A program made the translations under genes and the position numbers. A DNA stretch of 64,000 nucleotides from the NCBI GenBank assembly GCA_017460515.1, contig JAFUAY010000040.1:1-64000 (forward strand). Reading direction: 5' to 3'. Of this stretch, positions 1 to 64,000 are shown piece by piece. The notes under the pieces were generated by a model. It saw only the letters and a program-made list of their open reading frames with translations, searched no databases and was not told the origin of the DNA. This DNA is from Prevotella sp. GTDB taxonomy: Bacteria; Bacteroidota; Bacteroidia; Bacteroidales; Bacteroidaceae. Every line of letters begins with the position of its first letter. Within the stretch, counting starts at the first letter, position 1.

Positions 1-983
1 TGATGAACTACTACCAGCCTCTCAAGGGCAACGCCGCTATGCACTGTAGCGCCAACACCGACATGAACTGCGAGAACACAGCCATCTTCTTCGGTCTCTC
101 AGGCACAGGCAAGACCACCCTCTCGACCGACCCCAAGCGCCTCCTCATCGGCGACGACGAGCACGGATGGGACGACAACGGCGTGTTCAACTTCGAGGGC
201 GGATGCTACGCCAAGGTAATCAACCTCGACAAGGAGAGCGAACCCGACATCTACAACGCCATCAAGCGTAACGCTCTGCTCGAGAACGTGAATGTGGACG
301 AAAACGGCAAAATCGACTTCGCCGACAAGAGAGTGACCGAGAACACACGCGTTTCATATCCTATCGACCACATCGAGAAGATTGCCCAGAAGGTTAACGG
401 TAAGAGCGCAGGTCCTGATGCTAAGAACGTAATCTTCCTCTCTGCTGATGCATTCGGAGTTCTGCCTCCAGTATCTATCCTGACTCCAGAGCAGACTAAG
501 TACTACTTCCTCTCTGGTTTCACAGCTAAGCTGGCTGGTACAGAGCGCGGTATCACAGAGCCTACTCCTACATTCTCTGCTTGCTTCGGCCAGGCATTCC
601 TGGAGTTGCACCCCACAAAGTATGCTGAGGAGCTGGTTAAGAAGATGGAGAAGAGCGGTGCTAAGGCTTACCTCGTTAACACTGGTTGGAACGGTACCGG
701 CAAGCGTATCTCTATCCCCGATACACGTGGTATCATCGACGCTATCCTCGACGGAAGCATCCTGAAGGCTCCTACAAAGAAGGTTCCTTTCTTCGACTTC
801 GAGGTTCCCACAGAGCTGCCTAACGTAAATCCTGCAATCCTTGATCCTCGTGACACTTACGCTACTGCTGCTGAGTGGGAGGAGAAGGCTAAGGATCTGG
901 CTGCCCGCTTCATTAAGAACTTTAAGAAGTACGAGGGTAACGAGGCTGGTAAGGCTCTCGTCGCTGCAGGTCCAAAGTTGTAA
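1..983 (+). CDS. pckA: Phosphoenolpyruvate carboxykinase (ATP), C-terminal part, cut by window start
   Basis: ATP-type PEP carboxykinase interconverts oxaloacetate and PEP with ATP/ADP in the cytosol; in fermentative Bacteroidales it is thought to run toward CO2 fixation on the way to succinate. The frame is open to the left edge. The visible 326 residues carry the P-loop [11 protein letters not shown] (visible residues 31-41) and the following STDPKR and GDDEHGW motifs of the family. The full protein is usually about 530 residues, so roughly 200 are missing. Codon choice changes inside the gene: the first 350 bases favour GCC, GGC and CTC, and the rest favours GCT/GCA, GGT and CTG. The last 22 bases around the stop codon recur 62 bp downstream. 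A terminator hairpin follows at 1067-1117. Identification is secure; the codon shift is unexplained. Confidence 0.96.
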
Positions 984-1048
984 GACTTGGGACCGAAAGC
1001 AACTTCGCCCTATGCAGGGTTAAGTTTGCAGGTCCAAAGTTGTAAGAC
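965..1048 (+). repeat. 22-bp direct repeat spanning the pckA stop codon
   Basis: An identical 22-base stretch, containing GGTCCAAAGTTGTAA with the stop codon, lies at 965-986 and again at 1027-1048, exactly 62 bp apart. The 40 bases between the copies do not match the gene, so this is a copied 3' tip and not a tandem gene duplication. It may be a recombination or gene-conversion scar, or an assembly artefact. Confidence 0.85.
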
Positions 1049-1066
1049 ATAGACAATAGAAATTAG

Positions 1067-1117
1067 TCGGTCAAAGTGCGAAAAATCATCGCAACTTTGA
1101 CCGATTTTGTTTTTTAT
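1067..1117 (+). terminator. Rho-independent terminator of pckA
   Basis: TCGGTCAAAGTGCGA (1067-1081) pairs with TCGCAACTTTGACCGA (1089-1104) with a single bulged A and a 7-base loop. A T-rich run, TTTTGTTTTTTATTT, follows. It ends pckA and lies just upstream of the nrdJ promoter box. Confidence 0.88.
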
Positions 1118-1121
1118 TTAC

Positions 1122-1129
1122 TATCTTTG
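1122..1129 (+). promoter_or_regulatory. Promoter -7 box of nrdJ
   Basis: TATCTTTG matches the Bacteroidetes primary sigma -7 consensus TAnnTTTG. Candidate -33 TTTG sequences at 1096-1099 and 1106-1109 are part of the upstream terminator. Transcription would start about 20 bases before the ATG at 1154. Confidence 0.75.
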
Positions 1130-1153
1130 CACGCAGATAACAATAACCTGACA

Positions 1154-3790
1154 ATGGAATCTCAGAAAACTTACACGTATGAGGAGGCTTATCAGGCCTC
1201 TCTTGCTTATTTTGGCGGCGATGAACTGGCCGCGCGCGTATGGGTAAATAAGTATGCAATGAAGGATAGCTTCGGTGCTATTTATGAGCAGTCGCCCGCT
1301 GACATGCATTGGCGTATTGCACGTGAGATAGCACGTATAGAAGAGAAGTATGCCTGTTCTGGACGTTCAAAGGGTGAGAAAGCACTGACTGCTGATGATA
1401 TTTTCCAGTTGCTCGATCACTTCCGATATATTGTTCCGGCAGGAAGTCCGATGACGGGTATAGGCAATAATTTCCAGATTGCATCACTCTCCAATTGTTT
1501 CGTCATTGGACTTGATGGAAATGCCGATTCATACGGAGCTATTCTACGTATTGATGAAGAACAAGTCCAACTGATGAAGCGACGTGGAGGTGTAGGCCAT
1601 GACCTGAGCCATATACGTCCGAAGGGTTCTGCTGTTAAGAATTCTGCATTGACCTCAACGGGATTGGTTCCCTTCATGGAACGATACAGTAATAGTACGC
1701 GCGAAGTGGCACAAGACGGACGACGTGGTGCATTGATGCTTTCAGTCAGCATCAAGCATCCTGACTCAGAGGCTTTCATTGATGCCAAAATGGAAGAAGG
1801 CAAGGTGACAGGAGCCAATGTCAGTGTGAAGATTGATGATGCTTTCATGCAGGCAGCCATTGAGGATAAGACCTATGTACAACAGTGGCCTATAGACTTG
1901 CAGAATGCAGAAAATGATCCAGTCTATTCTCAGCCTCCTTATCATAAGGAGATATCCGCAAAGGAACTATGGGAAAAGATTGTCCATAACGCCTGGAAGA
2001 GTGCAGAGCCGGGTGTACTGTTCTGGGATACTATCTTAAGGGAGAGCTTGCCTGACTGCTATGCTGATTTGGGCTTCAGAACAGTATCAACCAATCCTTG
2101 TGGTGAAATACCTCTCTGTCCCTATGACTCGTGTCGACTGCTTAGCATCAACCTTTACTCTTATGTAAAGAATCCATTTACAGCCCAGGCAAGCTTTGAT
2201 TTTGACCTCTTTAAGAAACATGTTCGTGCTGCTCAGCGAATCATGGATGATATCGTTGACCTGGAACTGGAGAAGATTGAACTCATCATGCAGAAGATTA
2301 AGGCTGATCCCCAGTCGGAAGAAGTGAAGAGTGCTGAGCGCCACTTGTGGGAAAAGATTAAACGTAAGAGTTCTATGGGTCGTCGTACGGGCGTAGGAAT
2401 TACTGCTGAAGGTGATATGATTGCAGCAATGGGTCTTCGCTATGGCACCCAGGAGGCAACCGATTTTGCTGTTGAGGTGCATAAGACGCTTTGCCTGACG
2501 GCCTATCGTTCAAGTGTTGAGATGGCTAAGGAACGTGGCGCTTTCGAAATCTTTGATGCCAAACGTGAGGAAAATAATCCCTTCATGCTTCGTATCAAGG
2601 AAGCTGATCCCCAACTCTATCAGGAAATGAAAAAGGTGGGTCGTCGTAATATTGCCTGTCTGACCATTGCACCTACAGGTACCACCTCGTTGATGACACA
2701 GACAACCAGTGGTATTGAGCCCGTATTCCTTCCTTTCTATAAGCGTCGTCGCAAGGTGAACCCAAATGATACTGATGTGCATGTTGACTATGTTGATGAG
2801 GTGGGCGACTCTTTCGAGGAATATATTGTTTATCATCCGAAGTTCTTGGAGTGGATGCGTGTACAGGGACTTGACCCTGACAAACGCTATACACAGGATG
2901 AAATTGATGAACTCGTAGCCCGTTCTCCCTACTATAAGGCTACGGCAAACGATGTGGATTGGCTCATGAAGGTGCGTATGCAGGGCGCAATCCAGAAGTG
3001 GGTGGACCATTCTATCAGCGTGACAGTCAATCTTCCGAATGACGTTGACGAGGATTTGGTCAACAGACTCTATGTGGAGGCTTGGCGTTCGGGATGTAAG
3101 GGATGCACGATTTATCGTGATGGATCGCGTTCGGGAGTGATGATCTCTGTAACGAAGAAGGAGAAGAAGAGCGAAGAGACCGTAACCGATAATAATCTTG
3201 AGAACGCTCCACAGCAGGATGCGCCTTGTAAGCATCCACAGGTGACAGAGATTCGTCCGCAGGTGTTGGAGTGCGATGTGGTTCGCTTCCAAAACAACAA
3301 AGAAAAATGGGTGGCATTGGTAGGCTTGCTCGATGGCTATCCATACGAAATCTTCACAGGTCTTCAGGATGATGATGAAGGAATCATGTTGCCTAAATCT
3401 GTTACAAAGGGTAAGATTGTCAAGCAGACGAACCCTGATGGTACGAAGCGTTATGACTTCCAGTTTGAGAATAAGCGTGGCTACAAGACCACTGTTGAAG
3501 GACTTTCGGAGAAGTTCAACCCTGAATACTGGAACTATGCCAAACTGATATCTGGTGTGTTGCGCTATCGTATGCCTATTGAGCATGTGATCAAGCTGGT
3601 CTCTTCATTGCAGCTGAAGTCAGAGAGCATCAATACCTGGAAGAATGGTGTGGAACGAGCTCTGAAGAAATATGTGATGGATGGCACGGAGGCCAAGGGA
3701 CAGGTTTGTCCCAATTGCGGTCACGAGTCGCTGGTCTATCAGGAGGGTTGCCTGATTTGTAAGAACTGTGGTGCAAGCAGGTGTGGTTAA
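1154..3790 (+). CDS. nrdJ: Class II adenosylcobalamin-dependent ribonucleotide reductase
   Basis: This enzyme reduces ribonucleotides to deoxyribonucleotides with a cobalamin-generated radical, supplying dNTPs with or without oxygen. The 878-residue product has SNCFVIG near residue 112 (first redox cysteine region), the NPCGEIPL catalytic loop near residue 314 (radical Cys and Glu), and the glycine-rich APTGTTS segment. It ends in a zinc ribbon with CPNCG and CKNCG pairs from about residue 852, as in vitamin B12-dependent reductases. An in-frame GTG at 1076 would add 26 residues, but it lies inside the pckA terminator stem and upstream of the promoter box, so the ATG at 1154 is chosen. folB follows 33 bp after the stop. 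Confidence 0.95.
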   Translation: MESQKTYTYEEAYQASLAYFGGDELAARVWVNKYAMKDSFGAIYEQSPADMHWRIAREIARIEEKYACSGRSKGEKALTADDIFQLLDHFRYIVPAGSPMTGIGNNFQIASLSNCFVIGLDGNADSYGAILRIDEEQVQLMKRRGGVGHDLSHIRPKGSAVKNSALTSTGLVPFMERYSNSTREVAQDGRRGALMLSVSIKHPDSEAFIDAKMEEGKVTGANVSVKIDDAFMQAAIEDKTYVQQWPIDLQNAENDPVYSQPPYHKEISAKELWEKIVHNAWKSAEPGVLFWDTILRESLPDCYADLGFRTVSTNPCGEIPLCPYDSCRLLSINLYSYVKNPFTAQASFDFDLFKKHVRAAQRIMDDIVDLELEKIELIMQKIKADPQSEEVKSAERHLWEKIKRKSSMGRRTGVGITAEGDMIAAMGLRYGTQEATDFAVEVHKTLCLTAYRSSVEMAKERGAFEIFDAKREENNPFMLRIKEADPQLYQEMKKVGRRNIACLTIAPTGTTSLMTQTTSGIEPVFLPFYKRRRKVNPNDTDVHVDYVDEVGDSFEEYIVYHPKFLEWMRVQGLDPDKRYTQDEIDELVARSPYYKATANDVDWLMKVRMQGAIQKWVDHSISVTVNLPNDVDEDLVNRLYVEAWRSGCKGCTIYRDGSRSGVMISVTKKEKKSEETVTDNNLENAPQQDAPCKHPQVTEIRPQVLECDVVRFQNNKEKWVALVGLLDGYPYEIFTGLQDDDEGIMLPKSVTKGKIVKQTNPDGTKRYDFQFENKRGYKTTVEGLSEKFNPEYWNYAKLISGVLRYRMPIEHVIKLVSSLQLKSESINTWKNGVERALKKYVMDGTEAKGQVCPNCGHESLVYQEGCLICKNCGASRCG

Positions 3791-3823
3791 GAAGCAAGAG
3801 GTGGAAAGTGACTGGTAAGAGGG

Positions 3824-4204
3824 ATGGAAAGTCTCGATAGCTACATATTTATACGCGACCTGCGCCTTTACGCCTATCATGGCGTGATGGCTCAGGAACG
3901 TAGGGTAGGAGGGTGGTATACGCTTTCCTTACGCGTACATTATAATATAATATGTGCCATGGAGAGCGATGAGGTCAGCGATACGGTAAATTATGCTGAA
4001 CTCTTTGAGATGGTTAAGGCTGAGATGTCAATCCCGTCGAATTTGCTCGAACATGTGGCTGGGCGTATAGCAAAGGCTGTGTTTAATGCTTATCGTGATG
4101 TGACGGCAATTGACTTGACAATTGTGAAGGATAATCCACCGATGGGAGCCCATTGCCGTGGTGCAGGAGTGGAACTACACTTAATAAATGATAAAACCAA
4201 GTAG
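3824..4204 (+). CDS. folB: Dihydroneopterin aldolase
   Basis: Cleaves 7,8-dihydroneopterin to 6-hydroxymethyl-dihydropterin and glycolaldehyde in folate synthesis. The 126-residue length is normal. Family residues are visible: the RLYAYHG start with Glu25, Tyr57 in VNYAEL, Glu76 in LLEHVAG, and Lys102 in IVKDNPP. The gene lies 33 bp after nrdJ with no promoter seen between them, so the two may be co-transcribed, which would link dNTP and folate supply. The next gene has its own promoter. Confidence 0.94.
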   Translation: MESLDSYIFIRDLRLYAYHGVMAQERRVGGWYTLSLRVHYNIICAMESDEVSDTVNYAELFEMVKAEMSIPSNLLEHVAGRIAKAVFNAYRDVTAIDLTIVKDNPPMGAHCRGAGVELHLINDKTK

Positions 4205-4233
4205 CGATTGATAGTTTTTCCGCTAATAAAGCG

Positions 4234-4241
4234 TAATTTTG
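4234..4241 (+). promoter_or_regulatory. Promoter -7 box of the amidase gene
   Basis: TAATTTTG matches TAnnTTTG and sits 32 bases before the ATG at 4274. Confidence 0.7.
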
Positions 4242-4273
4242 CAGCGGAATTCTGAGCATGTAGGCTTATCGTC

Positions 4274-5521
4274 ATGAAGATGAATCATAGAATGAAGGTA
4301 AAGAGAGTCATATCCTTTTTGTTGCTGATGTGCAGTTTTACGGTTGCTTTTGCGGCTGTAAAACAGAAATATACGCTGGTAATTGATGCGGGACATGGTG
4401 GTAAAGATGCTGGTGCCTGTGCTTTTGGCGCAAAAGAAAAAAATATTAATCTGAATGTGGCGTTGGCTTTCGGACGCTACGTAGAGCGCAACTGTCCTGA
4501 TGTCCGTGTAATCTATACCCGTAAGACGGATGTGTTTATCCCTTTGCATGAACGTGCATCCATTGCCAACCGTAATAAGGCGGATGTGTTCATCTCTATC
4601 CATACCAATGCGGTAGCCAGTAAGCGTCCTATCGTTGGCATGGAGACCTACACAATGGGTATGCGTCGCAGCGATGAGAAACTCAGTGCAGCTATGCGAG
4701 AGAACGAAGTTGTGCTCATCGAGAAAGATTATAAGCAGCACTATGCAGGCTATGACCCGCGTTCGCCTGAGAGCATGATGGTCTTTCAGATTATGAACGA
4801 GCAGAATATGGCCAAGAGTGTAGAATTGGCCAGTATGATACAAAAGTACACCTGTTCAACGGCAGGTCGTCCTAATAAGGGTGTGCGTCAAGATGCCTTC
4901 CTGGTGCTTCGAGAGACCTCGATGCCAGCCTGCTTGGTAGAGTTGGGATATATCACAACACGCTCGGATATGTCCTATCTGACGAATAGCAAGAATGTTG
5001 ATTTGATGGGAAAAGGTATCTATCAGGCTTTTGTCGCTTTTAAGAACAAGCAGATGGGCAAGGCTGTTCCTCCCCAAAGAACTGCAGAGATTACTCAGCC
5101 AGCAGAAGAAGCTCAACAAATAGAAGAGGTTACGCAGTCGCCAGTTGTAGAGACTCCGCAGCAGCAATTAGCGGAGACCCCGGTTCAGGAAGAGGCGCAG
5201 CCTGTCGCTGTGACAACCACTGAACAATCTGCTTCTGGTAATTGGGCTAAGCCCATATTTATGGTTCAGCTGTTTGTGAGTAATGTGAAGTTGAAGAATA
5301 CTGACAGCAGACTGAGAGGATTGAAGGATGTACATTCCTTCAAGGAGGGAAATACCTGGAAGTATGCTGTGGGCGCTTCAGATAATTATAATGAGGTGTA
5401 TCAGAAGCGAAAGCAATTGTTAAAGAAGTATCCCCAAGCCTTTATTATTGCTTTCAGAAACGGACAGAAGATGGATGCCGGAAAGGCCTATGAGGAGTTT
5501 AAGCAGCGTAGGGGCAAGTAA
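4274..5521 (+). CDS. N-acetylmuramoyl-L-alanine amidase (Amidase_3) with SPOR-like tail
   Basis: A periplasmic zinc amidase that cuts the bond between N-acetylmuramic acid and the stem peptide, of the AmiC type used in daughter-cell separation. A signal peptide covers about residues 1-28. The catalytic domain shows zinc ligands His41 (DAGHGGKD), Glu56 (KEKNINL) and His110 (SIHTNA), and the catalytic Glu222 (CLVELGY). A Gln/Glu/Pro-rich linker (about 260-325) leads to a C-terminal segment (about 325-410) resembling a SPOR peptidoglycan-binding domain. It is followed by the MCE gene 55 bp downstream. ATGs at 4280 and 4292 are alternative starts and would still keep a signal peptide. Confidence 0.92.
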   Translation: MKMNHRMKVKRVISFLLLMCSFTVAFAAVKQKYTLVIDAGHGGKDAGACAFGAKEKNINLNVALAFGRYVERNCPDVRVIYTRKTDVFIPLHERASIANRNKADVFISIHTNAVASKRPIVGMETYTMGMRRSDEKLSAAMRENEVVLIEKDYKQHYAGYDPRSPESMMVFQIMNEQNMAKSVELASMIQKYTCSTAGRPNKGVRQDAFLVLRETSMPACLVELGYITTRSDMSYLTNSKNVDLMGKGIYQAFVAFKNKQMGKAVPPQRTAEITQPAEEAQQIEEVTQSPVVETPQQQLAETPVQEEAQPVAVTTTEQSASGNWAKPIFMVQLFVSNVKLKNTDSRLRGLKDVHSFKEGNTWKYAVGASDNYNEVYQKRKQLLKKYPQAFIIAFRNGQKMDAGKAYEEFKQRRGK

Positions 5522-5576
5522 GGTATTCATGCTGAATAAGCAAACAAGAACAGATAATTATTAAAGGAGAATAAAT

Positions 5577-6476
5577 ATGAAGTTGACCAATGAAGTGAAG
5601 ATTGCTCTGGTGGCGATAGTTGGTATCGTCCTGCTGTTTTTTGGCTTACAGTATCTGAAAGGGAAGAAGATGTTCTCAACTGACGATTACTATTATGCCC
5701 AATTCGATGACGTAACAGGTATGTCGGCAGCAAGTCCTGTCTATGCCAACGGCTTCAAGGTCGGCGTTGTTGAAGATATTGTTTACGATTATGCTCATCC
5801 TGAGAATATCGTTGCAGCCCTTTCTGTTGACCCTCGTCTGAATATGCCAAAGGGAACGCGCGCTGAGATTACGAGCGATCTGCTGGGTAACGTACGCATT
5901 GAGTTGCGTTTGGGACCGAACCCCCTTGAACTTATGCAGCGTGGTGATACTATTAGTGGTAGCATCCATAAGGGAATGATGGACAAAGCTGCCGCAATGG
6001 TGCCTCAGATAGAGCAAATGTTACCAAAGCTTGACTCTATTCTTACCAGCGTCAATACACTTCTGGCTTCTCCGGCACTGGCGAATTCCCTCAATAATGT
6101 TGATCATATCACGTCAAACCTCAATTCAGCTACTCATGAGTTGAGTCAGCTCTCTGCTACGCTCAATCAGCAGATGCCTCAGATGATTGCCAAGACCAAT
6201 GGCGTACTGGAGAATACAGAGGGACTGACCAGACAGTTGAACAGCATTGATGTGGCTTCAACGATGAACAAGGTTGACCAGACACTCAACAACGTAGAGC
6301 AGATGACACGGGCTTTGAACAGCAAGGAGGGTACACTGGGATTGCTGATGCATGATGCACAGCTTTATAATAATATGAACGCAACGATGCATGATGCCGA
6401 CCAACTGCTCATCGACTTCAAACAGCATCCTAAACGTTATGTGCATTTCTCGGTTTTTGGTAAAAAAGACAAGTAA
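5577..6476 (+). CDS. MCE/MlaD-family lipid transport protein
   Basis: MlaD-type proteins are anchored in the inner membrane and bind phospholipid for transport between the two membranes. The 299 residues have one N-terminal membrane helix (about 9-27), an MCE domain (about 38-115) with the ANGFKVGVVEDI region, and a long Asn/Gln/Leu-rich helical tail (about 140-280) typical of single-MCE Bacteroidetes proteins. GGAG lies 8 bp upstream of the ATG. The gene follows the amidase, an arrangement I recall as common in Bacteroidales. The ATPase and permease partners (MlaF/MlaE) are not in the window. Confidence 0.9.
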   Translation: MKLTNEVKIALVAIVGIVLLFFGLQYLKGKKMFSTDDYYYAQFDDVTGMSAASPVYANGFKVGVVEDIVYDYAHPENIVAALSVDPRLNMPKGTRAEITSDLLGNVRIELRLGPNPLELMQRGDTISGSIHKGMMDKAAAMVPQIEQMLPKLDSILTSVNTLLASPALANSLNNVDHITSNLNSATHELSQLSATLNQQMPQMIAKTNGVLENTEGLTRQLNSIDVASTMNKVDQTLNNVEQMTRALNSKEGTLGLLMHDAQLYNNMNATMHDADQLLIDFKQHPKRYVHFSVFGKKDK

Positions 6477-6542
6477 TAAACCCAAGAAGGAGAATAGTAT
6501 AAAAAATAGCAAAAAGTATTCAATTTTAATTTTGTCTAAATA

Positions 6543-6590
6543 AAAATCAGCTGGTTGCTACTTCTTTTTGAGTTGTAACCAGCTGATTTT
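6543..6590. terminator. Hairpin terminator between mlaD-like gene and dnaA
   Basis: AAAATCAGCTGGTT (6543-6556) and AACCAGCTGATTTT (6577-6590) are perfect 14-base inverted repeats with a 20-base loop. The arms end in an A-run and a T-run, so the structure can act in both directions. Confidence 0.85.
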
Positions 6591-6670
6591 CAATAAGGTC
6601 GAAATTCGCAATAGTCAGAGTACTAAAAAAAGCGTGAAACAATATAATTATCCGTAAATAAGAAAGTTAC

Positions 6671-6685
6671 GTGTTTTGTAAACAC
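6671..6685. promoter_or_regulatory. Perfect inverted repeat, candidate operator of dnaA
   Basis: GTGTTT-TGT-AAACAC is a perfect 6+3+6 dyad lying 7 bases upstream of the -7 box at 6693-6700, where a repressor or activator of dnaA could bind. The regulator is unknown. Confidence 0.5.
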
Positions 6686-6692
6686 AATACTC

Positions 6693-6700
6693 TATTTTTG
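6693..6700 (+). promoter_or_regulatory. Candidate upstream promoter (P1) of dnaA
   Basis: TATTTTTG matches TAnnTTTG, about 92 bases before the dnaA ATG. Confidence 0.55.
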
Positions 6701-6705
6701 CGGAT

Positions 6706-6737
6706 TTTGTTATTTCAGAAAAAAGTCCGACCTTTGC
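6706..6737 (+). promoter_or_regulatory. Candidate downstream promoter (P2) of dnaA
   Basis: TTTG at 6706-6709 is followed after 20 bases by GACCTTTG at 6730-6737, which departs from TAnnTTTG only at the first base. It would give a leader of about 50 bases. Confidence 0.5.
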
Positions 6738-6791
6738 ACTGCGATTATCAAAACATAATCAATCATAAGTAATCTAAAAGAACAACGCCTA

Positions 6792-8204
6792 ATGCAACAA
6801 AGTCACAAATTGCTGTGGGATAATTTTCTGAAATTGATTCAGAGAAACGTTCCTGAGCAAACATACAAAACATGGTTCGAGCCCATCGTATTCGAGAGAT
6901 ACGATGAGGAACGTTCGACTTTGTTGGTGCAGGTTGATAGCCCCTATGTCTACGAGTATCTGGAGGAACATTTCGTTCAGTTGATGGGGTGGGCTTTGAA
7001 CCAAAGTTTCCACGCAAACGTGAGGCTGACTTACCGCGTGGTGACGGATAAGGCGCATAAGATTACTCAGGAGTTCGAGAGTGACGAGCCAGCTGATATT
7101 GAATCTGTACCAGCTTCTAATCATGTCAATAAAGCACCCGATGTGCTTGATGCAGCATTGCCTCAACAGCTAAATTCGCAGTTGGACCCCAAACGAACTT
7201 TCGATAATTTCATTGAGGGTGCTTCCAATAAGTTGCCTCGTACTGTAGGCCTTTCGATTGCTGAACATCCGGGAAAGTCTACTTTCAATCCTTTCTTTAT
7301 CTACGGACCTTCAGGCTGTGGCAAGACGCATCTGATTAATGCCGTTGGCGTACATATTAAAAAGATGTATCCACAGAAGCGCGTGCTTTACGTTTCTGCC
7401 CATTTGTTCCAGGTGCAGTTTGTGGATGCTAAGCTGCAGAATAAAATCAATGACTTCATCAACTTCTATCAGACTATCGATGTTCTGATTGTTGATGATG
7501 TGCAGGAGTGGGCTACCTCTGAAAAGACAGTTGCCACGTTCTTCTATATTTTTGACCATCTGTTCCGCTTGGGTAAGCAGATTATTCTGGCCAGCGATCG
7601 TCCTCCTGTTGACCTTGCCTGGCTGAAGGATCGTATGCTCACCCGTTTCTCTTGCGGACTGATTGCTGAACTGGAGAAACCCAATGTGCAGCTCTGCGTG
7701 GATATACTGGAGTCAAAATGTCGTCGTGATGGTTTGAAGATATCATCTGATGTTATTCAGTTTATTGCAAGCACAGCTAATGGAAGCGTTCGCGACTTGG
7801 AAGGTGTCATCAACTCACTGATGGCCTATAGTATAGTCTATAATTCCAATATCGATATGCGTCTGGCTGAGCGCGTCATCCAGCGTGCTGTCAAGGTTGA
7901 CAACCATCCGCTTACAGTTGATGATATCCTGGATACTGTTTGTCAGCACTACAAAGTATCGCAGCAGAACGTGTTCAGCAAGAGCCGTAAGCGTGATTAT
8001 GTATTGGCAAGACAAATCTCCATGTATCTGGCACAGAAGTTCACGAAGATGCCAACCTCACGTATTGGTCAGCTAATAGGAGGTCGCGACCATTCAACGG
8101 TAATCCATAGCTGTTCAGCTGTTGAGCAGCGACTGAAGGTCGACAAGGCTTTCGTCGAAGAACTGAACAGCATCGAATCATCCTTCCGACTGAAACACGC
8201 TTAG
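6792..8204 (+). CDS. dnaA: Chromosomal replication initiator DnaA
   Basis: DnaA binds and melts the replication origin. The 470 residues contain the N-terminal helicase-interaction domain (about 1-85), a variable linker, and the AAA+ core with Walker A GPSGCGKTH (about 171-179) and Walker B VLIVDDVQEW (about 231). The C-terminal DNA-binding domain has the signature GGRDHSTVIHSC near residue 430. Length is normal. dnaN and recF are not adjacent, so the gene does not mark an oriC of the E. coli or Bacillus type. The TAG stop is the first part of a 22-bp tandem repeat array that runs into the terminator. Confidence 0.98.
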   Translation: MQQSHKLLWDNFLKLIQRNVPEQTYKTWFEPIVFERYDEERSTLLVQVDSPYVYEYLEEHFVQLMGWALNQSFHANVRLTYRVVTDKAHKITQEFESDEPADIESVPASNHVNKAPDVLDAALPQQLNSQLDPKRTFDNFIEGASNKLPRTVGLSIAEHPGKSTFNPFFIYGPSGCGKTHLINAVGVHIKKMYPQKRVLYVSAHLFQVQFVDAKLQNKINDFINFYQTIDVLIVDDVQEWATSEKTVATFFYIFDHLFRLGKQIILASDRPPVDLAWLKDRMLTRFSCGLIAELEKPNVQLCVDILESKCRRDGLKISSDVIQFIASTANGSVRDLEGVINSLMAYSIVYNSNIDMRLAERVIQRAVKVDNHPLTVDDILDTVCQHYKVSQQNVFSKSRKRDYVLARQISMYLAQKFTKMPTSRIGQLIGGRDHSTVIHSCSAVEQRLKVDKAFVEELNSIESSFRLKHA

Positions 8205-8298
8205 CGTTCCTAGGCTTTGCTCATAGCGTTCCTAGGCTTCACTCCTAGCGTTCCTAGGCTTCACGCTTAGCGTTGCTATGCTTTACTCTGAGCGTTCC
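8202..8298 (+). repeat. 22-bp tandem repeat array at the dnaA 3' end
   Basis: Four full units begin at 8202, 8224, 8246 and 8268, exactly 22 bp apart. Each starts TAGCGTTCC (TAGCGTTGC in unit 4). The first three contain the palindrome CCTAGG. The core AGCGTTCC occurs at 8203, 8225, 8247, 8269 (one mismatch) and 8291; the fifth is the left arm of the terminator. AGCGT and ACGCT at the edges of a unit form a further dyad. Confidence 0.95.
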
Positions 8299-8320
8299 AG
8301 TGGAACGCTTTTTCTTTTTT
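8291..8320 (+). terminator. Terminator of dnaA built from the repeat array
   Basis: AGCGTTCC (8291-8298), AGT loop, GGAACGCT (8302-8309), then TTTTCTTTTTT. The left arm is the fifth copy of the 22-bp repeat, so each upstream AGCGTTCC could also pair with the right arm. Confidence 0.9.
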
Positions 8321-8365
8321 GTACTTTTTAACTACGATTCTCGTATAGAAACACTAAAGAATTAG

Positions 8366-8373
8366 TACCTTTG
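8366..8373 (+). promoter_or_regulatory. Promoter -7 box of the histidine kinase gene
   Basis: TACCTTTG matches TAnnTTTG exactly, 28 bases before the ATG at 8402. No clear TTTG -33 element precedes it. Confidence 0.7.
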
Positions 8374-8401
8374 CGGAGTAAAACCACCTAAAACTTACTG
8401 C

Positions 8402-10138
8402 ATGAAGTTTCTTCAGCACATTGTGGCCCTCATGATTCTATGGGTAAGCTTGTCTACAAATGCCAAGATTGCCCCTGATGATTCTGTCTATATTGCCCTT
8501 CGCAGTGAGATGGGGGCAGCCTTTAATGCTGGCGATAGTGCTGAGTTCCATCGGGCTATAGCTGTTTTGGAAGACTATTGTCTGGCGCAGGATGACTTAC
8601 ATGCGTACTATACCCAACGTTGTAATGAGATTGTTTTCCTGCTGAATCGTGAGGATATTTTTGGAGCTTACAAGAAGTCAATCTTGCTCTCTCGTGAGTT
8701 GCGTGAGCGCAATCTTTCTTCTGAAATGTATATGGCTATCAATATGATGGGCCATGTTTATAATTATTGTGGCAATCATGAGATGGCTCGTCGCTGCTTC
8801 AGTGAGGTGATTGAGATTATGCAGAAGAACGGGTATACCGAAGGTCTGCCGCCCATTTATATGAATCAGGTACAGGTTGAGATTGACGAGAACCCTGAGG
8901 AGGCGATGCGTCTTTTAGACCTGGCTGCAAAATATTCACAGTCCCCCGACCGCCTGATTGATGTTGAGGCCTATCGTGCTGTGGCAAACTTCAAGCGAGG
9001 TGAGTTTCCTGCTTTTCTGAAGGGCTATGAACTCTATAAGGAGTTGGAGGCTCAAGGCTATACATCTGTTCACGGTGTACGGCTGGAAGCCTATAACCTG
9101 CTGTATCATAAGAATATAGCTGGAGCACTAAAGGTTGCCCAAGACAGTTATGAGAGCACTCCCATCGAGACTTTTATCTATGAATGGTCAGGCGACTGGA
9201 AGCATGCTTATCAGAATCTTCGCAAGCAGATGGCTGAGAATGACTCCATCAATGCAGTGATCCTGAGCAATAGCATGGTAGGCATCCAGAATGAGTTAGA
9301 CCTTTTTGAGGCGGGACAGAAACTGAATCATCAGCGTATCATTGTACTGCTCACCATCGTGGTCAGTATGTTGGTGATTATTGTGGTGCTGCTGATTTAC
9401 AGCTACAAGCGTCGTCGTGATATCAAGGCGCTGAAGGAAGCTCGTGACCGTGCGATGGAGAGCGACAACATGAAGACCGAGTTCATCAATAATGTGAGTC
9501 ACGAGATACGTACGCCCTTGAATATCATCACTGGCTTTACCCAGGTGATGGGCAGTACTGAAGTCGAAATGAGTGCTGATGAGCGCAAGAGGATTGTGGG
9601 TATGATGAGTCATAACACCCGTCTGATTGTCTCACTTGTTGATGAAATCCTTGACTTGTCTATGGCTAATGCCTCTACCGAATTGGAGTGCTCTGATCTA
9701 GTCAACTGTAATCAGCTCTGTCGTGAAGTGTTCCGTGATAATCGTGAGATGAAGGGCGATCAGGTCGAAACTGTCCTTATCTCAGATGTAGATGACGATT
9801 TTACGCTGAAGACCAACAAGATTGTTTTGCAGAAAGTGATCAATGCTTTGATAGACAACGCGTTGAAATTCACTGAAAAAGGCGAGGTCCGTTTGCGCGT
9901 CCGCCAGCTTCGCACTTCGATAGCTTTCGTTGTGGAAGATACCGGTAAAGGTATTCCTGAAGCAGATGCCGAACGTGTATTCGACCGTTTCGAGAAATTA
10001 GACTCGTTCAAGTCCGGCCTTGGTCTCGGACTTACATTGGCCCGCGCATTGGTAGCCCGTCTGAAGGGTACGTTGATGCTTGATACAACATACAAGGAGG
10101 GTGCACGTTTCGTGGTAACGCTCCCTTTAAACACTTAA
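8402..10138 (+). CDS. Membrane sensor histidine kinase with periplasmic TPR-like domain, orphan
   Basis: Senses an unknown signal and should autophosphorylate to drive a response regulator. Order of parts: signal peptide (about 1-21), helical repeats of TPR type (about 30-300), one membrane helix (about 311-335), HisKA with H-box SHEIRTPLNI (His near 366), then an ATPase domain with N-box NALIDNALKFTEKG (about 480), DTGKGIP and GLGLGLTLARAL. There is no receiver or AraC output domain as in the hybrid two-component systems of Bacteroidetes, and no response regulator gene lies nearby. The next gene starts 11 bp after the stop, so the two are probably co-transcribed. Signal and partner are unknown. 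Confidence 0.92.
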   Translation: MKFLQHIVALMILWVSLSTNAKIAPDDSVYIALRSEMGAAFNAGDSAEFHRAIAVLEDYCLAQDDLHAYYTQRCNEIVFLLNREDIFGAYKKSILLSRELRERNLSSEMYMAINMMGHVYNYCGNHEMARRCFSEVIEIMQKNGYTEGLPPIYMNQVQVEIDENPEEAMRLLDLAAKYSQSPDRLIDVEAYRAVANFKRGEFPAFLKGYELYKELEAQGYTSVHGVRLEAYNLLYHKNIAGALKVAQDSYESTPIETFIYEWSGDWKHAYQNLRKQMAENDSINAVILSNSMVGIQNELDLFEAGQKLNHQRIIVLLTIVVSMLVIIVVLLIYSYKRRRDIKALKEARDRAMESDNMKTEFINNVSHEIRTPLNIITGFTQVMGSTEVEMSADERKRIVGMMSHNTRLIVSLVDEILDLSMANASTELECSDLVNCNQLCREVFRDNREMKGDQVETVLISDVDDDFTLKTNKIVLQKVINALIDNALKFTEKGEVRLRVRQLRTSIAFVVEDTGKGIPEADAERVFDRFEKLDSFKSGLGLGLTLARALVARLKGTLMLDTTYKEGARFVVTLPLNT

Positions 10139-10149
10139 CCATTTTTTCA

Positions 10150-12960
10150 ATGAGAAGAAACCGTTTTGCGGTATGTCTTCTGGCCATGTTAACCACAGTA
10201 GTGGCGAAGGCCGGCAATTTGGATGACATACGACAAGCTTTGGAGGAATCCTCCTATTCACAAGTTCAGGAGAAAGTATACATCCATACTGACAATGGAT
10301 GCTATTTCGTGGGCGATACCCTCTGGTATAAGGCCTATGTGGTCAGAGCCGATGATCTGTTGCCGACTGATATCAGCCGTATCCTCTATGTGGAACTGCT
10401 CTCACCCGATGGTTTGTTGGTGGAGCGTCAGCAGATTGTTGTCAGCAATAAAGGTCATATGTGTGGCCAGTTCGTCTTGACGGATTCACTCTATTCCGGC
10501 TACTATGAACTGCGTGCCTACACCCGTTGGATGTTGAACTTCAATGTTCGTCACCATCGTTTCAGTACCACTGACAAGTGGGCCTTCTACAACAAGCAGA
10601 TGGCAGCCGACTATTATCGCATTTGGGACGGACTATATTCGCGTGTGTTCCCTGTCTATAGTAAGCCCGATGAGGCAGGCGATTTCGAATATCGCAGGAT
10701 GTATCAGCGTCCAAAGACACGCATTCAGAAGCCCAAGAAAGAAGACCTCTTTGTCTCCTTCTATCCGGAAGGCGGTCATCTTATTGAAGGTGTGGAGAAT
10801 AATGTGGCCTTCGAAGTGACGAACCAGTTGGGTGAGGCTGTTACTCTCAAAGGAACCGTTACTGGGGCTGAAACACCTTTGACCATTCAAACAGAATATA
10901 TGGGGCGCGGTTCTTTCATCGTCAAGCCTGACAGCCGCCGATTGAAGGCCTCTTTCAATTATCATGGGAAAGCGTATAGCTTCAATTTGCCTCATGCTGA
11001 GAAGAAAGGCTTTGCAGTACGTCTCGCTGACGGGAAAGTCACATTGTCCAGTCACGGTCTGCCCCAGGATGCTTCTTACGGTATGTCCGTCCTTTGTCGT
11101 GGTGCACTGAAGCATTTTGAAACCTTCTCTGCTGGCTCTAACACCATCCAGTTGCCCCTAAACTCACTGCCTACAGGCGTGAATCAGCTCACCCTTTTTG
11201 ATGATGAAGGACAAGTCTTAGCCGACCGTCTGTTCTTTGTCAATCATCATGAGCACGACTCATTACTGATAACGGCTCCTATCGAGTCAACACGAACCTA
11301 CGAACCCTACGAGCTCGTTGAACTGCCCGTTCAGTGTCAGGGCGTTACTGAGCCTACAGCCTTCTCCCTCTCCATCCAGGACCGCACTACCGATGAGCCA
11401 ACCTATGATGATGGTAATCTCATGACCTCCATGTTGCTCTCCAGTGATCTGAAGGGCTTTATCGCCCGTCCCGCCTATTATTTCGAGAAGGATGATGATA
11501 GCCATCGTCGGCATCTCGACCTGCTGATGCAGGTGCAGGGTTGGCGGAAGTATAAGTGGCAGGAGTTGGCTGATACCGCCCGACAGCTGCGCTATACGCC
11601 TGAAACGGCTCTAACCGTTGAGGGACATGTGTATAAGATGATATCCATCAACGAAATTGACCCCGATGAGATTAGCTCCTGGCTGACGGGAACGGCTATG
11701 ATTGGCCAAAAGAAGTCTGACGATGAAGAGGCTACAGAAGATCCCTGGGCTGATGTAGAGACCAGCGAGTTCGAGACAATTGGTGTTGAAACCAGCACTG
11801 AAAGCAATGTTGACGTGAGTACTATTGAAACTGGCAGCTTCGATACCGCCACTGCCGACCTGAGGGCTTATGGCGGTTCCCTTCGCAAGGATGTCTTCGT
11901 TGAGGCAGAGGTCTCGGTCGGCAAGCAAGTCGTTGGTTCTGTGCAGAAGACCAATCGCGGACATTTTCTCTTCCAGGTGCCCCCCTTCTATGGTACTGCC
12001 TACTTGAACATGAAGGCTTATAAAGAGAAAGACTCCCTCAAGAAGAGTATGACGTCGCGTCAGGATAAAAAGGTTCTTGATGAAGACTCCTATCCTGATT
12101 ACTACGTGAAACGCGACCTCTTCTATCCCATCTTCACCCATGAGTACACCTATTACGAGAAGCATCAGCCCGACTTGGACGAGGAGCAGCTCATTGATAC
12201 CCTTTCAGAACTCTCGATGGAGAATGAAGTTCAGCAGCTGGGCAATGTGACTGTTAAAGGCCGTCGGCGTGGTCGCAGAGCCATTGACTGGAAGAAGCCA
12301 GCCTTCGTCATCGATGCCTATCAGATGTATAACGATCTTACCGACTATGGTCTTTCATACGGTAAGCTCGATATGCGGTTGTTCCCCATTCAGGTATGCC
12401 GCTTCCTCTATGGTAATATGAACCGTCATCGCATGTTCAATGTCGACGGACGGTTGGAGGGCTACACCTATTATCGTAACTATTCGCCTTACTCTTTTGG
12501 CTCTGAAGTTGAGGTGGCAGGCCTTCTGCGTGCTAATCGTACCCCTCAGTGGTATGTAAATCGACTGAAAATGAAGCGTATGCAGGATATCCGTGTCTTC
12601 AGTGATTATGAACCGCGAAATGAAGAATCTACGATGGTTGAGTCGATGACTTCTGCTGATGCAACAGTTGATATCGTGCTTATTCCTGATGACGGCATCC
12701 AACCTACGTTCCGTGATCGCCATCTTGTCTTCAAGGGATTCAATGCTCCTGAAGCGTTCTATCAGCCTGATTATAGTGAGCGAAAGCCTGAACAGCCCAC
12801 TGACTACCGTCGTACGCTCTACTGGAATCCCAATGCAGTAACTGATGAACAGGGCCGTTTTGTTGCAACCTTCTATAATAACAGTAAGCAGACGCGTATA
12901 AAAATGACCGCCGCAGGACTTACCAACGACGGTCTGATGATGCACGGAAGCGTCCGTTAG
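10150..12960 (+). CDS. Large envelope protein with MG2-like and TonB plug-like regions
   Basis: A 936-residue exported protein (signal peptide about 1-21) of a family common in Bacteroidetes, with no settled function. Residues about 40-125 (IHTDNGCYFVGDTLWYKAY onward) resemble an alpha-2-macroglobulin MG2 domain. Further beta-sandwich-like parts follow. An acidic Ser/Thr/Asp/Glu linker occupies about 510-575. A segment near 695-800 starting NVTVKGRRRG resembles a TonB-receptor plug domain. The last part (about 880-936), including RTLYWNPNAVTDEQGRF, resembles the conserved terminal beta domain of such proteins. It follows the kinase at 11 bp. A role in the outer membrane or protein quality control is only inference. 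Confidence 0.8.
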   Translation: MRRNRFAVCLLAMLTTVVAKAGNLDDIRQALEESSYSQVQEKVYIHTDNGCYFVGDTLWYKAYVVRADDLLPTDISRILYVELLSPDGLLVERQQIVVSNKGHMCGQFVLTDSLYSGYYELRAYTRWMLNFNVRHHRFSTTDKWAFYNKQMAADYYRIWDGLYSRVFPVYSKPDEAGDFEYRRMYQRPKTRIQKPKKEDLFVSFYPEGGHLIEGVENNVAFEVTNQLGEAVTLKGTVTGAETPLTIQTEYMGRGSFIVKPDSRRLKASFNYHGKAYSFNLPHAEKKGFAVRLADGKVTLSSHGLPQDASYGMSVLCRGALKHFETFSAGSNTIQLPLNSLPTGVNQLTLFDDEGQVLADRLFFVNHHEHDSLLITAPIESTRTYEPYELVELPVQCQGVTEPTAFSLSIQDRTTDEPTYDDGNLMTSMLLSSDLKGFIARPAYYFEKDDDSHRRHLDLLMQVQGWRKYKWQELADTARQLRYTPETALTVEGHVYKMISINEIDPDEISSWLTGTAMIGQKKSDDEEATEDPWADVETSEFETIGVETSTESNVDVSTIETGSFDTATADLRAYGGSLRKDVFVEAEVSVGKQVVGSVQKTNRGHFLFQVPPFYGTAYLNMKAYKEKDSLKKSMTSRQDKKVLDEDSYPDYYVKRDLFYPIFTHEYTYYEKHQPDLDEEQLIDTLSELSMENEVQQLGNVTVKGRRRGRRAIDWKKPAFVIDAYQMYNDLTDYGLSYGKLDMRLFPIQVCRFLYGNMNRHRMFNVDGRLEGYTYYRNYSPYSFGSEVEVAGLLRANRTPQWYVNRLKMKRMQDIRVFSDYEPRNEESTMVESMTSADATVDIVLIPDDGIQPTFRDRHLVFKGFNAPEAFYQPDYSERKPEQPTDYRRTLYWNPNAVTDEQGRFVATFYNNSKQTRIKMTAAGLTNDGLMMHGSVR

Positions 12961-12970
12961 TGGCGCTTCC
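12946..12970. terminator. Weak hairpin between convergent genes
   Basis: GGAAGCG (12946-12952) and CGCTTCC (12964-12970) can pair across the stop codon of the upstream gene. There is no T-run directly after it on either strand, so terminator function is doubtful. Confidence 0.3.
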
Positions 12971-12987
12971 TGTGATTGTCTGTTCCT

Positions 12988-15477
12988 TTATTGCACTAAA
13001 ATCTTCTTAGCCCGTTTTCCTTGTTTGAGGATGTAAAGACCTCGTGGCAACATGGCTGTTGACGTCTGAGGAAGTCTGCGACCTGCTGTGTCGTAGATGA
13101 TGACAGGTTCATCGTTCGTCTGGTCGATATGCTCAGCGATTCCAGTTGTTTCCTTTGCCTTTACGATGAGGGTGTCCATGACAGTTTCTCCGTTCATGCC
13201 GGTAATCTTCAGGGCAAACTGATAGTTGCCTTTTTCCTGTGGAACACCTCGCAGAGTCAGTTCCTTGGTTGTAGAACTGAATGACGGACGCTCGAACCCC
13301 TCAGGTACGTTGTAGCCTTTCTTTGTTCCGTCAGGCATGATACTCGCCATCAGCAATACGCTCTTCGCATAGCGCACCTTAGTCTTGTAATTCAGCGAGT
13401 CACCTACGGTTGCTTCAATCTCATAGCGTCCGCCGTCAATGATATGGGGCATCATGGCGTCAGGCAGATAGTAGCCCAGGTGGGGCGGTTGGTTATATGC
13501 AGTGTTCTGCCATGCTACTCCCATACGATAAGTGTGGTCATGCATGAGTGTAGGCATTCGGTAGTTGGTTGTTGTGTTGGTCGTAAAGATATTGATGGTA
13601 GCATTGTCGGCAGCAGACCATAAAATGACCTCTTCGCGCCAGTCGCCAAGAATGTCTGCTTGCAGACAGGGCGTTGCCTTTGTGCTGTTACAAGAGCTGG
13701 AGCTGTTCAGGTCGTACAGGTTCTTGCCGTTCAGGTAGACGCGGCTTGTGCCGTTACCGTTCCATTTGTCAATCTTTCCACCATCGAGCAACTCTTCCTG
13801 CAGGTCACCGTCCCAGTAGATGCGGAAGTTTGATGAACCGTGCTTCGTAGAGTACTCCTCACCGCTGATAGCCTTGCGTGCTGAACCGTCAGACGATGAC
13901 CAGAACAGTGAACCACGCACATTGGCATCAAACTGTCCGGCAATGCCGCGTCCGTTATCTACGCCTTCGGGTCCACCTTTTAATAGAATCTCGCCCGTAG
14001 CAGCATCGTGCAGATCCCAGGCGTAAGTGCCTTTCTCTTCATGCACTTGGAATACCTCCAGGCCTGGACGGTCAGGACAATGGTCGCCCAGATGGATGGC
14101 GTCGCCATGACCAAAGCCTGTACCATAGAGCAGTCGGCCGTTATTGTCGCAAGCCGCTGATCCCCAGATGATTTCGTCGCATCCGTCACCATCGACATCG
14201 GCTACTGACATATTGTGGTTGCCATTGCCATACATTGTTCCGCTACCGCTGCCACAAGTAGGCTTACAGTTTGTATAGGTTTTAGTTGAAGGAGAATTGT
14301 TCGTCCATGTTATCACCTTATACGAACTGGTGGTCTCTGAGGAATGCAGCCAACGGGGATGCAATTCTGAACCGTCAAAATCAACAGCCCATACATGAGC
14401 ATAAGTATAGTAGCCACGACAGAAGATGCCGCTGGCATTCTTGTCGTGTCCGTCCAGATGAGCTACGCCAGCCAGATAGCGCTCACCTCGGTTGCCATAC
14501 GAGCCCGCATCACTTTTGCTCACGCCCCAGTTGAAGCTTCCTGCAGCCTCGCTCAGTTCTATTGTCGCATTGCGGTTGGGGACATAGGCAATGGTATGGA
14601 TGGCACGTCCTGTCTGTCCGTCGAAGACTGTCAGGTATTCGTGTCCGCCGTTAATGCGTCCTGCTCCCTCGCTTACCCAGTCTTTGGTGTTGCTTGCGTT
14701 CTTGATACTGGCGAGTGTGGCAGCTTGGTTGACGTAATTGCCCTGACCGTCTTGTGAACCGGGAGCAGTCTTGCATATCATTTCTGCCCGTCCGTCACCA
14801 TTGAAATCATAGACCAGGAACTGTGTGTAGTGGGCACCGGCACGGATGTTCTGTCCCAGATTGACACGCCACAGCTTGGTACCGTCCAACTTGTAGCAGT
14901 CTATGTATACAATACCTGTCACACCGTTCTGTGAGTTGTCCTTTGAGTTGGAGGGATCCCATTTCACGAAAAGCTCATATTCACCGTCACCGTCCACGTC
15001 GCCAACGCTCATGTCATTGGGTGTATAGCTGTAGTCCTGACCATTCGGAAAAGAAACGCTCTCTTTATTGATGGTGGTAGAGTAGGGCTTGGTCTTACCG
15101 TCGGCAGGGCGGTCCAGTTTAATAGGGTTATAGACCAGCGACCAAGCTTTTACCGCCTTTGATGTGTCGACAGCCACACCGTTCACCTTTGTCACAATCT
15201 GGTAGGTTGAAGATGCTGTTCCCTGAGCATCTGTGTAGTTTGTGAGATACTGGTTCGACTTGATAAGCATACCGTTGCGCAGGATGTCGAAGGTGGTCAG
15301 CTCCTCATCGTCAGTACCTAACAGGCGCCAACTGACGAAGTTGCCACTACCCGAACTGACGGGAAGTGCGACTGTTCCGCGGTCCAGTTTTTCCATCTGT
15401 GGGGAAGTCGTCTCTTGTGCCTGTGTGCCAAGTGCGGCAAACAGAGTGGCAGCAAAGAAAAATAGTCTCGATTTCAT
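12988..15477 (-). CDS. Secreted rhamnogalacturonan lyase, PL11 family
   Basis: PL11 enzymes cut the rhamnogalacturonan I backbone of pectin by beta-elimination. The 829 residues start with a signal peptide (about 1-21) and the PL11 opening MEKLDRGTVALPVSSGSGNF. A calcium-rich beta-propeller follows with repeated DVDGDGEYELFVKWD, FNGDGRAEMICKTAPG and DVDGDGCDEIIWGS motifs and the signature YGTGFGHGDAIHLGD. The end (about 785-829) is a sorting tail of the type IX secretion kind, with YDTAGRRLPQ and PRGLYILKQGKRAKKILVQ. It is divergent from another PL11-like gene and shares a 227-bp control region with it. Family is secure; exo or endo action cannot be told. Confidence 0.9.
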   Translation of the reverse strand: MKSRLFFFAATLFAALGTQAQETTSPQMEKLDRGTVALPVSSGSGNFVSWRLLGTDDEELTTFDILRNGMLIKSNQYLTNYTDAQGTASSTYQIVTKVNGVAVDTSKAVKAWSLVYNPIKLDRPADGKTKPYSTTINKESVSFPNGQDYSYTPNDMSVGDVDGDGEYELFVKWDPSNSKDNSQNGVTGIVYIDCYKLDGTKLWRVNLGQNIRAGAHYTQFLVYDFNGDGRAEMICKTAPGSQDGQGNYVNQAATLASIKNASNTKDWVSEGAGRINGGHEYLTVFDGQTGRAIHTIAYVPNRNATIELSEAAGSFNWGVSKSDAGSYGNRGERYLAGVAHLDGHDKNASGIFCRGYYTYAHVWAVDFDGSELHPRWLHSSETTSSYKVITWTNNSPSTKTYTNCKPTCGSGSGTMYGNGNHNMSVADVDGDGCDEIIWGSAACDNNGRLLYGTGFGHGDAIHLGDHCPDRPGLEVFQVHEEKGTYAWDLHDAATGEILLKGGPEGVDNGRGIAGQFDANVRGSLFWSSSDGSARKAISGEEYSTKHGSSNFRIYWDGDLQEELLDGGKIDKWNGNGTSRVYLNGKNLYDLNSSSSCNSTKATPCLQADILGDWREEVILWSAADNATINIFTTNTTTNYRMPTLMHDHTYRMGVAWQNTAYNQPPHLGYYLPDAMMPHIIDGGRYEIEATVGDSLNYKTKVRYAKSVLLMASIMPDGTKKGYNVPEGFERPSFSSTTKELTLRGVPQEKGNYQFALKITGMNGETVMDTLIVKAKETTGIAEHIDQTNDEPVIIYDTAGRRLPQTSTAMLPRGLYILKQGKRAKKILVQ

Positions 15478-15514
15478 CGTTCTTAAGTAGTTTTAATAGT
15501 TATAATTCTGGCGG

Positions 15515-15522
15515 CAAAGGTA
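15515..15522 (-). promoter_or_regulatory. Promoter -7 box of the minus-strand PL11 gene
   Basis: On the minus strand this reads TACCTTTG, an exact TAnnTTTG match, 38 bases upstream of the ATG at 15477. Confidence 0.75.
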
Positions 15523-15528
15523 CACATT

Positions 15529-15549
15529 TTTTATGGACAATCCATAAAA
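15529..15549. promoter_or_regulatory. Perfect 21-bp dyad in the divergent PL11 control region
   Basis: TTTTATGGA-CAA-TCCATAAAA is a perfect 9+3+9 inverted repeat placed where the -33 region of the minus-strand PL11 promoter should be. It is a candidate operator. A second smaller dyad, ATGCAT-TT-ATGCAT, lies at 15650-15663 in the leader of the plus-strand gene. Confidence 0.55.
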
Positions 15550-15628
15550 TATTGGTCGAATGTACTTAAATTTTCGAGATAAATAGCCTAAAATTTGATA
15601 AAAACCTTTTTTGTTGTCATATTTTTCG

Positions 15629-15636
15629 TATTTTTG
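15629..15636 (+). promoter_or_regulatory. Promoter -7 box of the plus-strand PL11-like gene
   Basis: TATTTTTG matches TAnnTTTG. TTTG at 15610-15613 is a possible -33 element with a short 15-base spacer. The leader to the ATG at 15705 is about 65 bases. Confidence 0.65.
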
Positions 15637-15704
15637 CACCGCTACAACTATGCATTTATGCATCGTGAAACGACAAAACTAATAACTATTAATACTACAG
15701 ACGT

Positions 15705-18700
15705 ATGAAAAAATTAATTCTTCTTTCCTTGATGGGACTGATGATGGTGTCTGCTGTCTATGCACAGCGTGTCACCGACAAGCTGACGCGTGGTCTTGTG
15801 GCTATCCCGCAAGGTGATAAGACCGGACAAGACGACCGTTATGGCGTTTCGGGTGTGGGCAACTTCGTGTGTTGGCGCATTCTGCCTTCAGAGTATTACG
15901 ACACCCAGTACAACCTCTATCGTGACGGAACGAAGCTCAATGCTACGCCTTTGAGCGTTTCCAATTACCAGGACAATGCGGGAAAAGCTTCCAGCAAATA
16001 CTATGTCATTCCTGTCGTGAAAGGTCAGGAACGTCAAGACCTGAAGTCGGCTGAAGTGACTCCTTGGGAGCATCAGTATTGGGATATCAACGTGAAGAAT
16101 GTGGTGAACCGCAATGGCGTTGATGTCAATGCAGGCTATTCGTTGAACGACTGTTCAGTGGCCGATGTCGATGGTGACGGTCAGATGGAGGTTGTCGTGA
16201 AGCGCCGTAATGACAGCGGTAATCTGAATACTGCCGATAACAAGACCGATTTCAATCTGCATGAGTGCTACAAGATGGACGGCACCCGACTCTGGTGGAT
16301 CGATATGGGTCCGAACCTGATGGCAGGTCCTGACGAACAGTTCGACTTGATTCTTTACGACTGGGACCAAGATGGCAAGGCCGAGGCCCTGATGCGTGGT
16401 GCTGATAATATGATTATCCATACTGCTACGGGTAAGAATATCAAGGTGGGTAATATGTCGTATTACGCTCCCCGATATGAATATACCCGTGATGGTGCTG
16501 AATACCTGATTTACCTGAATGGCGAGACAGGTGAGCCTTATGGATGGGACGGTTCTGAAAACTGGACACCTGCAGCCTATCCGCTGCCTCGTTATGAGAG
16601 CGGTGAGAGCGACTATGCTACGGTATGGGGCTCCAATGATACCGGTCACCGTTCTTGTAAGCACTATTTCGGTGCTCCTTACTTAGACGGTCGCAATCCA
16701 GCCATCTTCTTGGGTCGTGGCTGCTATACCCGTCATAAGTTCTGTGCACTGAGTGTCAACAAGGAAACACATGAGCTGACCCAGCTGTGGCGCTGGAACT
16801 GCTATGACGGTGGTTCACCTTGGTTCGGCAACGGCTTCCATAACTATGCCATTGCCGATGTCGATATGGACGGACGTGATGAGATTGTGTTCGGTTCGAT
16901 GATTATCGATGATACTGGCTACGGACTCTCTACTACAGGGTTTGGACACGGTGATGCCCAGCATTGCGGTGACTTGGATCCCTATCGTTGGGGCCTCGAA
17001 CAGTTTGTCTGTCTGGAGAGTAGCGCCGTTCCAGGTATTGCCTATACCGACGGCATGTCCTCTACCTTACGTTATACCACTGGTACTGGCGGTGACAATG
17101 GTCGCTGTATGGCAGGCAATTTCCAGAACACTTATCCTGGAGCCGTGGGCAATAGCTTTGGCACTGACGTCATCAGTCTGGTGGCTGATAAGGTGATTGG
17201 TGGCATGAATATGGCTAACGATGACTATCTGAACTGCCGTATCTACTGGGATGGCGACCTGCTTGATGAGTTCATGGACTCTCCAGGTACTGAGCGTTCT
17301 CCGTGTGTCTATAAGTATGGCGCTGGTCGTCTGTGGTTAGGCGGTGGTTCACTGAACAACTCCAGCAAGAACAATCCTGGTTTCCTGGGTGATATCATTG
17401 GTGACTGGCGTGAGGAGATTATCAACCGCGTTGGCACGAATACCCTTCGTATCAATATCTCCAGCTATGTATCTCCCTGGGGTATTACTTCTCTTTGGTA
17501 TGACCATGAGTACCGTAATGCCATGACCTGGCAAAGCGTGGGCTATAACCAGCCGCCTCACACCAGTTTCTTCCTCGGTGAGATGGAGGGTATCACGAAG
17601 GAACCGCCCGCCAATACATTGGAAGGACGTACTGAGATAAAGAATGGTGGTACTATCAATACAACTGATAATCAGCTGCTGATCTCCGGCTATGAGAACC
17701 AGACCATTAGTGTTGCCGATGGCGCTTCTCCTTATGTTCTCTATGTCAATGCACCTGCTTGGGTGAAAGGATCCGGCGGCACACTGCAGACCGATGGCAG
17801 TATCAAGGCATTGACCAGCACTCCAAAGCAGCCAAAGCGTACTGTTGAGACCTATACCACCACACTCACTGGCGGTGCCTTCGGTGGCGCTACCCGTCTG
17901 GTCAAGCAGGGTGAGGGCGTACTGGTATTGCCAAAGGTTACACAGAAGCATACAGGCAATACCGATGTATGGAACGGTACACTACAGTTTGATGGCACGA
18001 TGGAAGCTTCACCCGTATGGCTCAACCGTCATACTACACTGATTTCCGACGGTGGTCAGTTCAATGGAGGCTTGAAGGCTGAATATAATGCAACCATCTA
18101 TCCTGGAGGTCAAGGCAATGTGGGTACTATCTCCGCCTCTAAGCTGGAGTTAGGCTTCGGTTCACGTATTGTCATTGATGTCAACGGTACGAACTTTGAC
18201 CAGGTGAATGCTGATGCCCTCGTTCTGGAGGACAAGACCAGCGACGATGTCTGGGTGAAGTTTGGTCCCCGCTATAAGTCGCCCGTGTTGCAGTTCAATA
18301 TCACTGGTGAGGTGGCTCCCGGAACCTATGAGTTGGGTACAGTGGGTGCTGTGACCGGTTCTATCGAGGAAATCATCATCGAAGGCTTCCCCACCAACCG
18401 CAAGACTACGTTGGTCTATGCTGACAAGAAACTGAAGATTGAGGTTGAAGAGGCTCGTGTGGCCAGTACGGTTGTTTGGAACGGTACAAGCGACAATGCT
18501 ATTTGGCAGCAGGCAGTCAGCACCAACTTTATCGCTGATGGTAAGGAGTCTTATTCTACTGATGGCGACAAGGTTGTGTTCAACGACGATGCCGCCGCTA
18601 CCAGTGTGACTATCCGTGGTGCTGTAAGCCCCAGTGAGGTGGTCTTCAACAATGCAACGAAGAACTATGTCATCTATGGCGATAGCATCGTGGCAGGTGC

Positions 18701-20381
18701 TCCTATCACGAAGAACGAGAAGGGCAGCCTGTCGCTGACCAATATCAACCACTCTGGTAATACTACGGTGAATGGTGGTACGCTGATTGTGGCGCTTTTG
18801 GCCAACAACGCCGGTCAGACATGGGGCTCATTGGGCGATGTGTCGAAGAAGATTACGCTGAACGACGGTGCGGTTCTGCGTACCAATGGTGTGATTATTA
18901 CCGACCAGACCTTGAATATCAATGGTAGTGTCAGCGTCGATGTGCCTTCTGGTAAGAGTGTCATCTTCAACAAGGGCATCAAGGGTGCAGGCGCAACGCT
19001 TAGCAAGACGGGTGCCGGTTCGATGGAAATGGGTACGGAAAGCAATACCTTTGGTAAGCTGATTATCAAGGCTGGTACGCTGACCTCTAATCATGGTAAC
19101 CATAAAGAGACGTTGCCACCAACGGTTGAGTTCCAAGGTGGTACGCTGTGGGCAGCCAATGATGAAGGCACTAATATCGACAATACTGCCAACTTCGTTG
19201 TGCCCGAAGGAAAGACGGGTGCCTTCTATGGCGGTTTCCGCTCTACCTATCGCGGCAGTCTGACGGGTGCAGGCACGTTCACTGCCTATACAGGTGGTGT
19301 GCGCTGTTACTTCGATGGCGACTGGAGCCAGTTCACGGGTACAATTGTTGCCGGTATGAACAACCGTCAAAACAAGAAGTCATACAATCCTGTTTGGGAG
19401 TTCCGTAATACCAATGGTATGCCTAATGCTACGCTGAATGTTCAGGACAAGGTACAGGTCAGCAACAGTGGTAAGGATATTGAATTGGGCGGACTGAAGG
19501 GAACTGGTTATCTGCTTGGTTCGGGTAAATGGATTCTCAATAGTGATCAGAACATCACGCTCTCTACCGTTCACGTTGGTGTTCCTGCGGCCTTCAATCC
19601 CGGCTGGGGCGATGTCGCCGTTCAGACGTCAGCGCTTGTGAAGCGCGGTACGGGTAAGTTGACTGTTTCTACGCTGGGTAATATTAATGGTCAGCTGACG
19701 ATTGAGGAAGGTACACTCGCATTCAATAACTCACAGCTTGATACCTATATCAATGGTGCCAACCTGCTCACTATCGGCAGTAAGGGTCGAGTGGCTGCAC
19801 AGGGTTTGATTCGTCAGTTGGTGGTGAATGCCGGTGGTGAACTGTTCCTCAACGGTTCTCTTTACAATGAGACTACTCCAGGTACCATCAAGACCAATGC
19901 CCGCACACAGTTCAGCAGAGGCAGTGTGCTGACCTATCTCTTCAAGAGCACCAAGCAGTCACAATTCCAGCCCTATATGCTGGAGATGAACGGAACGGTA
20001 CGCATTCAGCTGGTTGGCGACTATGTGCCTGCTGTTGGTGATGAATTCGTGCTTTGGGAGACCAGCAGTACCTTTACTGGTACGCCCGACTTCGATTTGC
20101 CTGAACTGCCAAGCGGGCTCTATTGGGACGTGACGGATGTTGCTCAGAAGAAGGGCGTGCTTCGCGTTACTGACGATCCCGCCGGTATCGGTGCTATTGC
20201 TGGCGATGCAGTGGTGGAGTGTGAGGTGCTGACACTTAGCGGACAGCATGTTGCATCCTTTGTAACAACGAAATCGGCAGCCATTGCCAAGGCAAAGACA
20301 GCAGGTCTTCGCGCGGGTACATTTATTATCAATATGCGCGACGGACACCGTTCTGAGGCTCGCAAGGTGGTAGTAAAATAA
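15705..20381 (+). CDS. PL11-like protein fused to autotransporter-type beta-strand repeats
   Basis: A very large secreted protein (1558 residues). After a signal peptide (about 1-20) comes a PL11-like propeller (about 22-630) with VADVDGDGQMEVVVKRR, DVDMDGRDEIVFGS and TTGFGHGDAQHCGD, paralogous to the neighbouring lyase. Residues about 690-1480 are Gly/Thr/Asn-rich and contain motifs like autotransporter-associated beta-strand repeats (LVKQGEGVLVLP, NHSGNTTVNGGTL, LVKRGTGKLTV, INGQLTIEEGTL), which usually fold as a long beta-helix. The tail (about 1488-1558) resembles a type IX sorting domain. An ordinary PL11 enzyme is about 600-830 residues, so the helix is an added stalk or binding part. 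Activity on pectin is likely but unproven. Confidence 0.86.
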   Translation: MKKLILLSLMGLMMVSAVYAQRVTDKLTRGLVAIPQGDKTGQDDRYGVSGVGNFVCWRILPSEYYDTQYNLYRDGTKLNATPLSVSNYQDNAGKASSKYYVIPVVKGQERQDLKSAEVTPWEHQYWDINVKNVVNRNGVDVNAGYSLNDCSVADVDGDGQMEVVVKRRNDSGNLNTADNKTDFNLHECYKMDGTRLWWIDMGPNLMAGPDEQFDLILYDWDQDGKAEALMRGADNMIIHTATGKNIKVGNMSYYAPRYEYTRDGAEYLIYLNGETGEPYGWDGSENWTPAAYPLPRYESGESDYATVWGSNDTGHRSCKHYFGAPYLDGRNPAIFLGRGCYTRHKFCALSVNKETHELTQLWRWNCYDGGSPWFGNGFHNYAIADVDMDGRDEIVFGSMIIDDTGYGLSTTGFGHGDAQHCGDLDPYRWGLEQFVCLESSAVPGIAYTDGMSSTLRYTTGTGGDNGRCMAGNFQNTYPGAVGNSFGTDVISLVADKVIGGMNMANDDYLNCRIYWDGDLLDEFMDSPGTERSPCVYKYGAGRLWLGGGSLNNSSKNNPGFLGDIIGDWREEIINRVGTNTLRINISSYVSPWGITSLWYDHEYRNAMTWQSVGYNQPPHTSFFLGEMEGITKEPPANTLEGRTEIKNGGTINTTDNQLLISGYENQTISVADGASPYVLYVNAPAWVKGSGGTLQTDGSIKALTSTPKQPKRTVETYTTTLTGGAFGGATRLVKQGEGVLVLPKVTQKHTGNTDVWNGTLQFDGTMEASPVWLNRHTTLISDGGQFNGGLKAEYNATIYPGGQGNVGTISASKLELGFGSRIVIDVNGTNFDQVNADALVLEDKTSDDVWVKFGPRYKSPVLQFNITGEVAPGTYELGTVGAVTGSIEEIIIEGFPTNRKTTLVYADKKLKIEVEEARVASTVVWNGTSDNAIWQQAVSTNFIADGKESYSTDGDKVVFNDDAAATSVTIRGAVSPSEVVFNNATKNYVIYGDSIVAGAPITKNEKGSLSLTNINHSGNTTVNGGTLIVALLANNAGQTWGSLGDVSKKITLNDGAVLRTNGVIITDQTLNINGSVSVDVPSGKSVIFNKGIKGAGATLSKTGAGSMEMGTESNTFGKLIIKAGTLTSNHGNHKETLPPTVEFQGGTLWAANDEGTNIDNTANFVVPEGKTGAFYGGFRSTYRGSLTGAGTFTAYTGGVRCYFDGDWSQFTGTIVAGMNNRQNKKSYNPVWEFRNTNGMPNATLNVQDKVQVSNSGKDIELGGLKGTGYLLGSGKWILNSDQNITLSTVHVGVPAAFNPGWGDVAVQTSALVKRGTGKLTVSTLGNINGQLTIEEGTLAFNNSQLDTYINGANLLTIGSKGRVAAQGLIRQLVVNAGGELFLNGSLYNETTPGTIKTNARTQFSRGSVLTYLFKSTKQSQFQPYMLEMNGTVRIQLVGDYVPAVGDEFVLWETSSTFTGTPDFDLPELPSGLYWDVTDVAQKKGVLRVTDDPAGIGAIAGDAVVECEVLTLSGQHVASFVTTKSAAIAKAKTAGLRAGTFIINMRDGHRSEARKVVVK

Positions 20382-20404
20382 TACATTTTTCAGGAAAATA
20401 GCAG

Positions 20405-20442
20405 AAAATGGGGGCATTTGTCAAAAAATATGCCCCCATTTT
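20405..20442. terminator. Terminator after the PL11-like fusion gene
   Basis: AAAATGGGGGCAT (20405-20417) and ATGCCCCCATTTT (20430-20442) are perfect 13-base inverted repeats with a 12-base loop, ending in a T-run. Confidence 0.92.
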
Positions 20443-20466
20443 CTTGTCTTGTATCAATAAAAACCT

Positions 20467-20474
20467 TACCTTTG
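20467..20474 (+). promoter_or_regulatory. Promoter -7 box of the secreted protein gene
   Basis: TACCTTTG is an exact TAnnTTTG match, giving an AT-rich leader of about 70 bases before the ATG at 20551. Confidence 0.72.
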
Positions 20475-20550
20475 CAGCCGACTACTATAGGATTAATTTG
20501 CAAATTTTGAGTTTTCAATATCTTTTATTAATAACTAAATTATAACAATT

Positions 20551-23397
20551 ATGAGAAAAAGACTACTTATTGCAGCTCTTGCATTGGTAAGTGTGGTATC
20601 TGGCTATGCCTATGAAAAGGACAGCTATATCTACACCTCTACGCAGAAGTTCCAGTTTACTGGAGAAAACATTGTCAAGAATGGCGACTTTGCCGAAGGC
20701 CTCGTAGGATTTACGGGTTCTGACGCTGGCGAATTTGATGCCGCTACATGGTCCCTGAGCGCGGGTTCTGGTCCTAACGGAGAGAACACGCTGAAGAGCT
20801 TGGGCGCAACAGAAGGTGCTGCTTTCTGTGGCGTTTGGGGCGCTGAGGATGGCTTGGTCGATGGAAAATCTTACCTTGCATCTGTTCAGATCAAGGGCGC
20901 TGATAGTAAGACAACTATTGGTACATCTATTGGCGCAAACTATCTTGACTTCTTTATGAACAATGATGGTGCACTCATTCGCGTTGATGGTACTGAAGAA
21001 GCTCCTGTTACAGGTATTGCTACTGCTCAGGTATTTTATGCAGACAACTGGGCAACTCTTTGCTTCCTCTTCACTTATGCTGAGGGCGCTAAGGTAGTGA
21101 TGCATATTGAGAAGATGGCTACTGATGTTGAGATTGCTAATATCACTATTCAGGAGGCTTCTCAGGTCTATGATGATCGCGTTGCTAAAAGAAGATTAGC
21201 TTTTGCTAAGAAACTACTTGATGATCCAAACTTTAGTGTAGAAGCTGCTGCAGAAGCTCGCGCTAATATGCTTGAAAATGTTATTCCTGGTATCGAAGGA
21301 ATGCTTGAAGCTGGTGAGTTGGATGATATTGCTTATGCTGAAGGTATGATGGCATCCTTTGAGGAGGAATTTGCTGCATACATGGATGCTTCTTCTTTCA
21401 ATATCGCAACTGACGAATATTTCAAGTATGCTGCTGATTTAACAACTTTCCCCAAATATAATCGTGGTGCTTCTCAGATGGCCAGCGGATCAGTTGTAGG
21501 AGGATTCCTTTTCCATGGTGACAACTGGTGGCATGGAGATAAAGCAGAATACCTCACTAAGCAGATTCAGGGTGTTGGCAACTATCAAGTAGGTCCTGGC
21601 TCGGTCTCTTTGTATAACAAGTACATGCCTGCAGGAAAGTACTATATTGCTGCTGAGATGCGTAATGCTCGTTGTGAAAAGGGTTATACTTTGAGATTTA
21701 CCCACAAGGCTGAGGTTTCTGCTTTTGTAGGAAAGGATACTGTAAAACTTGATTCTATCCAAGGCGAGGATTTCGTTAGGTTCTATATTGTTAAAGAATT
21801 TAAGGGTGGCGAGCCTTTCGAGGCAGGTTTTTATTGGGATGGACCTCTTCATGATGGAACTTTCCATATTAAGAATTTCGAGATTCGTAGTTTTGAAGAT
21901 GTCACATCTGGCGTTGCTCATTTGAAGGCTTTCGAATCTTACAAGGCACAGTGGGATGCTGCTGTTGCTGCACGTGAAAAGCTCTATGGCATGGTTGACC
22001 AGAAGAACTATATCTGGGGACAGGATTCATTGGCAAGTGCCCGTAAGATTTGGGATCCCATCTGGTTCAATCAGTATCACAAGCGTTGGATCACTGATGA
22101 TGGTGAAGATGCAGGCAAGGCTACAACTGCTGAGCTCGAGGATTGGACTCTCTATCAGGGTGTTGAGCTTTATACTGAGCCAGATACTCTGGGTGAAGTA
22201 AAGCGCTTAGAGTACCAGCTGGTTCGTAACTACCAGTGGGCTACTACCTATGTAACCAACCTGAACAAGCCTTTCTCTGATCTGGCTACTGCTATTGATG
22301 AAGCTAAGAAGACACGTAATCAGGGATCATACGCTTCTGGTGATCGTGCTACTTACAAGACTGCTATTGAGGCAGCTATTGCTACCATTAAGGATGTTCG
22401 CGCTAAGACTGTCGATGCTACCCGTGTAGCTGACTCTACCACTCTGGCTGATGCTCAGGCTAAGCTGGCTGCTGCTACTGAGGCTTTCATCGCATCTGTA
22501 GAACTGAAGCCTATTGTTGATATCGATTTTGAAACTAAGGCCCAAGTTGATGGTGAAGGTAATTATTCTATCGCAGGAGCTGTAGGTCAGATGGATTTCG
22601 GAACTAATTTCCAGCCTGATAATTCCGTTGCGGATTGGAATTTCGCACAAGGATATGATGGCGTTTTGGAGGATGTCTTGCATGTTGGTGGTGCAAGCTA
22701 TGGTACAGTTGCTTTACCTGAGCCTTCTGCAAGTGATGCTCTGTCTATCACATTTGATTTGTGGTATGGTCAGCTTGGTAAAGGATTTATGGATGTTGAG
22801 TTCCTGAATGCTGATGGAACAAGAGTTCTGGGCTTTAGCTACGATAGCTATAATAGCAATGTTGCCTATAACGATTTTGATGACGCTTCTGGTACAGGTA
22901 TGGTAATTAAGGGTAATGTAAAGAGTAATCACGATAAGAACGGTGGTGCTGCCTCTGTTTGTACTGATGCTTTGCGCAACTCTTTCACTTTGACTATTGA
23001 CTATAGTAAGCAGACTGTTCAAGGTAAAGTTGTTAACTCTTCAAAGAATATTGATGGTGCAGTCCTTCCTTTCCCCGCTCTGGCAGAAGATGCAGGTAAG
23101 ATCGTTTCTTTCCGCATTGGTAGTTCTACCTATCAGAAGGCTAATAATGGAGCAACAGGTCGCCGTTGCTGGTTCGATAACTTGAAGATCTTCAAGTATC
23201 AGTTGACTGACTTCGAAGAGGACATCACCGAGACTGGTTGGGCTGAATGGACTCCTACTGTTGACGGTATCGCTACTGTTAAGGAGAACAACAAGTTCGA
23301 CAACACCATCTACACCATCTCTGGTGTTCGTGTGAACAGCAAGAACCTGCAGAAGGGTCTCTACATCATCAACGGTAAGAAAGTCGTGATTAAGTAA
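20551..23397 (+). CDS. Secreted multidomain protein of unknown function with sorting tail
   Basis: I do not recognise this 948-residue protein. Visible parts: signal peptide (about 1-20); an N-terminal beta-rich segment with the carbohydrate-binding-like opening NIVKNGDFAEGLVGF (about 39); a helical region (about 210-275); a second beta region (about 290-450); an Ala/Thr/Lys-rich helical bundle like FIVAR repeats (about 580-650); a lectin or LamG-like sandwich (about 655-885) ending in CWFDNLKIFKY; and a type IX-like sorting tail with YTISGVRVN and LQKGLYIINGKKVVIK. It has its own promoter and strong terminator. The architecture suggests a cell-surface glycan-binding protein or an unassigned enzyme; that is inference. 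Confidence 0.75.
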   Translation: MRKRLLIAALALVSVVSGYAYEKDSYIYTSTQKFQFTGENIVKNGDFAEGLVGFTGSDAGEFDAATWSLSAGSGPNGENTLKSLGATEGAAFCGVWGAEDGLVDGKSYLASVQIKGADSKTTIGTSIGANYLDFFMNNDGALIRVDGTEEAPVTGIATAQVFYADNWATLCFLFTYAEGAKVVMHIEKMATDVEIANITIQEASQVYDDRVAKRRLAFAKKLLDDPNFSVEAAAEARANMLENVIPGIEGMLEAGELDDIAYAEGMMASFEEEFAAYMDASSFNIATDEYFKYAADLTTFPKYNRGASQMASGSVVGGFLFHGDNWWHGDKAEYLTKQIQGVGNYQVGPGSVSLYNKYMPAGKYYIAAEMRNARCEKGYTLRFTHKAEVSAFVGKDTVKLDSIQGEDFVRFYIVKEFKGGEPFEAGFYWDGPLHDGTFHIKNFEIRSFEDVTSGVAHLKAFESYKAQWDAAVAAREKLYGMVDQKNYIWGQDSLASARKIWDPIWFNQYHKRWITDDGEDAGKATTAELEDWTLYQGVELYTEPDTLGEVKRLEYQLVRNYQWATTYVTNLNKPFSDLATAIDEAKKTRNQGSYASGDRATYKTAIEAAIATIKDVRAKTVDATRVADSTTLADAQAKLAAATEAFIASVELKPIVDIDFETKAQVDGEGNYSIAGAVGQMDFGTNFQPDNSVADWNFAQGYDGVLEDVLHVGGASYGTVALPEPSASDALSITFDLWYGQLGKGFMDVEFLNADGTRVLGFSYDSYNSNVAYNDFDDASGTGMVIKGNVKSNHDKNGGAASVCTDALRNSFTLTIDYSKQTVQGKVVNSSKNIDGAVLPFPALAEDAGKIVSFRIGSSTYQKANNGATGRRCWFDNLKIFKYQLTDFEEDITETGWAEWTPTVDGIATVKENNKFDNTIYTISGVRVNSKNLQKGLYIINGKKVVIK

Positions 23398-23424
23398 TAT
23401 CACCCCTCCTTTTTAACTCAAATA

Positions 23425-23459
23425 TTGGGAGCGCAGTTGCTGCGCTCCCAATTTTTTTT
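23425..23459 (+). terminator. Terminator after the secreted protein gene
   Basis: TTGGGAGCGCAG (23425-23436), a TTG loop, CTGCGCTCCCAA (23440-23451), then eight T. A textbook rho-independent terminator. Confidence 0.96.
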
Positions 23460-23500
23460 ATTGGGGGAACAAGAGTTCAGAAAGTAAGATTGTGGTGTTT

Positions 23501-23588
23501 TGACTTTAGTCGGAAGAATTTACGACATAAGTCATAAAATATTACGACAGAAGTCGGAAGCTTTTTCGACATAAGTCGTAAATCATTA
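23501..23588. repeat. Four dyad units at exact 22-bp spacing upstream of the FAS1/SusC/D locus
   Basis: Units start at 23501, 23523, 23545 and 23567. The cores are TGACTTTAGTCG, CGACATAAGTCA, CGACAGAAGTCG and CGACATAAGTCG, that is CGAC-N4-GTCG, with centres at 23506.5, 23528.5, 23550.5 and 23572.5. The 10 bases between cores are AT-rich and less conserved. Two helical turns between dyads puts all four on one DNA face, as expected for cooperative protein binding. The array lies about 125-215 bp upstream of the putative promoter. Confidence 0.9.
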
Positions 23589-23686
23589 AAGACTGTTTTT
23601 AGGCAAAGGAAAAATAGGGAGGACGTTTTTCCTTTTTATTCAATATCCAAAAAATGTAGTGAATTGTCAATATTTGTAGAAAGATA

Positions 23687-23719
23687 TTTTGGTAGTTTGT
23701 TTTTTTTTTCGTTATTTTG
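23687..23719 (+). promoter_or_regulatory. Candidate promoter of the FAS1/SusC/D locus
   Basis: TTTTG at 23687-23691 is followed after 21 bases by TATTTTG at 23713-23719, one base short of the TAnnTTTG consensus. The departure may make it activator-dependent. Confidence 0.5.
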
Positions 23720-23785
23720 CACGTTGAAATCTACGAACTACGAATATTTCGAAATAAATCAAACAATATTAGCTAATAACCATTT

Positions 23786-26700
23786 ATGAAGAGAATCTTT
23801 TTCTGTGTCTCTCTCGCTCTGACGGGATTGATGACCTCTTGCGTTGAAAAATACGAGGAGGTGGATGCAGACAGTAAGCCGGAATGGCTTGGCTCAAGCA
23901 TCTATTCGGAATTGGAGAACCCATCTGAGGCGGCTGGTCTTCAAGGTACTTTCTCAACCTATTTGCGGCTGATTAATGACCTGGGACAGGCAGATGTGCT
24001 GAAACGCACAGGTTCAAAGACGGTGTTCCCCGCAAATGATGATGCTTTCAAACGTTTCTTTGAAAGTGACAATGTTTGGGGCGTGAAGAGTTATGAGCAG
24101 TTATCGTATGCCCGGAAGGTGCTGCTGCTCAAGTCGTCAATGCTCGACAACCCTCTGCTGTTGCAGATGCTGCCCAACATGAGTAACGGTACCGTGGAGG
24201 CTGTTTCGGGTCAGGCCCTGAAGCATGCTACAAACGTGGCTGTGAGCGACTCTGTACAGATCATGAAGGGTAAGGACGACATGCCTAAGAACAATCCTTT
24301 CTGGACGAAGTTCTACAATCAGGACATCAGCATCGTATCGGATGCATCCACCCCGATGATGGTGCACCTGACGCGTGAGTACATGATTAACAACAGCATC
24401 ACGATGAATGGCGATGACAGCGACTTTGCACTGATCACCGGCAATCCCTATCCTGAAGGCTCACGTACCGCGTACATCTTTAATAATAAGGTGATTGTGC
24501 CCGACGTAACCTGTCAGAACGGCTATATCCATCAGATGGACAACGTGCTGGTTCCCCCAGGCAATATGGCCCAGGTGCTCCGCAACCGCGAAAACCTCAG
24601 CTTGATGAGCCGCATGTTGGACTACTTCGCACTGCCCATTCTCTCAGATGCTGTCACGAAAGACTACAACAGCTGGGCACGTGAGAACAACCGCCAGCAG
24701 AAAGACGCTATCTATACGATGCGTTATATGAGTTCACGTTCGTATAACTACGATAACTACGTGAACAATCAGGAACCGGTCGTGGAGGCATTGGCCAACA
24801 AGAAGATTGACGATGTGATGATTACCAACTACCTGGACTTCGATCCAGGCTGGAACGGTTATTATCCTGCCGTTGTCAATGCTGGCGGACGTAATGTGGA
24901 AATCATGGATATGGCTTCCTTCTTCGTGCCCAACGACCAGGCCGTGCGCGACTATTTCCTGCCGAGTACAGGCGATCCCAACAAGGGTCACGGTGCCTTC
25001 CTCATTGATATCTATGGCGATCCCAGTCTGTCTAATACGGCTGAGAACCTGCCTACCCACTTGGATTCACTCCATGTGAAGAATCCTCAGATTGTCACCT
25101 CGCTGCTGAAGAACCTGATGAAGGCCTCGTTCGTAGAGTCAGTGCCCAGCAAGTTCGAGTCTGTGTTGAACGATGCTTCTGAGAACATGGGTCTGACGAT
25201 TGACCTGATTGCCAAGAAAGATGACGGCAAGCGCGATATCGTAATGGCCAACAACGGTGCCGTCTACGTGCTGAACGAGATGATTGCCCCTGATGAGTTC
25301 CAGGCTGTGCTTGCTCCTGCTACGTTCTATCAGGATATGAAGGTGATGAACTGGGCCATTCAGGACCGTGGTAGCACCGACTATCACCTGGGTCTCGACT
25401 TTAAGTTCTACCTCTTGGCTATGAAGGCCAACTATGCTTTCTTCATCCCTGAAGACTCAGCATTCAACTATTACTATCTGGATCCCGCTACGCTGGGCCA
25501 TCGCGAGAACAATACACCTAACGGTGCGCTGCGTCCCGACGTGCTCCATTTCTTCTATAAGGATGACGGACAGGCTCCGACGCTGAAGTGCGAACGCATG
25601 AAGTTCGATATGGAGGCTGGTCAGCCCGTTGGAGAGCCTGTCGCTGAGAAGATTGCCAACGTGAAGAGTCAGCTCGTTGACCTGCTGAACTACCACACCG
25701 TGGTGCTGAAGGAGGGTCAGGACATCAGCTCGAACCATTACTTCAAGACCAAGCATGGTGGCGAGATCTACGTGGATGGTCCTAACAAGGAGGGCACACA
25801 CGCTATGTCGGGTGCTCAGCGCGACCTGACCTACTTCGACGTGATGGGCAACCAGCAGAAGGGTCGCACCTTCACCATCCAGGGACTTGACGCTCCGAAG
25901 ATTACGCAGGTCTATCCTGAGAAGAACGGTTATGCCTATCGTCTGGACCGCGTCATCCAGGCACCCGTGCAGAGTGTCTATGGCGTGCTGAAGGGAACGG
26001 TGCTCAATGGCGATACCGTCTTCTCGAAGTTCCTCAATGCATGCACCGACCTCTCGCAGGCCGACGTGCTCGACTGGGCTGGTATCTCACAGGCTCAGAA
26101 AGAGACGGGCGGTACCGAACAGGATGCCTATAAAGTGTTTGTCAGCGACTATAAACTCGGCACGAAGTCGATTGCCAACGCTTGTCTGGACTACAACGTG
26201 AAGATGTTCAATACCTATAACTACACCCTCTTTGCTCCTGACAATGCTGCAATGGACTTGGCTTACGAGCGCGGTCTGCCCAAGTGGGAGTCGGACGATG
26301 CCAGCGAGGAGACCGTATCCAAACTGTATATGGACTACCAGCAGAAGGTGCAGCAGTGGGCTGAGGACAATGACAAGGATCCCAAGGATTATGAAGACGA
26401 TGCCACCGACACCGCAAACAAGGCAAAGGCCAAGAAGATGATCAAGGCCATCCGCGACTTCATCCGCTTCCATTTCGTAACCAACTCTGTCTATGCCGAT
26501 CAGAGCGTTGACGGTGGTCGTATGAAGACCCTCAGCTCTGACGATATGGGTGTGGCTAAGGAAATCCGTGTATCAGGCGGCAGCGGTGTCATCACCGTTA
26601 CTGACAACTCTCACCAGGTGTCTGTGAATGCTGCCGACAGTGGTTCGAAGGTGGTCAACAAGATGGCGCGTGACTATTGGTTTGATAACAACAAGATGCA

Positions 26701-26821
26701 CGCCAAAGCTATCGAGACCTCTTCATTCTGTGCTGTTCACCAGATCTCTGACCCCCTCTGTGCCGACAAGAACGGTCGCTATGACAATCAGTTATCAGCA
26801 TCGTCACGCAGAGGCAGATAA
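23786..26821 (+). CDS. Fasciclin (FAS1) repeat surface lipoprotein, four modules
   Basis: FAS1 domains are adhesion modules of about 140 residues. This 1011-residue lipoprotein has a lipobox ending LTGLMTSC (Cys19) and four FAS1-like modules marked by the TxFxPxDxAF type motif: TVFPANDDAFKRFF (about 78), SFFVPNDQAVRDYF (about 377), AFFIPEDSAFNYY (about 550) and TLFAPDNAAMDLAY (about 813). An acidic Lys/Asp-rich insert (about 850-880) lies in the last module. It is the first gene of the locus, 39 bp before susC. By position it could be a surface glycan-binding or matrix-contact protein serving the SusC/D pair, but no binding data can be read from sequence. Confidence 0.88.
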   Translation: MKRIFFCVSLALTGLMTSCVEKYEEVDADSKPEWLGSSIYSELENPSEAAGLQGTFSTYLRLINDLGQADVLKRTGSKTVFPANDDAFKRFFESDNVWGVKSYEQLSYARKVLLLKSSMLDNPLLLQMLPNMSNGTVEAVSGQALKHATNVAVSDSVQIMKGKDDMPKNNPFWTKFYNQDISIVSDASTPMMVHLTREYMINNSITMNGDDSDFALITGNPYPEGSRTAYIFNNKVIVPDVTCQNGYIHQMDNVLVPPGNMAQVLRNRENLSLMSRMLDYFALPILSDAVTKDYNSWARENNRQQKDAIYTMRYMSSRSYNYDNYVNNQEPVVEALANKKIDDVMITNYLDFDPGWNGYYPAVVNAGGRNVEIMDMASFFVPNDQAVRDYFLPSTGDPNKGHGAFLIDIYGDPSLSNTAENLPTHLDSLHVKNPQIVTSLLKNLMKASFVESVPSKFESVLNDASENMGLTIDLIAKKDDGKRDIVMANNGAVYVLNEMIAPDEFQAVLAPATFYQDMKVMNWAIQDRGSTDYHLGLDFKFYLLAMKANYAFFIPEDSAFNYYYLDPATLGHRENNTPNGALRPDVLHFFYKDDGQAPTLKCERMKFDMEAGQPVGEPVAEKIANVKSQLVDLLNYHTVVLKEGQDISSNHYFKTKHGGEIYVDGPNKEGTHAMSGAQRDLTYFDVMGNQQKGRTFTIQGLDAPKITQVYPEKNGYAYRLDRVIQAPVQSVYGVLKGTVLNGDTVFSKFLNACTDLSQADVLDWAGISQAQKETGGTEQDAYKVFVSDYKLGTKSIANACLDYNVKMFNTYNYTLFAPDNAAMDLAYERGLPKWESDDASEETVSKLYMDYQQKVQQWAEDNDKDPKDYEDDATDTANKAKAKKMIKAIRDFIRFHFVTNSVYADQSVDGGRMKTLSSDDMGVAKEIRVSGGSGVITVTDNSHQVSVNAADSGSKVVNKMARDYWFDNNKMHAKAIETSSFCAVHQISDPLCADKNGRYDNQLSASSRRGR

Positions 26822-26860
26822 ATCACGAAGCATTTAAGAACGTAAAGGCATATCAATAAT

Positions 26861-29800
26861 ATGAATATCAGAAAATCATTACTAACAGCACTGTTGTGCG
26901 TAGCCACCCAGCTAGCAATGGCCCAGGGTGTGCGCATATCAGGTACGCTGAGCGACAACGAAGGCCCCGTGATGATGGGTAACGTTGTGGAGGTTGATGC
27001 CAACAACCGTATTGTCTCGGCAGCGCAGACCGACTTCAATGGTAACTTCTCCATGCAGGTGAAGAGTACGAAGAACAAACTGAGGTTCTCGTATGTAGGC
27101 GACAAGACCAAGACAATTGCTATTGGAACACAGACCACGTTCAAGGTGAAACTGGAGCCACAGAGCACCCAGTTGAAAGAGGTGAAGGTCGTAGGCCGTC
27201 GCCAGAACTCCGGTGGTCTGTCGATTGCCAAGAAGGAGATGACCGTATCGTCACAGACCATGAACATGGAGTCTGTGGAAGGTCTTGCCTTCACTTCAGC
27301 CGACGAAGCCCTGCAGGGTGAGATTGCCGGTCTGGATATCGTGTCAAACTCTGGTAACCTGGGTGCAGGCTCACAGATGCGTCTGCGTGGTGTGACCACC
27401 CTGAGTGCCAACGCCAACCCGCTGATCGTGGTTGACGATAAGATCTTCGACAACCCTGACGAGGACTTCGACTACGCCAATGCTGACGAGGAACAGTACT
27501 CTTCACTGCTCTCTGTCAACGTGGAGGATATCGCGAAGATTGAAGTACTGAAGGACGCTGCTGCTACAGCCGTCTGGGGTTCGAAAGGTTCTAACGGTGT
27601 CATCCTGATCACCACCAAGCGTGGTAGCCGTGGTAAACCCCGTATCAACTTCTCGTATAAGTTTACCGGCACCTGGCAGCCCGATGGCTACAGCCTGCTG
27701 AACGGTGACGACTACACCATGCTGCTGAAGGACGAGTTCTATCGTGAGAAGCAGCTCTCTACTTCAACCACCAATATCCGTGAGTTGAACTACGACGAGA
27801 CCTGGGGTGAGTATCATAACTGGAACGACAACACCGACTGGGTAAAGGAAGTGAAGCAGTTCGGTGCCATGCACGAGTTCAACGTCAACCTGACGGGTGG
27901 TGGTCAGAAGGCTACCTTCCGTATCTCTGCCGGTTACAAGCACCAGACGGGTTCTATCATCAAGCAGAAGTTCCAGCAGTTCACCACACGTATGGCCCTC
28001 GACTATAACGTGTCTGACCGCATCCGCTTCATGACCAACTTCGCCCTGACCTATACCGATAATGACAAGAACTATAAGGACCTGCTCTCTATTGCACAGA
28101 ACATGGCACCTAACATGACTGTCTATCGTGAGAAGGACGGCGTGGATACCGATGAGTACTATCTGATGAATCCTTATCAGAACGGAAAGACTCCTTACAG
28201 TACCGACGGTGCCTACTCCAGCTATGAGATGCGTAACATCCAGGCGCTGGGTAACCCTGTGGCCATTGCCAATATGGCATGGGTGAAGGACCGCACCTAT
28301 CGTCTGACCCCGGACTTCACCATCAAGTATGAGATTCTGGGTACTGAGGCTGAGAAGAGCCGACTGACCTTCAACGGACGCGTCGACTTCGATATCTTTG
28401 CTGAGAGTAAGCCCTCGTTCTATCCTGCAGCCCTGCTGTCATCAGTGAACGCATGGACAGACGGTGACTATAACAAGAGCACCAACTACGAGTATAACCG
28501 CATGAAGATAGGCGGACGTGCTGAGTTCATCTTCACACCTTATTTCAAGAATGAGGACTGGAAGGCACAGGTACTGGCCCGCTATGAGATGAGCACACAG
28601 AACTCTACCACCCAGACGGTGACCATGAGCCACGAGCCCAACGGAATCACCTCGCCTACGGTAGATGCCTATATCTCAACGGCTCCCTCCAGCGGCAACT
28701 CACGCTCTAACTCACAGAACCTGCTGTTCAATAGCCACCTGTCTTACCTGGATGGCCGTTACAGCATCGGTATCTCTGTACGTGCTGACGGTAACTCCCG
28801 CTTCGGACCTAAGCACAAGTGGTCATACTATCCTGGCGTTTCTGCCCGTTACAACATCAATGAGGAACCGTTCATGCAGTGGAGCAAGAAGGTCATCTCG
28901 ATGCTCGGTCTGCGTGCCTCTTGGGGTATCACGGGTAAGGACCCCGATAAGGACTACCTCTTCTTTAATACCTATAACACCTCTGCCGGTAAGTACGGTA
29001 AGGGCAACGATACCACTCCTTATGCTACGCTGGACGGCTTGAAGATTGACGACCTGCGTCCTGAGAAGACCATCGGTTACAACTTAGGTTTCAACCTGGG
29101 CCTTCTGAATGACCGCTTCGAGATTGACTTCGACTTCTATCACAAGAATACCACCGACATGATGCAGGCCTTAAGCATTCCTACCGTAGCCGGCTACTCA
29201 TCACTGGCACTTGCCAATGTGGGCCGCATGGTGAACAATGGTTGGGAAATGAACTTCAAGGCTAACAAGTTCATCAAGATTGGCAAGTTCTCGGCAGACT
29301 TCAGTTTCAACATCGCCCAGAACGAGAACCTCTTGAAGGAGATGGACGAGAGTGTGCTGAACGCCATCAATGGTAATACTTGGGATCACACCGTTCGCGG
29401 TAACTTCACCAGCAGCAATACCTCACAACAGCAGGGATATCCCATCCGCGTTCAGTTGAACAACGCACTGGGATCTATCTATGGCTTCCGCTACAAGGGC
29501 GTCTACCAGTATGGCTACGACTATCTGGAGAACTACCGCAAGGAGCATAACCTCACTGATGCTCAGTATGAGTCTTGGCTGAACGAGTTCCTCGCCAGCG
29601 GCAAGACAGCTCCTGTGGCTACCGATGCCAACGGCAAGGTCATCATGACCAGCAACGGCTCGCCCAAGCGTCAGGTCTATGTCTATAACGACGACTACAA
29701 GCCCCGCTACAGCTTCCAGGGTGGTGATGCCATCTACGAAGATATCAACCATGATGGTAAGATCGATGCTCTCGATATCGTCTACCTGGGCAACTCGCTG

Positions 29801-30301
29801 CCAAAGGTAAACGGTGGTTTCAACCTCACTCTGAAGTATGGTAACTGGAAGGTCAGTGGACGTTTCAACTATCGTTTCGGCAACAAGATTATCAATCTGG
29901 CCCGTATGAACCTGGAGTCCATGTCTGGCACCTACAACCAGAGCACCACGGTGAACTACCGCTGGCGTAAGGACGGCGACGTGACGCCGATGCCTCGTGC
30001 CGTGTTCCAGCGTGATGCCAACTCGCCTTACAACTACCAGGCTTCCGACCGTTATGTAGAGGATGGCGGCTTCGTTCGCTTCCAGAACTTGCAGGTGTCA
30101 TACACCTTCCCCAAGAAGATGATCAAGAGCTGGGGACTGAACAACCTGCAGGCTTATGCCTCTATGAACAACCTCTATGTGTGGACAAGGTATAGCGGCA
30201 TTGACCCTGAGGTGTCGGCCAGCGGATACTATCCTGCTCGTGACCAGTCGAAGACTCCGCGTTCAAAGCAGTTCACTTTCACACTGAACGTTGGATTCTA
30301 A
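26861..30301 (+). CDS. SusC/RagA-family TonB-linked outer membrane transporter (first pair)
   Basis: A 1146-residue TonB-dependent channel that imports oligosaccharides or peptides with its SusD partner. Signal peptide about 1-22; carboxypeptidase-regulatory-like domain about 24-110; plug domain with ANPLIVVDDKIFDN (about 187) and AAATAVWGSKGSNGVILIT (about 230-250), the SusC hallmark; then a 22-strand-type barrel ending in an aromatic, FTFTLNVGF. The preceding FAS1 gene ends 39 bp upstream and susD begins about 35 bp downstream. Substrate cannot be deduced from this gene alone. Confidence 0.96.
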   Translation: MNIRKSLLTALLCVATQLAMAQGVRISGTLSDNEGPVMMGNVVEVDANNRIVSAAQTDFNGNFSMQVKSTKNKLRFSYVGDKTKTIAIGTQTTFKVKLEPQSTQLKEVKVVGRRQNSGGLSIAKKEMTVSSQTMNMESVEGLAFTSADEALQGEIAGLDIVSNSGNLGAGSQMRLRGVTTLSANANPLIVVDDKIFDNPDEDFDYANADEEQYSSLLSVNVEDIAKIEVLKDAAATAVWGSKGSNGVILITTKRGSRGKPRINFSYKFTGTWQPDGYSLLNGDDYTMLLKDEFYREKQLSTSTTNIRELNYDETWGEYHNWNDNTDWVKEVKQFGAMHEFNVNLTGGGQKATFRISAGYKHQTGSIIKQKFQQFTTRMALDYNVSDRIRFMTNFALTYTDNDKNYKDLLSIAQNMAPNMTVYREKDGVDTDEYYLMNPYQNGKTPYSTDGAYSSYEMRNIQALGNPVAIANMAWVKDRTYRLTPDFTIKYEILGTEAEKSRLTFNGRVDFDIFAESKPSFYPAALLSSVNAWTDGDYNKSTNYEYNRMKIGGRAEFIFTPYFKNEDWKAQVLARYEMSTQNSTTQTVTMSHEPNGITSPTVDAYISTAPSSGNSRSNSQNLLFNSHLSYLDGRYSIGISVRADGNSRFGPKHKWSYYPGVSARYNINEEPFMQWSKKVISMLGLRASWGITGKDPDKDYLFFNTYNTSAGKYGKGNDTTPYATLDGLKIDDLRPEKTIGYNLGFNLGLLNDRFEIDFDFYHKNTTDMMQALSIPTVAGYSSLALANVGRMVNNGWEMNFKANKFIKIGKFSADFSFNIAQNENLLKEMDESVLNAINGNTWDHTVRGNFTSSNTSQQQGYPIRVQLNNALGSIYGFRYKGVYQYGYDYLENYRKEHNLTDAQYESWLNEFLASGKTAPVATDANGKVIMTSNGSPKRQVYVYNDDYKPRYSFQGGDAIYEDINHDGKIDALDIVYLGNSLPKVNGGFNLTLKYGNWKVSGRFNYRFGNKIINLARMNLESMSGTYNQSTTVNYRWRKDGDVTPMPRAVFQRDANSPYNYQASDRYVEDGGFVRFQNLQVSYTFPKKMIKSWGLNNLQAYASMNNLYVWTRYSGIDPEVSASGYYPARDQSKTPRSKQFTFTLNVGF

Positions 30302-30335
30302 TCAATTGAGTATTGATCATTGAAAATTGAAGATT

Positions 30336-32120
30336 ATGATTACCAAGCTTTATAATATAATATGTGCAGGATGTGTGGCAGTAGCGTTTAGCTCTTGCAT
30401 GGATACCATCATCCTTCCTGATGACAAGACCGTCGATGAAGACTTCTGGAAGTCAAAGTCGGACGTGGCTCTGATGGTCAATGGTGCCTACGCTGCCATG
30501 AGCACCGAAGACGTGATCAGTCGTCTGATCGTATGGGGCGACTTCCGTTCTGACGAGTATGTACAGAGCGATGAGTCAACTGCCAACAGTGACGCTACGG
30601 CTACGGCACTCTCCGAGATTGCCCTTGCCAATATTCAGGTGACCAACAAGTTTGCCACCTGGTCAGCATTCTATACCGTCATCAACCGTTGTAACATTGT
30701 GTTGGAGAAGGCTGCCGAGATGTATACGAATGGTGTCGACCCCAACTATACTGAAGGTGACTATCTGGCCGACCGTTCACAGATGCTGGCACTCCGCTCG
30801 CTTTGCTACTTCTATCTGGTACGTGCGTTCCGTGATGTACCCTATATCGATGTGGCCTACATGAACAGTAGTCAGGACCGCGACTTCGTACAGCTGTCGC
30901 CTGCCGAAGTGCTGCAGCGTTGTATCGAGAGCCTGCAGGAGGCTGCTCCCAATGCGCTCTCTTCACGCAGCTATCAGGTGGGCATGTGGCGCCGCGTGGG
31001 TTGGATGACTCAGGATGCCATCTATTCACTGCTGGCCGATATCTATCTGTGGCGTGCTTCAGTGATGCACAACCCTGCTGACTACCAGCAGTGTGTCAAC
31101 TACTGTAATCTGGTGATTCAGTCAAAGAAGGAACAGCACGTGCTGAAGCGTACCGAGGCCGTTGCTCCCGACTATCCGCTGGCTGAGTGGAAAGAAATGT
31201 ATGGTGACCTGTTCGTGACTCAGAATGCTGAGGAAAGTATCTACGAGATACAGAACACCAACAATACCGCAGTGCTTACATATCTGTACAAGTATACGGG
31301 TAAGGATGCAGCCCAGGCAGGCTACATGGCTGCCACAGGTATCTTCAATGCTGTAGCCGCTAATCCCAATACCAAGGGTATGCAGGTGTTCCCCACGAAT
31401 GATATCCGCTATGCAGCATCCCTCTTTAGCAATACTGGTGTAGAGACCTTCGCTGTGAGAAAGATGATCTCACAGAACGTGCTGACGCAGAATAAGCAGG
31501 AGTCGCGTGCCACAGCCGGTCGCTCTGCTTCAGGCTTCAACCAGAACTGGATTGTCTATCGTCTGACGGATGTGATACTGATGAAGGCAGAGGCACTCGT
31601 GCAGCAGGTAGACACTGCTACCTTCGGACTCCCTGAGGATGAAAAGAAGGTGAAGGACTCTATTGCTACTGCCCGTTTGAAGGAAGCCTTCGATCTCGTG
31701 GCTGTGGTGAGCAAGCGTGCAACCACCGACGATCAGGTACTCGACTGGAGTAAGTTGAAGTCTACCAACCATGATGGTAGGGACGGAATGGAACTGCTGG
31801 TCATGGAAGAGCGTCTGCGTGAGCTCTGCTTCGAAGGCAAACGCTGGTTCGACCTGCTCCGCTACAACTACCGCCATATTGAGGGCGTGAACTATAATGC
31901 TATTCTGGGTAATATCGGTGAGGCTGCACTGCCTGCCAACTATGAGCCAATGCTCTCGCTGATGGTGAGAGGACGTGGCACAAGTGGTGACGGTGTGAAG
32001 GCAAAGATGACCAACGAGGCTTATCTCTACATGCCTATTCCTAATGCCGACGTTATTCTCGCACCTGGACTGAAACAGAATCCTGTTTACTCCAGCTCCA
32101 GTGAATATGAAAGAAATTAA
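30336..32120 (+). CDS. SusD/RagB-family substrate-binding lipoprotein (first pair)
   Basis: SusD-like lipoproteins form the lid of the SusC channel at the cell surface. The ATG at 30336 is chosen over a TTG three codons earlier. Lipobox AVAFSSC with Cys21; TPR-like helices follow; the family C-terminal signature EERLRELCFEGKRWFDLLRY lies near residue 490. About 594 residues, normal for the family. It follows susC, with an AATTGA-rich spacer immediately before the start, and is followed 18 bp later by a FAS1 gene with a good AAGGAGG ribosome site. Confidence 0.95.
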   Translation: MITKLYNIICAGCVAVAFSSCMDTIILPDDKTVDEDFWKSKSDVALMVNGAYAAMSTEDVISRLIVWGDFRSDEYVQSDESTANSDATATALSEIALANIQVTNKFATWSAFYTVINRCNIVLEKAAEMYTNGVDPNYTEGDYLADRSQMLALRSLCYFYLVRAFRDVPYIDVAYMNSSQDRDFVQLSPAEVLQRCIESLQEAAPNALSSRSYQVGMWRRVGWMTQDAIYSLLADIYLWRASVMHNPADYQQCVNYCNLVIQSKKEQHVLKRTEAVAPDYPLAEWKEMYGDLFVTQNAEESIYEIQNTNNTAVLTYLYKYTGKDAAQAGYMAATGIFNAVAANPNTKGMQVFPTNDIRYAASLFSNTGVETFAVRKMISQNVLTQNKQESRATAGRSASGFNQNWIVYRLTDVILMKAEALVQQVDTATFGLPEDEKKVKDSIATARLKEAFDLVAVVSKRATTDDQVLDWSKLKSTNHDGRDGMELLVMEERLRELCFEGKRWFDLLRYNYRHIEGVNYNAILGNIGEAALPANYEPMLSLMVRGRGTSGDGVKAKMTNEAYLYMPIPNADVILAPGLKQNPVYSSSSEYERN

Positions 32121-32138
32121 AGGAAGGAGGAACCATAT

Positions 32139-34388
32139 ATGAAGACAACAACAAGAAAAATATTCGGTGTACTGGCTATGGGAATGGCTTTTGCCGGCAT
32201 GACCATGCTGAGCAGCTGTAACCCCGAACCAGACGAATCAGATATGTTCACCGCAACGGGCGAGACGGCTGCCGACTATATTCAGCGCAAGCCCAATCTC
32301 TCCTCATTCAGCGCCATCCTGACCCGTGCAGGTCTTATCCGTACGCTTTCTGCCTACGGTGAGTTCACCTGTTTCGTTCCTACGAACGAGGCTATCGCGC
32401 TCTATATCGACAGCCTCTGGCGTGATACCGTAGCTGTTGATGCCAAGGGCGAGAGAGACCATAACGGTCTGACCGCTAACTCACTGGAGGGACTTCTGGA
32501 TACAAACAACCCCAAGAGTGACAGTATCTGTAAGGATTTTGCCCGTTTCCACCTTACTGATGGTGTACATAATACCATCGAGATGGCACAGAATGCCACC
32601 TTCCGCACCATGCAGGGACGTAGCGTCTCTACGGATAATAAAGGTAAGAACGGACGCGTGAGAATCGAGGCTGGCTCAGAGATTATCGAGGGCGACTCTA
32701 TCGTGACCAACGGTATCGTACACGTGCTGGACCGCATCATTCCTCGCAGCTCACGTGCTCTGAAGGATGAGTTCGACCGTTATCGTACTGACTACAGCAT
32801 CTTTATCGATGCCCTGAAGCTGACAGGCCTGGCCGACTCGCTCCGTGCCACCAGAAAGGATAAGACCTACGAGCTGGCTGACTATAGCGATACCAACGGT
32901 ACGCTGCTGTATTATCCTACCGAGTGCTTGCTGGGCTTCACCATCTTCGCCGAGCCTGATGAGATTCTGAAGCAGGAACTGGCCAAGGGTGGCTATTCAC
33001 AGGACTTGGAAGGCTTGAAGGCATACGCCAACGATCTGTATAAGAATGCCCGTGACTGGTATGACTACCTGGAGGAGCACGATATCACCGTCAGTACTGG
33101 CACCGACTATACGAATCGCTTCAATGCGCTGAACATGTTTGTGGCCTATCACATCCTAAAGGCAGGTATGCCTGAGAACCAGCTGGTGTATGAGAAGAAC
33201 GCTTCGAACACCACAACCTGGAACTACGTCAACGGTGGTGAGCCCTACGACTATTACGAGACCATGCTGCCCCACACGCTGATGAAGATCTGGCAGCCCA
33301 CACAGACAGCAAACACAGGCAACCGCTTGTTTATCAACCGCTATCGCGCTTACAACACCCTGACTGATATCCTGCCTCACTACACTACTGTTGATGAGAC
33401 AACGGGTGACGTGAAGATTGAGAATCGTCTGGGCTACGGCTCTGATGGCATGCACCCTGTGAAAAATGAAGGTGTTGAGGTGCTTCGTACATCGAGAGGT
33501 AGGCCTTACGCTACCAACCTGCACGCACTGAATGGTTATATCCACGCCATCGACAAAGTGCTCGTTTATGATCGTGATGTTCCAACGGGTGTGCTCCACG
33601 AGCGTATGCGTTTCGATGCCACCACGTTCCTGCCTGAGTTCATCAACAACAACATCCGTATGATGACTATGTCGGAGTGTAACAAGCTCAGCCCTGGCGG
33701 TAACGGTGCCCGTGTGGCTTTCCCGCTCGACTATTTCGACAATGTAATCAGCTATACCGATGGCAATAAGATCCGTTATAACGTCAAGGGCGCTTACAAC
33801 GCTTGGCAGGCAGACGCCTTCCAGGGATGGGGTAAGTACGACTTGGCAATGCGTATGCCACCGCTCCCAACAGGAACCTACGAGTTCCGCCTCTATTACG
33901 CTCCTATGGATCATGGCGGCATGATGCAGTTCTACATGGCTGAGGTCGACAAGTATAATGGCGAGAAGCCTACACTTTCGAAAATGATGGCCCTCGATAT
34001 TCCTCTTGATGTACGTATCCTGAAAGATGATCCACGTATTGGTTGGACCGACTATATGGAAGAGGAAGACTTCGGTGTGGGTACCGATGTGGCTCTCCAC
34101 AACCGTGGTTACATGCGTGGTCCGTTCGCTTTCAAGGATCACCCCGAATATACGACTGACGGTGTGACTGGTATCTGGTCGACGAACTTCAACATGCGTC
34201 GTGGTACCCGTAACACAGGCTTGCGCCGCGTGCTGGGGCGTATGACCATCAAGCAGGGCATGGAATACTGGTTCCGCTACAAGAGTGTGCTGAACGATGA
34301 TGCCGACCTGAAGTGGCAGCTCGACTTTGTGGAGTTCGTACCTACCGATGTGGTTGACAACGACCAGTATTCTGAAGACTGGTACTAA
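32139..34388 (+). CDS. FAS1 lipoprotein with C-terminal beta-sandwich domain
   Basis: A 749-residue lipoprotein, lipobox MTMLSSC with Cys27. Two FAS1-like modules are seen: one from about 45 to 205 with FTCFVPTNEAIALYI (about 76) and GIVHVLDRII (about 190), and one from about 210 to 475 with FTIFAEPDEILKQEL and NGYIHAIDKVLVYD. Residues about 500-749 are a separate beta-rich domain (PTGTYEFRLYYAPMDHG near 590) of a carbohydrate-binding look. An AAGGAGG ribosome site precedes the ATG. It is the fourth gene of the locus. A surface glycan-binding role is inferred from position and the final domain. Confidence 0.86.
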   Translation: MKTTTRKIFGVLAMGMAFAGMTMLSSCNPEPDESDMFTATGETAADYIQRKPNLSSFSAILTRAGLIRTLSAYGEFTCFVPTNEAIALYIDSLWRDTVAVDAKGERDHNGLTANSLEGLLDTNNPKSDSICKDFARFHLTDGVHNTIEMAQNATFRTMQGRSVSTDNKGKNGRVRIEAGSEIIEGDSIVTNGIVHVLDRIIPRSSRALKDEFDRYRTDYSIFIDALKLTGLADSLRATRKDKTYELADYSDTNGTLLYYPTECLLGFTIFAEPDEILKQELAKGGYSQDLEGLKAYANDLYKNARDWYDYLEEHDITVSTGTDYTNRFNALNMFVAYHILKAGMPENQLVYEKNASNTTTWNYVNGGEPYDYYETMLPHTLMKIWQPTQTANTGNRLFINRYRAYNTLTDILPHYTTVDETTGDVKIENRLGYGSDGMHPVKNEGVEVLRTSRGRPYATNLHALNGYIHAIDKVLVYDRDVPTGVLHERMRFDATTFLPEFINNNIRMMTMSECNKLSPGGNGARVAFPLDYFDNVISYTDGNKIRYNVKGAYNAWQADAFQGWGKYDLAMRMPPLPTGTYEFRLYYAPMDHGGMMQFYMAEVDKYNGEKPTLSKMMALDIPLDVRILKDDPRIGWTDYMEEEDFGVGTDVALHNRGYMRGPFAFKDHPEYTTDGVTGIWSTNFNMRRGTRNTGLRRVLGRMTIKQGMEYWFRYKSVLNDDADLKWQLDFVEFVPTDVVDNDQYSEDWY

Positions 34389-34427
34389 ATCAATTGGGAA
34401 TGGATAATTGATAATTGAAAATTGATT

Positions 34428-36233
34428 ATGAAGACAAATAAATATATAGGAATGATGATGATGGCAGCCACGATGCTGACTGCCGCATCTTGCTCCGACT
34501 TTGATGACTACAACGAGGTGCCGTCAGCATCATCGCAGGCAGGCGACAACCTCTCGTTGTGGGAGAATATCAGTCGGAATGCAGAACTGTCAGACTTCCG
34601 TGCACTCGTTGAGCGTACGGGCTTCCACAAGAATCTGCAACAAGACCGTTCGTACACCGTCTGGGCTCCGCAGAATGGCTTTACCGGCCTGGCCGACTAT
34701 CAGGCCATGAGTGACTCGCTGTTGCTGGAGCACTTTGTGAAAAACCATATTGCTGAGTATAAGTTCATGGCATCGGGTAAGGTTGACAACCAGCGCATCC
34801 ACATGCTGAACAATAAGTCGCTCGTCTTCAATGGCGACGGTAACTATCAGTTCAGTGGCGTGGATGTGGCGAAGGCCAATGTGCCCAGTCTGAATGGTGT
34901 GATGCACGTGTTGAGCAACTCCATACAGTTCTATCCGAACCTGTATGAGTATATCAAGATGGCAGACACCATTGGCATGCTACGCAATCAGATCATGAAA
35001 TATGAAGTGACAGCGCTCGACTATGACAAGAGTGAGAAGGGGCCTATCGTCAATGGTGTTCAGACCTATATCGACTCAGTGATGGTGACAAGCAACTCCA
35101 TCTTGAAATCAGGCTTACGTGCTTACATTGATAGAGAGGATAGTGCCTACACCATGATCATGCCTACCAATGCTGCTTTCACTGACTATATCAGTAGGGT
35201 GGCAAAACTTTACAACTATATAGCAGAGGTGAAGTGTCATGATGTGGCCAAGTATGAGAAGCCTGCTGATACGAAGGAAAAGTCGGCTACGGTCGCTGGT
35301 TCACTGAGCGAGCTGCGCGACTCTATCGCCCGCAAGTCGCTCATCACCAATCTGGTCTACTCTCACACCTTTGATTATAATAAGGGCATGAAGGACGATA
35401 CTGCCCTTGATACCATATTCAGCACAGGCTATCATTTCCTGTCGAATGGTGATGAGATCGTTCGTGATCATACTATCATCGGTCCTGTAGAGATGAGTAA
35501 CGGCTTCGCCCGCATCGTGGATACACTGGCATTCCATCCTTGGGAAACCTATAACCCACAGATTAACTCACGCAACCTGCTGAGAGCTTTCAACAATACG
35601 AAGGCGAACGCCCGTAGTGAGGCTGTCCCCATGAAGGTGAGAACTCCTGGTTGGAGCCTTTTTGACCCAGAGTATGGCATTGACGAGTTCACTTACCAGT
35701 TGGTAGAGCCTCAGATCGTGGATAAGTCAAAGCCTGAGATGTTCTATTCACTGCCCGACGTACTGTCTGGAAAATATAGAATCTATTGTGTCTTCCTGCC
35801 TGCATGGACGGGTAATACGGGTGCCAACCTGCCTACAGCCATGAACTTCCAGCTGCGCTATTGCGACGAGAAGGGCAAGCTGCAGACCTATAATTTCTGT
35901 GCCAACCCTGACGATGCCAATCATAAGGCGCAGGAAGGTGGAACTTGGCAGGACAATCCTAAGACACTCAATATGGCGACAGCCTTCCAGAACGATACGA
36001 ACCTGGTGAACAAGGCTGACACTATCTATCTGGGTGAGTTTGAGTTTAAGATCTGCTACAAGGATTTGGAGAACAATGTTGCTCCGAGCATCTATGTCAG
36101 CTCACCGCTGAGCGTGTTCAACAAGACACAGATGGCCAACTACTCTCGTGAGTTCCGCTTCTGGGCCTTTATCGCACGTCCTGTAGACTATGATGATTAC
36201 CTGAAATCAAAAAAATCGAACGACAATGAATAG
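34428..36233 (+). CDS. FAS1 lipoprotein, shorter paralogue of the preceding gene
   Basis: About 601 residues from the ATG at 34428; a TTG two codons earlier is less likely. Lipobox MLTAASC with Cys22. Two FAS1-like modules: SYTVWAPQNGFTGL (about 72) with GVMHVLSNSIQFYP (about 158), and TMIMPTNAAFTDYI (about 243). A C-terminal beta-sandwich (about 435-600, SGKYRIYCVFLPAW) matches the layout of the preceding lipoprotein, so the two look like diverged duplicates. An AATTGA-rich spacer precedes the start. The end overlaps the start of the second susC by 8 bp, which suggests translational coupling. Confidence 0.85.
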   Translation: MKTNKYIGMMMMAATMLTAASCSDFDDYNEVPSASSQAGDNLSLWENISRNAELSDFRALVERTGFHKNLQQDRSYTVWAPQNGFTGLADYQAMSDSLLLEHFVKNHIAEYKFMASGKVDNQRIHMLNNKSLVFNGDGNYQFSGVDVAKANVPSLNGVMHVLSNSIQFYPNLYEYIKMADTIGMLRNQIMKYEVTALDYDKSEKGPIVNGVQTYIDSVMVTSNSILKSGLRAYIDREDSAYTMIMPTNAAFTDYISRVAKLYNYIAEVKCHDVAKYEKPADTKEKSATVAGSLSELRDSIARKSLITNLVYSHTFDYNKGMKDDTALDTIFSTGYHFLSNGDEIVRDHTIIGPVEMSNGFARIVDTLAFHPWETYNPQINSRNLLRAFNNTKANARSEAVPMKVRTPGWSLFDPEYGIDEFTYQLVEPQIVDKSKPEMFYSLPDVLSGKYRIYCVFLPAWTGNTGANLPTAMNFQLRYCDEKGKLQTYNFCANPDDANHKAQEGGTWQDNPKTLNMATAFQNDTNLVNKADTIYLGEFEFKICYKDLENNVAPSIYVSSPLSVFNKTQMANYSREFRFWAFIARPVDYDDYLKSKKSNDNE

Positions 36234-39200
36234 TACTCTATTTGATATCTTGCAGAAGGCAGGTCAGAGAATCCTGTTCTGCACGTTGGCCTTGGGTCTT
36301 TCTACGCTCCCAGTCCTGGCACAGGAGGAAGGTGATGAGGAAGAGGAAGAGCAGACAACTGCCATCAAGAAACCCGTGAAGAAGGCGGTACTCGATAACT
36401 ATCCTACCGTGACCATCAAGGGTAAGGTGACTGATTTGGCTACCAAGAAGCCCCTTTCAGGTATCCAGTTGCAGGCATTAGGCTATATCCGTTATACGGC
36501 TATGACGGAGGAAGACGGTTCGTTCACCATCAAGGTGCCTACCTTCGCTACGTCACTCTATGTCCATGCCTCTGACTATGCTGCCCAACAGGTGGCTATC
36601 GTGGCTGGCGACAGTACGCAGTTCGTCAGCATCAACATGTTGCGCGACAAATATCTCCCCATGTATAGCGCAGGTACTAATTACACAGCCAAGTCGTCGG
36701 CTATCATGGCAGGCAATGGTGTCACCATTGATAACGAAATATCTTCCCGTCTGGGTGGTGATATGCGCACGGTGATGCATTCCGGCGCCCTTGATGGTGG
36801 TGCTGCCATGTTCATCCGCGGTCTGAACAGTATCACGGCTGATGCCCAGCCGCTTGTGGTGGTTGATGGCATCGAACTTGATATGCAGCGCGATCGTGCT
36901 GTGCTCCATGACGGACAGTTCAATAACCTCCTGGCCAATATCGCTCCCGATGATATTGAGAAGGTGACGGTGCTGAAGAATGCTACCGCGCTCTATGGCT
37001 CTCGTGGTGCAAACGGCGTTATACTGATTGATACCAAGCGTGGCCATTCGATGGCTACACGAATCGACGCTAATGTATCGGGTGGCTTCACTTTCGTGCC
37101 TGTGCTGCCAACGATGATGAACGCTACGCAGTATCGCCTCTATGCTACTGACGTACTGGGAACAATCAGTGGCATCAACGAACAGAATATCGACTTCCAG
37201 TTCCTCAATACGGATCCTAACCGTCTGTGGAACCGCATCCATAAGTACGATAATGATACCGACTGGAGTGATGAGGTATATAAGACGGCATTCACCCAGA
37301 ACTACAGCATCAATGTGCAGGGTGGCGACGATGTGGGTATGTACAATCTGTCTGTAGGCTATGTCCATTCCGACTATGCTGCGAAGAAGAACTCTTTCGA
37401 GCGCATGAACGTTCGCTTCAATACTGATATCAGCATCCTTCATAACCTGATGACGAAGTTCGATATCTCTATCTCGCGTACGAATAATAATGTGATGGAC
37501 AACGGATTCCCCGAGGACCTGAGCAAGGGTACCATCGTATCGCCTATCGCACTCGGACTTATCAAGTCGCCAATCGTTTCACCTTACCAGCGTGACAACT
37601 TCGGCAATCCTTCAGAGTTGCTTTCCGACTATGACGATATCTTCAACCAGTTGGAGGCAAGCTCCTCTCATGATGCAGCCAAGCAGTATGCACTGGCTAA
37701 CCCCAGCTCTATCCTGGAGTATGCTGAGGGTAACAACAAGAACCGCATGGAGAACACGTTCTTCAACGTTCGCTTGGAGCCTACTTATATCATCAATCCT
37801 GAGTTGAAGGTGAAGGGTGTCATCAGCTATACGCTGAACCGTAACTCACAGCGTTACTTCCGTCCTTACACAGGTGTTCCTGGCTTCAGCGTATCAGGTC
37901 TGGGTTCAGTATTGGCCAAGACACAGTCTTTGTTTGCTAAGGAGAATAACTTCGTGGCGAAGGTCCAGGTGGAGTGGTCACGCCAGTTCGGTGCTCATAG
38001 TCTGGCAGCCTTTGCCGGTGGTCGCTATAATACGTTCTCCTATGATAATAATAATGTAGGTGTTCAGGCCAGTGGTGAGACCAGTGACAAGAACCCGAAT
38101 CTGGGATGGACAGGCTTCCGTACCGTGGAAGGTTCTAACGATGAGTGGACACAACTGCAGTGGTTTGGCAATGTTGACTATAACTTTATGAACCGCTACT
38201 TCGCAACCCTGTCGCTGACAGCCGAGGCAAATAGTCGTTTTGGTGCCAACGCAGACGCCATGAAGATGTTCGGTGTTCAATGGGCTCTGTTCCCAAGCGT
38301 GCAGGTGGGTTGGGTATTGACCAACGAAAACTGGTTCCCGAAGAATATTGGTGTCAACTATCTGCGTGTGAATGCAGGCTTCGATATCAGTGGTAACGAC
38401 GGTATCTCTAACTATGCTGCCCGCACCAGTTATAATGCGGTTCGTTTCAACAACCTCGCCATTGGTGCACAGCTGACTAATATCGGTAACGATAAGATTC
38501 AGTGGGAGAGCACGAAGAAGACCAACTTCGGTTTGGAGGCATACCTGCTCGACAACCGTATCGGTGTGAAACTCGACTACTTCATCCATAAGACAGACAA
38601 TCTGCTGACGCTGAAGAGCTTCTCGAATCCTATTGGCGGTATCAACCGCTATTGGAGCAACGGTGGTAAGTTGGAGAACAAGGGTTATGAGGCAACCGTT
38701 ACCTTCAAACCCATCGTCATGAAGGACTGGAACGTAGAGATTGGTGCCAGCATTGGTCACTACAAGAACGAGGTCACTGAGTTGCCCGATGGTGACTACA
38801 CCTCTTCGGTCTATGGTGACAACAATATTATTACTGCTGTGGGTGGTCCTGTGGCTCAGTTCTATGGCTACAAGACAGCAGGTATCTTCTCTACCGATGC
38901 TGAGGCAAAGGCTGCAGGCAAGGGCGGTTATCTCTACATGCAGGACAATGCAGGTATCCATCACGACTTCAAGGCAGGCGATGTACACTTCGTCGACCTG
39001 AACGGTGATGGCGTTATCAATGAGGCTGACAAGACCGTGATTGGTGATCCCAACCCCGATATCTATGGTAATATCTTTGCTTCTGTCAACTGGAAGAACC
39101 TGCGTCTTGATGTGGGCTTCAACTACTCGCTGGGCAATGATGTCTACAACTACCAGCGCTCTATCCTCAACTCTGGTAGCACATTCTACAACCAGCAGGT

Positions 39201-39549
39201 GTCTGAGGTGGGCCGTTGGCGCTATGAGGGTCAGCAGGCTACGCTGCCACGTGTTGCTTACGGTGATCCGATGCAGAACAACCGATTCAGCGACCGCTGG
39301 ATTGAGGATGGCTCTTACCTGCGCCTGAAGACGGTGAAGCTGACCTACCGCATTCCTGTTCCTGGTTCATGGACTTGGTTGCAAGGCATGTCTGTATGGG
39401 CTGAAGGTCAGAACCTGCTCACCTTCACCAAGTATCTGGGTAGTGATCCTGAGTTCTCTGCTGGCAATAGCGTGCTCTATCAAGGCATCGATATGGGCAA
39501 TCTGGCTCATAGCCGCTCGGTCTCTATGGGTGTTAAAATTAATCTGTAA
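36226..39549 (+). CDS. SusC/RagA-family TonB-linked outer membrane transporter (second pair)
   Basis: A 1107-residue SusC-like channel. The signal peptide is long (cleavage about residue 33, LPVLAQ). It is followed by an unusual acidic stretch, EEGDEEEEEQ, then a Lys-rich patch and a regulatory-like domain (about 60-140). The plug shows FIRGLNSITADAQPLVVVDG (about 200-219) and ATALYGSRGANGVILIDTK (about 253-271). The barrel ends SRSVSMGVKINL. It overlaps the FAS1 gene by 8 bp and is followed 18 bp later by its susD. The two SusC proteins of the locus are clearly diverged, so they probably take different ligands or different parts of one glycan. Confidence 0.95.
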   Translation: MNSTLFDILQKAGQRILFCTLALGLSTLPVLAQEEGDEEEEEQTTAIKKPVKKAVLDNYPTVTIKGKVTDLATKKPLSGIQLQALGYIRYTAMTEEDGSFTIKVPTFATSLYVHASDYAAQQVAIVAGDSTQFVSINMLRDKYLPMYSAGTNYTAKSSAIMAGNGVTIDNEISSRLGGDMRTVMHSGALDGGAAMFIRGLNSITADAQPLVVVDGIELDMQRDRAVLHDGQFNNLLANIAPDDIEKVTVLKNATALYGSRGANGVILIDTKRGHSMATRIDANVSGGFTFVPVLPTMMNATQYRLYATDVLGTISGINEQNIDFQFLNTDPNRLWNRIHKYDNDTDWSDEVYKTAFTQNYSINVQGGDDVGMYNLSVGYVHSDYAAKKNSFERMNVRFNTDISILHNLMTKFDISISRTNNNVMDNGFPEDLSKGTIVSPIALGLIKSPIVSPYQRDNFGNPSELLSDYDDIFNQLEASSSHDAAKQYALANPSSILEYAEGNNKNRMENTFFNVRLEPTYIINPELKVKGVISYTLNRNSQRYFRPYTGVPGFSVSGLGSVLAKTQSLFAKENNFVAKVQVEWSRQFGAHSLAAFAGGRYNTFSYDNNNVGVQASGETSDKNPNLGWTGFRTVEGSNDEWTQLQWFGNVDYNFMNRYFATLSLTAEANSRFGANADAMKMFGVQWALFPSVQVGWVLTNENWFPKNIGVNYLRVNAGFDISGNDGISNYAARTSYNAVRFNNLAIGAQLTNIGNDKIQWESTKKTNFGLEAYLLDNRIGVKLDYFIHKTDNLLTLKSFSNPIGGINRYWSNGGKLENKGYEATVTFKPIVMKDWNVEIGASIGHYKNEVTELPDGDYTSSVYGDNNIITAVGGPVAQFYGYKTAGIFSTDAEAKAAGKGGYLYMQDNAGIHHDFKAGDVHFVDLNGDGVINEADKTVIGDPNPDIYGNIFASVNWKNLRLDVGFNYSLGNDVYNYQRSILNSGSTFYNQQVSEVGRWRYEGQQATLPRVAYGDPMQNNRFSDRWIEDGSYLRLKTVKLTYRIPVPGSWTWLQGMSVWAEGQNLLTFTKYLGSDPEFSAGNSVLYQGIDMGNLAHSRSVSMGVKINL

Positions 39550-39567
39550 TGGCTAAAGATTAAAGAT

Positions 39568-41517
39568 ATGAAATACGTAAATAAGATAATCTGTGCAATC
39601 TGCATAATCTGTGGTTCGTGGTCTTGTTCCGACATGCTGGAGACGGAGAGTAGCCGTCAGAACTTCGACCCTTCTATCGGTGAGAAGAGTGACTCACTGT
39701 TCTATGCCTTTGGCATCTTCGAGGCCATGCAGCATCTGGCTGACCAGTATGTTGTGCAGGGTGAGTTGCGTGGTGACTTGGTGAAGACCACCCAGTACAC
39801 TGACAATAACCTGCGTCAGCTGGCTGATTTCTCCGCGACTACAGCCAACAAGTATGATTCGGCCTACGTCTACTATCGTGTTATCAATAACTGTAACTAC
39901 TACATCGCTCATCGTAATACCGAGCTCTATACCGGTGCTGAGAATGTGGTTATCAAGGAGTATGCCTGTGTGAAGGCCATCCGTGCCTGGGCTTATATGC
40001 AGCTGGCACGCAACTACGGCAAGGTGCCTTTCTTCACCGAACCGTTGACCCAGATCTCGCAGATTGACGATAACAATTTCCCGGAGCTCGATATGGATGG
40101 TATCGTGGCACAGTTGGCTCCCGATTTGGAGCAGTATACGGGTCTCGCCGTTCCTCCTGTTTATAATGGTGCGAATGCAGCAGGCAATACGAACTGGTCG
40201 TTTGCCAAGACCTTCACGGCTCGTCTGTGCTTCATCCCCGTTGACGTAGTGCTGGGTGATATGTATCTGGAGGTAGGCGACTATCATCGTGCAGCCTCTC
40301 ATTTTGTGACCTATCTGACAACCGTCGATACAGAGCCCACCTCTTTCTATGAGGCATCATTCTCACTGAAAGGCATGAGGGGTGGTGTTACGGTTATCAC
40401 CGAGGACAGTCCTTACTATTCGCTTATGACAGAGCGCCAGACATTGGAGAGTGAAGCAGGCACAGACGGTTGGAAGACCCCTGGCTCATGGTCATCGTTC
40501 TTTAACCAGAACGCTACCAACGACATCATCTCCTATATTCCCATGGCAGCCTCTGCACAGAACGGAACGACGACTGCTGTTCCGGGATTCTTTGGTGTTG
40601 ACTATTATGCTACGGCTACTGAGACAACAGGTCTGAAACGTTCTACGAACAACCGTCTGCCACTGAAGTCAGAGATTCAGTTGGTGCCCTCTGACACGTT
40701 GCAGGCTTTGTCAGACTCTACAGAGTATTATTACTATGTAGACTATAGCTCGTCGGCCAGCTATGACAGTATCCAGATTGCCAAGGTGGGCGATATGCGT
40801 CTGCGCAATGTGCTGGACAACCAGACCACAGACGATAATCAGGAGATGACGTGGATTACGAAGTATGACAATGCCAATATCATCCTGTATCGTAAGAGCA
40901 CTGTTCTGCTCCATTTGGCTGAGGCCTTTAACCGCCTGGGCTATTATGACCTGGCCTTTGCTATCCTGAAGGATGGTATCAGCCCCGCCTTAATTCAGAG
41001 TGCCGATGCTGCTGATGCTGTGCCTTACATGTCGGAGACATCAAAGACCTTGCTAACAACTACCTATCCGCTGCTGGCCAATACGGATAAGTTCCCTGCT
41101 AAAACGGCCATCGGTATCCACTGTCATGGCACCAGCAAGGCTGCTAGCGATATGGCTAAGACAACCTATCGTCCCGGCAAGTCGCCTTATAACTTGTCAC
41201 GTATGGGCGGCATTCAGATTGCCAAGACTGAGGCTTTCCTGAACTTGGCTGCTGGAACACTGAACACGAAGCAGGATACCATCAATGCAATCGAGGATAT
41301 GCTCTGCGATGAGTATGCACTTGAGTTCGCCTTCGAGGGTAATCGCTATTTCGATCTGCTCCGTCTGTCGAACCACAAGAATGGCCATGCTGCCAGCTCT
41401 TCAGCCTTCAATGGCTCGCCTGCCAATTACGGTGGTGCCTATGGTACCAAGTGGCTGCAGAAGAAGCTCGAAGGACGCGGCTGGGATGAGTCAAAGCGCT
41501 ATCTGCCGTTCAGATAG
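39568..41517 (+). CDS. SusD/RagB-family substrate-binding lipoprotein (second pair)
   Basis: A 649-residue SusD-like protein; lipobox IICGSWSC with Cys20. The C-terminal family signature is present as CDEYALEFAFEGNRYFDLLRL (near 580; first residues of a longer conserved block). It is the last gene of the seven-gene locus, and a strong terminator follows at 41539-41598. It is longer than the first SusD (about 594), with extra loops around 290-340. Confidence 0.94.
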   Translation: MKYVNKIICAICIICGSWSCSDMLETESSRQNFDPSIGEKSDSLFYAFGIFEAMQHLADQYVVQGELRGDLVKTTQYTDNNLRQLADFSATTANKYDSAYVYYRVINNCNYYIAHRNTELYTGAENVVIKEYACVKAIRAWAYMQLARNYGKVPFFTEPLTQISQIDDNNFPELDMDGIVAQLAPDLEQYTGLAVPPVYNGANAAGNTNWSFAKTFTARLCFIPVDVVLGDMYLEVGDYHRAASHFVTYLTTVDTEPTSFYEASFSLKGMRGGVTVITEDSPYYSLMTERQTLESEAGTDGWKTPGSWSSFFNQNATNDIISYIPMAASAQNGTTTAVPGFFGVDYYATATETTGLKRSTNNRLPLKSEIQLVPSDTLQALSDSTEYYYYVDYSSSASYDSIQIAKVGDMRLRNVLDNQTTDDNQEMTWITKYDNANIILYRKSTVLLHLAEAFNRLGYYDLAFAILKDGISPALIQSADAADAVPYMSETSKTLLTTTYPLLANTDKFPAKTAIGIHCHGTSKAASDMAKTTYRPGKSPYNLSRMGGIQIAKTEAFLNLAAGTLNTKQDTINAIEDMLCDEYALEFAFEGNRYFDLLRLSNHKNGHAASSSAFNGSPANYGGAYGTKWLQKKLEGRGWDESKRYLPFR

Positions 41518-41538
41518 AATATAATAATGATCCTTATA

Positions 41539-41598
41539 GTTCAGGAGTTTGGAGTTCTGAAATTCAGAAGTTCAAACTCCTGAACTCTTTATTTTTTT
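41539..41598 (+). terminator. Terminator of the FAS1/SusC/D locus
   Basis: GTTCAGGAGTTTG (41539-41551) pairs with CAAACTCCTGAAC (41573-41585). Inside the loop TTCTGAA (41555-41561) pairs with TTCAGAA (41563-41569). A T-run, CTTTATTTTTTTT, follows. Stacked stems make it very stable. Confidence 0.93.
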
Positions 41599-41631
41599 TG
41601 CCAAATCGTAGGTTAAGTAAAAAAAAAACAC

Positions 41632-41639
41632 TATATTTG
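41632..41639 (+). promoter_or_regulatory. Promoter -7 box of the GH31 gene
   Basis: TATATTTG is an exact TAnnTTTG match, 31 bases before the ATG at 41671. With the terminator upstream, it shows that the GH31 gene is a separate transcription unit. Confidence 0.72.
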
Positions 41640-41670
41640 CGCCATAAATCCATACTAACTTTATTATTAA

Positions 41671-44082
41671 ATGCAAATGAAACCTACAAAACTATTGTGT
41701 TTACTGCTTTCGTTGCCGTTTGTCTCACTTCTGGTCAATGCTGAGGAAGTGAAGGTAAAGGCTGGCGAAAATGAGATTGGCGTTGAGTTTTTCACCCCAC
41801 GTACCGTCCACATCACCAAGCATCCAGTAGGGAAGACAATGACCCATCAGAGCATGGTGGTCATTGCTAAGCCACAAGAGGTGAAGGTAAGGCGTGGCGA
41901 GTCGGGCAGTGAGGTAACAGTCAGCAGTGACGAGGTTACCGTGCGAGTTAACAAGAAAACGGGTCGTATAGATTTCCAGAGCCGTAAGATCAAGAACCTG
42001 CTCAGTGAGCAGTCGTATACTGTTGAGCCTATCACCAAGGGTGCCGATCTGGGTGGATGCCGTGTTGCTACAACGTTCGCTCTTCAGAAGGATGAACCTA
42101 TCTATGGTCTTGGCACCGTTCAGGATGGACGTCTGTCGCATCGTGGCAAGAAAGTGAAGATTGAGCAGTCTAATCTGGAGGATTTCCAGAATGTGTTCCA
42201 GAGCATCCGCGGATGGGGCCTCTATTGGGACAACTATTCTCCCACAGTGTTTGATTCACCAGCTGATGCCAATGCGATGACGCTGAGCTCTCAAGTGGGC
42301 GATGGCATTGACTACTATTTCATGTTTGGTGGCACTGCCGATGGCGTGATAGCCGAGATGCGCGCACTGTCGGGCGACGTGCCAATGTTTCCGTTGTGGA
42401 CCTACGGCTATTGGCAGTCTAAGGAACGCTATAAGAGTGCGAAGGAACTGCTTAGCGTGGTCAGTCGCTACCGTAAAGAGCAGATTCCTCTCGATGGTAT
42501 CATCCAGGACTGGCAGTATTGGGGCTCCAACTATACGTGGAATGCGATGGAGTTCATTGCTGAGGACTTCAAGGATGGTCGCAAGATGATTGATGAGGTG
42601 CATCGTCAGCATGCTCATTTCATGATTAGTATATGGGCAAACTTCGGACCTCAGACAAAGCAGTTCCGTGAACTCGACTCACTGGGTCTGCTTTATGATT
42701 TCGAGACGTGGCCTCAGAGTGGACTGGGCTTCTGGCCGCCACGTAGAGACTATCCTTCAGGTGTACGTGTATATGATGCTTTCAGTCCTGTGGCACGCGA
42801 TGTCTACTGGCGTTATCTGAAGAATCTCTTTGATGAGGGAACTGATGCGTGGTGGATGGACTCTACCGACCCAGACAATTTCGATATGACAGAGCGCGAC
42901 TACGATCACCGTGCGGGCGATGCCACCTATCGTCGTTATCGCAATGCTTTCCCCTTGGCCACTGTCAAGGGCGTCTATGATCATCAGCGAGCACTTGCTA
43001 AGAATGCTTCCGAGCAGGCAAGAGCAGCCGAGAAGCGCGTGTTCATCATGACTCGTTCTGCTTTTGCCGGACAGCAGCACTATGGCTCAGGTCTTTGGAG
43101 CGGCGATGTAACGTCTACATGGGATGTTCTGCGACGTCAGATTCCTCTGGGACTGAACTATTCATTGACAGGCTGTCCAAACTTCAATACGGATATCGGT
43201 GGCTTCTTCGCTGGCCGCTACAATCGTCAGGGTAGTAATTCTGCCCCGCGCAATCCGCAGTATCAAGAGCTTTACGTGCGCTGGATGCAGTATGGACTGT
43301 TCTGTCCGGTATTCCGCAGTCATGGCACTGAGTGTCCCCGTGAGATATGGGAGTTCGGACGTCCTGGTGAACCCGTCTATGACGCCATAGCAGCTCAGAT
43401 TCGTCTGCGCTATCGTCTGTTGCCTTATCTCTATAGCACAGCTTGGCAGGTGACCTCAAACAACGACAGCTATCTGCGTCCGCTCTTTGCTGATTTCATT
43501 GCTGACCGTCGTACATGGGAGATGCCCGATGAGTTCATGTTTGGCCGCAGCATCCTCGCTGCCCCCATCGTCGAGGCACAGTATACTGATGAAGAAGTGC
43601 AGCGCAGCTTCCCCAAAGCCGATTTTACACAGTCGAAGACAGCTAAGAAATACCTGCCAAAGGGTGCTCTTTGGTATGACTTCTGGACAGGAAAACAGTA
43701 TAAGGGCGGCCAGGATATACAGCTGACAACCACACTTGCCCAGGTTCCGATGTTTGTTCGTGCTGGCAGCATCCTGCCACTGGGGCCTGAGATGCAGTAT
43801 GTGGGTGAGAAAGCATGGGACAAACTGGAGTTGCGTATCTACCCAGGTGCTGACGGACAGTTCGTCCTTTACGAAGACGAAGGCGACAACTATAATTACG
43901 AGCGTGGTAAGTATGCCACCATCCAACTGTCGTGGAACAACGCCCGTCGTACGCTTACCATCGGTGCCCGTAAGGGGGCCTTCCCCGGCATGCTACAGCA
44001 GCGCCAGTTTGTGGTTGTCTTACCCGACGGTACCAGCCAGACGGTCGACTACAATGGACAGGAAGTAACGGTGAGAGTTTAG
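41671..44082 (+). CDS. Secreted GH31 glycosidase (alpha-glucosidase/alpha-xylosidase type)
   Basis: GH31 enzymes remove terminal alpha-linked glucose or xylose by a retaining mechanism. The 803 residues have a signal peptide (about 1-24), an N-terminal beta-sandwich, the catalytic barrel with nucleophile Asp in WWMDSTDPDN (about 396) and acid/base Asp in WSGDVTSTWD (about 479), and two C-terminal beta domains, the last a DUF5110-like part with YEDEGDNYNYERGKY. The WWMDST motif resembles that of Bacteroidetes alpha-xylosidases, but the exact sugar cannot be fixed. The gene sits directly after the SusC/D locus with its own promoter and terminator. Confidence 0.92.
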   Translation: MQMKPTKLLCLLLSLPFVSLLVNAEEVKVKAGENEIGVEFFTPRTVHITKHPVGKTMTHQSMVVIAKPQEVKVRRGESGSEVTVSSDEVTVRVNKKTGRIDFQSRKIKNLLSEQSYTVEPITKGADLGGCRVATTFALQKDEPIYGLGTVQDGRLSHRGKKVKIEQSNLEDFQNVFQSIRGWGLYWDNYSPTVFDSPADANAMTLSSQVGDGIDYYFMFGGTADGVIAEMRALSGDVPMFPLWTYGYWQSKERYKSAKELLSVVSRYRKEQIPLDGIIQDWQYWGSNYTWNAMEFIAEDFKDGRKMIDEVHRQHAHFMISIWANFGPQTKQFRELDSLGLLYDFETWPQSGLGFWPPRRDYPSGVRVYDAFSPVARDVYWRYLKNLFDEGTDAWWMDSTDPDNFDMTERDYDHRAGDATYRRYRNAFPLATVKGVYDHQRALAKNASEQARAAEKRVFIMTRSAFAGQQHYGSGLWSGDVTSTWDVLRRQIPLGLNYSLTGCPNFNTDIGGFFAGRYNRQGSNSAPRNPQYQELYVRWMQYGLFCPVFRSHGTECPREIWEFGRPGEPVYDAIAAQIRLRYRLLPYLYSTAWQVTSNNDSYLRPLFADFIADRRTWEMPDEFMFGRSILAAPIVEAQYTDEEVQRSFPKADFTQSKTAKKYLPKGALWYDFWTGKQYKGGQDIQLTTTLAQVPMFVRAGSILPLGPEMQYVGEKAWDKLELRIYPGADGQFVLYEDEGDNYNYERGKYATIQLSWNNARRTLTIGARKGAFPGMLQQRQFVVVLPDGTSQTVDYNGQEVTVRV

Positions 44083-44090
44083 AAAAAGAC

Positions 44091-44130
44091 AGTCCCTCTG
44101 TACAACAATCGTACAGAGGGACTTTTTTTT
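44091..44130. terminator. Bidirectional terminator between GH31 and ackA
   Basis: AGTCCCTCTGTAC (44091-44103) and GTACAGAGGGACT (44111-44123) are perfect inverted repeats with a 7-base loop. Eight T follow on the plus strand, and an AAAAA tract on the other side gives T on the minus strand, so it can serve both convergent units. Confidence 0.94.
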
Positions 44131-44175
44131 ATGCTCGGAAGAGGGGTAGCAAACTCTACCCTCTAAACTCTACAC

Positions 44176-45366
44176 TTAAAGAAGGTTCATCGTGTCGGTA
44201 GCAATCATCAGTTCCTCGTCGGTGGGGATAACGACTACCTTCACCTTAGAGTCATCGGCTGAGAGAATAGCTTCCTCACCGCGCACGTTGTTCTTCTTGT
44301 CATCGAACTTCACACCGAGGAACTCCAAGCCCTTGCAGACTTCTGAGCGCATGCCAATCTGGTTCTCGCCAACACCTGCGGTGAAGACGATCACATCGAC
44401 ACCACCCATAGCGGCAGCATAAGCACCAATATACTTCTTGATGCGATAGAAGTACATATCCTGAGCCAGTGTGGCGCGAGGCTCACCAGCCTTTGCAGCA
44501 TTCTCTACATCGCGCATATCACTTGAACCGCCTGTGATACCAGCCACGCCACTCTTCTTGTTCAGCAGGTTGCTCATGCCGTCGGCATCAAGACCGAGCT
44601 TCTTCTCCAGGAAGGTTACGGCACCACCGTCGATATCACCAGAACGGGTACCCATCACAAGTCCTTCCAGCGGAGTGAGACCCATTGAGGTGTCCACACA
44701 CTTGCCGTCGACAACAGCTGCGATAGAACCGCCATTACCGATATGGCAAGTAATCACCTTTGTGCCTTCTGCCTTCATACCCAGGAACTCCAGGGCGCGA
44801 GCACTGACATAACGATGAGAGGTTCCGTGGAAACCATAACGACGTACGCCATACTTCTCGTAGAGCTCATAAGGAATAGCATACATATAAGCTTTGGCAG
44901 GCATGGTCTGATGGAAAGCGGTATCAAATACACCTACCTGTGGCAGACCAGGCATCAGCTCCTTCACAGCATTCACACCCTTGAGGTTAGCAGGGTTGTG
45001 AAGCGGAGCCAAGTCGCTGACAGCCTCGAAAGCAGCCAGTACTTCGTCGGTGAGCAGCACGCTCTTGTTGAACTTCTCGCCACCATGCACCATGCGGTGA
45101 CCTACGGCGTCAATCTCTTTCAGGTCTTTGATGACACCAATCTCAGGATCGGTCAGCAAGGAGAAAATGAACTTTACACCCTCGGTATGTTCGGGGATGT
45201 CGTGCATAATCTGTTTCTTCTCACCATTGGCCAGCTTAACCTTGACGAAAGCACCGTCCAGACCTACACGCTCGGCACCACCGCTGGTCATCACACTCTT
45301 GTCGTCCATGTTGTACAGTGCGTACTTGATAGACGAAGAGCCACAATTCAATACAAGGATTTTCAT
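44176..45366 (-). CDS. ackA: Acetate kinase
   Basis: Makes ATP and acetate from acetyl phosphate, the second step of the acetate branch of fermentation. The 396 residues are full length with VLNCGSSSIKYAL (Asn7), VGHRMVHGG, the GFHGTSHRYV motif and CHIGNGGS. It lies downstream of pta on the same strand, separated by 45 bases made almost wholly of a heptamer repeat. No promoter box was seen in that gap, so pta and ackA should be one operon. Confidence 0.98.
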   Translation of the reverse strand: MKILVLNCGSSSIKYALYNMDDKSVMTSGGAERVGLDGAFVKVKLANGEKKQIMHDIPEHTEGVKFIFSLLTDPEIGVIKDLKEIDAVGHRMVHGGEKFNKSVLLTDEVLAAFEAVSDLAPLHNPANLKGVNAVKELMPGLPQVGVFDTAFHQTMPAKAYMYAIPYELYEKYGVRRYGFHGTSHRYVSARALEFLGMKAEGTKVITCHIGNGGSIAAVVDGKCVDTSMGLTPLEGLVMGTRSGDIDGGAVTFLEKKLGLDADGMSNLLNKKSGVAGITGGSSDMRDVENAAKAGEPRATLAQDMYFYRIKKYIGAYAAAMGGVDVIVFTAGVGENQIGMRSEVCKGLEFLGVKFDDKKNNVRGEEAILSADDSKVKVVVIPTDEELMIATDTMNLL

Positions 45367-45371
45367 ATTTT

Positions 45372-45413
45372 CTTAACTCTTAATTCTTAACTCTTAACTC
45401 TTAATTCTTAACT
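45372..45413. repeat. Six tandem heptamers between pta and ackA
   Basis: CTTAACT or CTTAATT occurs six times without a break (starts 45372, 45379, 45386, 45393, 45400, 45407) and fills nearly the whole gap from the pta stop to the ackA start. On the transcribed strand it reads AGTTAAG/AATTAAG, so it also supplies the purine-rich bases before the ackA ATG. Copy number may vary between strains. Confidence 0.93.
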
Positions 45414-46422
45414 ACTTCTTAGCGTCCATGGCCTGACAAGCTGTGATAGCCACGAGATAGTAAATATCCTCTACTGAACAACCACGGCTCAAGTCGTTAA
45501 CAGGACGGGCAATACCCTGAAGGATGGGACCGATAGCGGTAGCGCCAGCCAGACGCTGAACGAGTTTATAGGCGATGTTACCTACCTCCAGACAAGGCAT
45601 CACCAGCACGTTTGCCTTACCGGCAATCTCTGAACCGGGAGCTTTCTTGCAGCCAACACTAGGTACGAGTGCTGCGTCAGCCTGCAACTCACCGTCAATC
45701 TTCAGGTTGGGATCCAGCTCTTTAGCCAGCTTTGTTGCCTCAACAACCTTGTCTACCACTTCGTGAGAAGCAGATCCCTTGGTTGAGAAGCTCAGCATAG
45801 CCACGCGGGGATCAGCGAATCCTGCCACACTCTTGGCGGTCTGAGCCGTGCAGACAGCAATCTGAGAAAGCTGATTAGCATCGGGCATTGGCGTTACGGC
45901 AACGTCACCAAAGACGAGCACACCATTCTCACCATATTCGGGCTTATCGGTAATCATCAGCATAGCACCGCTCACGCAGGTGATGCCAGGGGCACACTTG
46001 ATGATCTGCAGGGCAGGACGCAGGGTCTCACCTGTTGTAGAGAGTGCACCAGAGATCTGACCATCAGCACCTTCGGTCTTGATAATCATGCATCCCAGAT
46101 AGAGGGGATCCTTCACCAACTCACGAGCCTTCTCGATGGTCATGCCCTTCTTCTCGCGCAGTTTGGTCAGCAACTGTGCATATTCCTCACTCTTCTCGCA
46201 GTTCAGCGGATCGATGAGTGTTGCCTTGTCGATGTGGGTCAGCCCTTTCTCCTTAGCCAGTGCATGCACCTTGTCGGGGTTACCGATAAGAATCAGGTCT
46301 GCGATGTCTTCAGCCAGTACACGGTCGGCTGCACAGAGTGTGCGCTCCTCTTCTGCTTCGGGGAGCACGATGCGCTGCTTGTTGCTCTTAGCACGCGCAA
46401 TGATTTGTTCAATTAATCCCAT
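45412..46422 (-). CDS. pta: Phosphate acetyltransferase
   Basis: Converts acetyl-CoA and phosphate to acetyl phosphate, feeding acetate kinase. The 336-residue form is the short class without the regulatory N-terminal domain. Visible family segments include RIVLPEAEEERTL, GMTIEKARELVKDPLYLG and the C-terminal VNDLSRGCSVEDI. It is the first gene of the pta-ackA operon, with its own promoter at 46475-46482. Confidence 0.97.
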   Translation of the reverse strand: MGLIEQIIARAKSNKQRIVLPEAEEERTLCAADRVLAEDIADLILIGNPDKVHALAKEKGLTHIDKATLIDPLNCEKSEEYAQLLTKLREKKGMTIEKARELVKDPLYLGCMIIKTEGADGQISGALSTTGETLRPALQIIKCAPGITCVSGAMLMITDKPEYGENGVLVFGDVAVTPMPDANQLSQIAVCTAQTAKSVAGFADPRVAMLSFSTKGSASHEVVDKVVEATKLAKELDPNLKIDGELQADAALVPSVGCKKAPGSEIAGKANVLVMPCLEVGNIAYKLVQRLAGATAIGPILQGIARPVNDLSRGCSVEDIYYLVAITACQAMDAKK

Positions 46423-46474
46423 ACGTTTGTTTTGTTTTGATAGATTATATCTGATAAATGTAATGTTCAGATTG

Positions 46475-46482
46475 CAAAAGTA
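46475..46482 (-). promoter_or_regulatory. Promoter -7 box of pta-ackA
   Basis: On the minus strand this reads TACTTTTG, an exact TAnnTTTG match, about 53 bases upstream of the pta ATG. Confidence 0.72.
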
Positions 46483-46530
46483 GTAAAAAAAGTTGTATTA
46501 CCACTTTTCTGGCATGATAATTAATTATTT

Positions 46531-47151
46531 TTATCTGATGAAGTTCGTTCTCACCGGACTCTCCAGTTGTGGATGTCCTTCCTCGCTGACGTTCAGTTTC
46601 CGTATCATCCACGCCATGTTGCGTCCCAGTGTGCGCATGGTCTGCATACCCTCTTCGTCCTGGGCGACTTGTCCGGGCGTCTGTCCGTATGCCATGTTCC
46701 AATACTGAGAACTGACGATGGGCATGTTCAGAATGGTGAAATACTTGTTCAGGCGGTCGAAGGCAGCCGAGGCACCTCCTCTTCTGCAGACCACCACGCT
46801 GGCACCAGGCTTGAATCGCAGTTCGCTACCCAGCGAATAGAACACACGGTCGAGTAGGGCACAGAGTGAACCGTTCGGACCACCATAGTAAACAGGCGAG
46901 CCGATGACCATTCCGTCGATGCCGTCCTTAACTACTCGCCACACCTTATTATATAGTTCGTCGCGGAAGGTACACCTGGGTGTAGTGCGTCCGCACCAGC
47001 CACAGGCTATGCATCCCTGTACTGCCTGTTTACCAATACTGATAATCTCTGTTTCGATACCCTCGCTGTTCAGTGTCTGTGCCACCTCTTTCAGTGCCAG
47101 CATCGTGTTGCCGTTCTCTCTGGGGCTTCCGTTGATAAGTAGTACTTTCAT
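46531..47151 (-). CDS. Flavodoxin-fold NAD(P)H-dependent FMN reductase-like protein
   Basis: A cytosolic flavoprotein of the iron-sulfur flavoprotein or NADPH-dependent FMN reductase group. From the ATG at 47151 it has 206 residues with the FMN phosphate loop NGSPRENGNT (about 7-16), a Cys-rich CIACGWCGRTTPRC segment (about 47-60), and GSPVYYGGPNGSLCALLDR (about 86), which stacks on FMN. An ATG at 47247 would add 32 residues, but a promoter box (47176-47183) lies inside that stretch, so the shorter start is preferred. The physiological electron acceptor is unknown. pta lies downstream with its own promoter. Confidence 0.88.
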   Translation of the reverse strand: MKVLLINGSPRENGNTMLALKEVAQTLNSEGIETEIISIGKQAVQGCIACGWCGRTTPRCTFRDELYNKVWRVVKDGIDGMVIGSPVYYGGPNGSLCALLDRVFYSLGSELRFKPGASVVVCRRGGASAAFDRLNKYFTILNMPIVSSQYWNMAYGQTPGQVAQDEEGMQTMRTLGRNMAWMIRKLNVSEEGHPQLESPVRTNFIR

Positions 47152-47175
47152 AGTTTTATGTTTTAGTTGCGTCTG

Positions 47176-47183
47176 CAAAGATA
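47176..47183 (-). promoter_or_regulatory. Promoter -7 box of the flavodoxin-fold gene
   Basis: On the minus strand it reads TATCTTTG (TAnnTTTG), 25 bases upstream of the chosen ATG at 47151. Confidence 0.7.
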
Positions 47184-47298
47184 GGAAATAATCGCGAATA
47201 CAGCGAATAATTGTGGATTTATTCTTTCTACCTGCCAATTTAATCATTCTTTAACATCTTTTATGATGATATGCAAAGTGTTTAACTAAAAGATATTG

Positions 47299-47306
47299 TA
47301 AATTTG
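47299..47306 (+). promoter_or_regulatory. Promoter -7 box of the first GH2 gene
   Basis: TAAATTTG matches TAnnTTTG, 34 bases before the ATG at 47340. The mRNA therefore contains the first of the two possible starts. Confidence 0.7.
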
Positions 47307-47339
47307 TCGCAATATAATGACTAAAAACGAACCATTGAT

Positions 47340-49925
47340 ATGAAAAAGACCGCTTTCTCACTTGTCCTCGTTCTGATGACTGCCTTATGCGTTCATGCCC
47401 AGTCGTCTTCTGGAGAAACTCAGGAGAAGAAACAGCTGCGTAGCAGCAATGTAGGCTTTGGTCTTATCTCCAATCCCTACACAGTTATGAATAAATTATT
47501 CGCAATTCTGGCGATTCTGTTAACATGGACGGAAGCTGAGGCCCAAACCCAAGTCTTGTTTGATGATGATTGGGAGTTTTCCCGTAATGGAAAGACTGTC
47601 AGCGTCAATCTGCCGCATGACTGGGACATCTATACGTCGCCCGATTCGCAGACTGGCGCAACTGGTACTGGCGGGGGCTGGTTCCAAGGTGGAAAGGGCG
47701 AATACAAGAAGACATTCAGAGTTGAGCGTTCAAAATTGAGAGAAGGACTGGTGAAACTTCATTTCGAGGGAGTCTACCAGAAGGCTGAGGTGTTTGTCAA
47801 CGGACAGAAGGCCGGACAGCATGCCTATGGTTTTACACCTTTCACCGTAGATGCTACACCGTATATTAAAGAGGTGAAGGGTAAATCTTCCGAACTAAAC
47901 GAGGTAGTTGTGAAGGTCGATAACAGTGAACAGCCCAATTGCCGCTGGTATTCTGGTTCCGGTATCTACCGTCATGTATGGTTGCAAACATTGTCTGAAG
48001 CGCATATCAGCGACGTTGGCATTGCTATTCATATCAATCAGGAATACAATCATACGACGAAAGTGGGTCTTCAGATTCCGCTCGTCAATGAAGGAAAGCA
48101 ACCCCATCAGATTGATGATATAGAGGTGGCGCTGACAGGTGGCGACTTCACACCGCATCCCAGTAATGAAAAAGCAAGACAGTCAATGGTAGAGAGGGGA
48201 TACTTCATGATGAAGCCCAAGGCCAAGATTACGTTTGGTCAGACGTTCACCATCAATCATCCCCGTATGTGGTCGCCTGACGATCCGTATCTCTATGAGG
48301 CTATCGTCCGTGTGAAGGAGAAAGGGCGCGTCATTGAAGAGAAGCATCTGAAGTTCGGCATCCGCACCATTGAGTTCGATGCAGAGAAAGGCTTCGTGCT
48401 CAACGGCAAACCCCTGCTTATCAATGGCGCTTGTGTTCATCATGACAACGGAATCCTGGGTGCTATGGCATTCGACGCAGCCGAGATACGCAAGGTGAGA
48501 CTGATGAAGGAAGCTGGTTTCAACCTGATTCGCACCAGTCACAATCCTCCCTCGCGCGCCTTCCTCGATGCCTGCGATTCGTTGGGCATGCTGGTTATCG
48601 ATGAAGCCTTCGACGGATGGCGCTCGGCTAAGTCGAAGTACGACTATTCCACCCTCATAGACTCCTGCTACAAAGAAGATATCACAGCGATGATGCTCCG
48701 CGATCGCCATCATCCCAGTATCATCAGTTGGAGCATTGGCAACGAGGTGATAGAACGTAAGGATATTCGTGTGGTGACCACTGCCAGAAAAATGAAGAAA
48801 CTGGTTAACTACATCGATAACACCCGTCCTGTTACAGAGGCTCTCTGCGCCTGGGACAACGATTGGGAGATCTATGACCCCCATGCTGAGGTTCTCGATG
48901 TGGTGGGCTATAACTATATGATTCACAAGCATGCCACCGACCACGAGCGTGACCCCCAACGAGTGATGTGGCAGACGGAGAGCTATCCGCGTGATGCCTT
49001 CAAGAACTGGATGCTGGTTCAGAAATACCCATACATCGTAGGCGATATCGTTTGGACGGGTCTTGACTACTTGGGTGAGTCAGGCATCGGTCGCACCTAT
49101 TATGAAGGTGAAAAAGCTGGTGAACACTGGGTGGCAGGCGGTATTCCAGACTGGCATGGAGCCTACTGCGGTGATGTAGATATCACAGGTTGGCGAAAGC
49201 CCATCAGCCATTATCGCGAAATGTTGTGGAACAGCTCACCCAGCTCCTCCGAGGAAGAGAATCTCTATATGGCGGTCAGGGAACCGGATGGCTATCGGGG
49301 AAAGATTCATGAGACGTCCTGGAGCGTTTGGCCTACTTGGGAAAGTTGGAACTGGCAGGGCGGACTTGACAGGAAAGGCGATAATATTCCTTCTTGGGAA
49401 GGTAAGCCCATCGATGTGGAAGTCTATACCAAGTCGGCTTGGGTCAATCTTTATCTAAACGACGAGCTGGTAGGGAATAGGAAAGTGGATGAGAGCACCC
49501 AGTTCAAAGCTACTTTTACGCTGCCCTACAAGCCTGGAACACTGAAAGCCGTCAATGCCCAAGGACAAAAGGTGACACTAAGCACAGCCGGCGAACCTGC
49601 ACAACTGCGACTTACTGCCGACCGCTCTGTGATGACTGCCGACGGGCAAGATCTTGCTTTCATCACCGTAGAGGTAGTGGATTGTGAGGGACGCGTCTGT
49701 CCTGATGCTGCCATACCCTGTGAAGCCATCGTGAAAGGCCAAGGACAATTGCTAGCCTTTGCCTCTGCCGATTTGAAGGATCGCGAGCCAAAGACGTCAG
49801 CACACGCCACCACCTGGAAGGGTCGCGCCCTCCTCGTGATACGCAGTGGACAAAAGAAAGGCAGCACGCAAGTCTCTATCAAGAGTAGCTTACCAACAGC
49901 CTCCCTCCTTATCAAGGAAAGATAA
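47340..49925 (+). CDS. Secreted GH2 glycosidase (beta-galactosidase type) with two signal peptides
   Basis: GH2 enzymes remove beta-linked galactose, glucuronate or mannose by a retaining mechanism. The reading frame has 861 codons. It opens with one signal peptide (about 1-20, ending CVHAQ), then about 28 hydrophilic residues, then Met50 and a second full signal peptide (about 50-68, ending AEAQ) before the true GH2 sugar-binding domain (from about 72, LFDDDWEFSRNG). The barrel shows the acid/base Glu in SWSIGNEV (about 469) and the likely nucleophile Glu in WQTESYPR (about 546). A further beta domain follows. Met50 (47487) alone would give a normal enzyme of 812 residues, but the promoter position favours the first ATG. 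Confidence 0.9.
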   Translation: MKKTAFSLVLVLMTALCVHAQSSSGETQEKKQLRSSNVGFGLISNPYTVMNKLFAILAILLTWTEAEAQTQVLFDDDWEFSRNGKTVSVNLPHDWDIYTSPDSQTGATGTGGGWFQGGKGEYKKTFRVERSKLREGLVKLHFEGVYQKAEVFVNGQKAGQHAYGFTPFTVDATPYIKEVKGKSSELNEVVVKVDNSEQPNCRWYSGSGIYRHVWLQTLSEAHISDVGIAIHINQEYNHTTKVGLQIPLVNEGKQPHQIDDIEVALTGGDFTPHPSNEKARQSMVERGYFMMKPKAKITFGQTFTINHPRMWSPDDPYLYEAIVRVKEKGRVIEEKHLKFGIRTIEFDAEKGFVLNGKPLLINGACVHHDNGILGAMAFDAAEIRKVRLMKEAGFNLIRTSHNPPSRAFLDACDSLGMLVIDEAFDGWRSAKSKYDYSTLIDSCYKEDITAMMLRDRHHPSIISWSIGNEVIERKDIRVVTTARKMKKLVNYIDNTRPVTEALCAWDNDWEIYDPHAEVLDVVGYNYMIHKHATDHERDPQRVMWQTESYPRDAFKNWMLVQKYPYIVGDIVWTGLDYLGESGIGRTYYEGEKAGEHWVAGGIPDWHGAYCGDVDITGWRKPISHYREMLWNSSPSSSEEENLYMAVREPDGYRGKIHETSWSVWPTWESWNWQGGLDRKGDNIPSWEGKPIDVEVYTKSAWVNLYLNDELVGNRKVDESTQFKATFTLPYKPGTLKAVNAQGQKVTLSTAGEPAQLRLTADRSVMTADGQDLAFITVEVVDCEGRVCPDAAIPCEAIVKGQGQLLAFASADLKDREPKTSAHATTWKGRALLVIRSGQKKGSTQVSIKSSLPTASLLIKER

Positions 49926-49952
49926 TCCTGTTGCGATTTTTTATTTTTTTTG

Positions 49953-50042
49953 TTTTGCTGCCACTCTGCCACCTTTCTCTGTATATTGTTGATAGTCAGG
50001 TGATTACGGGTGGTGGCAGCAAGGTGGCAGGTGGCAGCAAAA
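49953..50042. mobile_element. 90-bp inverted-repeat element, MITE-like
   Basis: TTTTGCTGCCAC then TCTGCCACCTT (49953-49975) and AAGGTGGCAG then GTGGCAGCAAAA (50021-50042) are inverted copies, 22 paired bases with one bulge, around 45 bases of non-coding DNA. A further GGTGGCAGCA copy lies at 50012-50021. The ends are flush with T-rich and AT-rich flanks. It resembles a miniature inverted-repeat element, but no transposase or clear target duplication is visible. Confidence 0.5.
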
Positions 50043-50061
50043 TTTTATATTAGTTTCCATG

Positions 50062-50240
50062 CAGGAAACTTTTGTTTTCTCATTGAGAAAACAATGTTTT
50101 CCCTTGGAGGAAACAATGTTTTCCCTTATGAGAATATTTTGTTTTCTCACGTGAGAAAACAATGTTTTCCTTTGGAGGAAACGATGTTTTCCTAGAGAGA
50201 AACTATTGTTTTCTCGTTGAGAAACCATTGTTTTCTCTTC
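50062..50240. repeat. Eight tandem palindromic 22/23-bp units at the pspC 3' end
   Basis: Units start at 50062, 50085, 50107, 50130, 50153, 50175, 50197 and 50219. The consensus core is GAGAAAAC-AAT-GTTTTCYC, itself a palindrome, and the joints between units (GTTTTCTC-ATT-GAGAAAAC) are palindromic too, so half-sites recur about every 11 bp. The last units are translated as the final residues of the PspC protein, including its stop codon at 50203-50205. All reading frames through the array are repeat-derived; no separate gene is called. Confidence 0.95.
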
Positions 50241-51468
50241 TTTCTTTGCCCACATTCTGTGTGTCAGTAGACAGCGTGTCGCTGAAGGCGGTGATAGACA
50301 TTGAGTCTGTCAGTTCACCCTCTTCCTGCGGTTCTTGTTCTACGTCTATCTTCACATTGATGTTGCCCCAGCGCTGATGGCGGTATTCATCGTGGAGCCA
50401 TCCAACGGTGCTTCCCAAGGGAATCAGAGTGCAGAGGGCAATCAGCCAGAGAACGATCCATCCGATACGCTGACCTATGCCCATGGGCTTAATCTTCTTG
50501 GAGAGTGACAAGACCATGTGGGTAATGGCATAGACGGGGATGAACAATACCAGCAACAGTGCCAGTACTAAGGTAATCAGCATGGCGGGATGTTCCTGCC
50601 AGATTTCTGTGAGTCCCATGCCGCTAAGTGTGAAGGGTAGGGCGATGGCACTGCTGGCTGGCATGATGAAAGCAAAGACGGTAGTCATGAGGATCCCCAG
50701 GAAGGCAATGGCGAGTGCGCCGCCCACGATACAGGCGATGACTACGAAGAAGGCTACGACAATCTTGAACAATACGGAGATAATCTCACGTAGAGGCGTA
50801 CTCTCGGCGGGCTTGGTCTCTTTGTCGTCAATCACCATGTCGGCCAGGTTCTGAGGGTTTACTTCCTTACCCTCCATCTGTAAGCGCTGTTCGGGCGTCC
50901 TGGCCTCAGGAATGATAAGGGCCATGACGAGATAGATAATGAAGCCTACACCATAGAAAAAGGTGAAGATGACGGCAAACAGGCGCCATAGGATTGCCGA
51001 TGTGTTGGTATAGGCAGCCAATCCTGAGAGTACGCCGAACACGATCTTGTCATTAGGATTACGGTAAAGGCGTTTCCCGGCAGTGCTGGCACGGAAACTT
51101 TCGTATGCCTTCTTGCCTGAAGAACGTAGGTCGTCGAAGGCATTGCCGCTACTTTGTTGCTTGCTATTATGAGCTTCCTCAGAGTCGTTTGGCGTCTGAC
51201 CTTCATTGTCATCCATCTGTTCTGGCTTGCCAATGCGGGTGATGATATCCTTCACGTGTTCGATAGTGATAGCCATCGTGCCACGTGTTTGTAGTTCGTC
51301 GAACAGTTCGGCTATGCGCTCTTCGATATCGTTTACAATCTCGTTACCTTCAGCCTGGCGACCGAAGTGTGAACGGAGTGAGTCAATATAATGCTGCAGC
51401 ATCTCGTAGGCATCTTCATCTATCTGGAAGAGACGGCCACAGAGGTTGATGGTGATATTCTTTTTCAT
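50203..51468 (-). CDS. PspC-domain membrane protein
   Basis: A 421-residue membrane protein partnered with PadR. A cytosolic N-terminal part (about 1-75, LCGRLFQIDEDAYEML and NDIEERIAELFDEL) of the kind found in Bacteroidetes PspC proteins is followed by a linker. The PspC domain (about 130-195) has RLYRNPNDKIVFGVLSGLAAY and two membrane helices. Four more hydrophobic segments lie at about 230-345, then a polar tail. The last 12 residues are encoded by the palindromic repeat array, so the native C-terminus has been replaced or extended by repeat expansion. Start is 6 bp after padR. Such pairs are thought to respond to envelope stress; the exact role is unknown. Confidence 0.9.
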   Translation of the reverse strand: MKKNITINLCGRLFQIDEDAYEMLQHYIDSLRSHFGRQAEGNEIVNDIEERIAELFDELQTRGTMAITIEHVKDIITRIGKPEQMDDNEGQTPNDSEEAHNSKQQSSGNAFDDLRSSGKKAYESFRASTAGKRLYRNPNDKIVFGVLSGLAAYTNTSAILWRLFAVIFTFFYGVGFIIYLVMALIIPEARTPEQRLQMEGKEVNPQNLADMVIDDKETKPAESTPLREIISVLFKIVVAFFVVIACIVGGALAIAFLGILMTTVFAFIMPASSAIALPFTLSGMGLTEIWQEHPAMLITLVLALLLVLFIPVYAITHMVLSLSKKIKPMGIGQRIGWIVLWLIALCTLIPLGSTVGWLHDEYRHQRWGNINVKIDVEQEPQEEGELTDSMSITAFSDTLSTDTQNVGKERRENNGFSTRKQ

Positions 51469-51474
51469 AACGGT

Positions 51475-51819
51475 TTAAAGATGAAATTCAGTTGGGATGT
51501 TCTTTAGATATTGGATAGTGTTAGAGAGTTCAGCCCAGGCAGCGTCAAGCCCATCGAGACATTTGATGCCTTCGCGGCTGAGGGCGTAGTACTTACGGGG
51601 AGGCCCCTGGGTGGATTCCTGCCATTTGTATTCCAGCAGTCCGTCGTTCTTCAGACGTGTCAGTAGTGGGTAGAGGGTTCCCTCAACCACAAGCAGCTTA
51701 GCCTCCTTCAGTTGTTGGATAATGTCACTGGCGTATGACGGGCGTTGCTTCAGTAATAGCAGTACACAATACTCAAGCATCCCTTTTCTCATCTGTGACT
51801 TTGCATTCTCGATATTCAT
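51475..51819 (-). CDS. PadR-family transcriptional regulator
   Basis: A 114-residue winged-helix repressor of the short PadR class. The N-terminal helix leads to GMLEYCVLLLLKQRPSYASD, the recognition region and the wing (EGTLYPLLTRLKNDGLLE, then GPPRKYYALSREG), and a C-terminal dimer helix. It forms an operon with pspC 6 bp downstream. Most PadR proteins repress their own operon, and an imperfect dyad at 51911-51931 next to the promoter is a likely operator. The ligand is unknown. Confidence 0.94.
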   Translation of the reverse strand: MNIENAKSQMRKGMLEYCVLLLLKQRPSYASDIIQQLKEAKLLVVEGTLYPLLTRLKNDGLLEYKWQESTQGPPRKYYALSREGIKCLDGLDAAWAELSNTIQYLKNIPTEFHL

Positions 51820-51890
51820 ACTTATACTTTTTAGCCTTTCTTAGCCACTTCCGGACGCGACTAATCGGTGAAAGGAATGGTTATCGGGTG

Positions 51891-51898
51891 CAAATATA
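51891..51898 (-). promoter_or_regulatory. Promoter -7 box of padR-pspC
   Basis: On the minus strand it reads TATATTTG (TAnnTTTG), 72 bases upstream of the padR ATG. Confidence 0.68.
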
Positions 51899-51910
51899 AG
51901 TATTATTACA

Positions 51911-51931
51911 GTACCTTGCAATACAAAGTAC
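51911..51931. promoter_or_regulatory. Candidate PadR operator
   Basis: GTACCTTG-CAATA-CAAAGTAC is an inverted repeat with one mismatched pair, lying 12 bases upstream of the padR -7 box and overlapping the -33 region. Autoregulation by PadR is typical of the family. Confidence 0.5.
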
Positions 51932-51975
51932 CAAGTTTTTGCATAGAATTATATCTATTTAACAATCAGGTACTT

Positions 51976-52758
51976 CTATTTCTTTGCCAGCCGTCGTTTT
52001 AGTTCCTCCATGGTAACGGCATCTTCTGTGGCATTAGTGGCAGCGTCAATAACGTTTCCGTATTCTGTCAGTGAGTAGAAGATATAGACAAACACGATCA
52101 TGCCTGCCAACATCAGGATGATGAACGGCCATATCGAAGTAGGGAAGAGGGCAGTGATGACAACGCCTCCCAGTCCGAAGAGGATGATGAGATGACATGA
52201 AATGGCAAATGAGTGATGATAGTTGAGTATCATACTCTTTACCTCTGGTGTCCACCAGCTGTATGGCTTTACGTCAGCTTGTCTGTGCTGAAGATTATGT
52301 CGCGTATTCAGGTAGGTGCTATAGAACTTGTAGGCAATATAGCCGCCGTGCATGAAAAAGATGAAGAAACAGAAGTCCTGCCGCAGTCCGATCCAATAGC
52401 AAGTGATGCCCACCATTAATAATATAAGGTCGCGTACCACTACAGAACGGGGTGGATAGGTGGGTCGCATCAGTGAGGTATGGCTCCAACCGAAGACCAC
52501 GGCCCCTATATGGAAGTAGGTAAGTGTGAGAGCAGACGCGCCTTCGGGCCATGAGAGACGCCATTCGAAAGTGGCATGTCCCAGGAATCCCAGTCCGAAC
52601 GCAGCCATGGCGATGGCTGTCAGACAGCGGGCACGACGATAGACATCGTAGTCAGCATACCAGATGTTGTTGTGAACTAGAACAAACGCTATCAACAGGT
52701 TGACCGTTCCTCCAAGGAGCAGCACCAGTTGATAGAGTTGAATTTCTAGTTCTTGCAT
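51976..52758 (-). CDS. Multi-pass membrane protein, stand-alone sensor-like domain
   Basis: A 260-residue integral membrane protein with about seven hydrophobic helices and a short charged tail (MEELKRRLAKK). It resembles the membrane half of the neighbouring broken AraC regulator: both have a short start, an RRAR/GRAR motif before helix 2, a similar helix order and an RP motif after helix 3. Here no DNA-binding domain follows. It may be a sensor partner, a decayed paralogue that lost its HTH, or an independent membrane protein. It has its own promoter, with AraC-type direct repeats upstream. Confidence 0.7.
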   Translation of the reverse strand: MQELEIQLYQLVLLLGGTVNLLIAFVLVHNNIWYADYDVYRRARCLTAIAMAAFGLGFLGHATFEWRLSWPEGASALTLTYFHIGAVVFGWSHTSLMRPTYPPRSVVVRDLILLMVGITCYWIGLRQDFCFFIFFMHGGYIAYKFYSTYLNTRHNLQHRQADVKPYSWWTPEVKSMILNYHHSFAISCHLIILFGLGGVVITALFPTSIWPFIILMLAGMIVFVYIFYSLTEYGNVIDAATNATEDAVTMEELKRRLAKK

Positions 52759-52874
52759 GTTTAATTTGTTTTGTTCTTTTTCTTTTTTTTTTGAGGTTAA
52801 GGTCTATGGGCGGTTAATTTCGTTTTTATGTGTCTATATTTAGTCTTTTTACCTTTTATCTCTGATTTCCGATG

Positions 52875-52882
52875 CAAAGGTA
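52875..52882 (-). promoter_or_regulatory. Promoter -7 box of the membrane sensor gene
   Basis: On the minus strand it reads TACCTTTG, an exact consensus match, 117 bases upstream of the ATG. Confidence 0.7.
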
Positions 52883-52901
52883 GTGCCTTTTCTACAATCA
52901 A

Positions 52902-52970
52902 GGTGTGTAATTTTTGACAATGGTGTGTACTCTACACAAATTAGGTGTGTAAATTGTAATAATCTACACA
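52902..52970. promoter_or_regulatory. Direct-repeat cluster upstream of the membrane sensor promoter
   Basis: GGTGTGTA occurs at 52902-52909, 52922-52929 and 52944-52951 (spacings 20 and 22), and TCTACACA at 52931-52938 and 52963-52970. The two motifs form inverted pairs such as TGTGTA-CTC-TACACA. AraC proteins bind direct repeats about two turns apart, and the AraC gene ends just beyond this region, so it is the natural candidate binder. Confidence 0.55.
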
Positions 52971-52989
52971 GTCATCGAGATTTTTTGAC

Positions 52990-54156
52990 CTAATCTCTCA
53001 TTTTTATCTGATAATCGGTGGGGGTGATTCCCGTGCTTTCCTTGAACTTCTTTTGGAAATAGCTACGGTCGTTGAATCCGCAATGCAGTGCAACCGCCTC
53101 ATTGCTCCAGTCGTTATGCATTGTCAGTGTGCGCTTGGCTTCTTCTATGCGCAGTTCGGTAATCCAGTCGCTATAACGCTTGTTTTGGTGGCGCAGCCAC
53201 TGTGACAGTTGATAGCGCGGAACGCCAATCTCATTAGCGGCATCTGGCATCTTGATACCTGTCCGCAGATGTCCGCCGCGCTCAGTCCATTGTGATACTG
53301 CCTGCGCAATACGTAAGAATACGTCATGGCTGATGGAATCGAGTTTTTTAGAGTCGTAGTCATTATTTTTATCGATTCCATCGATATATAAAATATTCTC
53401 ATGCTCTTTCGCTTCGTTTTCTTCAATTTCATCGCTTTGCTCAGCTTCTCTAACCTTCGCAGACGAGGTTCCCACTACATATAGGCAGAAACTGTCTATC
53501 ATGTAGAAGATACCTGCAAAGACGGTTAAAGAGAACAGAATGAGTCACCACCCGTTGGAAAAGATGATGGGTGGGACCATTAAAGCAATGATTGCCAGCA
53601 AGCTGATACTTACCTCCATCCAACTCAGCATTCCGTCGGTATCACGATCGTAGTAGTTGGCAAGGGTCTTCCTGAGCATCCGCAACTCATTCGTGTTTCG
53701 GAAGAAATAGTAAAGTTGCATGGCTTCGTAACAGAAACCTGCTGCAGCTTCACACCATTTCAATCTCATGGTTTCTGCCTCGAATGGAGTTGAACCGTCC
53801 GCAAGTCCATAGGCAAGGAATCCTAATGCACCGAACCAAGTAGGTATCAGTATCAGTTTGTCAAGTCTTGTGACGTGGTTGGGACGTATGACGTACAGGA
53901 TGGCCAATGTGAATAATGTGGTGACAGGCATGAAGAAGGCCAGATTCAGCATGATGGCCATTGCTACATGACCTGTACTACGCAGGTGTAGGGCGTATTG
54001 AAGTGTGAATTGGATGGCTAACAAAGCAGTACTCGCTGTCAGTAGCCAGCGAGCTCGACCCAAAGATGTCTTTGCTAGTGTGCGTTCAGGTAGCAGCAAC
54101 AACTTTGCAGTGAGTATTGCCATGATGACAATGGCTGAAAATTGCATCTGTTCCAT
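52990..54156 (-). pseudogene. Membrane-anchored AraC-family regulator split by one in-frame TGA
   Basis: Read from the ATG at 54156, one frame runs 203 residues of membrane helices to a TGA at 53545-53547. It then continues in the same frame with LILFSLTVFAGIFYMIDSF, a further helix, an acidic linker and an AraC-type double HTH (about 285-385; DAANEIGVPRYQLSQWLR, then EAVALHCGFNDRSYFQKKFK) to the stop at 52990. No base is gained or lost, so a single TGG-to-TGA change would explain it. Such membrane-HTH fusions are a known Bacteroidetes regulator type. The two parts could be made separately (an ATG at 53502), but the break falls between the last helices. A 30-residue longer start at 54246 is rejected because a promoter box lies inside it. 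Confidence 0.85.
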
Positions 54157-54164
54157 ACATCGTG

Positions 54165-54172
54165 CAAAATTA
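54165..54172 (-). promoter_or_regulatory. Promoter -7 box of the AraC-type regulator gene
   Basis: On the minus strand it reads TAATTTTG (TAnnTTTG), only 9 bases before the ATG at 54156, so the leader would be very short. Confidence 0.6.
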
Positions 54173-54196
54173 GAAAAAAAACGTATTGAACATCGT

Positions 54197-54252
54197 AAAA
54201 GTGTAAAAAATGCATCAAAAATACGTATTTTTAATGTAAAAGTCACACTTTT
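54197..54252. promoter_or_regulatory. Concentric dyad between regulator and GH2 gene
   Basis: The perfect 16-bp palindrome AAAAATACGTATTTTT (54217-54232) sits exactly in the middle of an outer inverted repeat AAAAGTGT (54197-54204) and ACACTTTT (54245-54252), with 12 bases between on each side. Both share the centre 54224.5. It lies between the two divergent promoters. Confidence 0.65.
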
Positions 54253-54253
54253 C

Positions 54254-54285
54254 TTTGTTTTTTCCCCTTTTTTATTGTAATTTTG
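54254..54285 (+). promoter_or_regulatory. Promoter of the second GH2 gene
   Basis: TTTG (54254-54257), a 20-base spacer and TAATTTTG (54278-54285) give both elements of a Bacteroidetes promoter. The ATG is 30 bases further on. Confidence 0.8.
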
Positions 54286-54314
54286 GCGGTACTAACGAAT
54301 AGCTAAACGTAGCA

Positions 54315-56771
54315 ATGAAAAAGTATTTACTATTTGTCTTATTGACTCTCATGTCAGGTGTGGTGAGAGCTCAGGTGTCGTTTGGTCATGCTGAACTGAT
54401 GAATGACGGTTGGCGTTTCCTGCGTATTGACTCGTCGTGGAATGTGAGAGAAACTGCTGATATGAAGGAGGTGAATTACGATGATTCCCGATGGAATCGT
54501 GTAAAACTGCCTCATGATTGGGGTGTAGAACAGGTAATGACTGCTGATCAAGGTTCCTGTCAAGGTTATCTGCCTGGTGGTATAGGCTGGTACAGAATGG
54601 ATAAAACCAACCGTTTTGCGCAGTTGCCTGCTCAGTCTGACGCACAGTATTACCTCTATTTTGAAGGTGTTTACAATCATTCTGAAGTGTATGTCAACGG
54701 ACAGTTGGCAGGTCGCCGTCCCAGTGGCTTTGCATCGTTCCTGTATAATGTGACTCCTTTTCTGCACCGAGATGATCAAGGCCGCTTGGCTGGTAACGAT
54801 GTGATAGCCGTAAGGGTAGACCATTCGCAGGCTGCCGATTCTCGCTGGTATACGGGTTCGGGCATTAATCGTCATGTTTGGATAGTCAGTGCACCGGCTG
54901 TTCATCTGGCTCAATGGGGAATGGCTTACCGATTAAACCGCATAAATCAGCACAAGGCTGTTGTCGAAGTGGATGTGGAGACTACCGACGAACAGAAGGT
55001 TAAATCCATAAAACAACCTTTGTCAGCTCGTGTTGAGCTATGGGATGCCGATGGTCGCCTTGTTTCTTCTTCGGTTACTAAGATTGGTTCACAAGAGAAG
55101 AAGACAGTAATGCTCACGGTTAAGAATACTCATCGCTGGACCCTCCAGACTCCCTATCTCTATACCGTCAAGACAATCTTGTCAGGCTCTACTGCTGATG
55201 GAGTTTCTATTGCTGATACTTCTATTGTTCGCGCCGGACTTCGCACATTAGAGTTCTCCCCAGACCGTGGCTTTGCACTGAATGGACAGTGGATGAAAGT
55301 GAAGGGCGTCTGTCTGCATGATGATGCCGGTGTGTTGGGTACTGCTGTGCCGAAGGAAGTGTGGCGTCGTCGACTCATGGAGTTGAAAGCCATCGGGGTG
55401 AACGCTATCCGTATGAGTCATAATCCTCATGCTCCTGAACTGTATGATTTATGCGATGAAATCGGCCTTTTAGTGATGGATGAGGCTTCCGATGAGTGGG
55501 AGTTTCCTAAGCGTAAATGGATGAAAGGCTGGAATCAGGGGCGCCCAGGCTATCAGGGTACTTATACTTATTTTGAAGAATGGATAGAGCGCGATGTAGC
55601 TGATATGGTGCGTCGAGACCGTTGTCATCCTTCTGTGTTCATGTGGTCGATAGGTAACGAGGTAGACTATCCCAACGATCCTTACACCCACCAGGTCCTC
55701 GATGGCGATGGATCGTTCACACAACCAGCCTATGGAGGTTATAAGCCTGACCAGCCTAATGCTGAACGCATAGGACGTATTGCTGAAAGGTTGTCGAAGG
55801 TGGTGAAATCTATCGATACCTCACGTCCAACGACGGGTGCCTTAGCAGGTGTGGTGATGTCGAATGAGACAATTTATCCCGAAGTCATCGATGTTGTGGG
55901 CTATAATTACACGGAGAGTCGTTATGATGAAGATCACCAGAAATATCCCAAACGTGTCATTTACGGTTCTGAGAATCGTCATGATCTCCCTGCATGGAAA
56001 GCCGTTAGGGACCATCAACATATCTTCGGTCAGTTCCTGTGGACAGGCATTGACTATCTTGGTGAGAGTGGAACCTGGCCGGCACGCGGTTCATCGGCAG
56101 GACTGTTGGATCTGGCCGGACAGCGAAAGCCATTGGGTTGGTATCGTGCCTCGTTATGGAGCGAACTACCCGTCTGCTATATCGGTACGATGAGGAAAGG
56201 GTGGAACGGACGTGCTCAGGCTCCTCATCCTTATGCGAATGACACTTGGAATTATCGGGATGGTGAGAAAGTGCGTGTCATGTGCTATACGAATGCGTCA
56301 TCTGCGCGGTTGTTGCTGAATGGACAGCCAGTAGGCGGTGAACCTATCCGTGATACTGCCACTGACATTCTTTATTGGGATATAGATTATGCAGAAGGTT
56401 CGTTGCGTTGTGAAGCCGACAATGGTGCTACCTATGAGATTAAGACTACAGGTGTTCCAGTCGCCCTACGTATTTCAACCGACTCCGTGATGCATGTGTT
56501 TGTTGATGTCATTGATGCTGAGGGACGTCTGGTGAAGGATGCCGACCATGAGGTGACGCTACGTGTGTCCGGGGCTCGTCTGTTAGGTATGGAGAATGGT
56601 GATATCATGGACAGCTCAGTGGCCGGACGCCGACAGCTGAACCGTCTACGTGTGCATGGCGGTCGACTGGTAGCTTATGTGGATATGCAGGGGAAGAAGA
56701 ATGTCAGGATTTCAGCAACGGCGAAATACCTGGATGGCGTTTCCGTCGAATTGATCGACAGAAACAACTGA
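54315..56771 (+). CDS. Secreted GH2 glycosidase (beta-galactosidase type)
   Basis: An 818-residue exported GH2 enzyme. Signal peptide about 1-19; sugar-binding jelly-roll about 25-190 (LMNDGWRFLRID, PHDWGVEQ, RWYTGSGINRHVWI); Ig-like domain about 200-315; barrel with acid/base Glu in MWSIGNEVDY (about 448) and nucleophile Glu in YGSENRHD (about 553); C-terminal beta domains with VDVIDAEGRLVKDADHEV. It is divergent from the broken AraC regulator and shares a concentric dyad with it, so that regulator may have controlled it. The last 60 bases overlap the 3' end of ribD on the opposite strand. Likely substrates are beta-galactosides; the sugar is not proven. Confidence 0.92.
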   Translation: MKKYLLFVLLTLMSGVVRAQVSFGHAELMNDGWRFLRIDSSWNVRETADMKEVNYDDSRWNRVKLPHDWGVEQVMTADQGSCQGYLPGGIGWYRMDKTNRFAQLPAQSDAQYYLYFEGVYNHSEVYVNGQLAGRRPSGFASFLYNVTPFLHRDDQGRLAGNDVIAVRVDHSQAADSRWYTGSGINRHVWIVSAPAVHLAQWGMAYRLNRINQHKAVVEVDVETTDEQKVKSIKQPLSARVELWDADGRLVSSSVTKIGSQEKKTVMLTVKNTHRWTLQTPYLYTVKTILSGSTADGVSIADTSIVRAGLRTLEFSPDRGFALNGQWMKVKGVCLHDDAGVLGTAVPKEVWRRRLMELKAIGVNAIRMSHNPHAPELYDLCDEIGLLVMDEASDEWEFPKRKWMKGWNQGRPGYQGTYTYFEEWIERDVADMVRRDRCHPSVFMWSIGNEVDYPNDPYTHQVLDGDGSFTQPAYGGYKPDQPNAERIGRIAERLSKVVKSIDTSRPTTGALAGVVMSNETIYPEVIDVVGYNYTESRYDEDHQKYPKRVIYGSENRHDLPAWKAVRDHQHIFGQFLWTGIDYLGESGTWPARGSSAGLLDLAGQRKPLGWYRASLWSELPVCYIGTMRKGWNGRAQAPHPYANDTWNYRDGEKVRVMCYTNASSARLLLNGQPVGGEPIRDTATDILYWDIDYAEGSLRCEADNGATYEIKTTGVPVALRISTDSVMHVFVDVIDAEGRLVKDADHEVTLRVSGARLLGMENGDIMDSSVAGRRQLNRLRVHGGRLVAYVDMQGKKNVRISATAKYLDGVSVELIDRNN

Positions 56772-57623
56772 TACATTGGCGGGAATCATCGGTGCATGAG
56801 TACCGCCAGTGATGGTAAAAGGTGCGGTTTCAACGCGAATTTCGTCCCAAAGGTCATCATCAAGGAAGGACTGGAGCGTCTTGGCTCCACCTTCTACGAT
56901 GAGTGATTGGATGCCGTGAGCATGTAGGCTTTCGATGTTCAACGGATGATGACGGTCTATGACCAGTCGCTTGGGGTGATCTCCATACCATTCACGTACG
57001 GTAAGCTGCGGATGTTCGCGCTCGTCGGTCACACGACCGATGAGGATTGCATCTTCTTCTGCCCTCAGTTTATGGCTGAGCATCTTCGTAAACGGTGTAG
57101 AGATGGCCATAGCCTCTCCGTGATTGTCTATGAACCCGTTGGCTGTCTGTGCCCATTTTAATATAATGTACGGGCGCGCGAGGCGATGGAAAGTGAAGAA
57201 ACGTCGGTTGAGCGCCTTGCATTCCTCCTCTAAGACGCCTACCGTCACTTCGATGCCCTCATCACGTAGTTTCTGAATACCACGTCCCTGAACCTCGGCA
57301 AACTCGTCAATACAGCCTACCACTACGCGCTTCACGCCTTTCCGTATAATCAGGTCGGCACAAGGTGGGGTCTTTCCGTAATGCGAGCAGGGCTCTAATG
57401 AAACGTAGATAGTGGCTTGTGGCAGCAGATGCTCATCTTCGGGCCGTACTGAGGCGAAGGCATTCACTTCAGCATGACCCTGTCCGCATCGAACGTGATA
57501 ACCCTCACCGATGATCCTATCCGCCACGATGACAGCTCCCACCATTGGGTTGGGCCTTGCGTTCCGTAGTCCGTTGCGAGCCAGTTGCAGACAGCGCTGC
57601 ATGTAGAATTCATCGAGGGTCAT
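56712..57623 (-). CDS. ribD: Bifunctional riboflavin deaminase/reductase RibD
   Basis: Carries out the second and third steps of riboflavin synthesis: deamination of the pyrimidine intermediate, then reduction of its ribose. The 303 residues include the zinc deaminase site with His50 and Glu52 (HAEVNAF) and Cys79 and Cys88 (PCSHYGKTPPC), and a reductase half (about 150-303) with LIVEGGAKTLQSFL. The reductase part is shorter than in E. coli RibD (about 367 in all) but typical of Bacteroidales. The start overlaps the stop of the TPR gene as ATGA, so translation is coupled. The last 60 bp overlap the GH2 gene tail to tail. Confidence 0.95.
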   Translation of the reverse strand: MTLDEFYMQRCLQLARNGLRNARPNPMVGAVIVADRIIGEGYHVRCGQGHAEVNAFASVRPEDEHLLPQATIYVSLEPCSHYGKTPPCADLIIRKGVKRVVVGCIDEFAEVQGRGIQKLRDEGIEVTVGVLEEECKALNRRFFTFHRLARPYIILKWAQTANGFIDNHGEAMAISTPFTKMLSHKLRAEEDAILIGRVTDEREHPQLTVREWYGDHPKRLVIDRHHPLNIESLHAHGIQSLIVEGGAKTLQSFLDDDLWDEIRVETAPFTITGGTHAPMIPANVSVVSVDQFDGNAIQVFRRC

Positions 57624-59197
57624 TTAATCTTCAATACAGTAAAATGTTCATTGATGGTGTCTATGAGAGCTTGATTGCTTGTTTTGCTCTTAACATATTC
57701 ACCTGCTTCTTTCAATGCATTTTTATCTTTGACAGATTTCGTACTAAGGAATACCTTTACATGGTCATTATAATAATATCCCAATGTGGCTTCATATCTT
57801 TTCATTACACCAGATGTTTTCTCTTCATCCTTAAGAGATTCGACAAAGTCAATCTGTCTTTTATATTGGTCTAGCAAATTCTGGCGATTAGATTCATCGA
57901 CCTTATATATTTCAGATTCAACAGCCTGTCGTTGCTCTAATGCAATTGATTTGTTATTTGCATAGGTTTCAATGGCAATCCATTCATCCAAAATGTTACC
58001 AGCTTTACGCAAAACAGGAATTTTCTCTTCTCCTGTTAGCTCCAATGATTGCTGCAAGAAAATACCAGCATAGTTACCCCAAATAGTAGCATCCATTTTT
58101 CCTTCTGCTTGTCGTCTATCCACAAACTTCTGATAGAAAGCTGCCGCTTCGTCAAATCGTTTCTCTTTCATAAAGGCTTTTACTTGTTCATCCATCGCTG
58201 ACTTAATACCGTTATTAGCAATAGATACGCCTGATTTGTCTTCTGCATTGATGACTCTTTCATACTGTTCCATTGCATCATCATAACGCTTCAGTCCGCG
58301 ATATACATTACCAAGATAAGCCTCGTCACGCTGGTCTAACTTATACTTTGGAGTTTTCTTCATGTTATTGTAAGCCTTAAGAGCACCCTCCCATTCCTTA
58401 AGGTTTACCAAACTCTGATAGTAGTATTTTGCAAAGACAAACGATTCGGGATACAAACTCGTTCCCCGCTCAGCTACAGGTTTTGCTTCTTGCCAGTGTT
58501 GGGTTACACTAAGGCCGATGAGGAATTGTTGTAAGTCGTTCTCAGTAAGGTCGCTAAGATTACACTTCAAGAAATACTGAGCAGATGAAACGATATAGCT
58601 TGGCTGACCTGTCAGAGCTTCCATTCTCAGATAGAGTCGGGCAATCTCAAGATCGGTTTTGAAGTTCGGATCGCTCTGACCTTTTTTCTTCAGTTCCTCG
58701 ATAGCATCATCCATATTATCCCTGGCCTTATGTAGAGAAAAGGCAATAGCAAGATCTTGAGAGTTGGGACATTGAGCAATTCCTTTTTTATACCATTCTC
58801 CAGCCTCTTCATGGCGCAGTTCGTTCTCTTCAATATCTGCAGCTACAAGATATGCTTGTACACAGGTGGTATCCATGTGGAGTGCACGATAAATGTATTT
58901 ATAAGCTTTCTCTGGCTCTCGTGTTCCGAATTTCTGTTCACGTGGTCCATCTTCTTGTTCAAGCCACACATAGTTATAGTAGCATCGTGCAATACTCGCG
59001 ATGAAATCGGCGTCTTTTTCAAAAGCCTTGATATTTTCCTCGATAATGTCCTGATGGGCGGGCTCATGAGAGTACTTACGCACGATGGTATCGATGGCAG
59101 CCAACAATGCTTTGCGGTTTTTCATTGACTGTGCCTGCACCGGCAGTTGGGCAAGCATCATGCAACTCATGGCTATCAGGAAGAAGATTCTTTTCAT
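57620..59197 (-). CDS. Exported TPR-repeat protein
   Basis: A 525-residue protein with a signal peptide (about 1-22) and many helical hairpins of TPR type from about 75 to 460, for example GEWYKKGIAQCPNSQDLA, VAERGTSLYPESFVFAKYYY and YLGNVYRGLKRYDDAMEQYE. It is probably periplasmic or outer-membrane associated and serves as a scaffold. It lies 62 bp after the barrel gene and overlaps ribD by 4 bp. Its base composition is more AT-rich than its neighbours, noticeably in the first two thirds. No specific function is known to me. Confidence 0.85.
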   Translation of the reverse strand: MKRIFFLIAMSCMMLAQLPVQAQSMKNRKALLAAIDTIVRKYSHEPAHQDIIEENIKAFEKDADFIASIARCYYNYVWLEQEDGPREQKFGTREPEKAYKYIYRALHMDTTCVQAYLVAADIEENELRHEEAGEWYKKGIAQCPNSQDLAIAFSLHKARDNMDDAIEELKKKGQSDPNFKTDLEIARLYLRMEALTGQPSYIVSSAQYFLKCNLSDLTENDLQQFLIGLSVTQHWQEAKPVAERGTSLYPESFVFAKYYYQSLVNLKEWEGALKAYNNMKKTPKYKLDQRDEAYLGNVYRGLKRYDDAMEQYERVINAEDKSGVSIANNGIKSAMDEQVKAFMKEKRFDEAAAFYQKFVDRRQAEGKMDATIWGNYAGIFLQQSLELTGEEKIPVLRKAGNILDEWIAIETYANNKSIALEQRQAVESEIYKVDESNRQNLLDQYKRQIDFVESLKDEEKTSGVMKRYEATLGYYYNDHVKVFLSTKSVKDKNALKEAGEYVKSKTSNQALIDTINEHFTVLKIK

Positions 59198-59259
59198 AGG
59201 GCAGATGTCTGTTTTCTGTTTTGGAAATGCGTTTAATCGTTTGCAACTCGGCTGTTGTC

Positions 59260-61440
59260 TTAGTCTCTCATCAGGCTGTACTGAACACCGATATTGAAAG
59301 TCTGAATAAGATTCAGCTTAGTCAGGTTAGTGCCAGGCAGGTCCATATTGCCAATCCAGTAGAGCGTGGGCGAGAAGAAAGCTCCCAGATATCGGTTGAT
59401 GCGGTAGTCGAGCTTCAAGCCGAAGTGCGCTCCCACGTGGAAGGTGTTCTTCTGTGGGATATTCAGTTCTACGCTGTGGTTCAGCATGACTCGCTCCAGT
59501 TCTGAGATTGTTGACTTCGGTTTCAAACGAATGAAACAAGTGGGACCGATGAAAGCGTGCAGTTTCATGGGTGCCGACTGGTAGTCGAAGAGCAACTGGT
59601 TCAGGTTGGCCTGGAAGCCTGGAGAGATGGCAATCACATTGTGTTTATGATTCCACAGACCATAACGGGGCACGGGCGAGTATTCTTCTGTGGGGTTCTC
59701 ATTGTTATAGTCGGTAAACTCGGTGAGGCTCGAACGGCGTAGGGCGATATATTCGATGCCCAGTCGTACCGACTTCAAACGGTCGAAGTGATACTCGCCA
59801 AAGAGCAGTCCGTCATAGCCGATGGAGTTTCCGTCCTTGATGCTGATGGTAGGCTGTATGAGGTTCGTACCGCCACCCAGACCAACAGTTAGCTTATACA
59901 TGGGGTCATACAGGTACTGATACTCAAACGAGGGCTCTTTGTACCAGTGCTTGATGTCGCGTGTTTCTATAGCTATACCGAAGTTGATGGTCACATTGTC
60001 ATCGGCAAACTTACCCTTCCATTCTACGTTCGTGTAGGGAATACGGTAGATTAGACGTGAATAGCGGGGCTCCACGAAGAGTTTCAAGCCTTCGGTGGGC
60101 TGCCACCAAACGTTTACGCCAGCACAATAGGCCTGACTGCTACAGTTCAGCTCGGTGCTCTGTGGCTTGTTCAGCTCACCCAGTTCGATACCGCCCAACA
60201 GATAGAAGCCCCAGGGCGCATTCCAGTTGAAGCGTCTCAGGAAGCCGATGGGATTGAGCATGGTCTCGATGCGTACGCTGCGGTAGGTATTGTTGTAAAT
60301 CTCGGTATATTCGGGATGATAGGGAGCCTCGGTCGCTTTGGTGACATGCTTGTTCCAGGCTGTCTTTCGTGATGACAGCGTTCCACGGAAGCCGATGACG
60401 GGCGACAGCCATTTACCTACTGATATCGACAGTTCGCTGCCGAGTGTCTCCATCATTCCCAATCGGGGCGATGACATCAGGGCTACGCCTGTTGACATTT
60501 GGGCTATCCAGGGCTGCTGCCACGACATCAGGAGTGAGTCGGGCTTGGCTAGTTTGTCATGGCTTGCACGGTGTTCGATGAGTCGGAAGCGCGATTGCGG
60601 CGACAGGTTATTGCGAATGTAGTAGATAAGACCTACGTTGACCCCGTAGAAGAAGTCGGTGCCGCGCCAGTTGCGCTCACCGCTGAGGTCCATCTGATCG
60701 CCACCCATTCCAGCGTATGGTTCCACGTAGACATAAGCATGAGGACCTGTGAAGAATTTGCCAACCAAGCCCACATGACCTTCGAACGACATCTTCGATT
60801 CACCGCCGCTGATAGATGACTGCTGCAGTCCCAGTCCGAAGAGGGTCGACACGTCGAGCAGTCGCGAGGGGTTATAGCCCGCCATATACGATGACAGACT
60901 GTATAGATGGTCCAGTCGGACGCCCATCTTGCGGAAGGTGAGGTTCCTGGCGCGCTGATAGCCGAGGCCGGCATCAAACTGCAGGCGGAAGGTGTTGAAG
61001 CGGTTAATCTCCTTACCGACAGCGATTCGGTAGTTGGTCAGCATGTCAATCTCGAACTCCGTAGCAGGTGGCGGCACAATCTTCTCAACACCTGCGCCCA
61101 GCTGAATAAACGTATGATTGAGGAATCTATTCAGAAACGATGCTGAGTCGGCATTTCGCCTGAACGTCTCTCCATCGGGGACATATCGGGTCTCCAGGAT
61201 ATAGTCGCGGGCATTGAAGCCTTTTGCCAGGTTGCGTTGCGTACGTTCTTCCTGTTCGCCTTCCGACTCGTCATCGTCCTCACCCCATCGGGTGGTGTCC
61301 TTTGGTGCGGCATAGTCGGGCAGCAACGATGGCACGTTGACAAGTCTTGGTGCCAGCGAAGCGTTTGAGCCTTGCTTGGGTGTTGCCTGTATATTTGTGG
61401 CAATCAGCAGGAAGAGTGCTGTAAATAGATGTATCTTCAT
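59260..61440 (-). CDS. Outer membrane beta-barrel protein of unknown function
   Basis: A 726-residue exported protein (signal peptide about 1-19). After an acidic linker (about 55-70, GEDDDESEGEQEERT) and a helical stretch come many alternating hydrophobic strands rich in Tyr, Gly and Arg, e.g. FRLQFDAGLGYQRARN, SFEGHVGLVGKFFTG, AYVYVEPYAGMGG and LGIEYIALRR. It ends in a strand, TFNIGVQYSLMRD. These are marks of an outer-membrane barrel of the large Bacteroidetes type. It follows the OmpA-like gene by 34 bp. The pair may form one envelope complex. Confidence 0.75.
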   Translation of the reverse strand: MKIHLFTALFLLIATNIQATPKQGSNASLAPRLVNVPSLLPDYAAPKDTTRWGEDDDESEGEQEERTQRNLAKGFNARDYILETRYVPDGETFRRNADSASFLNRFLNHTFIQLGAGVEKIVPPPATEFEIDMLTNYRIAVGKEINRFNTFRLQFDAGLGYQRARNLTFRKMGVRLDHLYSLSSYMAGYNPSRLLDVSTLFGLGLQQSSISGGESKMSFEGHVGLVGKFFTGPHAYVYVEPYAGMGGDQMDLSGERNWRGTDFFYGVNVGLIYYIRNNLSPQSRFRLIEHRASHDKLAKPDSLLMSWQQPWIAQMSTGVALMSSPRLGMMETLGSELSISVGKWLSPVIGFRGTLSSRKTAWNKHVTKATEAPYHPEYTEIYNNTYRSVRIETMLNPIGFLRRFNWNAPWGFYLLGGIELGELNKPQSTELNCSSQAYCAGVNVWWQPTEGLKLFVEPRYSRLIYRIPYTNVEWKGKFADDNVTINFGIAIETRDIKHWYKEPSFEYQYLYDPMYKLTVGLGGGTNLIQPTISIKDGNSIGYDGLLFGEYHFDRLKSVRLGIEYIALRRSSLTEFTDYNNENPTEEYSPVPRYGLWNHKHNVIAISPGFQANLNQLLFDYQSAPMKLHAFIGPTCFIRLKPKSTISELERVMLNHSVELNIPQKNTFHVGAHFGLKLDYRINRYLGAFFSPTLYWIGNMDLPGTNLTKLNLIQTFNIGVQYSLMRD

Positions 61441-61474
61441 TGTTCTTTTTTCGTCACAAGCGGTATGTCAACGG

Positions 61475-64000
61475 TTATTCATCTGACGATTCTTTCTTTT
61501 CGTCTTGATCGTTTCCCGTTGTTTCGTCGCCTTCCATGTCGTCCTTCTTCTTCTTTGCAGGCTTGTTCATCATAATCTTATCACGAGCATGCAGCTTCTC
61601 GAACAACAGCCGGTAGGCTGGTATATTCTTTTTCTTATAGGGGTACTGGCGGCGCAGTTTCTCGTTGATGGCTCCTTCAGCGAAATAGTATTTCTTGAAA
61701 GCGGCATCAATGTCGAAGCAGGCCTGCAGATAGGCAAGATAGTGGGGAATATTCTCCAGGTTGACAGCTGCCTCAGGCTCTGCTTTCTTCTCCTCTTTCT
61801 TCTCAGCGGTCTGCGCCTGTGGGTTCAGACATTCGCCCACGGCGGGCAACTGACCGTCATGAGAGTCCATATATTGCTGTTTGGCCTCCATGTAGCCCTT
61901 GTAGTAAGCTTCGCCTTTATCCATCATGAGCAGTCCTTCATCGATGCTTTCAAGTAGCGGATAGCACTCGTTGACACCACTTTCGCTCTTGTTGTCGCTG
62001 TCAGCTTCGAAGAGTCCGTCGTCACCTACCAGACTGCTGGCATCCTGTCCCTCCTTAGGCACTGACAGCAGTGCTTTCAGGTACCATTTCTTCGGATTCT
62101 CGTCGTCCATCTTGTCAACGAACTGTCCTGCCTGGTCCTGCATGCCCCATTCGTCAATCTCAGTGTAGAGAATGGCCTTGTTGTCATTGTTGGCTGCCAA
62201 TACGCGCTTTTTTGCAGCCTGATATTCGGCTGAGCTTTGGTTGACGAAGTGCAACTGCTTCAAGTCCATCAGCGTCTTCAGCATCTCAACGTTTTTATCC
62301 TTGATGCCGCCTTTCTCTAACAGACGGATCAGGTACATCGCAGAGTCAAGCTTCTGTTCCTGATAGAACGTGACGGCCTGGTTGGTAACAATCTCTCGGC
62401 GGTTCATGATGACCACTGTCATATCATCAATAGGCTTTCTGGCATTGATGTTCGGACGTGAGTAGTCGATGAAGGGCGCCAGCGTGGCTGAATTCGGCTG
62501 TCCGCGGCGCAGGTCCATCAGTGCCACGCGGTTGGCTACATAGGGAGCCATCTTGCTCTCCACCTCATAGTCCGGAATCTGTGTAATCTCGCGCCAAGCC
62601 ACGTGGGTCAGCAGATCCAGTTCGGCACTGTCGGTAATCTCGCTGAACAGGTTATAGTAGTCGCCAGGCGAGAAGTGTTTCTCACCGGCTATATACGCTT
62701 TCTTGTGCTTCATCCATGCCTCGACGCACTCTTCTGGGGTCATCACGTAGCTTCTGAGCACCTGATAGCGGCATTTCATCGAGCGTAACTGAATCAGCAC
62801 GGGCTCAATCACTTGATCATAGGTGGGAATAGACTTCACAGAGGCCGTCATGCGGATATCGTCACCCGACATCTGTGAGATGGCATCGGCTTCTTCGGCA
62901 TGTCCTTGTTTGCGCAAGATGGCAATCACGTCATCCCAGGTGTGAACCTTTACATTGACTGAAGGTGTGGCGTGTCTGGGCAGGTACGGACTTACCATTG
63001 CCCGTGCCTTTTCAGCACGCTTACGGGCTAACTGCTCGTTGGTGGTACGCGAACCGTCGGGCGATGCAGCACCCTCGATGACGGGCGACATCAGCTGGTC
63101 GCCGTATGACTTCAACTCCTTGATCAAGTTGTTCACCTTCACCTGGTTCATCGAGTCGGTTGTCAGCTGGTCGGTACCCACTTGGAACACCAGACTCAAG
63201 TCCGTCATCTTCTTGTCATATTGAGATTTCGCATCCTCATAGAAGTCGCTGGTCAGTTTCACCTGTGCCAAGGCAGGCGAGAAGTCAAGCAGCTTGAACG
63301 GACGGCGGCGCAGGCAGGTGCCCTCTATGAGGGTATCTTTAAACACGTGGTGGTAGTCTTCGAGCGACATTTTGAACGGTCCCTGATAGCTGCGCTTGGT
63401 GTTCTGCTTCTTCCATTTCACCATCGTGTGCAGGTTGTATCGATCCTCACCGTTGAAGATATGGGCGCTGTCGAAGACAAACGATAGCTTGTCGTTCTTC
63501 TTGAAGTTATAGGCCATGCGTTTGTTCTGCAAGGTGTGGTATTCCTCACCTTCAGCCATGAACGGGGTGCAGTAGTCTACGGTGTCCTCGTTGACACAGT
63601 CTACGGCATAGACCTGAATAATCAGTCGTGCATCGCGGCGGGCACTGTATGGCGGCAGGTTCAGATGGATGGGGAAACGCTCATAGCCGTCATCAGCATC
63701 GGCAACGATACCGCCGCCAATCATCTCGCCTTCACGCATCTTACCTGTTGACACGACCTCACCGGTACGCTGCACGGATACCACGACATCCTTGTATTCT
63801 GCTACGCCCTCACGTATTTCAAGAATCGTCGTCGCATATTCCATCGTGGTGACGAACAGCAGCGCCATGCCTGCTACGCAGTTCTCGTCAAACGAGCGTG
63901 TCGAGGCGGAGGTCTTGGCTACGAGTTTCTCCTTCTTCTGTAGGGCTTTGAACTGATCCTCGCGATCAATGATGTCTTCGATTGAAGCGATGCGATCCAC
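61475..64000 (-). CDS. OmpA-like envelope protein, 5' end outside the window
   Basis: The frame is open to the right edge, so the N-terminus is missing; 841 residues are visible. An early beta-rich region is followed by an OmpA/MotB-like peptidoglycan-binding segment (about 280-400), whose core VIEGAASPDGSRTTNEQLAR lies near residue 308. Then come long helical TPR-like stretches (about 400-760). The end is a highly charged Lys/Glu/Asp-rich tail (AKKKKDDMEGDET and further). It is probably the first of the visible operon genes, OmpA-like, barrel, TPR, ribD. The role is unknown; tethering the outer membrane barrel to peptidoglycan is a reasonable guess. Confidence 0.75.
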   Translation of the reverse strand: MDRIASIEDIIDREDQFKALQKKEKLVAKTSASTRSFDENCVAGMALLFVTTMEYATTILEIREGVAEYKDVVVSVQRTGEVVSTGKMREGEMIGGGIVADADDGYERFPIHLNLPPYSARRDARLIIQVYAVDCVNEDTVDYCTPFMAEGEEYHTLQNKRMAYNFKKNDKLSFVFDSAHIFNGEDRYNLHTMVKWKKQNTKRSYQGPFKMSLEDYHHVFKDTLIEGTCLRRRPFKLLDFSPALAQVKLTSDFYEDAKSQYDKKMTDLSLVFQVGTDQLTTDSMNQVKVNNLIKELKSYGDQLMSPVIEGAASPDGSRTTNEQLARKRAEKARAMVSPYLPRHATPSVNVKVHTWDDVIAILRKQGHAEEADAISQMSGDDIRMTASVKSIPTYDQVIEPVLIQLRSMKCRYQVLRSYVMTPEECVEAWMKHKKAYIAGEKHFSPGDYYNLFSEITDSAELDLLTHVAWREITQIPDYEVESKMAPYVANRVALMDLRRGQPNSATLAPFIDYSRPNINARKPIDDMTVVIMNRREIVTNQAVTFYQEQKLDSAMYLIRLLEKGGIKDKNVEMLKTLMDLKQLHFVNQSSAEYQAAKKRVLAANNDNKAILYTEIDEWGMQDQAGQFVDKMDDENPKKWYLKALLSVPKEGQDASSLVGDDGLFEADSDNKSESGVNECYPLLESIDEGLLMMDKGEAYYKGYMEAKQQYMDSHDGQLPAVGECLNPQAQTAEKKEEKKAEPEAAVNLENIPHYLAYLQACFDIDAAFKKYYFAEGAINEKLRRQYPYKKKNIPAYRLLFEKLHARDKIMMNKPAKKKKDDMEGDETTGNDQDEKKESSDE

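Follow-up and report, generated by a model that had tools for sequence, protein, structure and literature searches.

Three tandem arrays in a single stretch of Prevotella DNA (the window, 64,000 nucleotides in full) are built of units of one length, 22 bp, and differ in sequence. Is the shared length an accident, or does it have a common cause? The window belongs to an assembly of 2.27 Mb that is 65% complete. The arrays and their neighbors are as follows.

6792..8204, forward strand: dnaA gene (ORF call; relatives compared), upstream of array 1
8203..8290, forward strand: array 1, four 22-bp units of family 1 (sequence, TRF, ORF call)
8291..8309, forward strand: terminal unit of array 1, a perfect hairpin AGCGTTCC-AGT-GGAACGCT, then T-rich DNA (sequence)
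23428..23458, forward strand: terminator-like hairpin (about 23428-23450) and T run (sequence, by eye)
23508..23595, forward strand: array 2, four 22-bp dyadic units of family 2 (AGTCG...CGACATA), the last diverged (sequence, TRF, fold p 0.01)
50074..50239, no strand assigned: array 3, seven family 3 units (two of 23 bp) and a partial eighth (sequence, TRF, fold p 0.02)
50203..51468, reverse strand: 421-aa ORF with its stop inside array 3 (ORF call)

The unit length of 22 bp given in a preliminary description was confirmed for each array. TRF returned period 22 at 8196-8298 (4.7 copies), 23508-23582 (3.4 copies), and 50073-50239 (7.5 copies), and reading of the sequence agreed, with unit starts at 8203, 8225, 8247, and 8269 in array 1; at 23508, 23530, 23552, and 23574 in array 2; and at 50074, 50096, 50118, 50141, 50164, 50186, and 50208 in array 3. 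The few 23-bp units that had been noted in the third array are two, those starting at 50118 and 50141. A unit of array 1 consists of AGCGTTCCTAGGCTT and a variable tail and contains CCTAGG, and the perfect hairpin of this array is its terminal unit. A unit of array 3 reads GTTTTCTC-N3-GAGAAAAC-N3. In all three arrays, the units follow head to tail, with none of the unique spacers between them that are a CRISPR trait. The reported location at gene ends or in control regions also held. Array 1 begins on the dnaA stop codon, and the terminal hairpin at 8291-8309 is, judging from its sequence, probably the dnaA terminator. Array 2 has the terminator-like hairpin after the upstream gene on one side and the next gene on the other. 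Array 3 is flanked by convergent ORFs, and the ORF at 50203-51468 ends within it.

Chance agreement has in its favor that the window holds only three arrays. Against it stand counts from this genome and its relatives. In a sample of the same genome consisting of the window and 20 stretches of 20 kb, 9 of which were chosen with a known match in view, period 22 accounted for 24 of 53 arrays of at least two copies, and the intergenic lag count peaked at 22, with 20 loci. In the 11 stretches taken without a prior match, lag 22 had 8 intergenic loci, and no lag outside its multiples had more than 2. Intergenic DNA around dnaA in relatives peaked at the same lag (68 loci in all, with L109, from a Cloacimonadota bacterium, excluded from the lag counts): 7 loci for the 34 of Prevotella type, where the next lag had 3, and 16 loci for the 33 of Bacteroides type, where the next had 2, not counting echo peaks at 44 and 66. 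None of the five first-order randomizations of each group produced a locus at any lag. The check that had been proposed, a 22-bp peak among noncoding tandem repeats of Prevotella, thus came out positive, with the peak absent from random sequence. Because the lag peaks lie at 22 even in stretches without a prior match, the chance reading is refuted, and we regard its probability as negligible.

Counts under other rules (lag counts, period list, two-copy duplications) gave the same peak. When our own sample and the dnaA loci were pooled with stretches from four genomes of the same genus, 85 noncoding arrays (24 of them from our own sample) had a 22-bp row and 86 had other periods only. This comparison is biased toward 22, because any cluster of TRF rows with a 22-bp row was scored as 22, and it includes a few purine-rich runs. 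The commonest other periods were 21 (16 arrays), 7 (12), and 14 (11). Near-perfect two-copy duplications measured 22 bp in 11 of 48 noncoding cases, where only 14 bp was commoner (14 cases, of the heptamer class), and in 1 of 30 coding cases. For near-perfect duplications, 22 bp made up 37 of 98 noncoding and 1 of 57 coding cases, as divided by a crude longest-ORF gene caller, which scored the arrays at L052 and L053 as coding. In the genome G017, 20 of 22 noncoding arrays were of 22 bp, in stretches sampled around known copies of an element described below. As an outer sample, 100 kb was taken from each of eight genomes that belong to other genera, four sharing the class and four sharing the phylum. 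Noncoding 22-bp arrays were seen there only in G101 (three), and G101, G127, and G128 each had a single 21-bp array. The 22-bp peak is pronounced in Bacteroides and Prevotella, whereas in this small outer sample it is faint or missing. The common cause that had been proposed from one length under different sequences passes its test, with a clear peak in the genome and its relatives, and the interpretation as a whole is partly supported.

Other repeats were also seen. Heptamer repeats (periods 7 and 14) form a separate class (window 45371-45413; L033:6763-6806; L038:13598-13646). Downstream of dnaA in a Prevotella relative lies an array with a period of about 28, read by eye (L063, about 11540-11724). 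G101, which is from another family, carries repeats that contain TCATTGCGA or its complement, at mixed periods of 20-22 (L227:16264-16419, L231:14690-14773).

The arrays had been called unrelated. Their sequences do differ, but families 1 and 3 are joined by mixed arrays at L021 and L023 that hold words of both (by eye). With overlapping rows and opposite-strand rows of one place merged, the array 1 query matched 11 distinct places in the genome, that of array 2 matched two (one beyond the window array), and that of array 3 matched eight. The units of the 24 arrays of our own sample fall into several families within this one genome. When 99 same-genus genomes were searched with array 1, one match of 25 bases was obtained, in one genome; family 1 is species-specific, as tested with array 1 within the genus.

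The window DnaA is at most 84% identical to the DnaA of Prevotella-type genomes. In two relatives (L075 and L107; DnaA 83-84% identical), a single AGCGTTCCTA is present at the dnaA end, and array 1 may therefore have grown in place from a sequence already there. A dnaA-specific role of array 1 was rejected: among 35 dnaA 3' regions (the window and 34 others), three (the window, L052, and L053) have a 22-bp array just downstream, and the sequences of these are unrelated. Two side observations concern sequence likeness and gene copies. The unit AGCGAAACTACGTTTTACTCAT of this genome (L034:8370-8427, L043:5881-5976) resembles the unit GCAAAACCTACGCTTTTACCGT of the genome G084 save for small gaps, by eye and possibly by chance. 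In one assembly (isolate Tb.RUG.330), dnaA occurs twice, on JAEEQH010000001 (L063) and JAEEQH010000004 (L064), with identities to the query of 73 and 75%; this reflects either two gene copies or a mixed assembly.

The preliminary description also placed inverted repeats in each unit. For the fold test, each unit was taken three in a row and compared with its own shuffles. A p of at most 0.05 was reached by 32 of 85 22-bp units. The same level was reached by 11 of 200 22-mers drawn at random from intergenic DNA and, among units of other periods between 14 and 60, by 6 of 61. In the window, the inverted repeats were borne out for arrays 2 and 3 (p 0.01 and 0.02) but not for array 1 (p 0.33). A recognition of two-turn dyads as the general rule was not supported, and the dyad was rejected as the general cause of the length: the 53 of 85 units that are not significantly dyadic are equally 22 bp long, and dyads whose sequences differ show no preference for a spacing of 22. 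Such dyads gave 19 pairs at 22, with 6 to 22 at neighboring spacings and no peak, whereas dyads of similar sequence gave 81 pairs at 22. Moderately similar dyads showed a small excess (14, against 6 and 7 at the neighbors), and dissimilar pairs were in excess at 33 and 55, as expected from a second dyad within arrays. A stricter first search (346 centers, 3 dissimilar pairs at 22) was superseded by this fuller one. Since the peak lies in similar and not in dissimilar dyads, the 22-bp spacing comes mainly with copying.

Among dyadic units, family 3 has a layout of 8+3+8+3, in which conserved 8-nt arms have variable 3-nt spacers on both sides (units from six loci). The first count used 30 units chosen by arm similarity, a choice that favors conserved arms. 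A recount of 29 units cut regardless of the arms, some of them out of register, gave a mean column entropy of 0.76 bits for the arms and 1.48 for the spacers. Double changes inside arrays were not enriched (11, against a shuffle mean of 8.5 with sd 2.4; 43 of 200 shuffles reached 11), and compensatory change within arrays was rejected on this ground.

Placement between genes was counted with the same crude gene caller, on which the following figures rest. Convergent genes enclosed 25 arrays where 15.1 were expected by length (p 0.009), tandem genes 41 (44.7 expected), and divergent genes 13 (19.2 expected). Between tandem genes, 27 of the 41 arrays were closer to the end of the upstream gene (random 20.3, sd 3.2). 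Array edges lay within 10 nt of a gene 3' end in 8 cases (6.5 expected) and of a 5' end in 1 case (4.2 expected). This placement is compatible both with tolerance at gene ends and with a role there. One such role would be in RNA, with tandem hairpins in the transcript terminating transcription or stabilizing 3' ends. The convergent excess, the skew toward upstream gene ends, and the terminator-like hairpin closing array 1 speak for it. However, 13 arrays lie between divergent genes, the majority of units are not dyads, double changes within arrays are not in excess, edges within 10 nt of 3' ends are not clearly enriched, and Rfam gave no match at gathering score for eight loci (42,588 bases), including those of the three arrays (L001, L009, and L011). 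Taken together, we consider an RNA role quite improbable.

The 22-bp frame also occurs in a larger, dispersed element of G084 and its sister genome G017. A 35-mer of this element was found, with at most three mismatches, at 135 places in G084 and 66 in G017; the same G084 35-mer was found at none in the other 98 genomes searched, and the reversed control gave none. In G084, the element is intergenic, and 23 of 29 measured copies are 189 bp long; in 30 aligned copies it shows inverted ends, the 22-bp frame, and invariant blocks with free linkers, and it had no Rfam match. Examples are G084 L148:1501-1741 and G017 L226 near 7022. In 62 of 65 copies from the two genomes, the first 7-nt word of the element is complementary (at least 6 of 7) to a word of unit 2 or 3, and four different words occur among these copies. 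Perfect complementarity was counted in 38 copies of both genomes against 28.2 (sd 3.3) after shuffling, with 14 of 5000 shuffles reaching the count; for G017 alone 112 of 5000 reached it, and for G084 alone there was no excess (19 against 20.6; 3914 of 5000), and these figures are not probabilities because the copies share ancestry.

Five sites were compared between G084 and G017, the G017 stretches being drawn around known element copies. Both genomes have the element, with the word swapped as a block, at L156/L226 (both flanks aligned) and at L165/L220 (one flank). At L159/L218 (one flank), the two genomes seem to carry it in opposite orientations, and G017 lacks it at L172/L225 (both flanks) and at L168/L225 (one flank). 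Arms also switch partners by whole units between species: at an orthologous Bacteroides site, the inverted arm in L080 fits unit 1 (18/22) better than unit 2 (16/22), and in L099 it fits unit 2 (20/22) better than unit 1 (15/22). A search for empty sites at four aligned Bacteroides sites found arrays shared or missing, with no readable single-copy ancestor. As a separate observation, larger dispersed repeats surround 22-bp arrays in G016 (L114 and L121; 40 copies scored of 198 candidates) and G024 (L125 and L126), with TGTAAA or TTTACA near their ends, which look like those of the G084 element.

Presence and absence between sister genomes at L172/L225, the inverted ends of the 189-bp element, and the occurrence of family 1 at 11 places and of family 3 at 8 are what MITE-like arrays moved by a transposase in trans would produce, a mechanism suggested for BrickBuilt of Porphyromonas gingivalis. 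BrickBuilt is described as an intergenic 23-nt minisatellite/MITE at 19 places in one genome, with tandem units and predicted stem loops like those seen here and a repeat number that differs between strains; it differs in its unit of 23 nt and in a leader and tail with inverted ends, which the arrays of the window do not have (PMC4596501). No such leader or tail was seen by eye at eight family 1 and eight family 3 loci, while ends of this type occur in G084 and G017. A MITE origin of the window's arrays was rejected, as the same 16 loci share no common flanks (by eye). Nor was a target duplication detected at 29 G084 copies. REP and BIME elements are dispersed intergenic palindromes, and REPs often accompany Y1 transposases; to our knowledge, they have no 22-bp tandem frame. 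The present repeats resemble them as dispersed intergenic palindromes and differ in that frame. For the Y1 transposase (PF01797), the class searched, this 65% complete assembly gave no match, and a RAYT origin was set aside on that limited search. A mobile element as the general account is very doubtful.

A dimeric or polymerizing DNA-binding protein could also set the length, with half-sites every 11 bp on one helix face, selection keeping the 22-bp arrays, and the sequences of each species following changes in the protein. The unit spans about two helical turns, and the 8+3+8+3 layout of family 3 and the invariant blocks, free linkers, and largely constant 189 bp of the G084 element would suit such a lattice; a protein requiring a constant size is likewise proposed in PMC8161180. 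However, arrays of different words stand together in one genome, and dissimilar dyads are not at a spacing of 22. No binding word was common to all genomes, and none was strongly enriched across many of them. In uncorrected counts, each of the most enriched 5- and 6-mers stayed within two or three genomes or loci, while less enriched ones reached further. A protein lattice is possible, though somewhat unlikely.

The view that no named element class matches was wrong in part, as both BrickBuilt (PMC4596501) and a group of constant-length repeats (PMC8161180) are published. The latter, reported by Subirana and Messeguer, are enigmatic noncoding bacterial tandem repeats of constant length (20-23 or 52 nt) and variable sequence; the authors suggest a protein that requires the size or small RNAs and equate 20-21 nt with two helical turns (PMC8161180). 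Going by what that paper describes, the present arrays share the noncoding position, a constant length within 20-23 nt, the variable sequence, species specificity (for array 1, within the genus), several species-specific families per genome, and short words shared within a species; they differ in their length of 22, their frequency in Bacteroides and Prevotella, the dyads in about one-third of units, and the switching of arm partners (PMC8161180). Words beginning with Bacteroid, Prevotella, or hairpin are absent from the main texts of PMC8161180 and PMC6749651. Apart from BrickBuilt, our literature search found no account of such repeats in Prevotella or Bacteroidetes, which does not prove that none exists. 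A 2020 survey in J Bacteriol by Subirana and Messeguer reportedly names 22/44 and 52 nt. The arrays are a clade-frequent variant of this known, unexplained kind of repeat. New here are the frequency in Bacteroides and Prevotella, the 8+3+8+3 layout of family 3, the change of arm partners by whole units from one species to another, and the 189-bp element with 135 near-matching copies in one relative.

In the sampled Bacteroides and Prevotella, noncoding tandem copies come chiefly in 22-bp steps, with species-specific sequences at several places per genome. The reading we favor, with confidence somewhat short of even, is that the arrays are constant-length noncoding minisatellites that arise by copying in 22-bp steps, together with fold-back template switching at dyads. 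The 22-bp ruler, about two helical turns, would then be a property of copying, by slippage or unequal exchange, and not of separately placed hairpins, since the 22-bp spacing is confined to dyads that resemble each other in sequence. In dyadic units, fold-back template switching during replication may copy one arm from another, which would keep the arms alike, free the loops and spacers, and let an arm change its partner by whole units. Template switching at imperfect inverted repeats, also the subject of PMC7202029 and PMC8604942, is reported to make arms alike and to replace several bases at once, including the making, repair, and replacement of hairpin arms (PMC8794818); the abstracts consulted do not mention tandem 22-bp arrays.

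The 22-bp peak, the two-copy duplications, the spacing of similar dyads, the family 3 entropy, and the partner switching all point to copying. The small excess of moderately similar dyads at 22 (14 against 6 and 7) counts against it, and the lack of enriched double changes and the perfect word matches in G084, which taken alone are no better than shuffled, count against fold-back. Slippage templated by hairpins, which had been proposed earlier, keeps some support at dyads, from the family 3 arms, the partner switching, and the word swaps; as 53 of 85 units are not dyadic, fold-back copying cannot be the general source of the 22 bp. Slippage alone accounts for neither the single preferred length nor the dispersed families, and the G084 element, mostly of one length and with invariant blocks next to free linkers, looks like a product of selection. 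The three window arrays can be explained without a cell function; they lie at the ends of genes, where additional DNA is tolerated. A bolder account, which we hold to be unlikely, is that a sequence-blind, length-measuring process (a protein lattice or a replication enzyme) writes and homogenizes noncoding 22-bp units in Bacteroides and Prevotella, in some cases packaged into scattered 189-bp elements in which modular exchange of the 7-nt words preserves their complementarity to a neighboring unit.

A constant repeat length under freely changing sequence is a published, unsolved puzzle. Bacteroides and Prevotella offer a strong case of it, with some members that can be cultured and engineered, and with testable signatures in the 22-bp steps, the free 3-nt spacers, and the unit-sized partner switching. 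Should the length be set by a protein or a replication enzyme, genetic work in a laboratory Bacteroides strain could be used to look for that factor.
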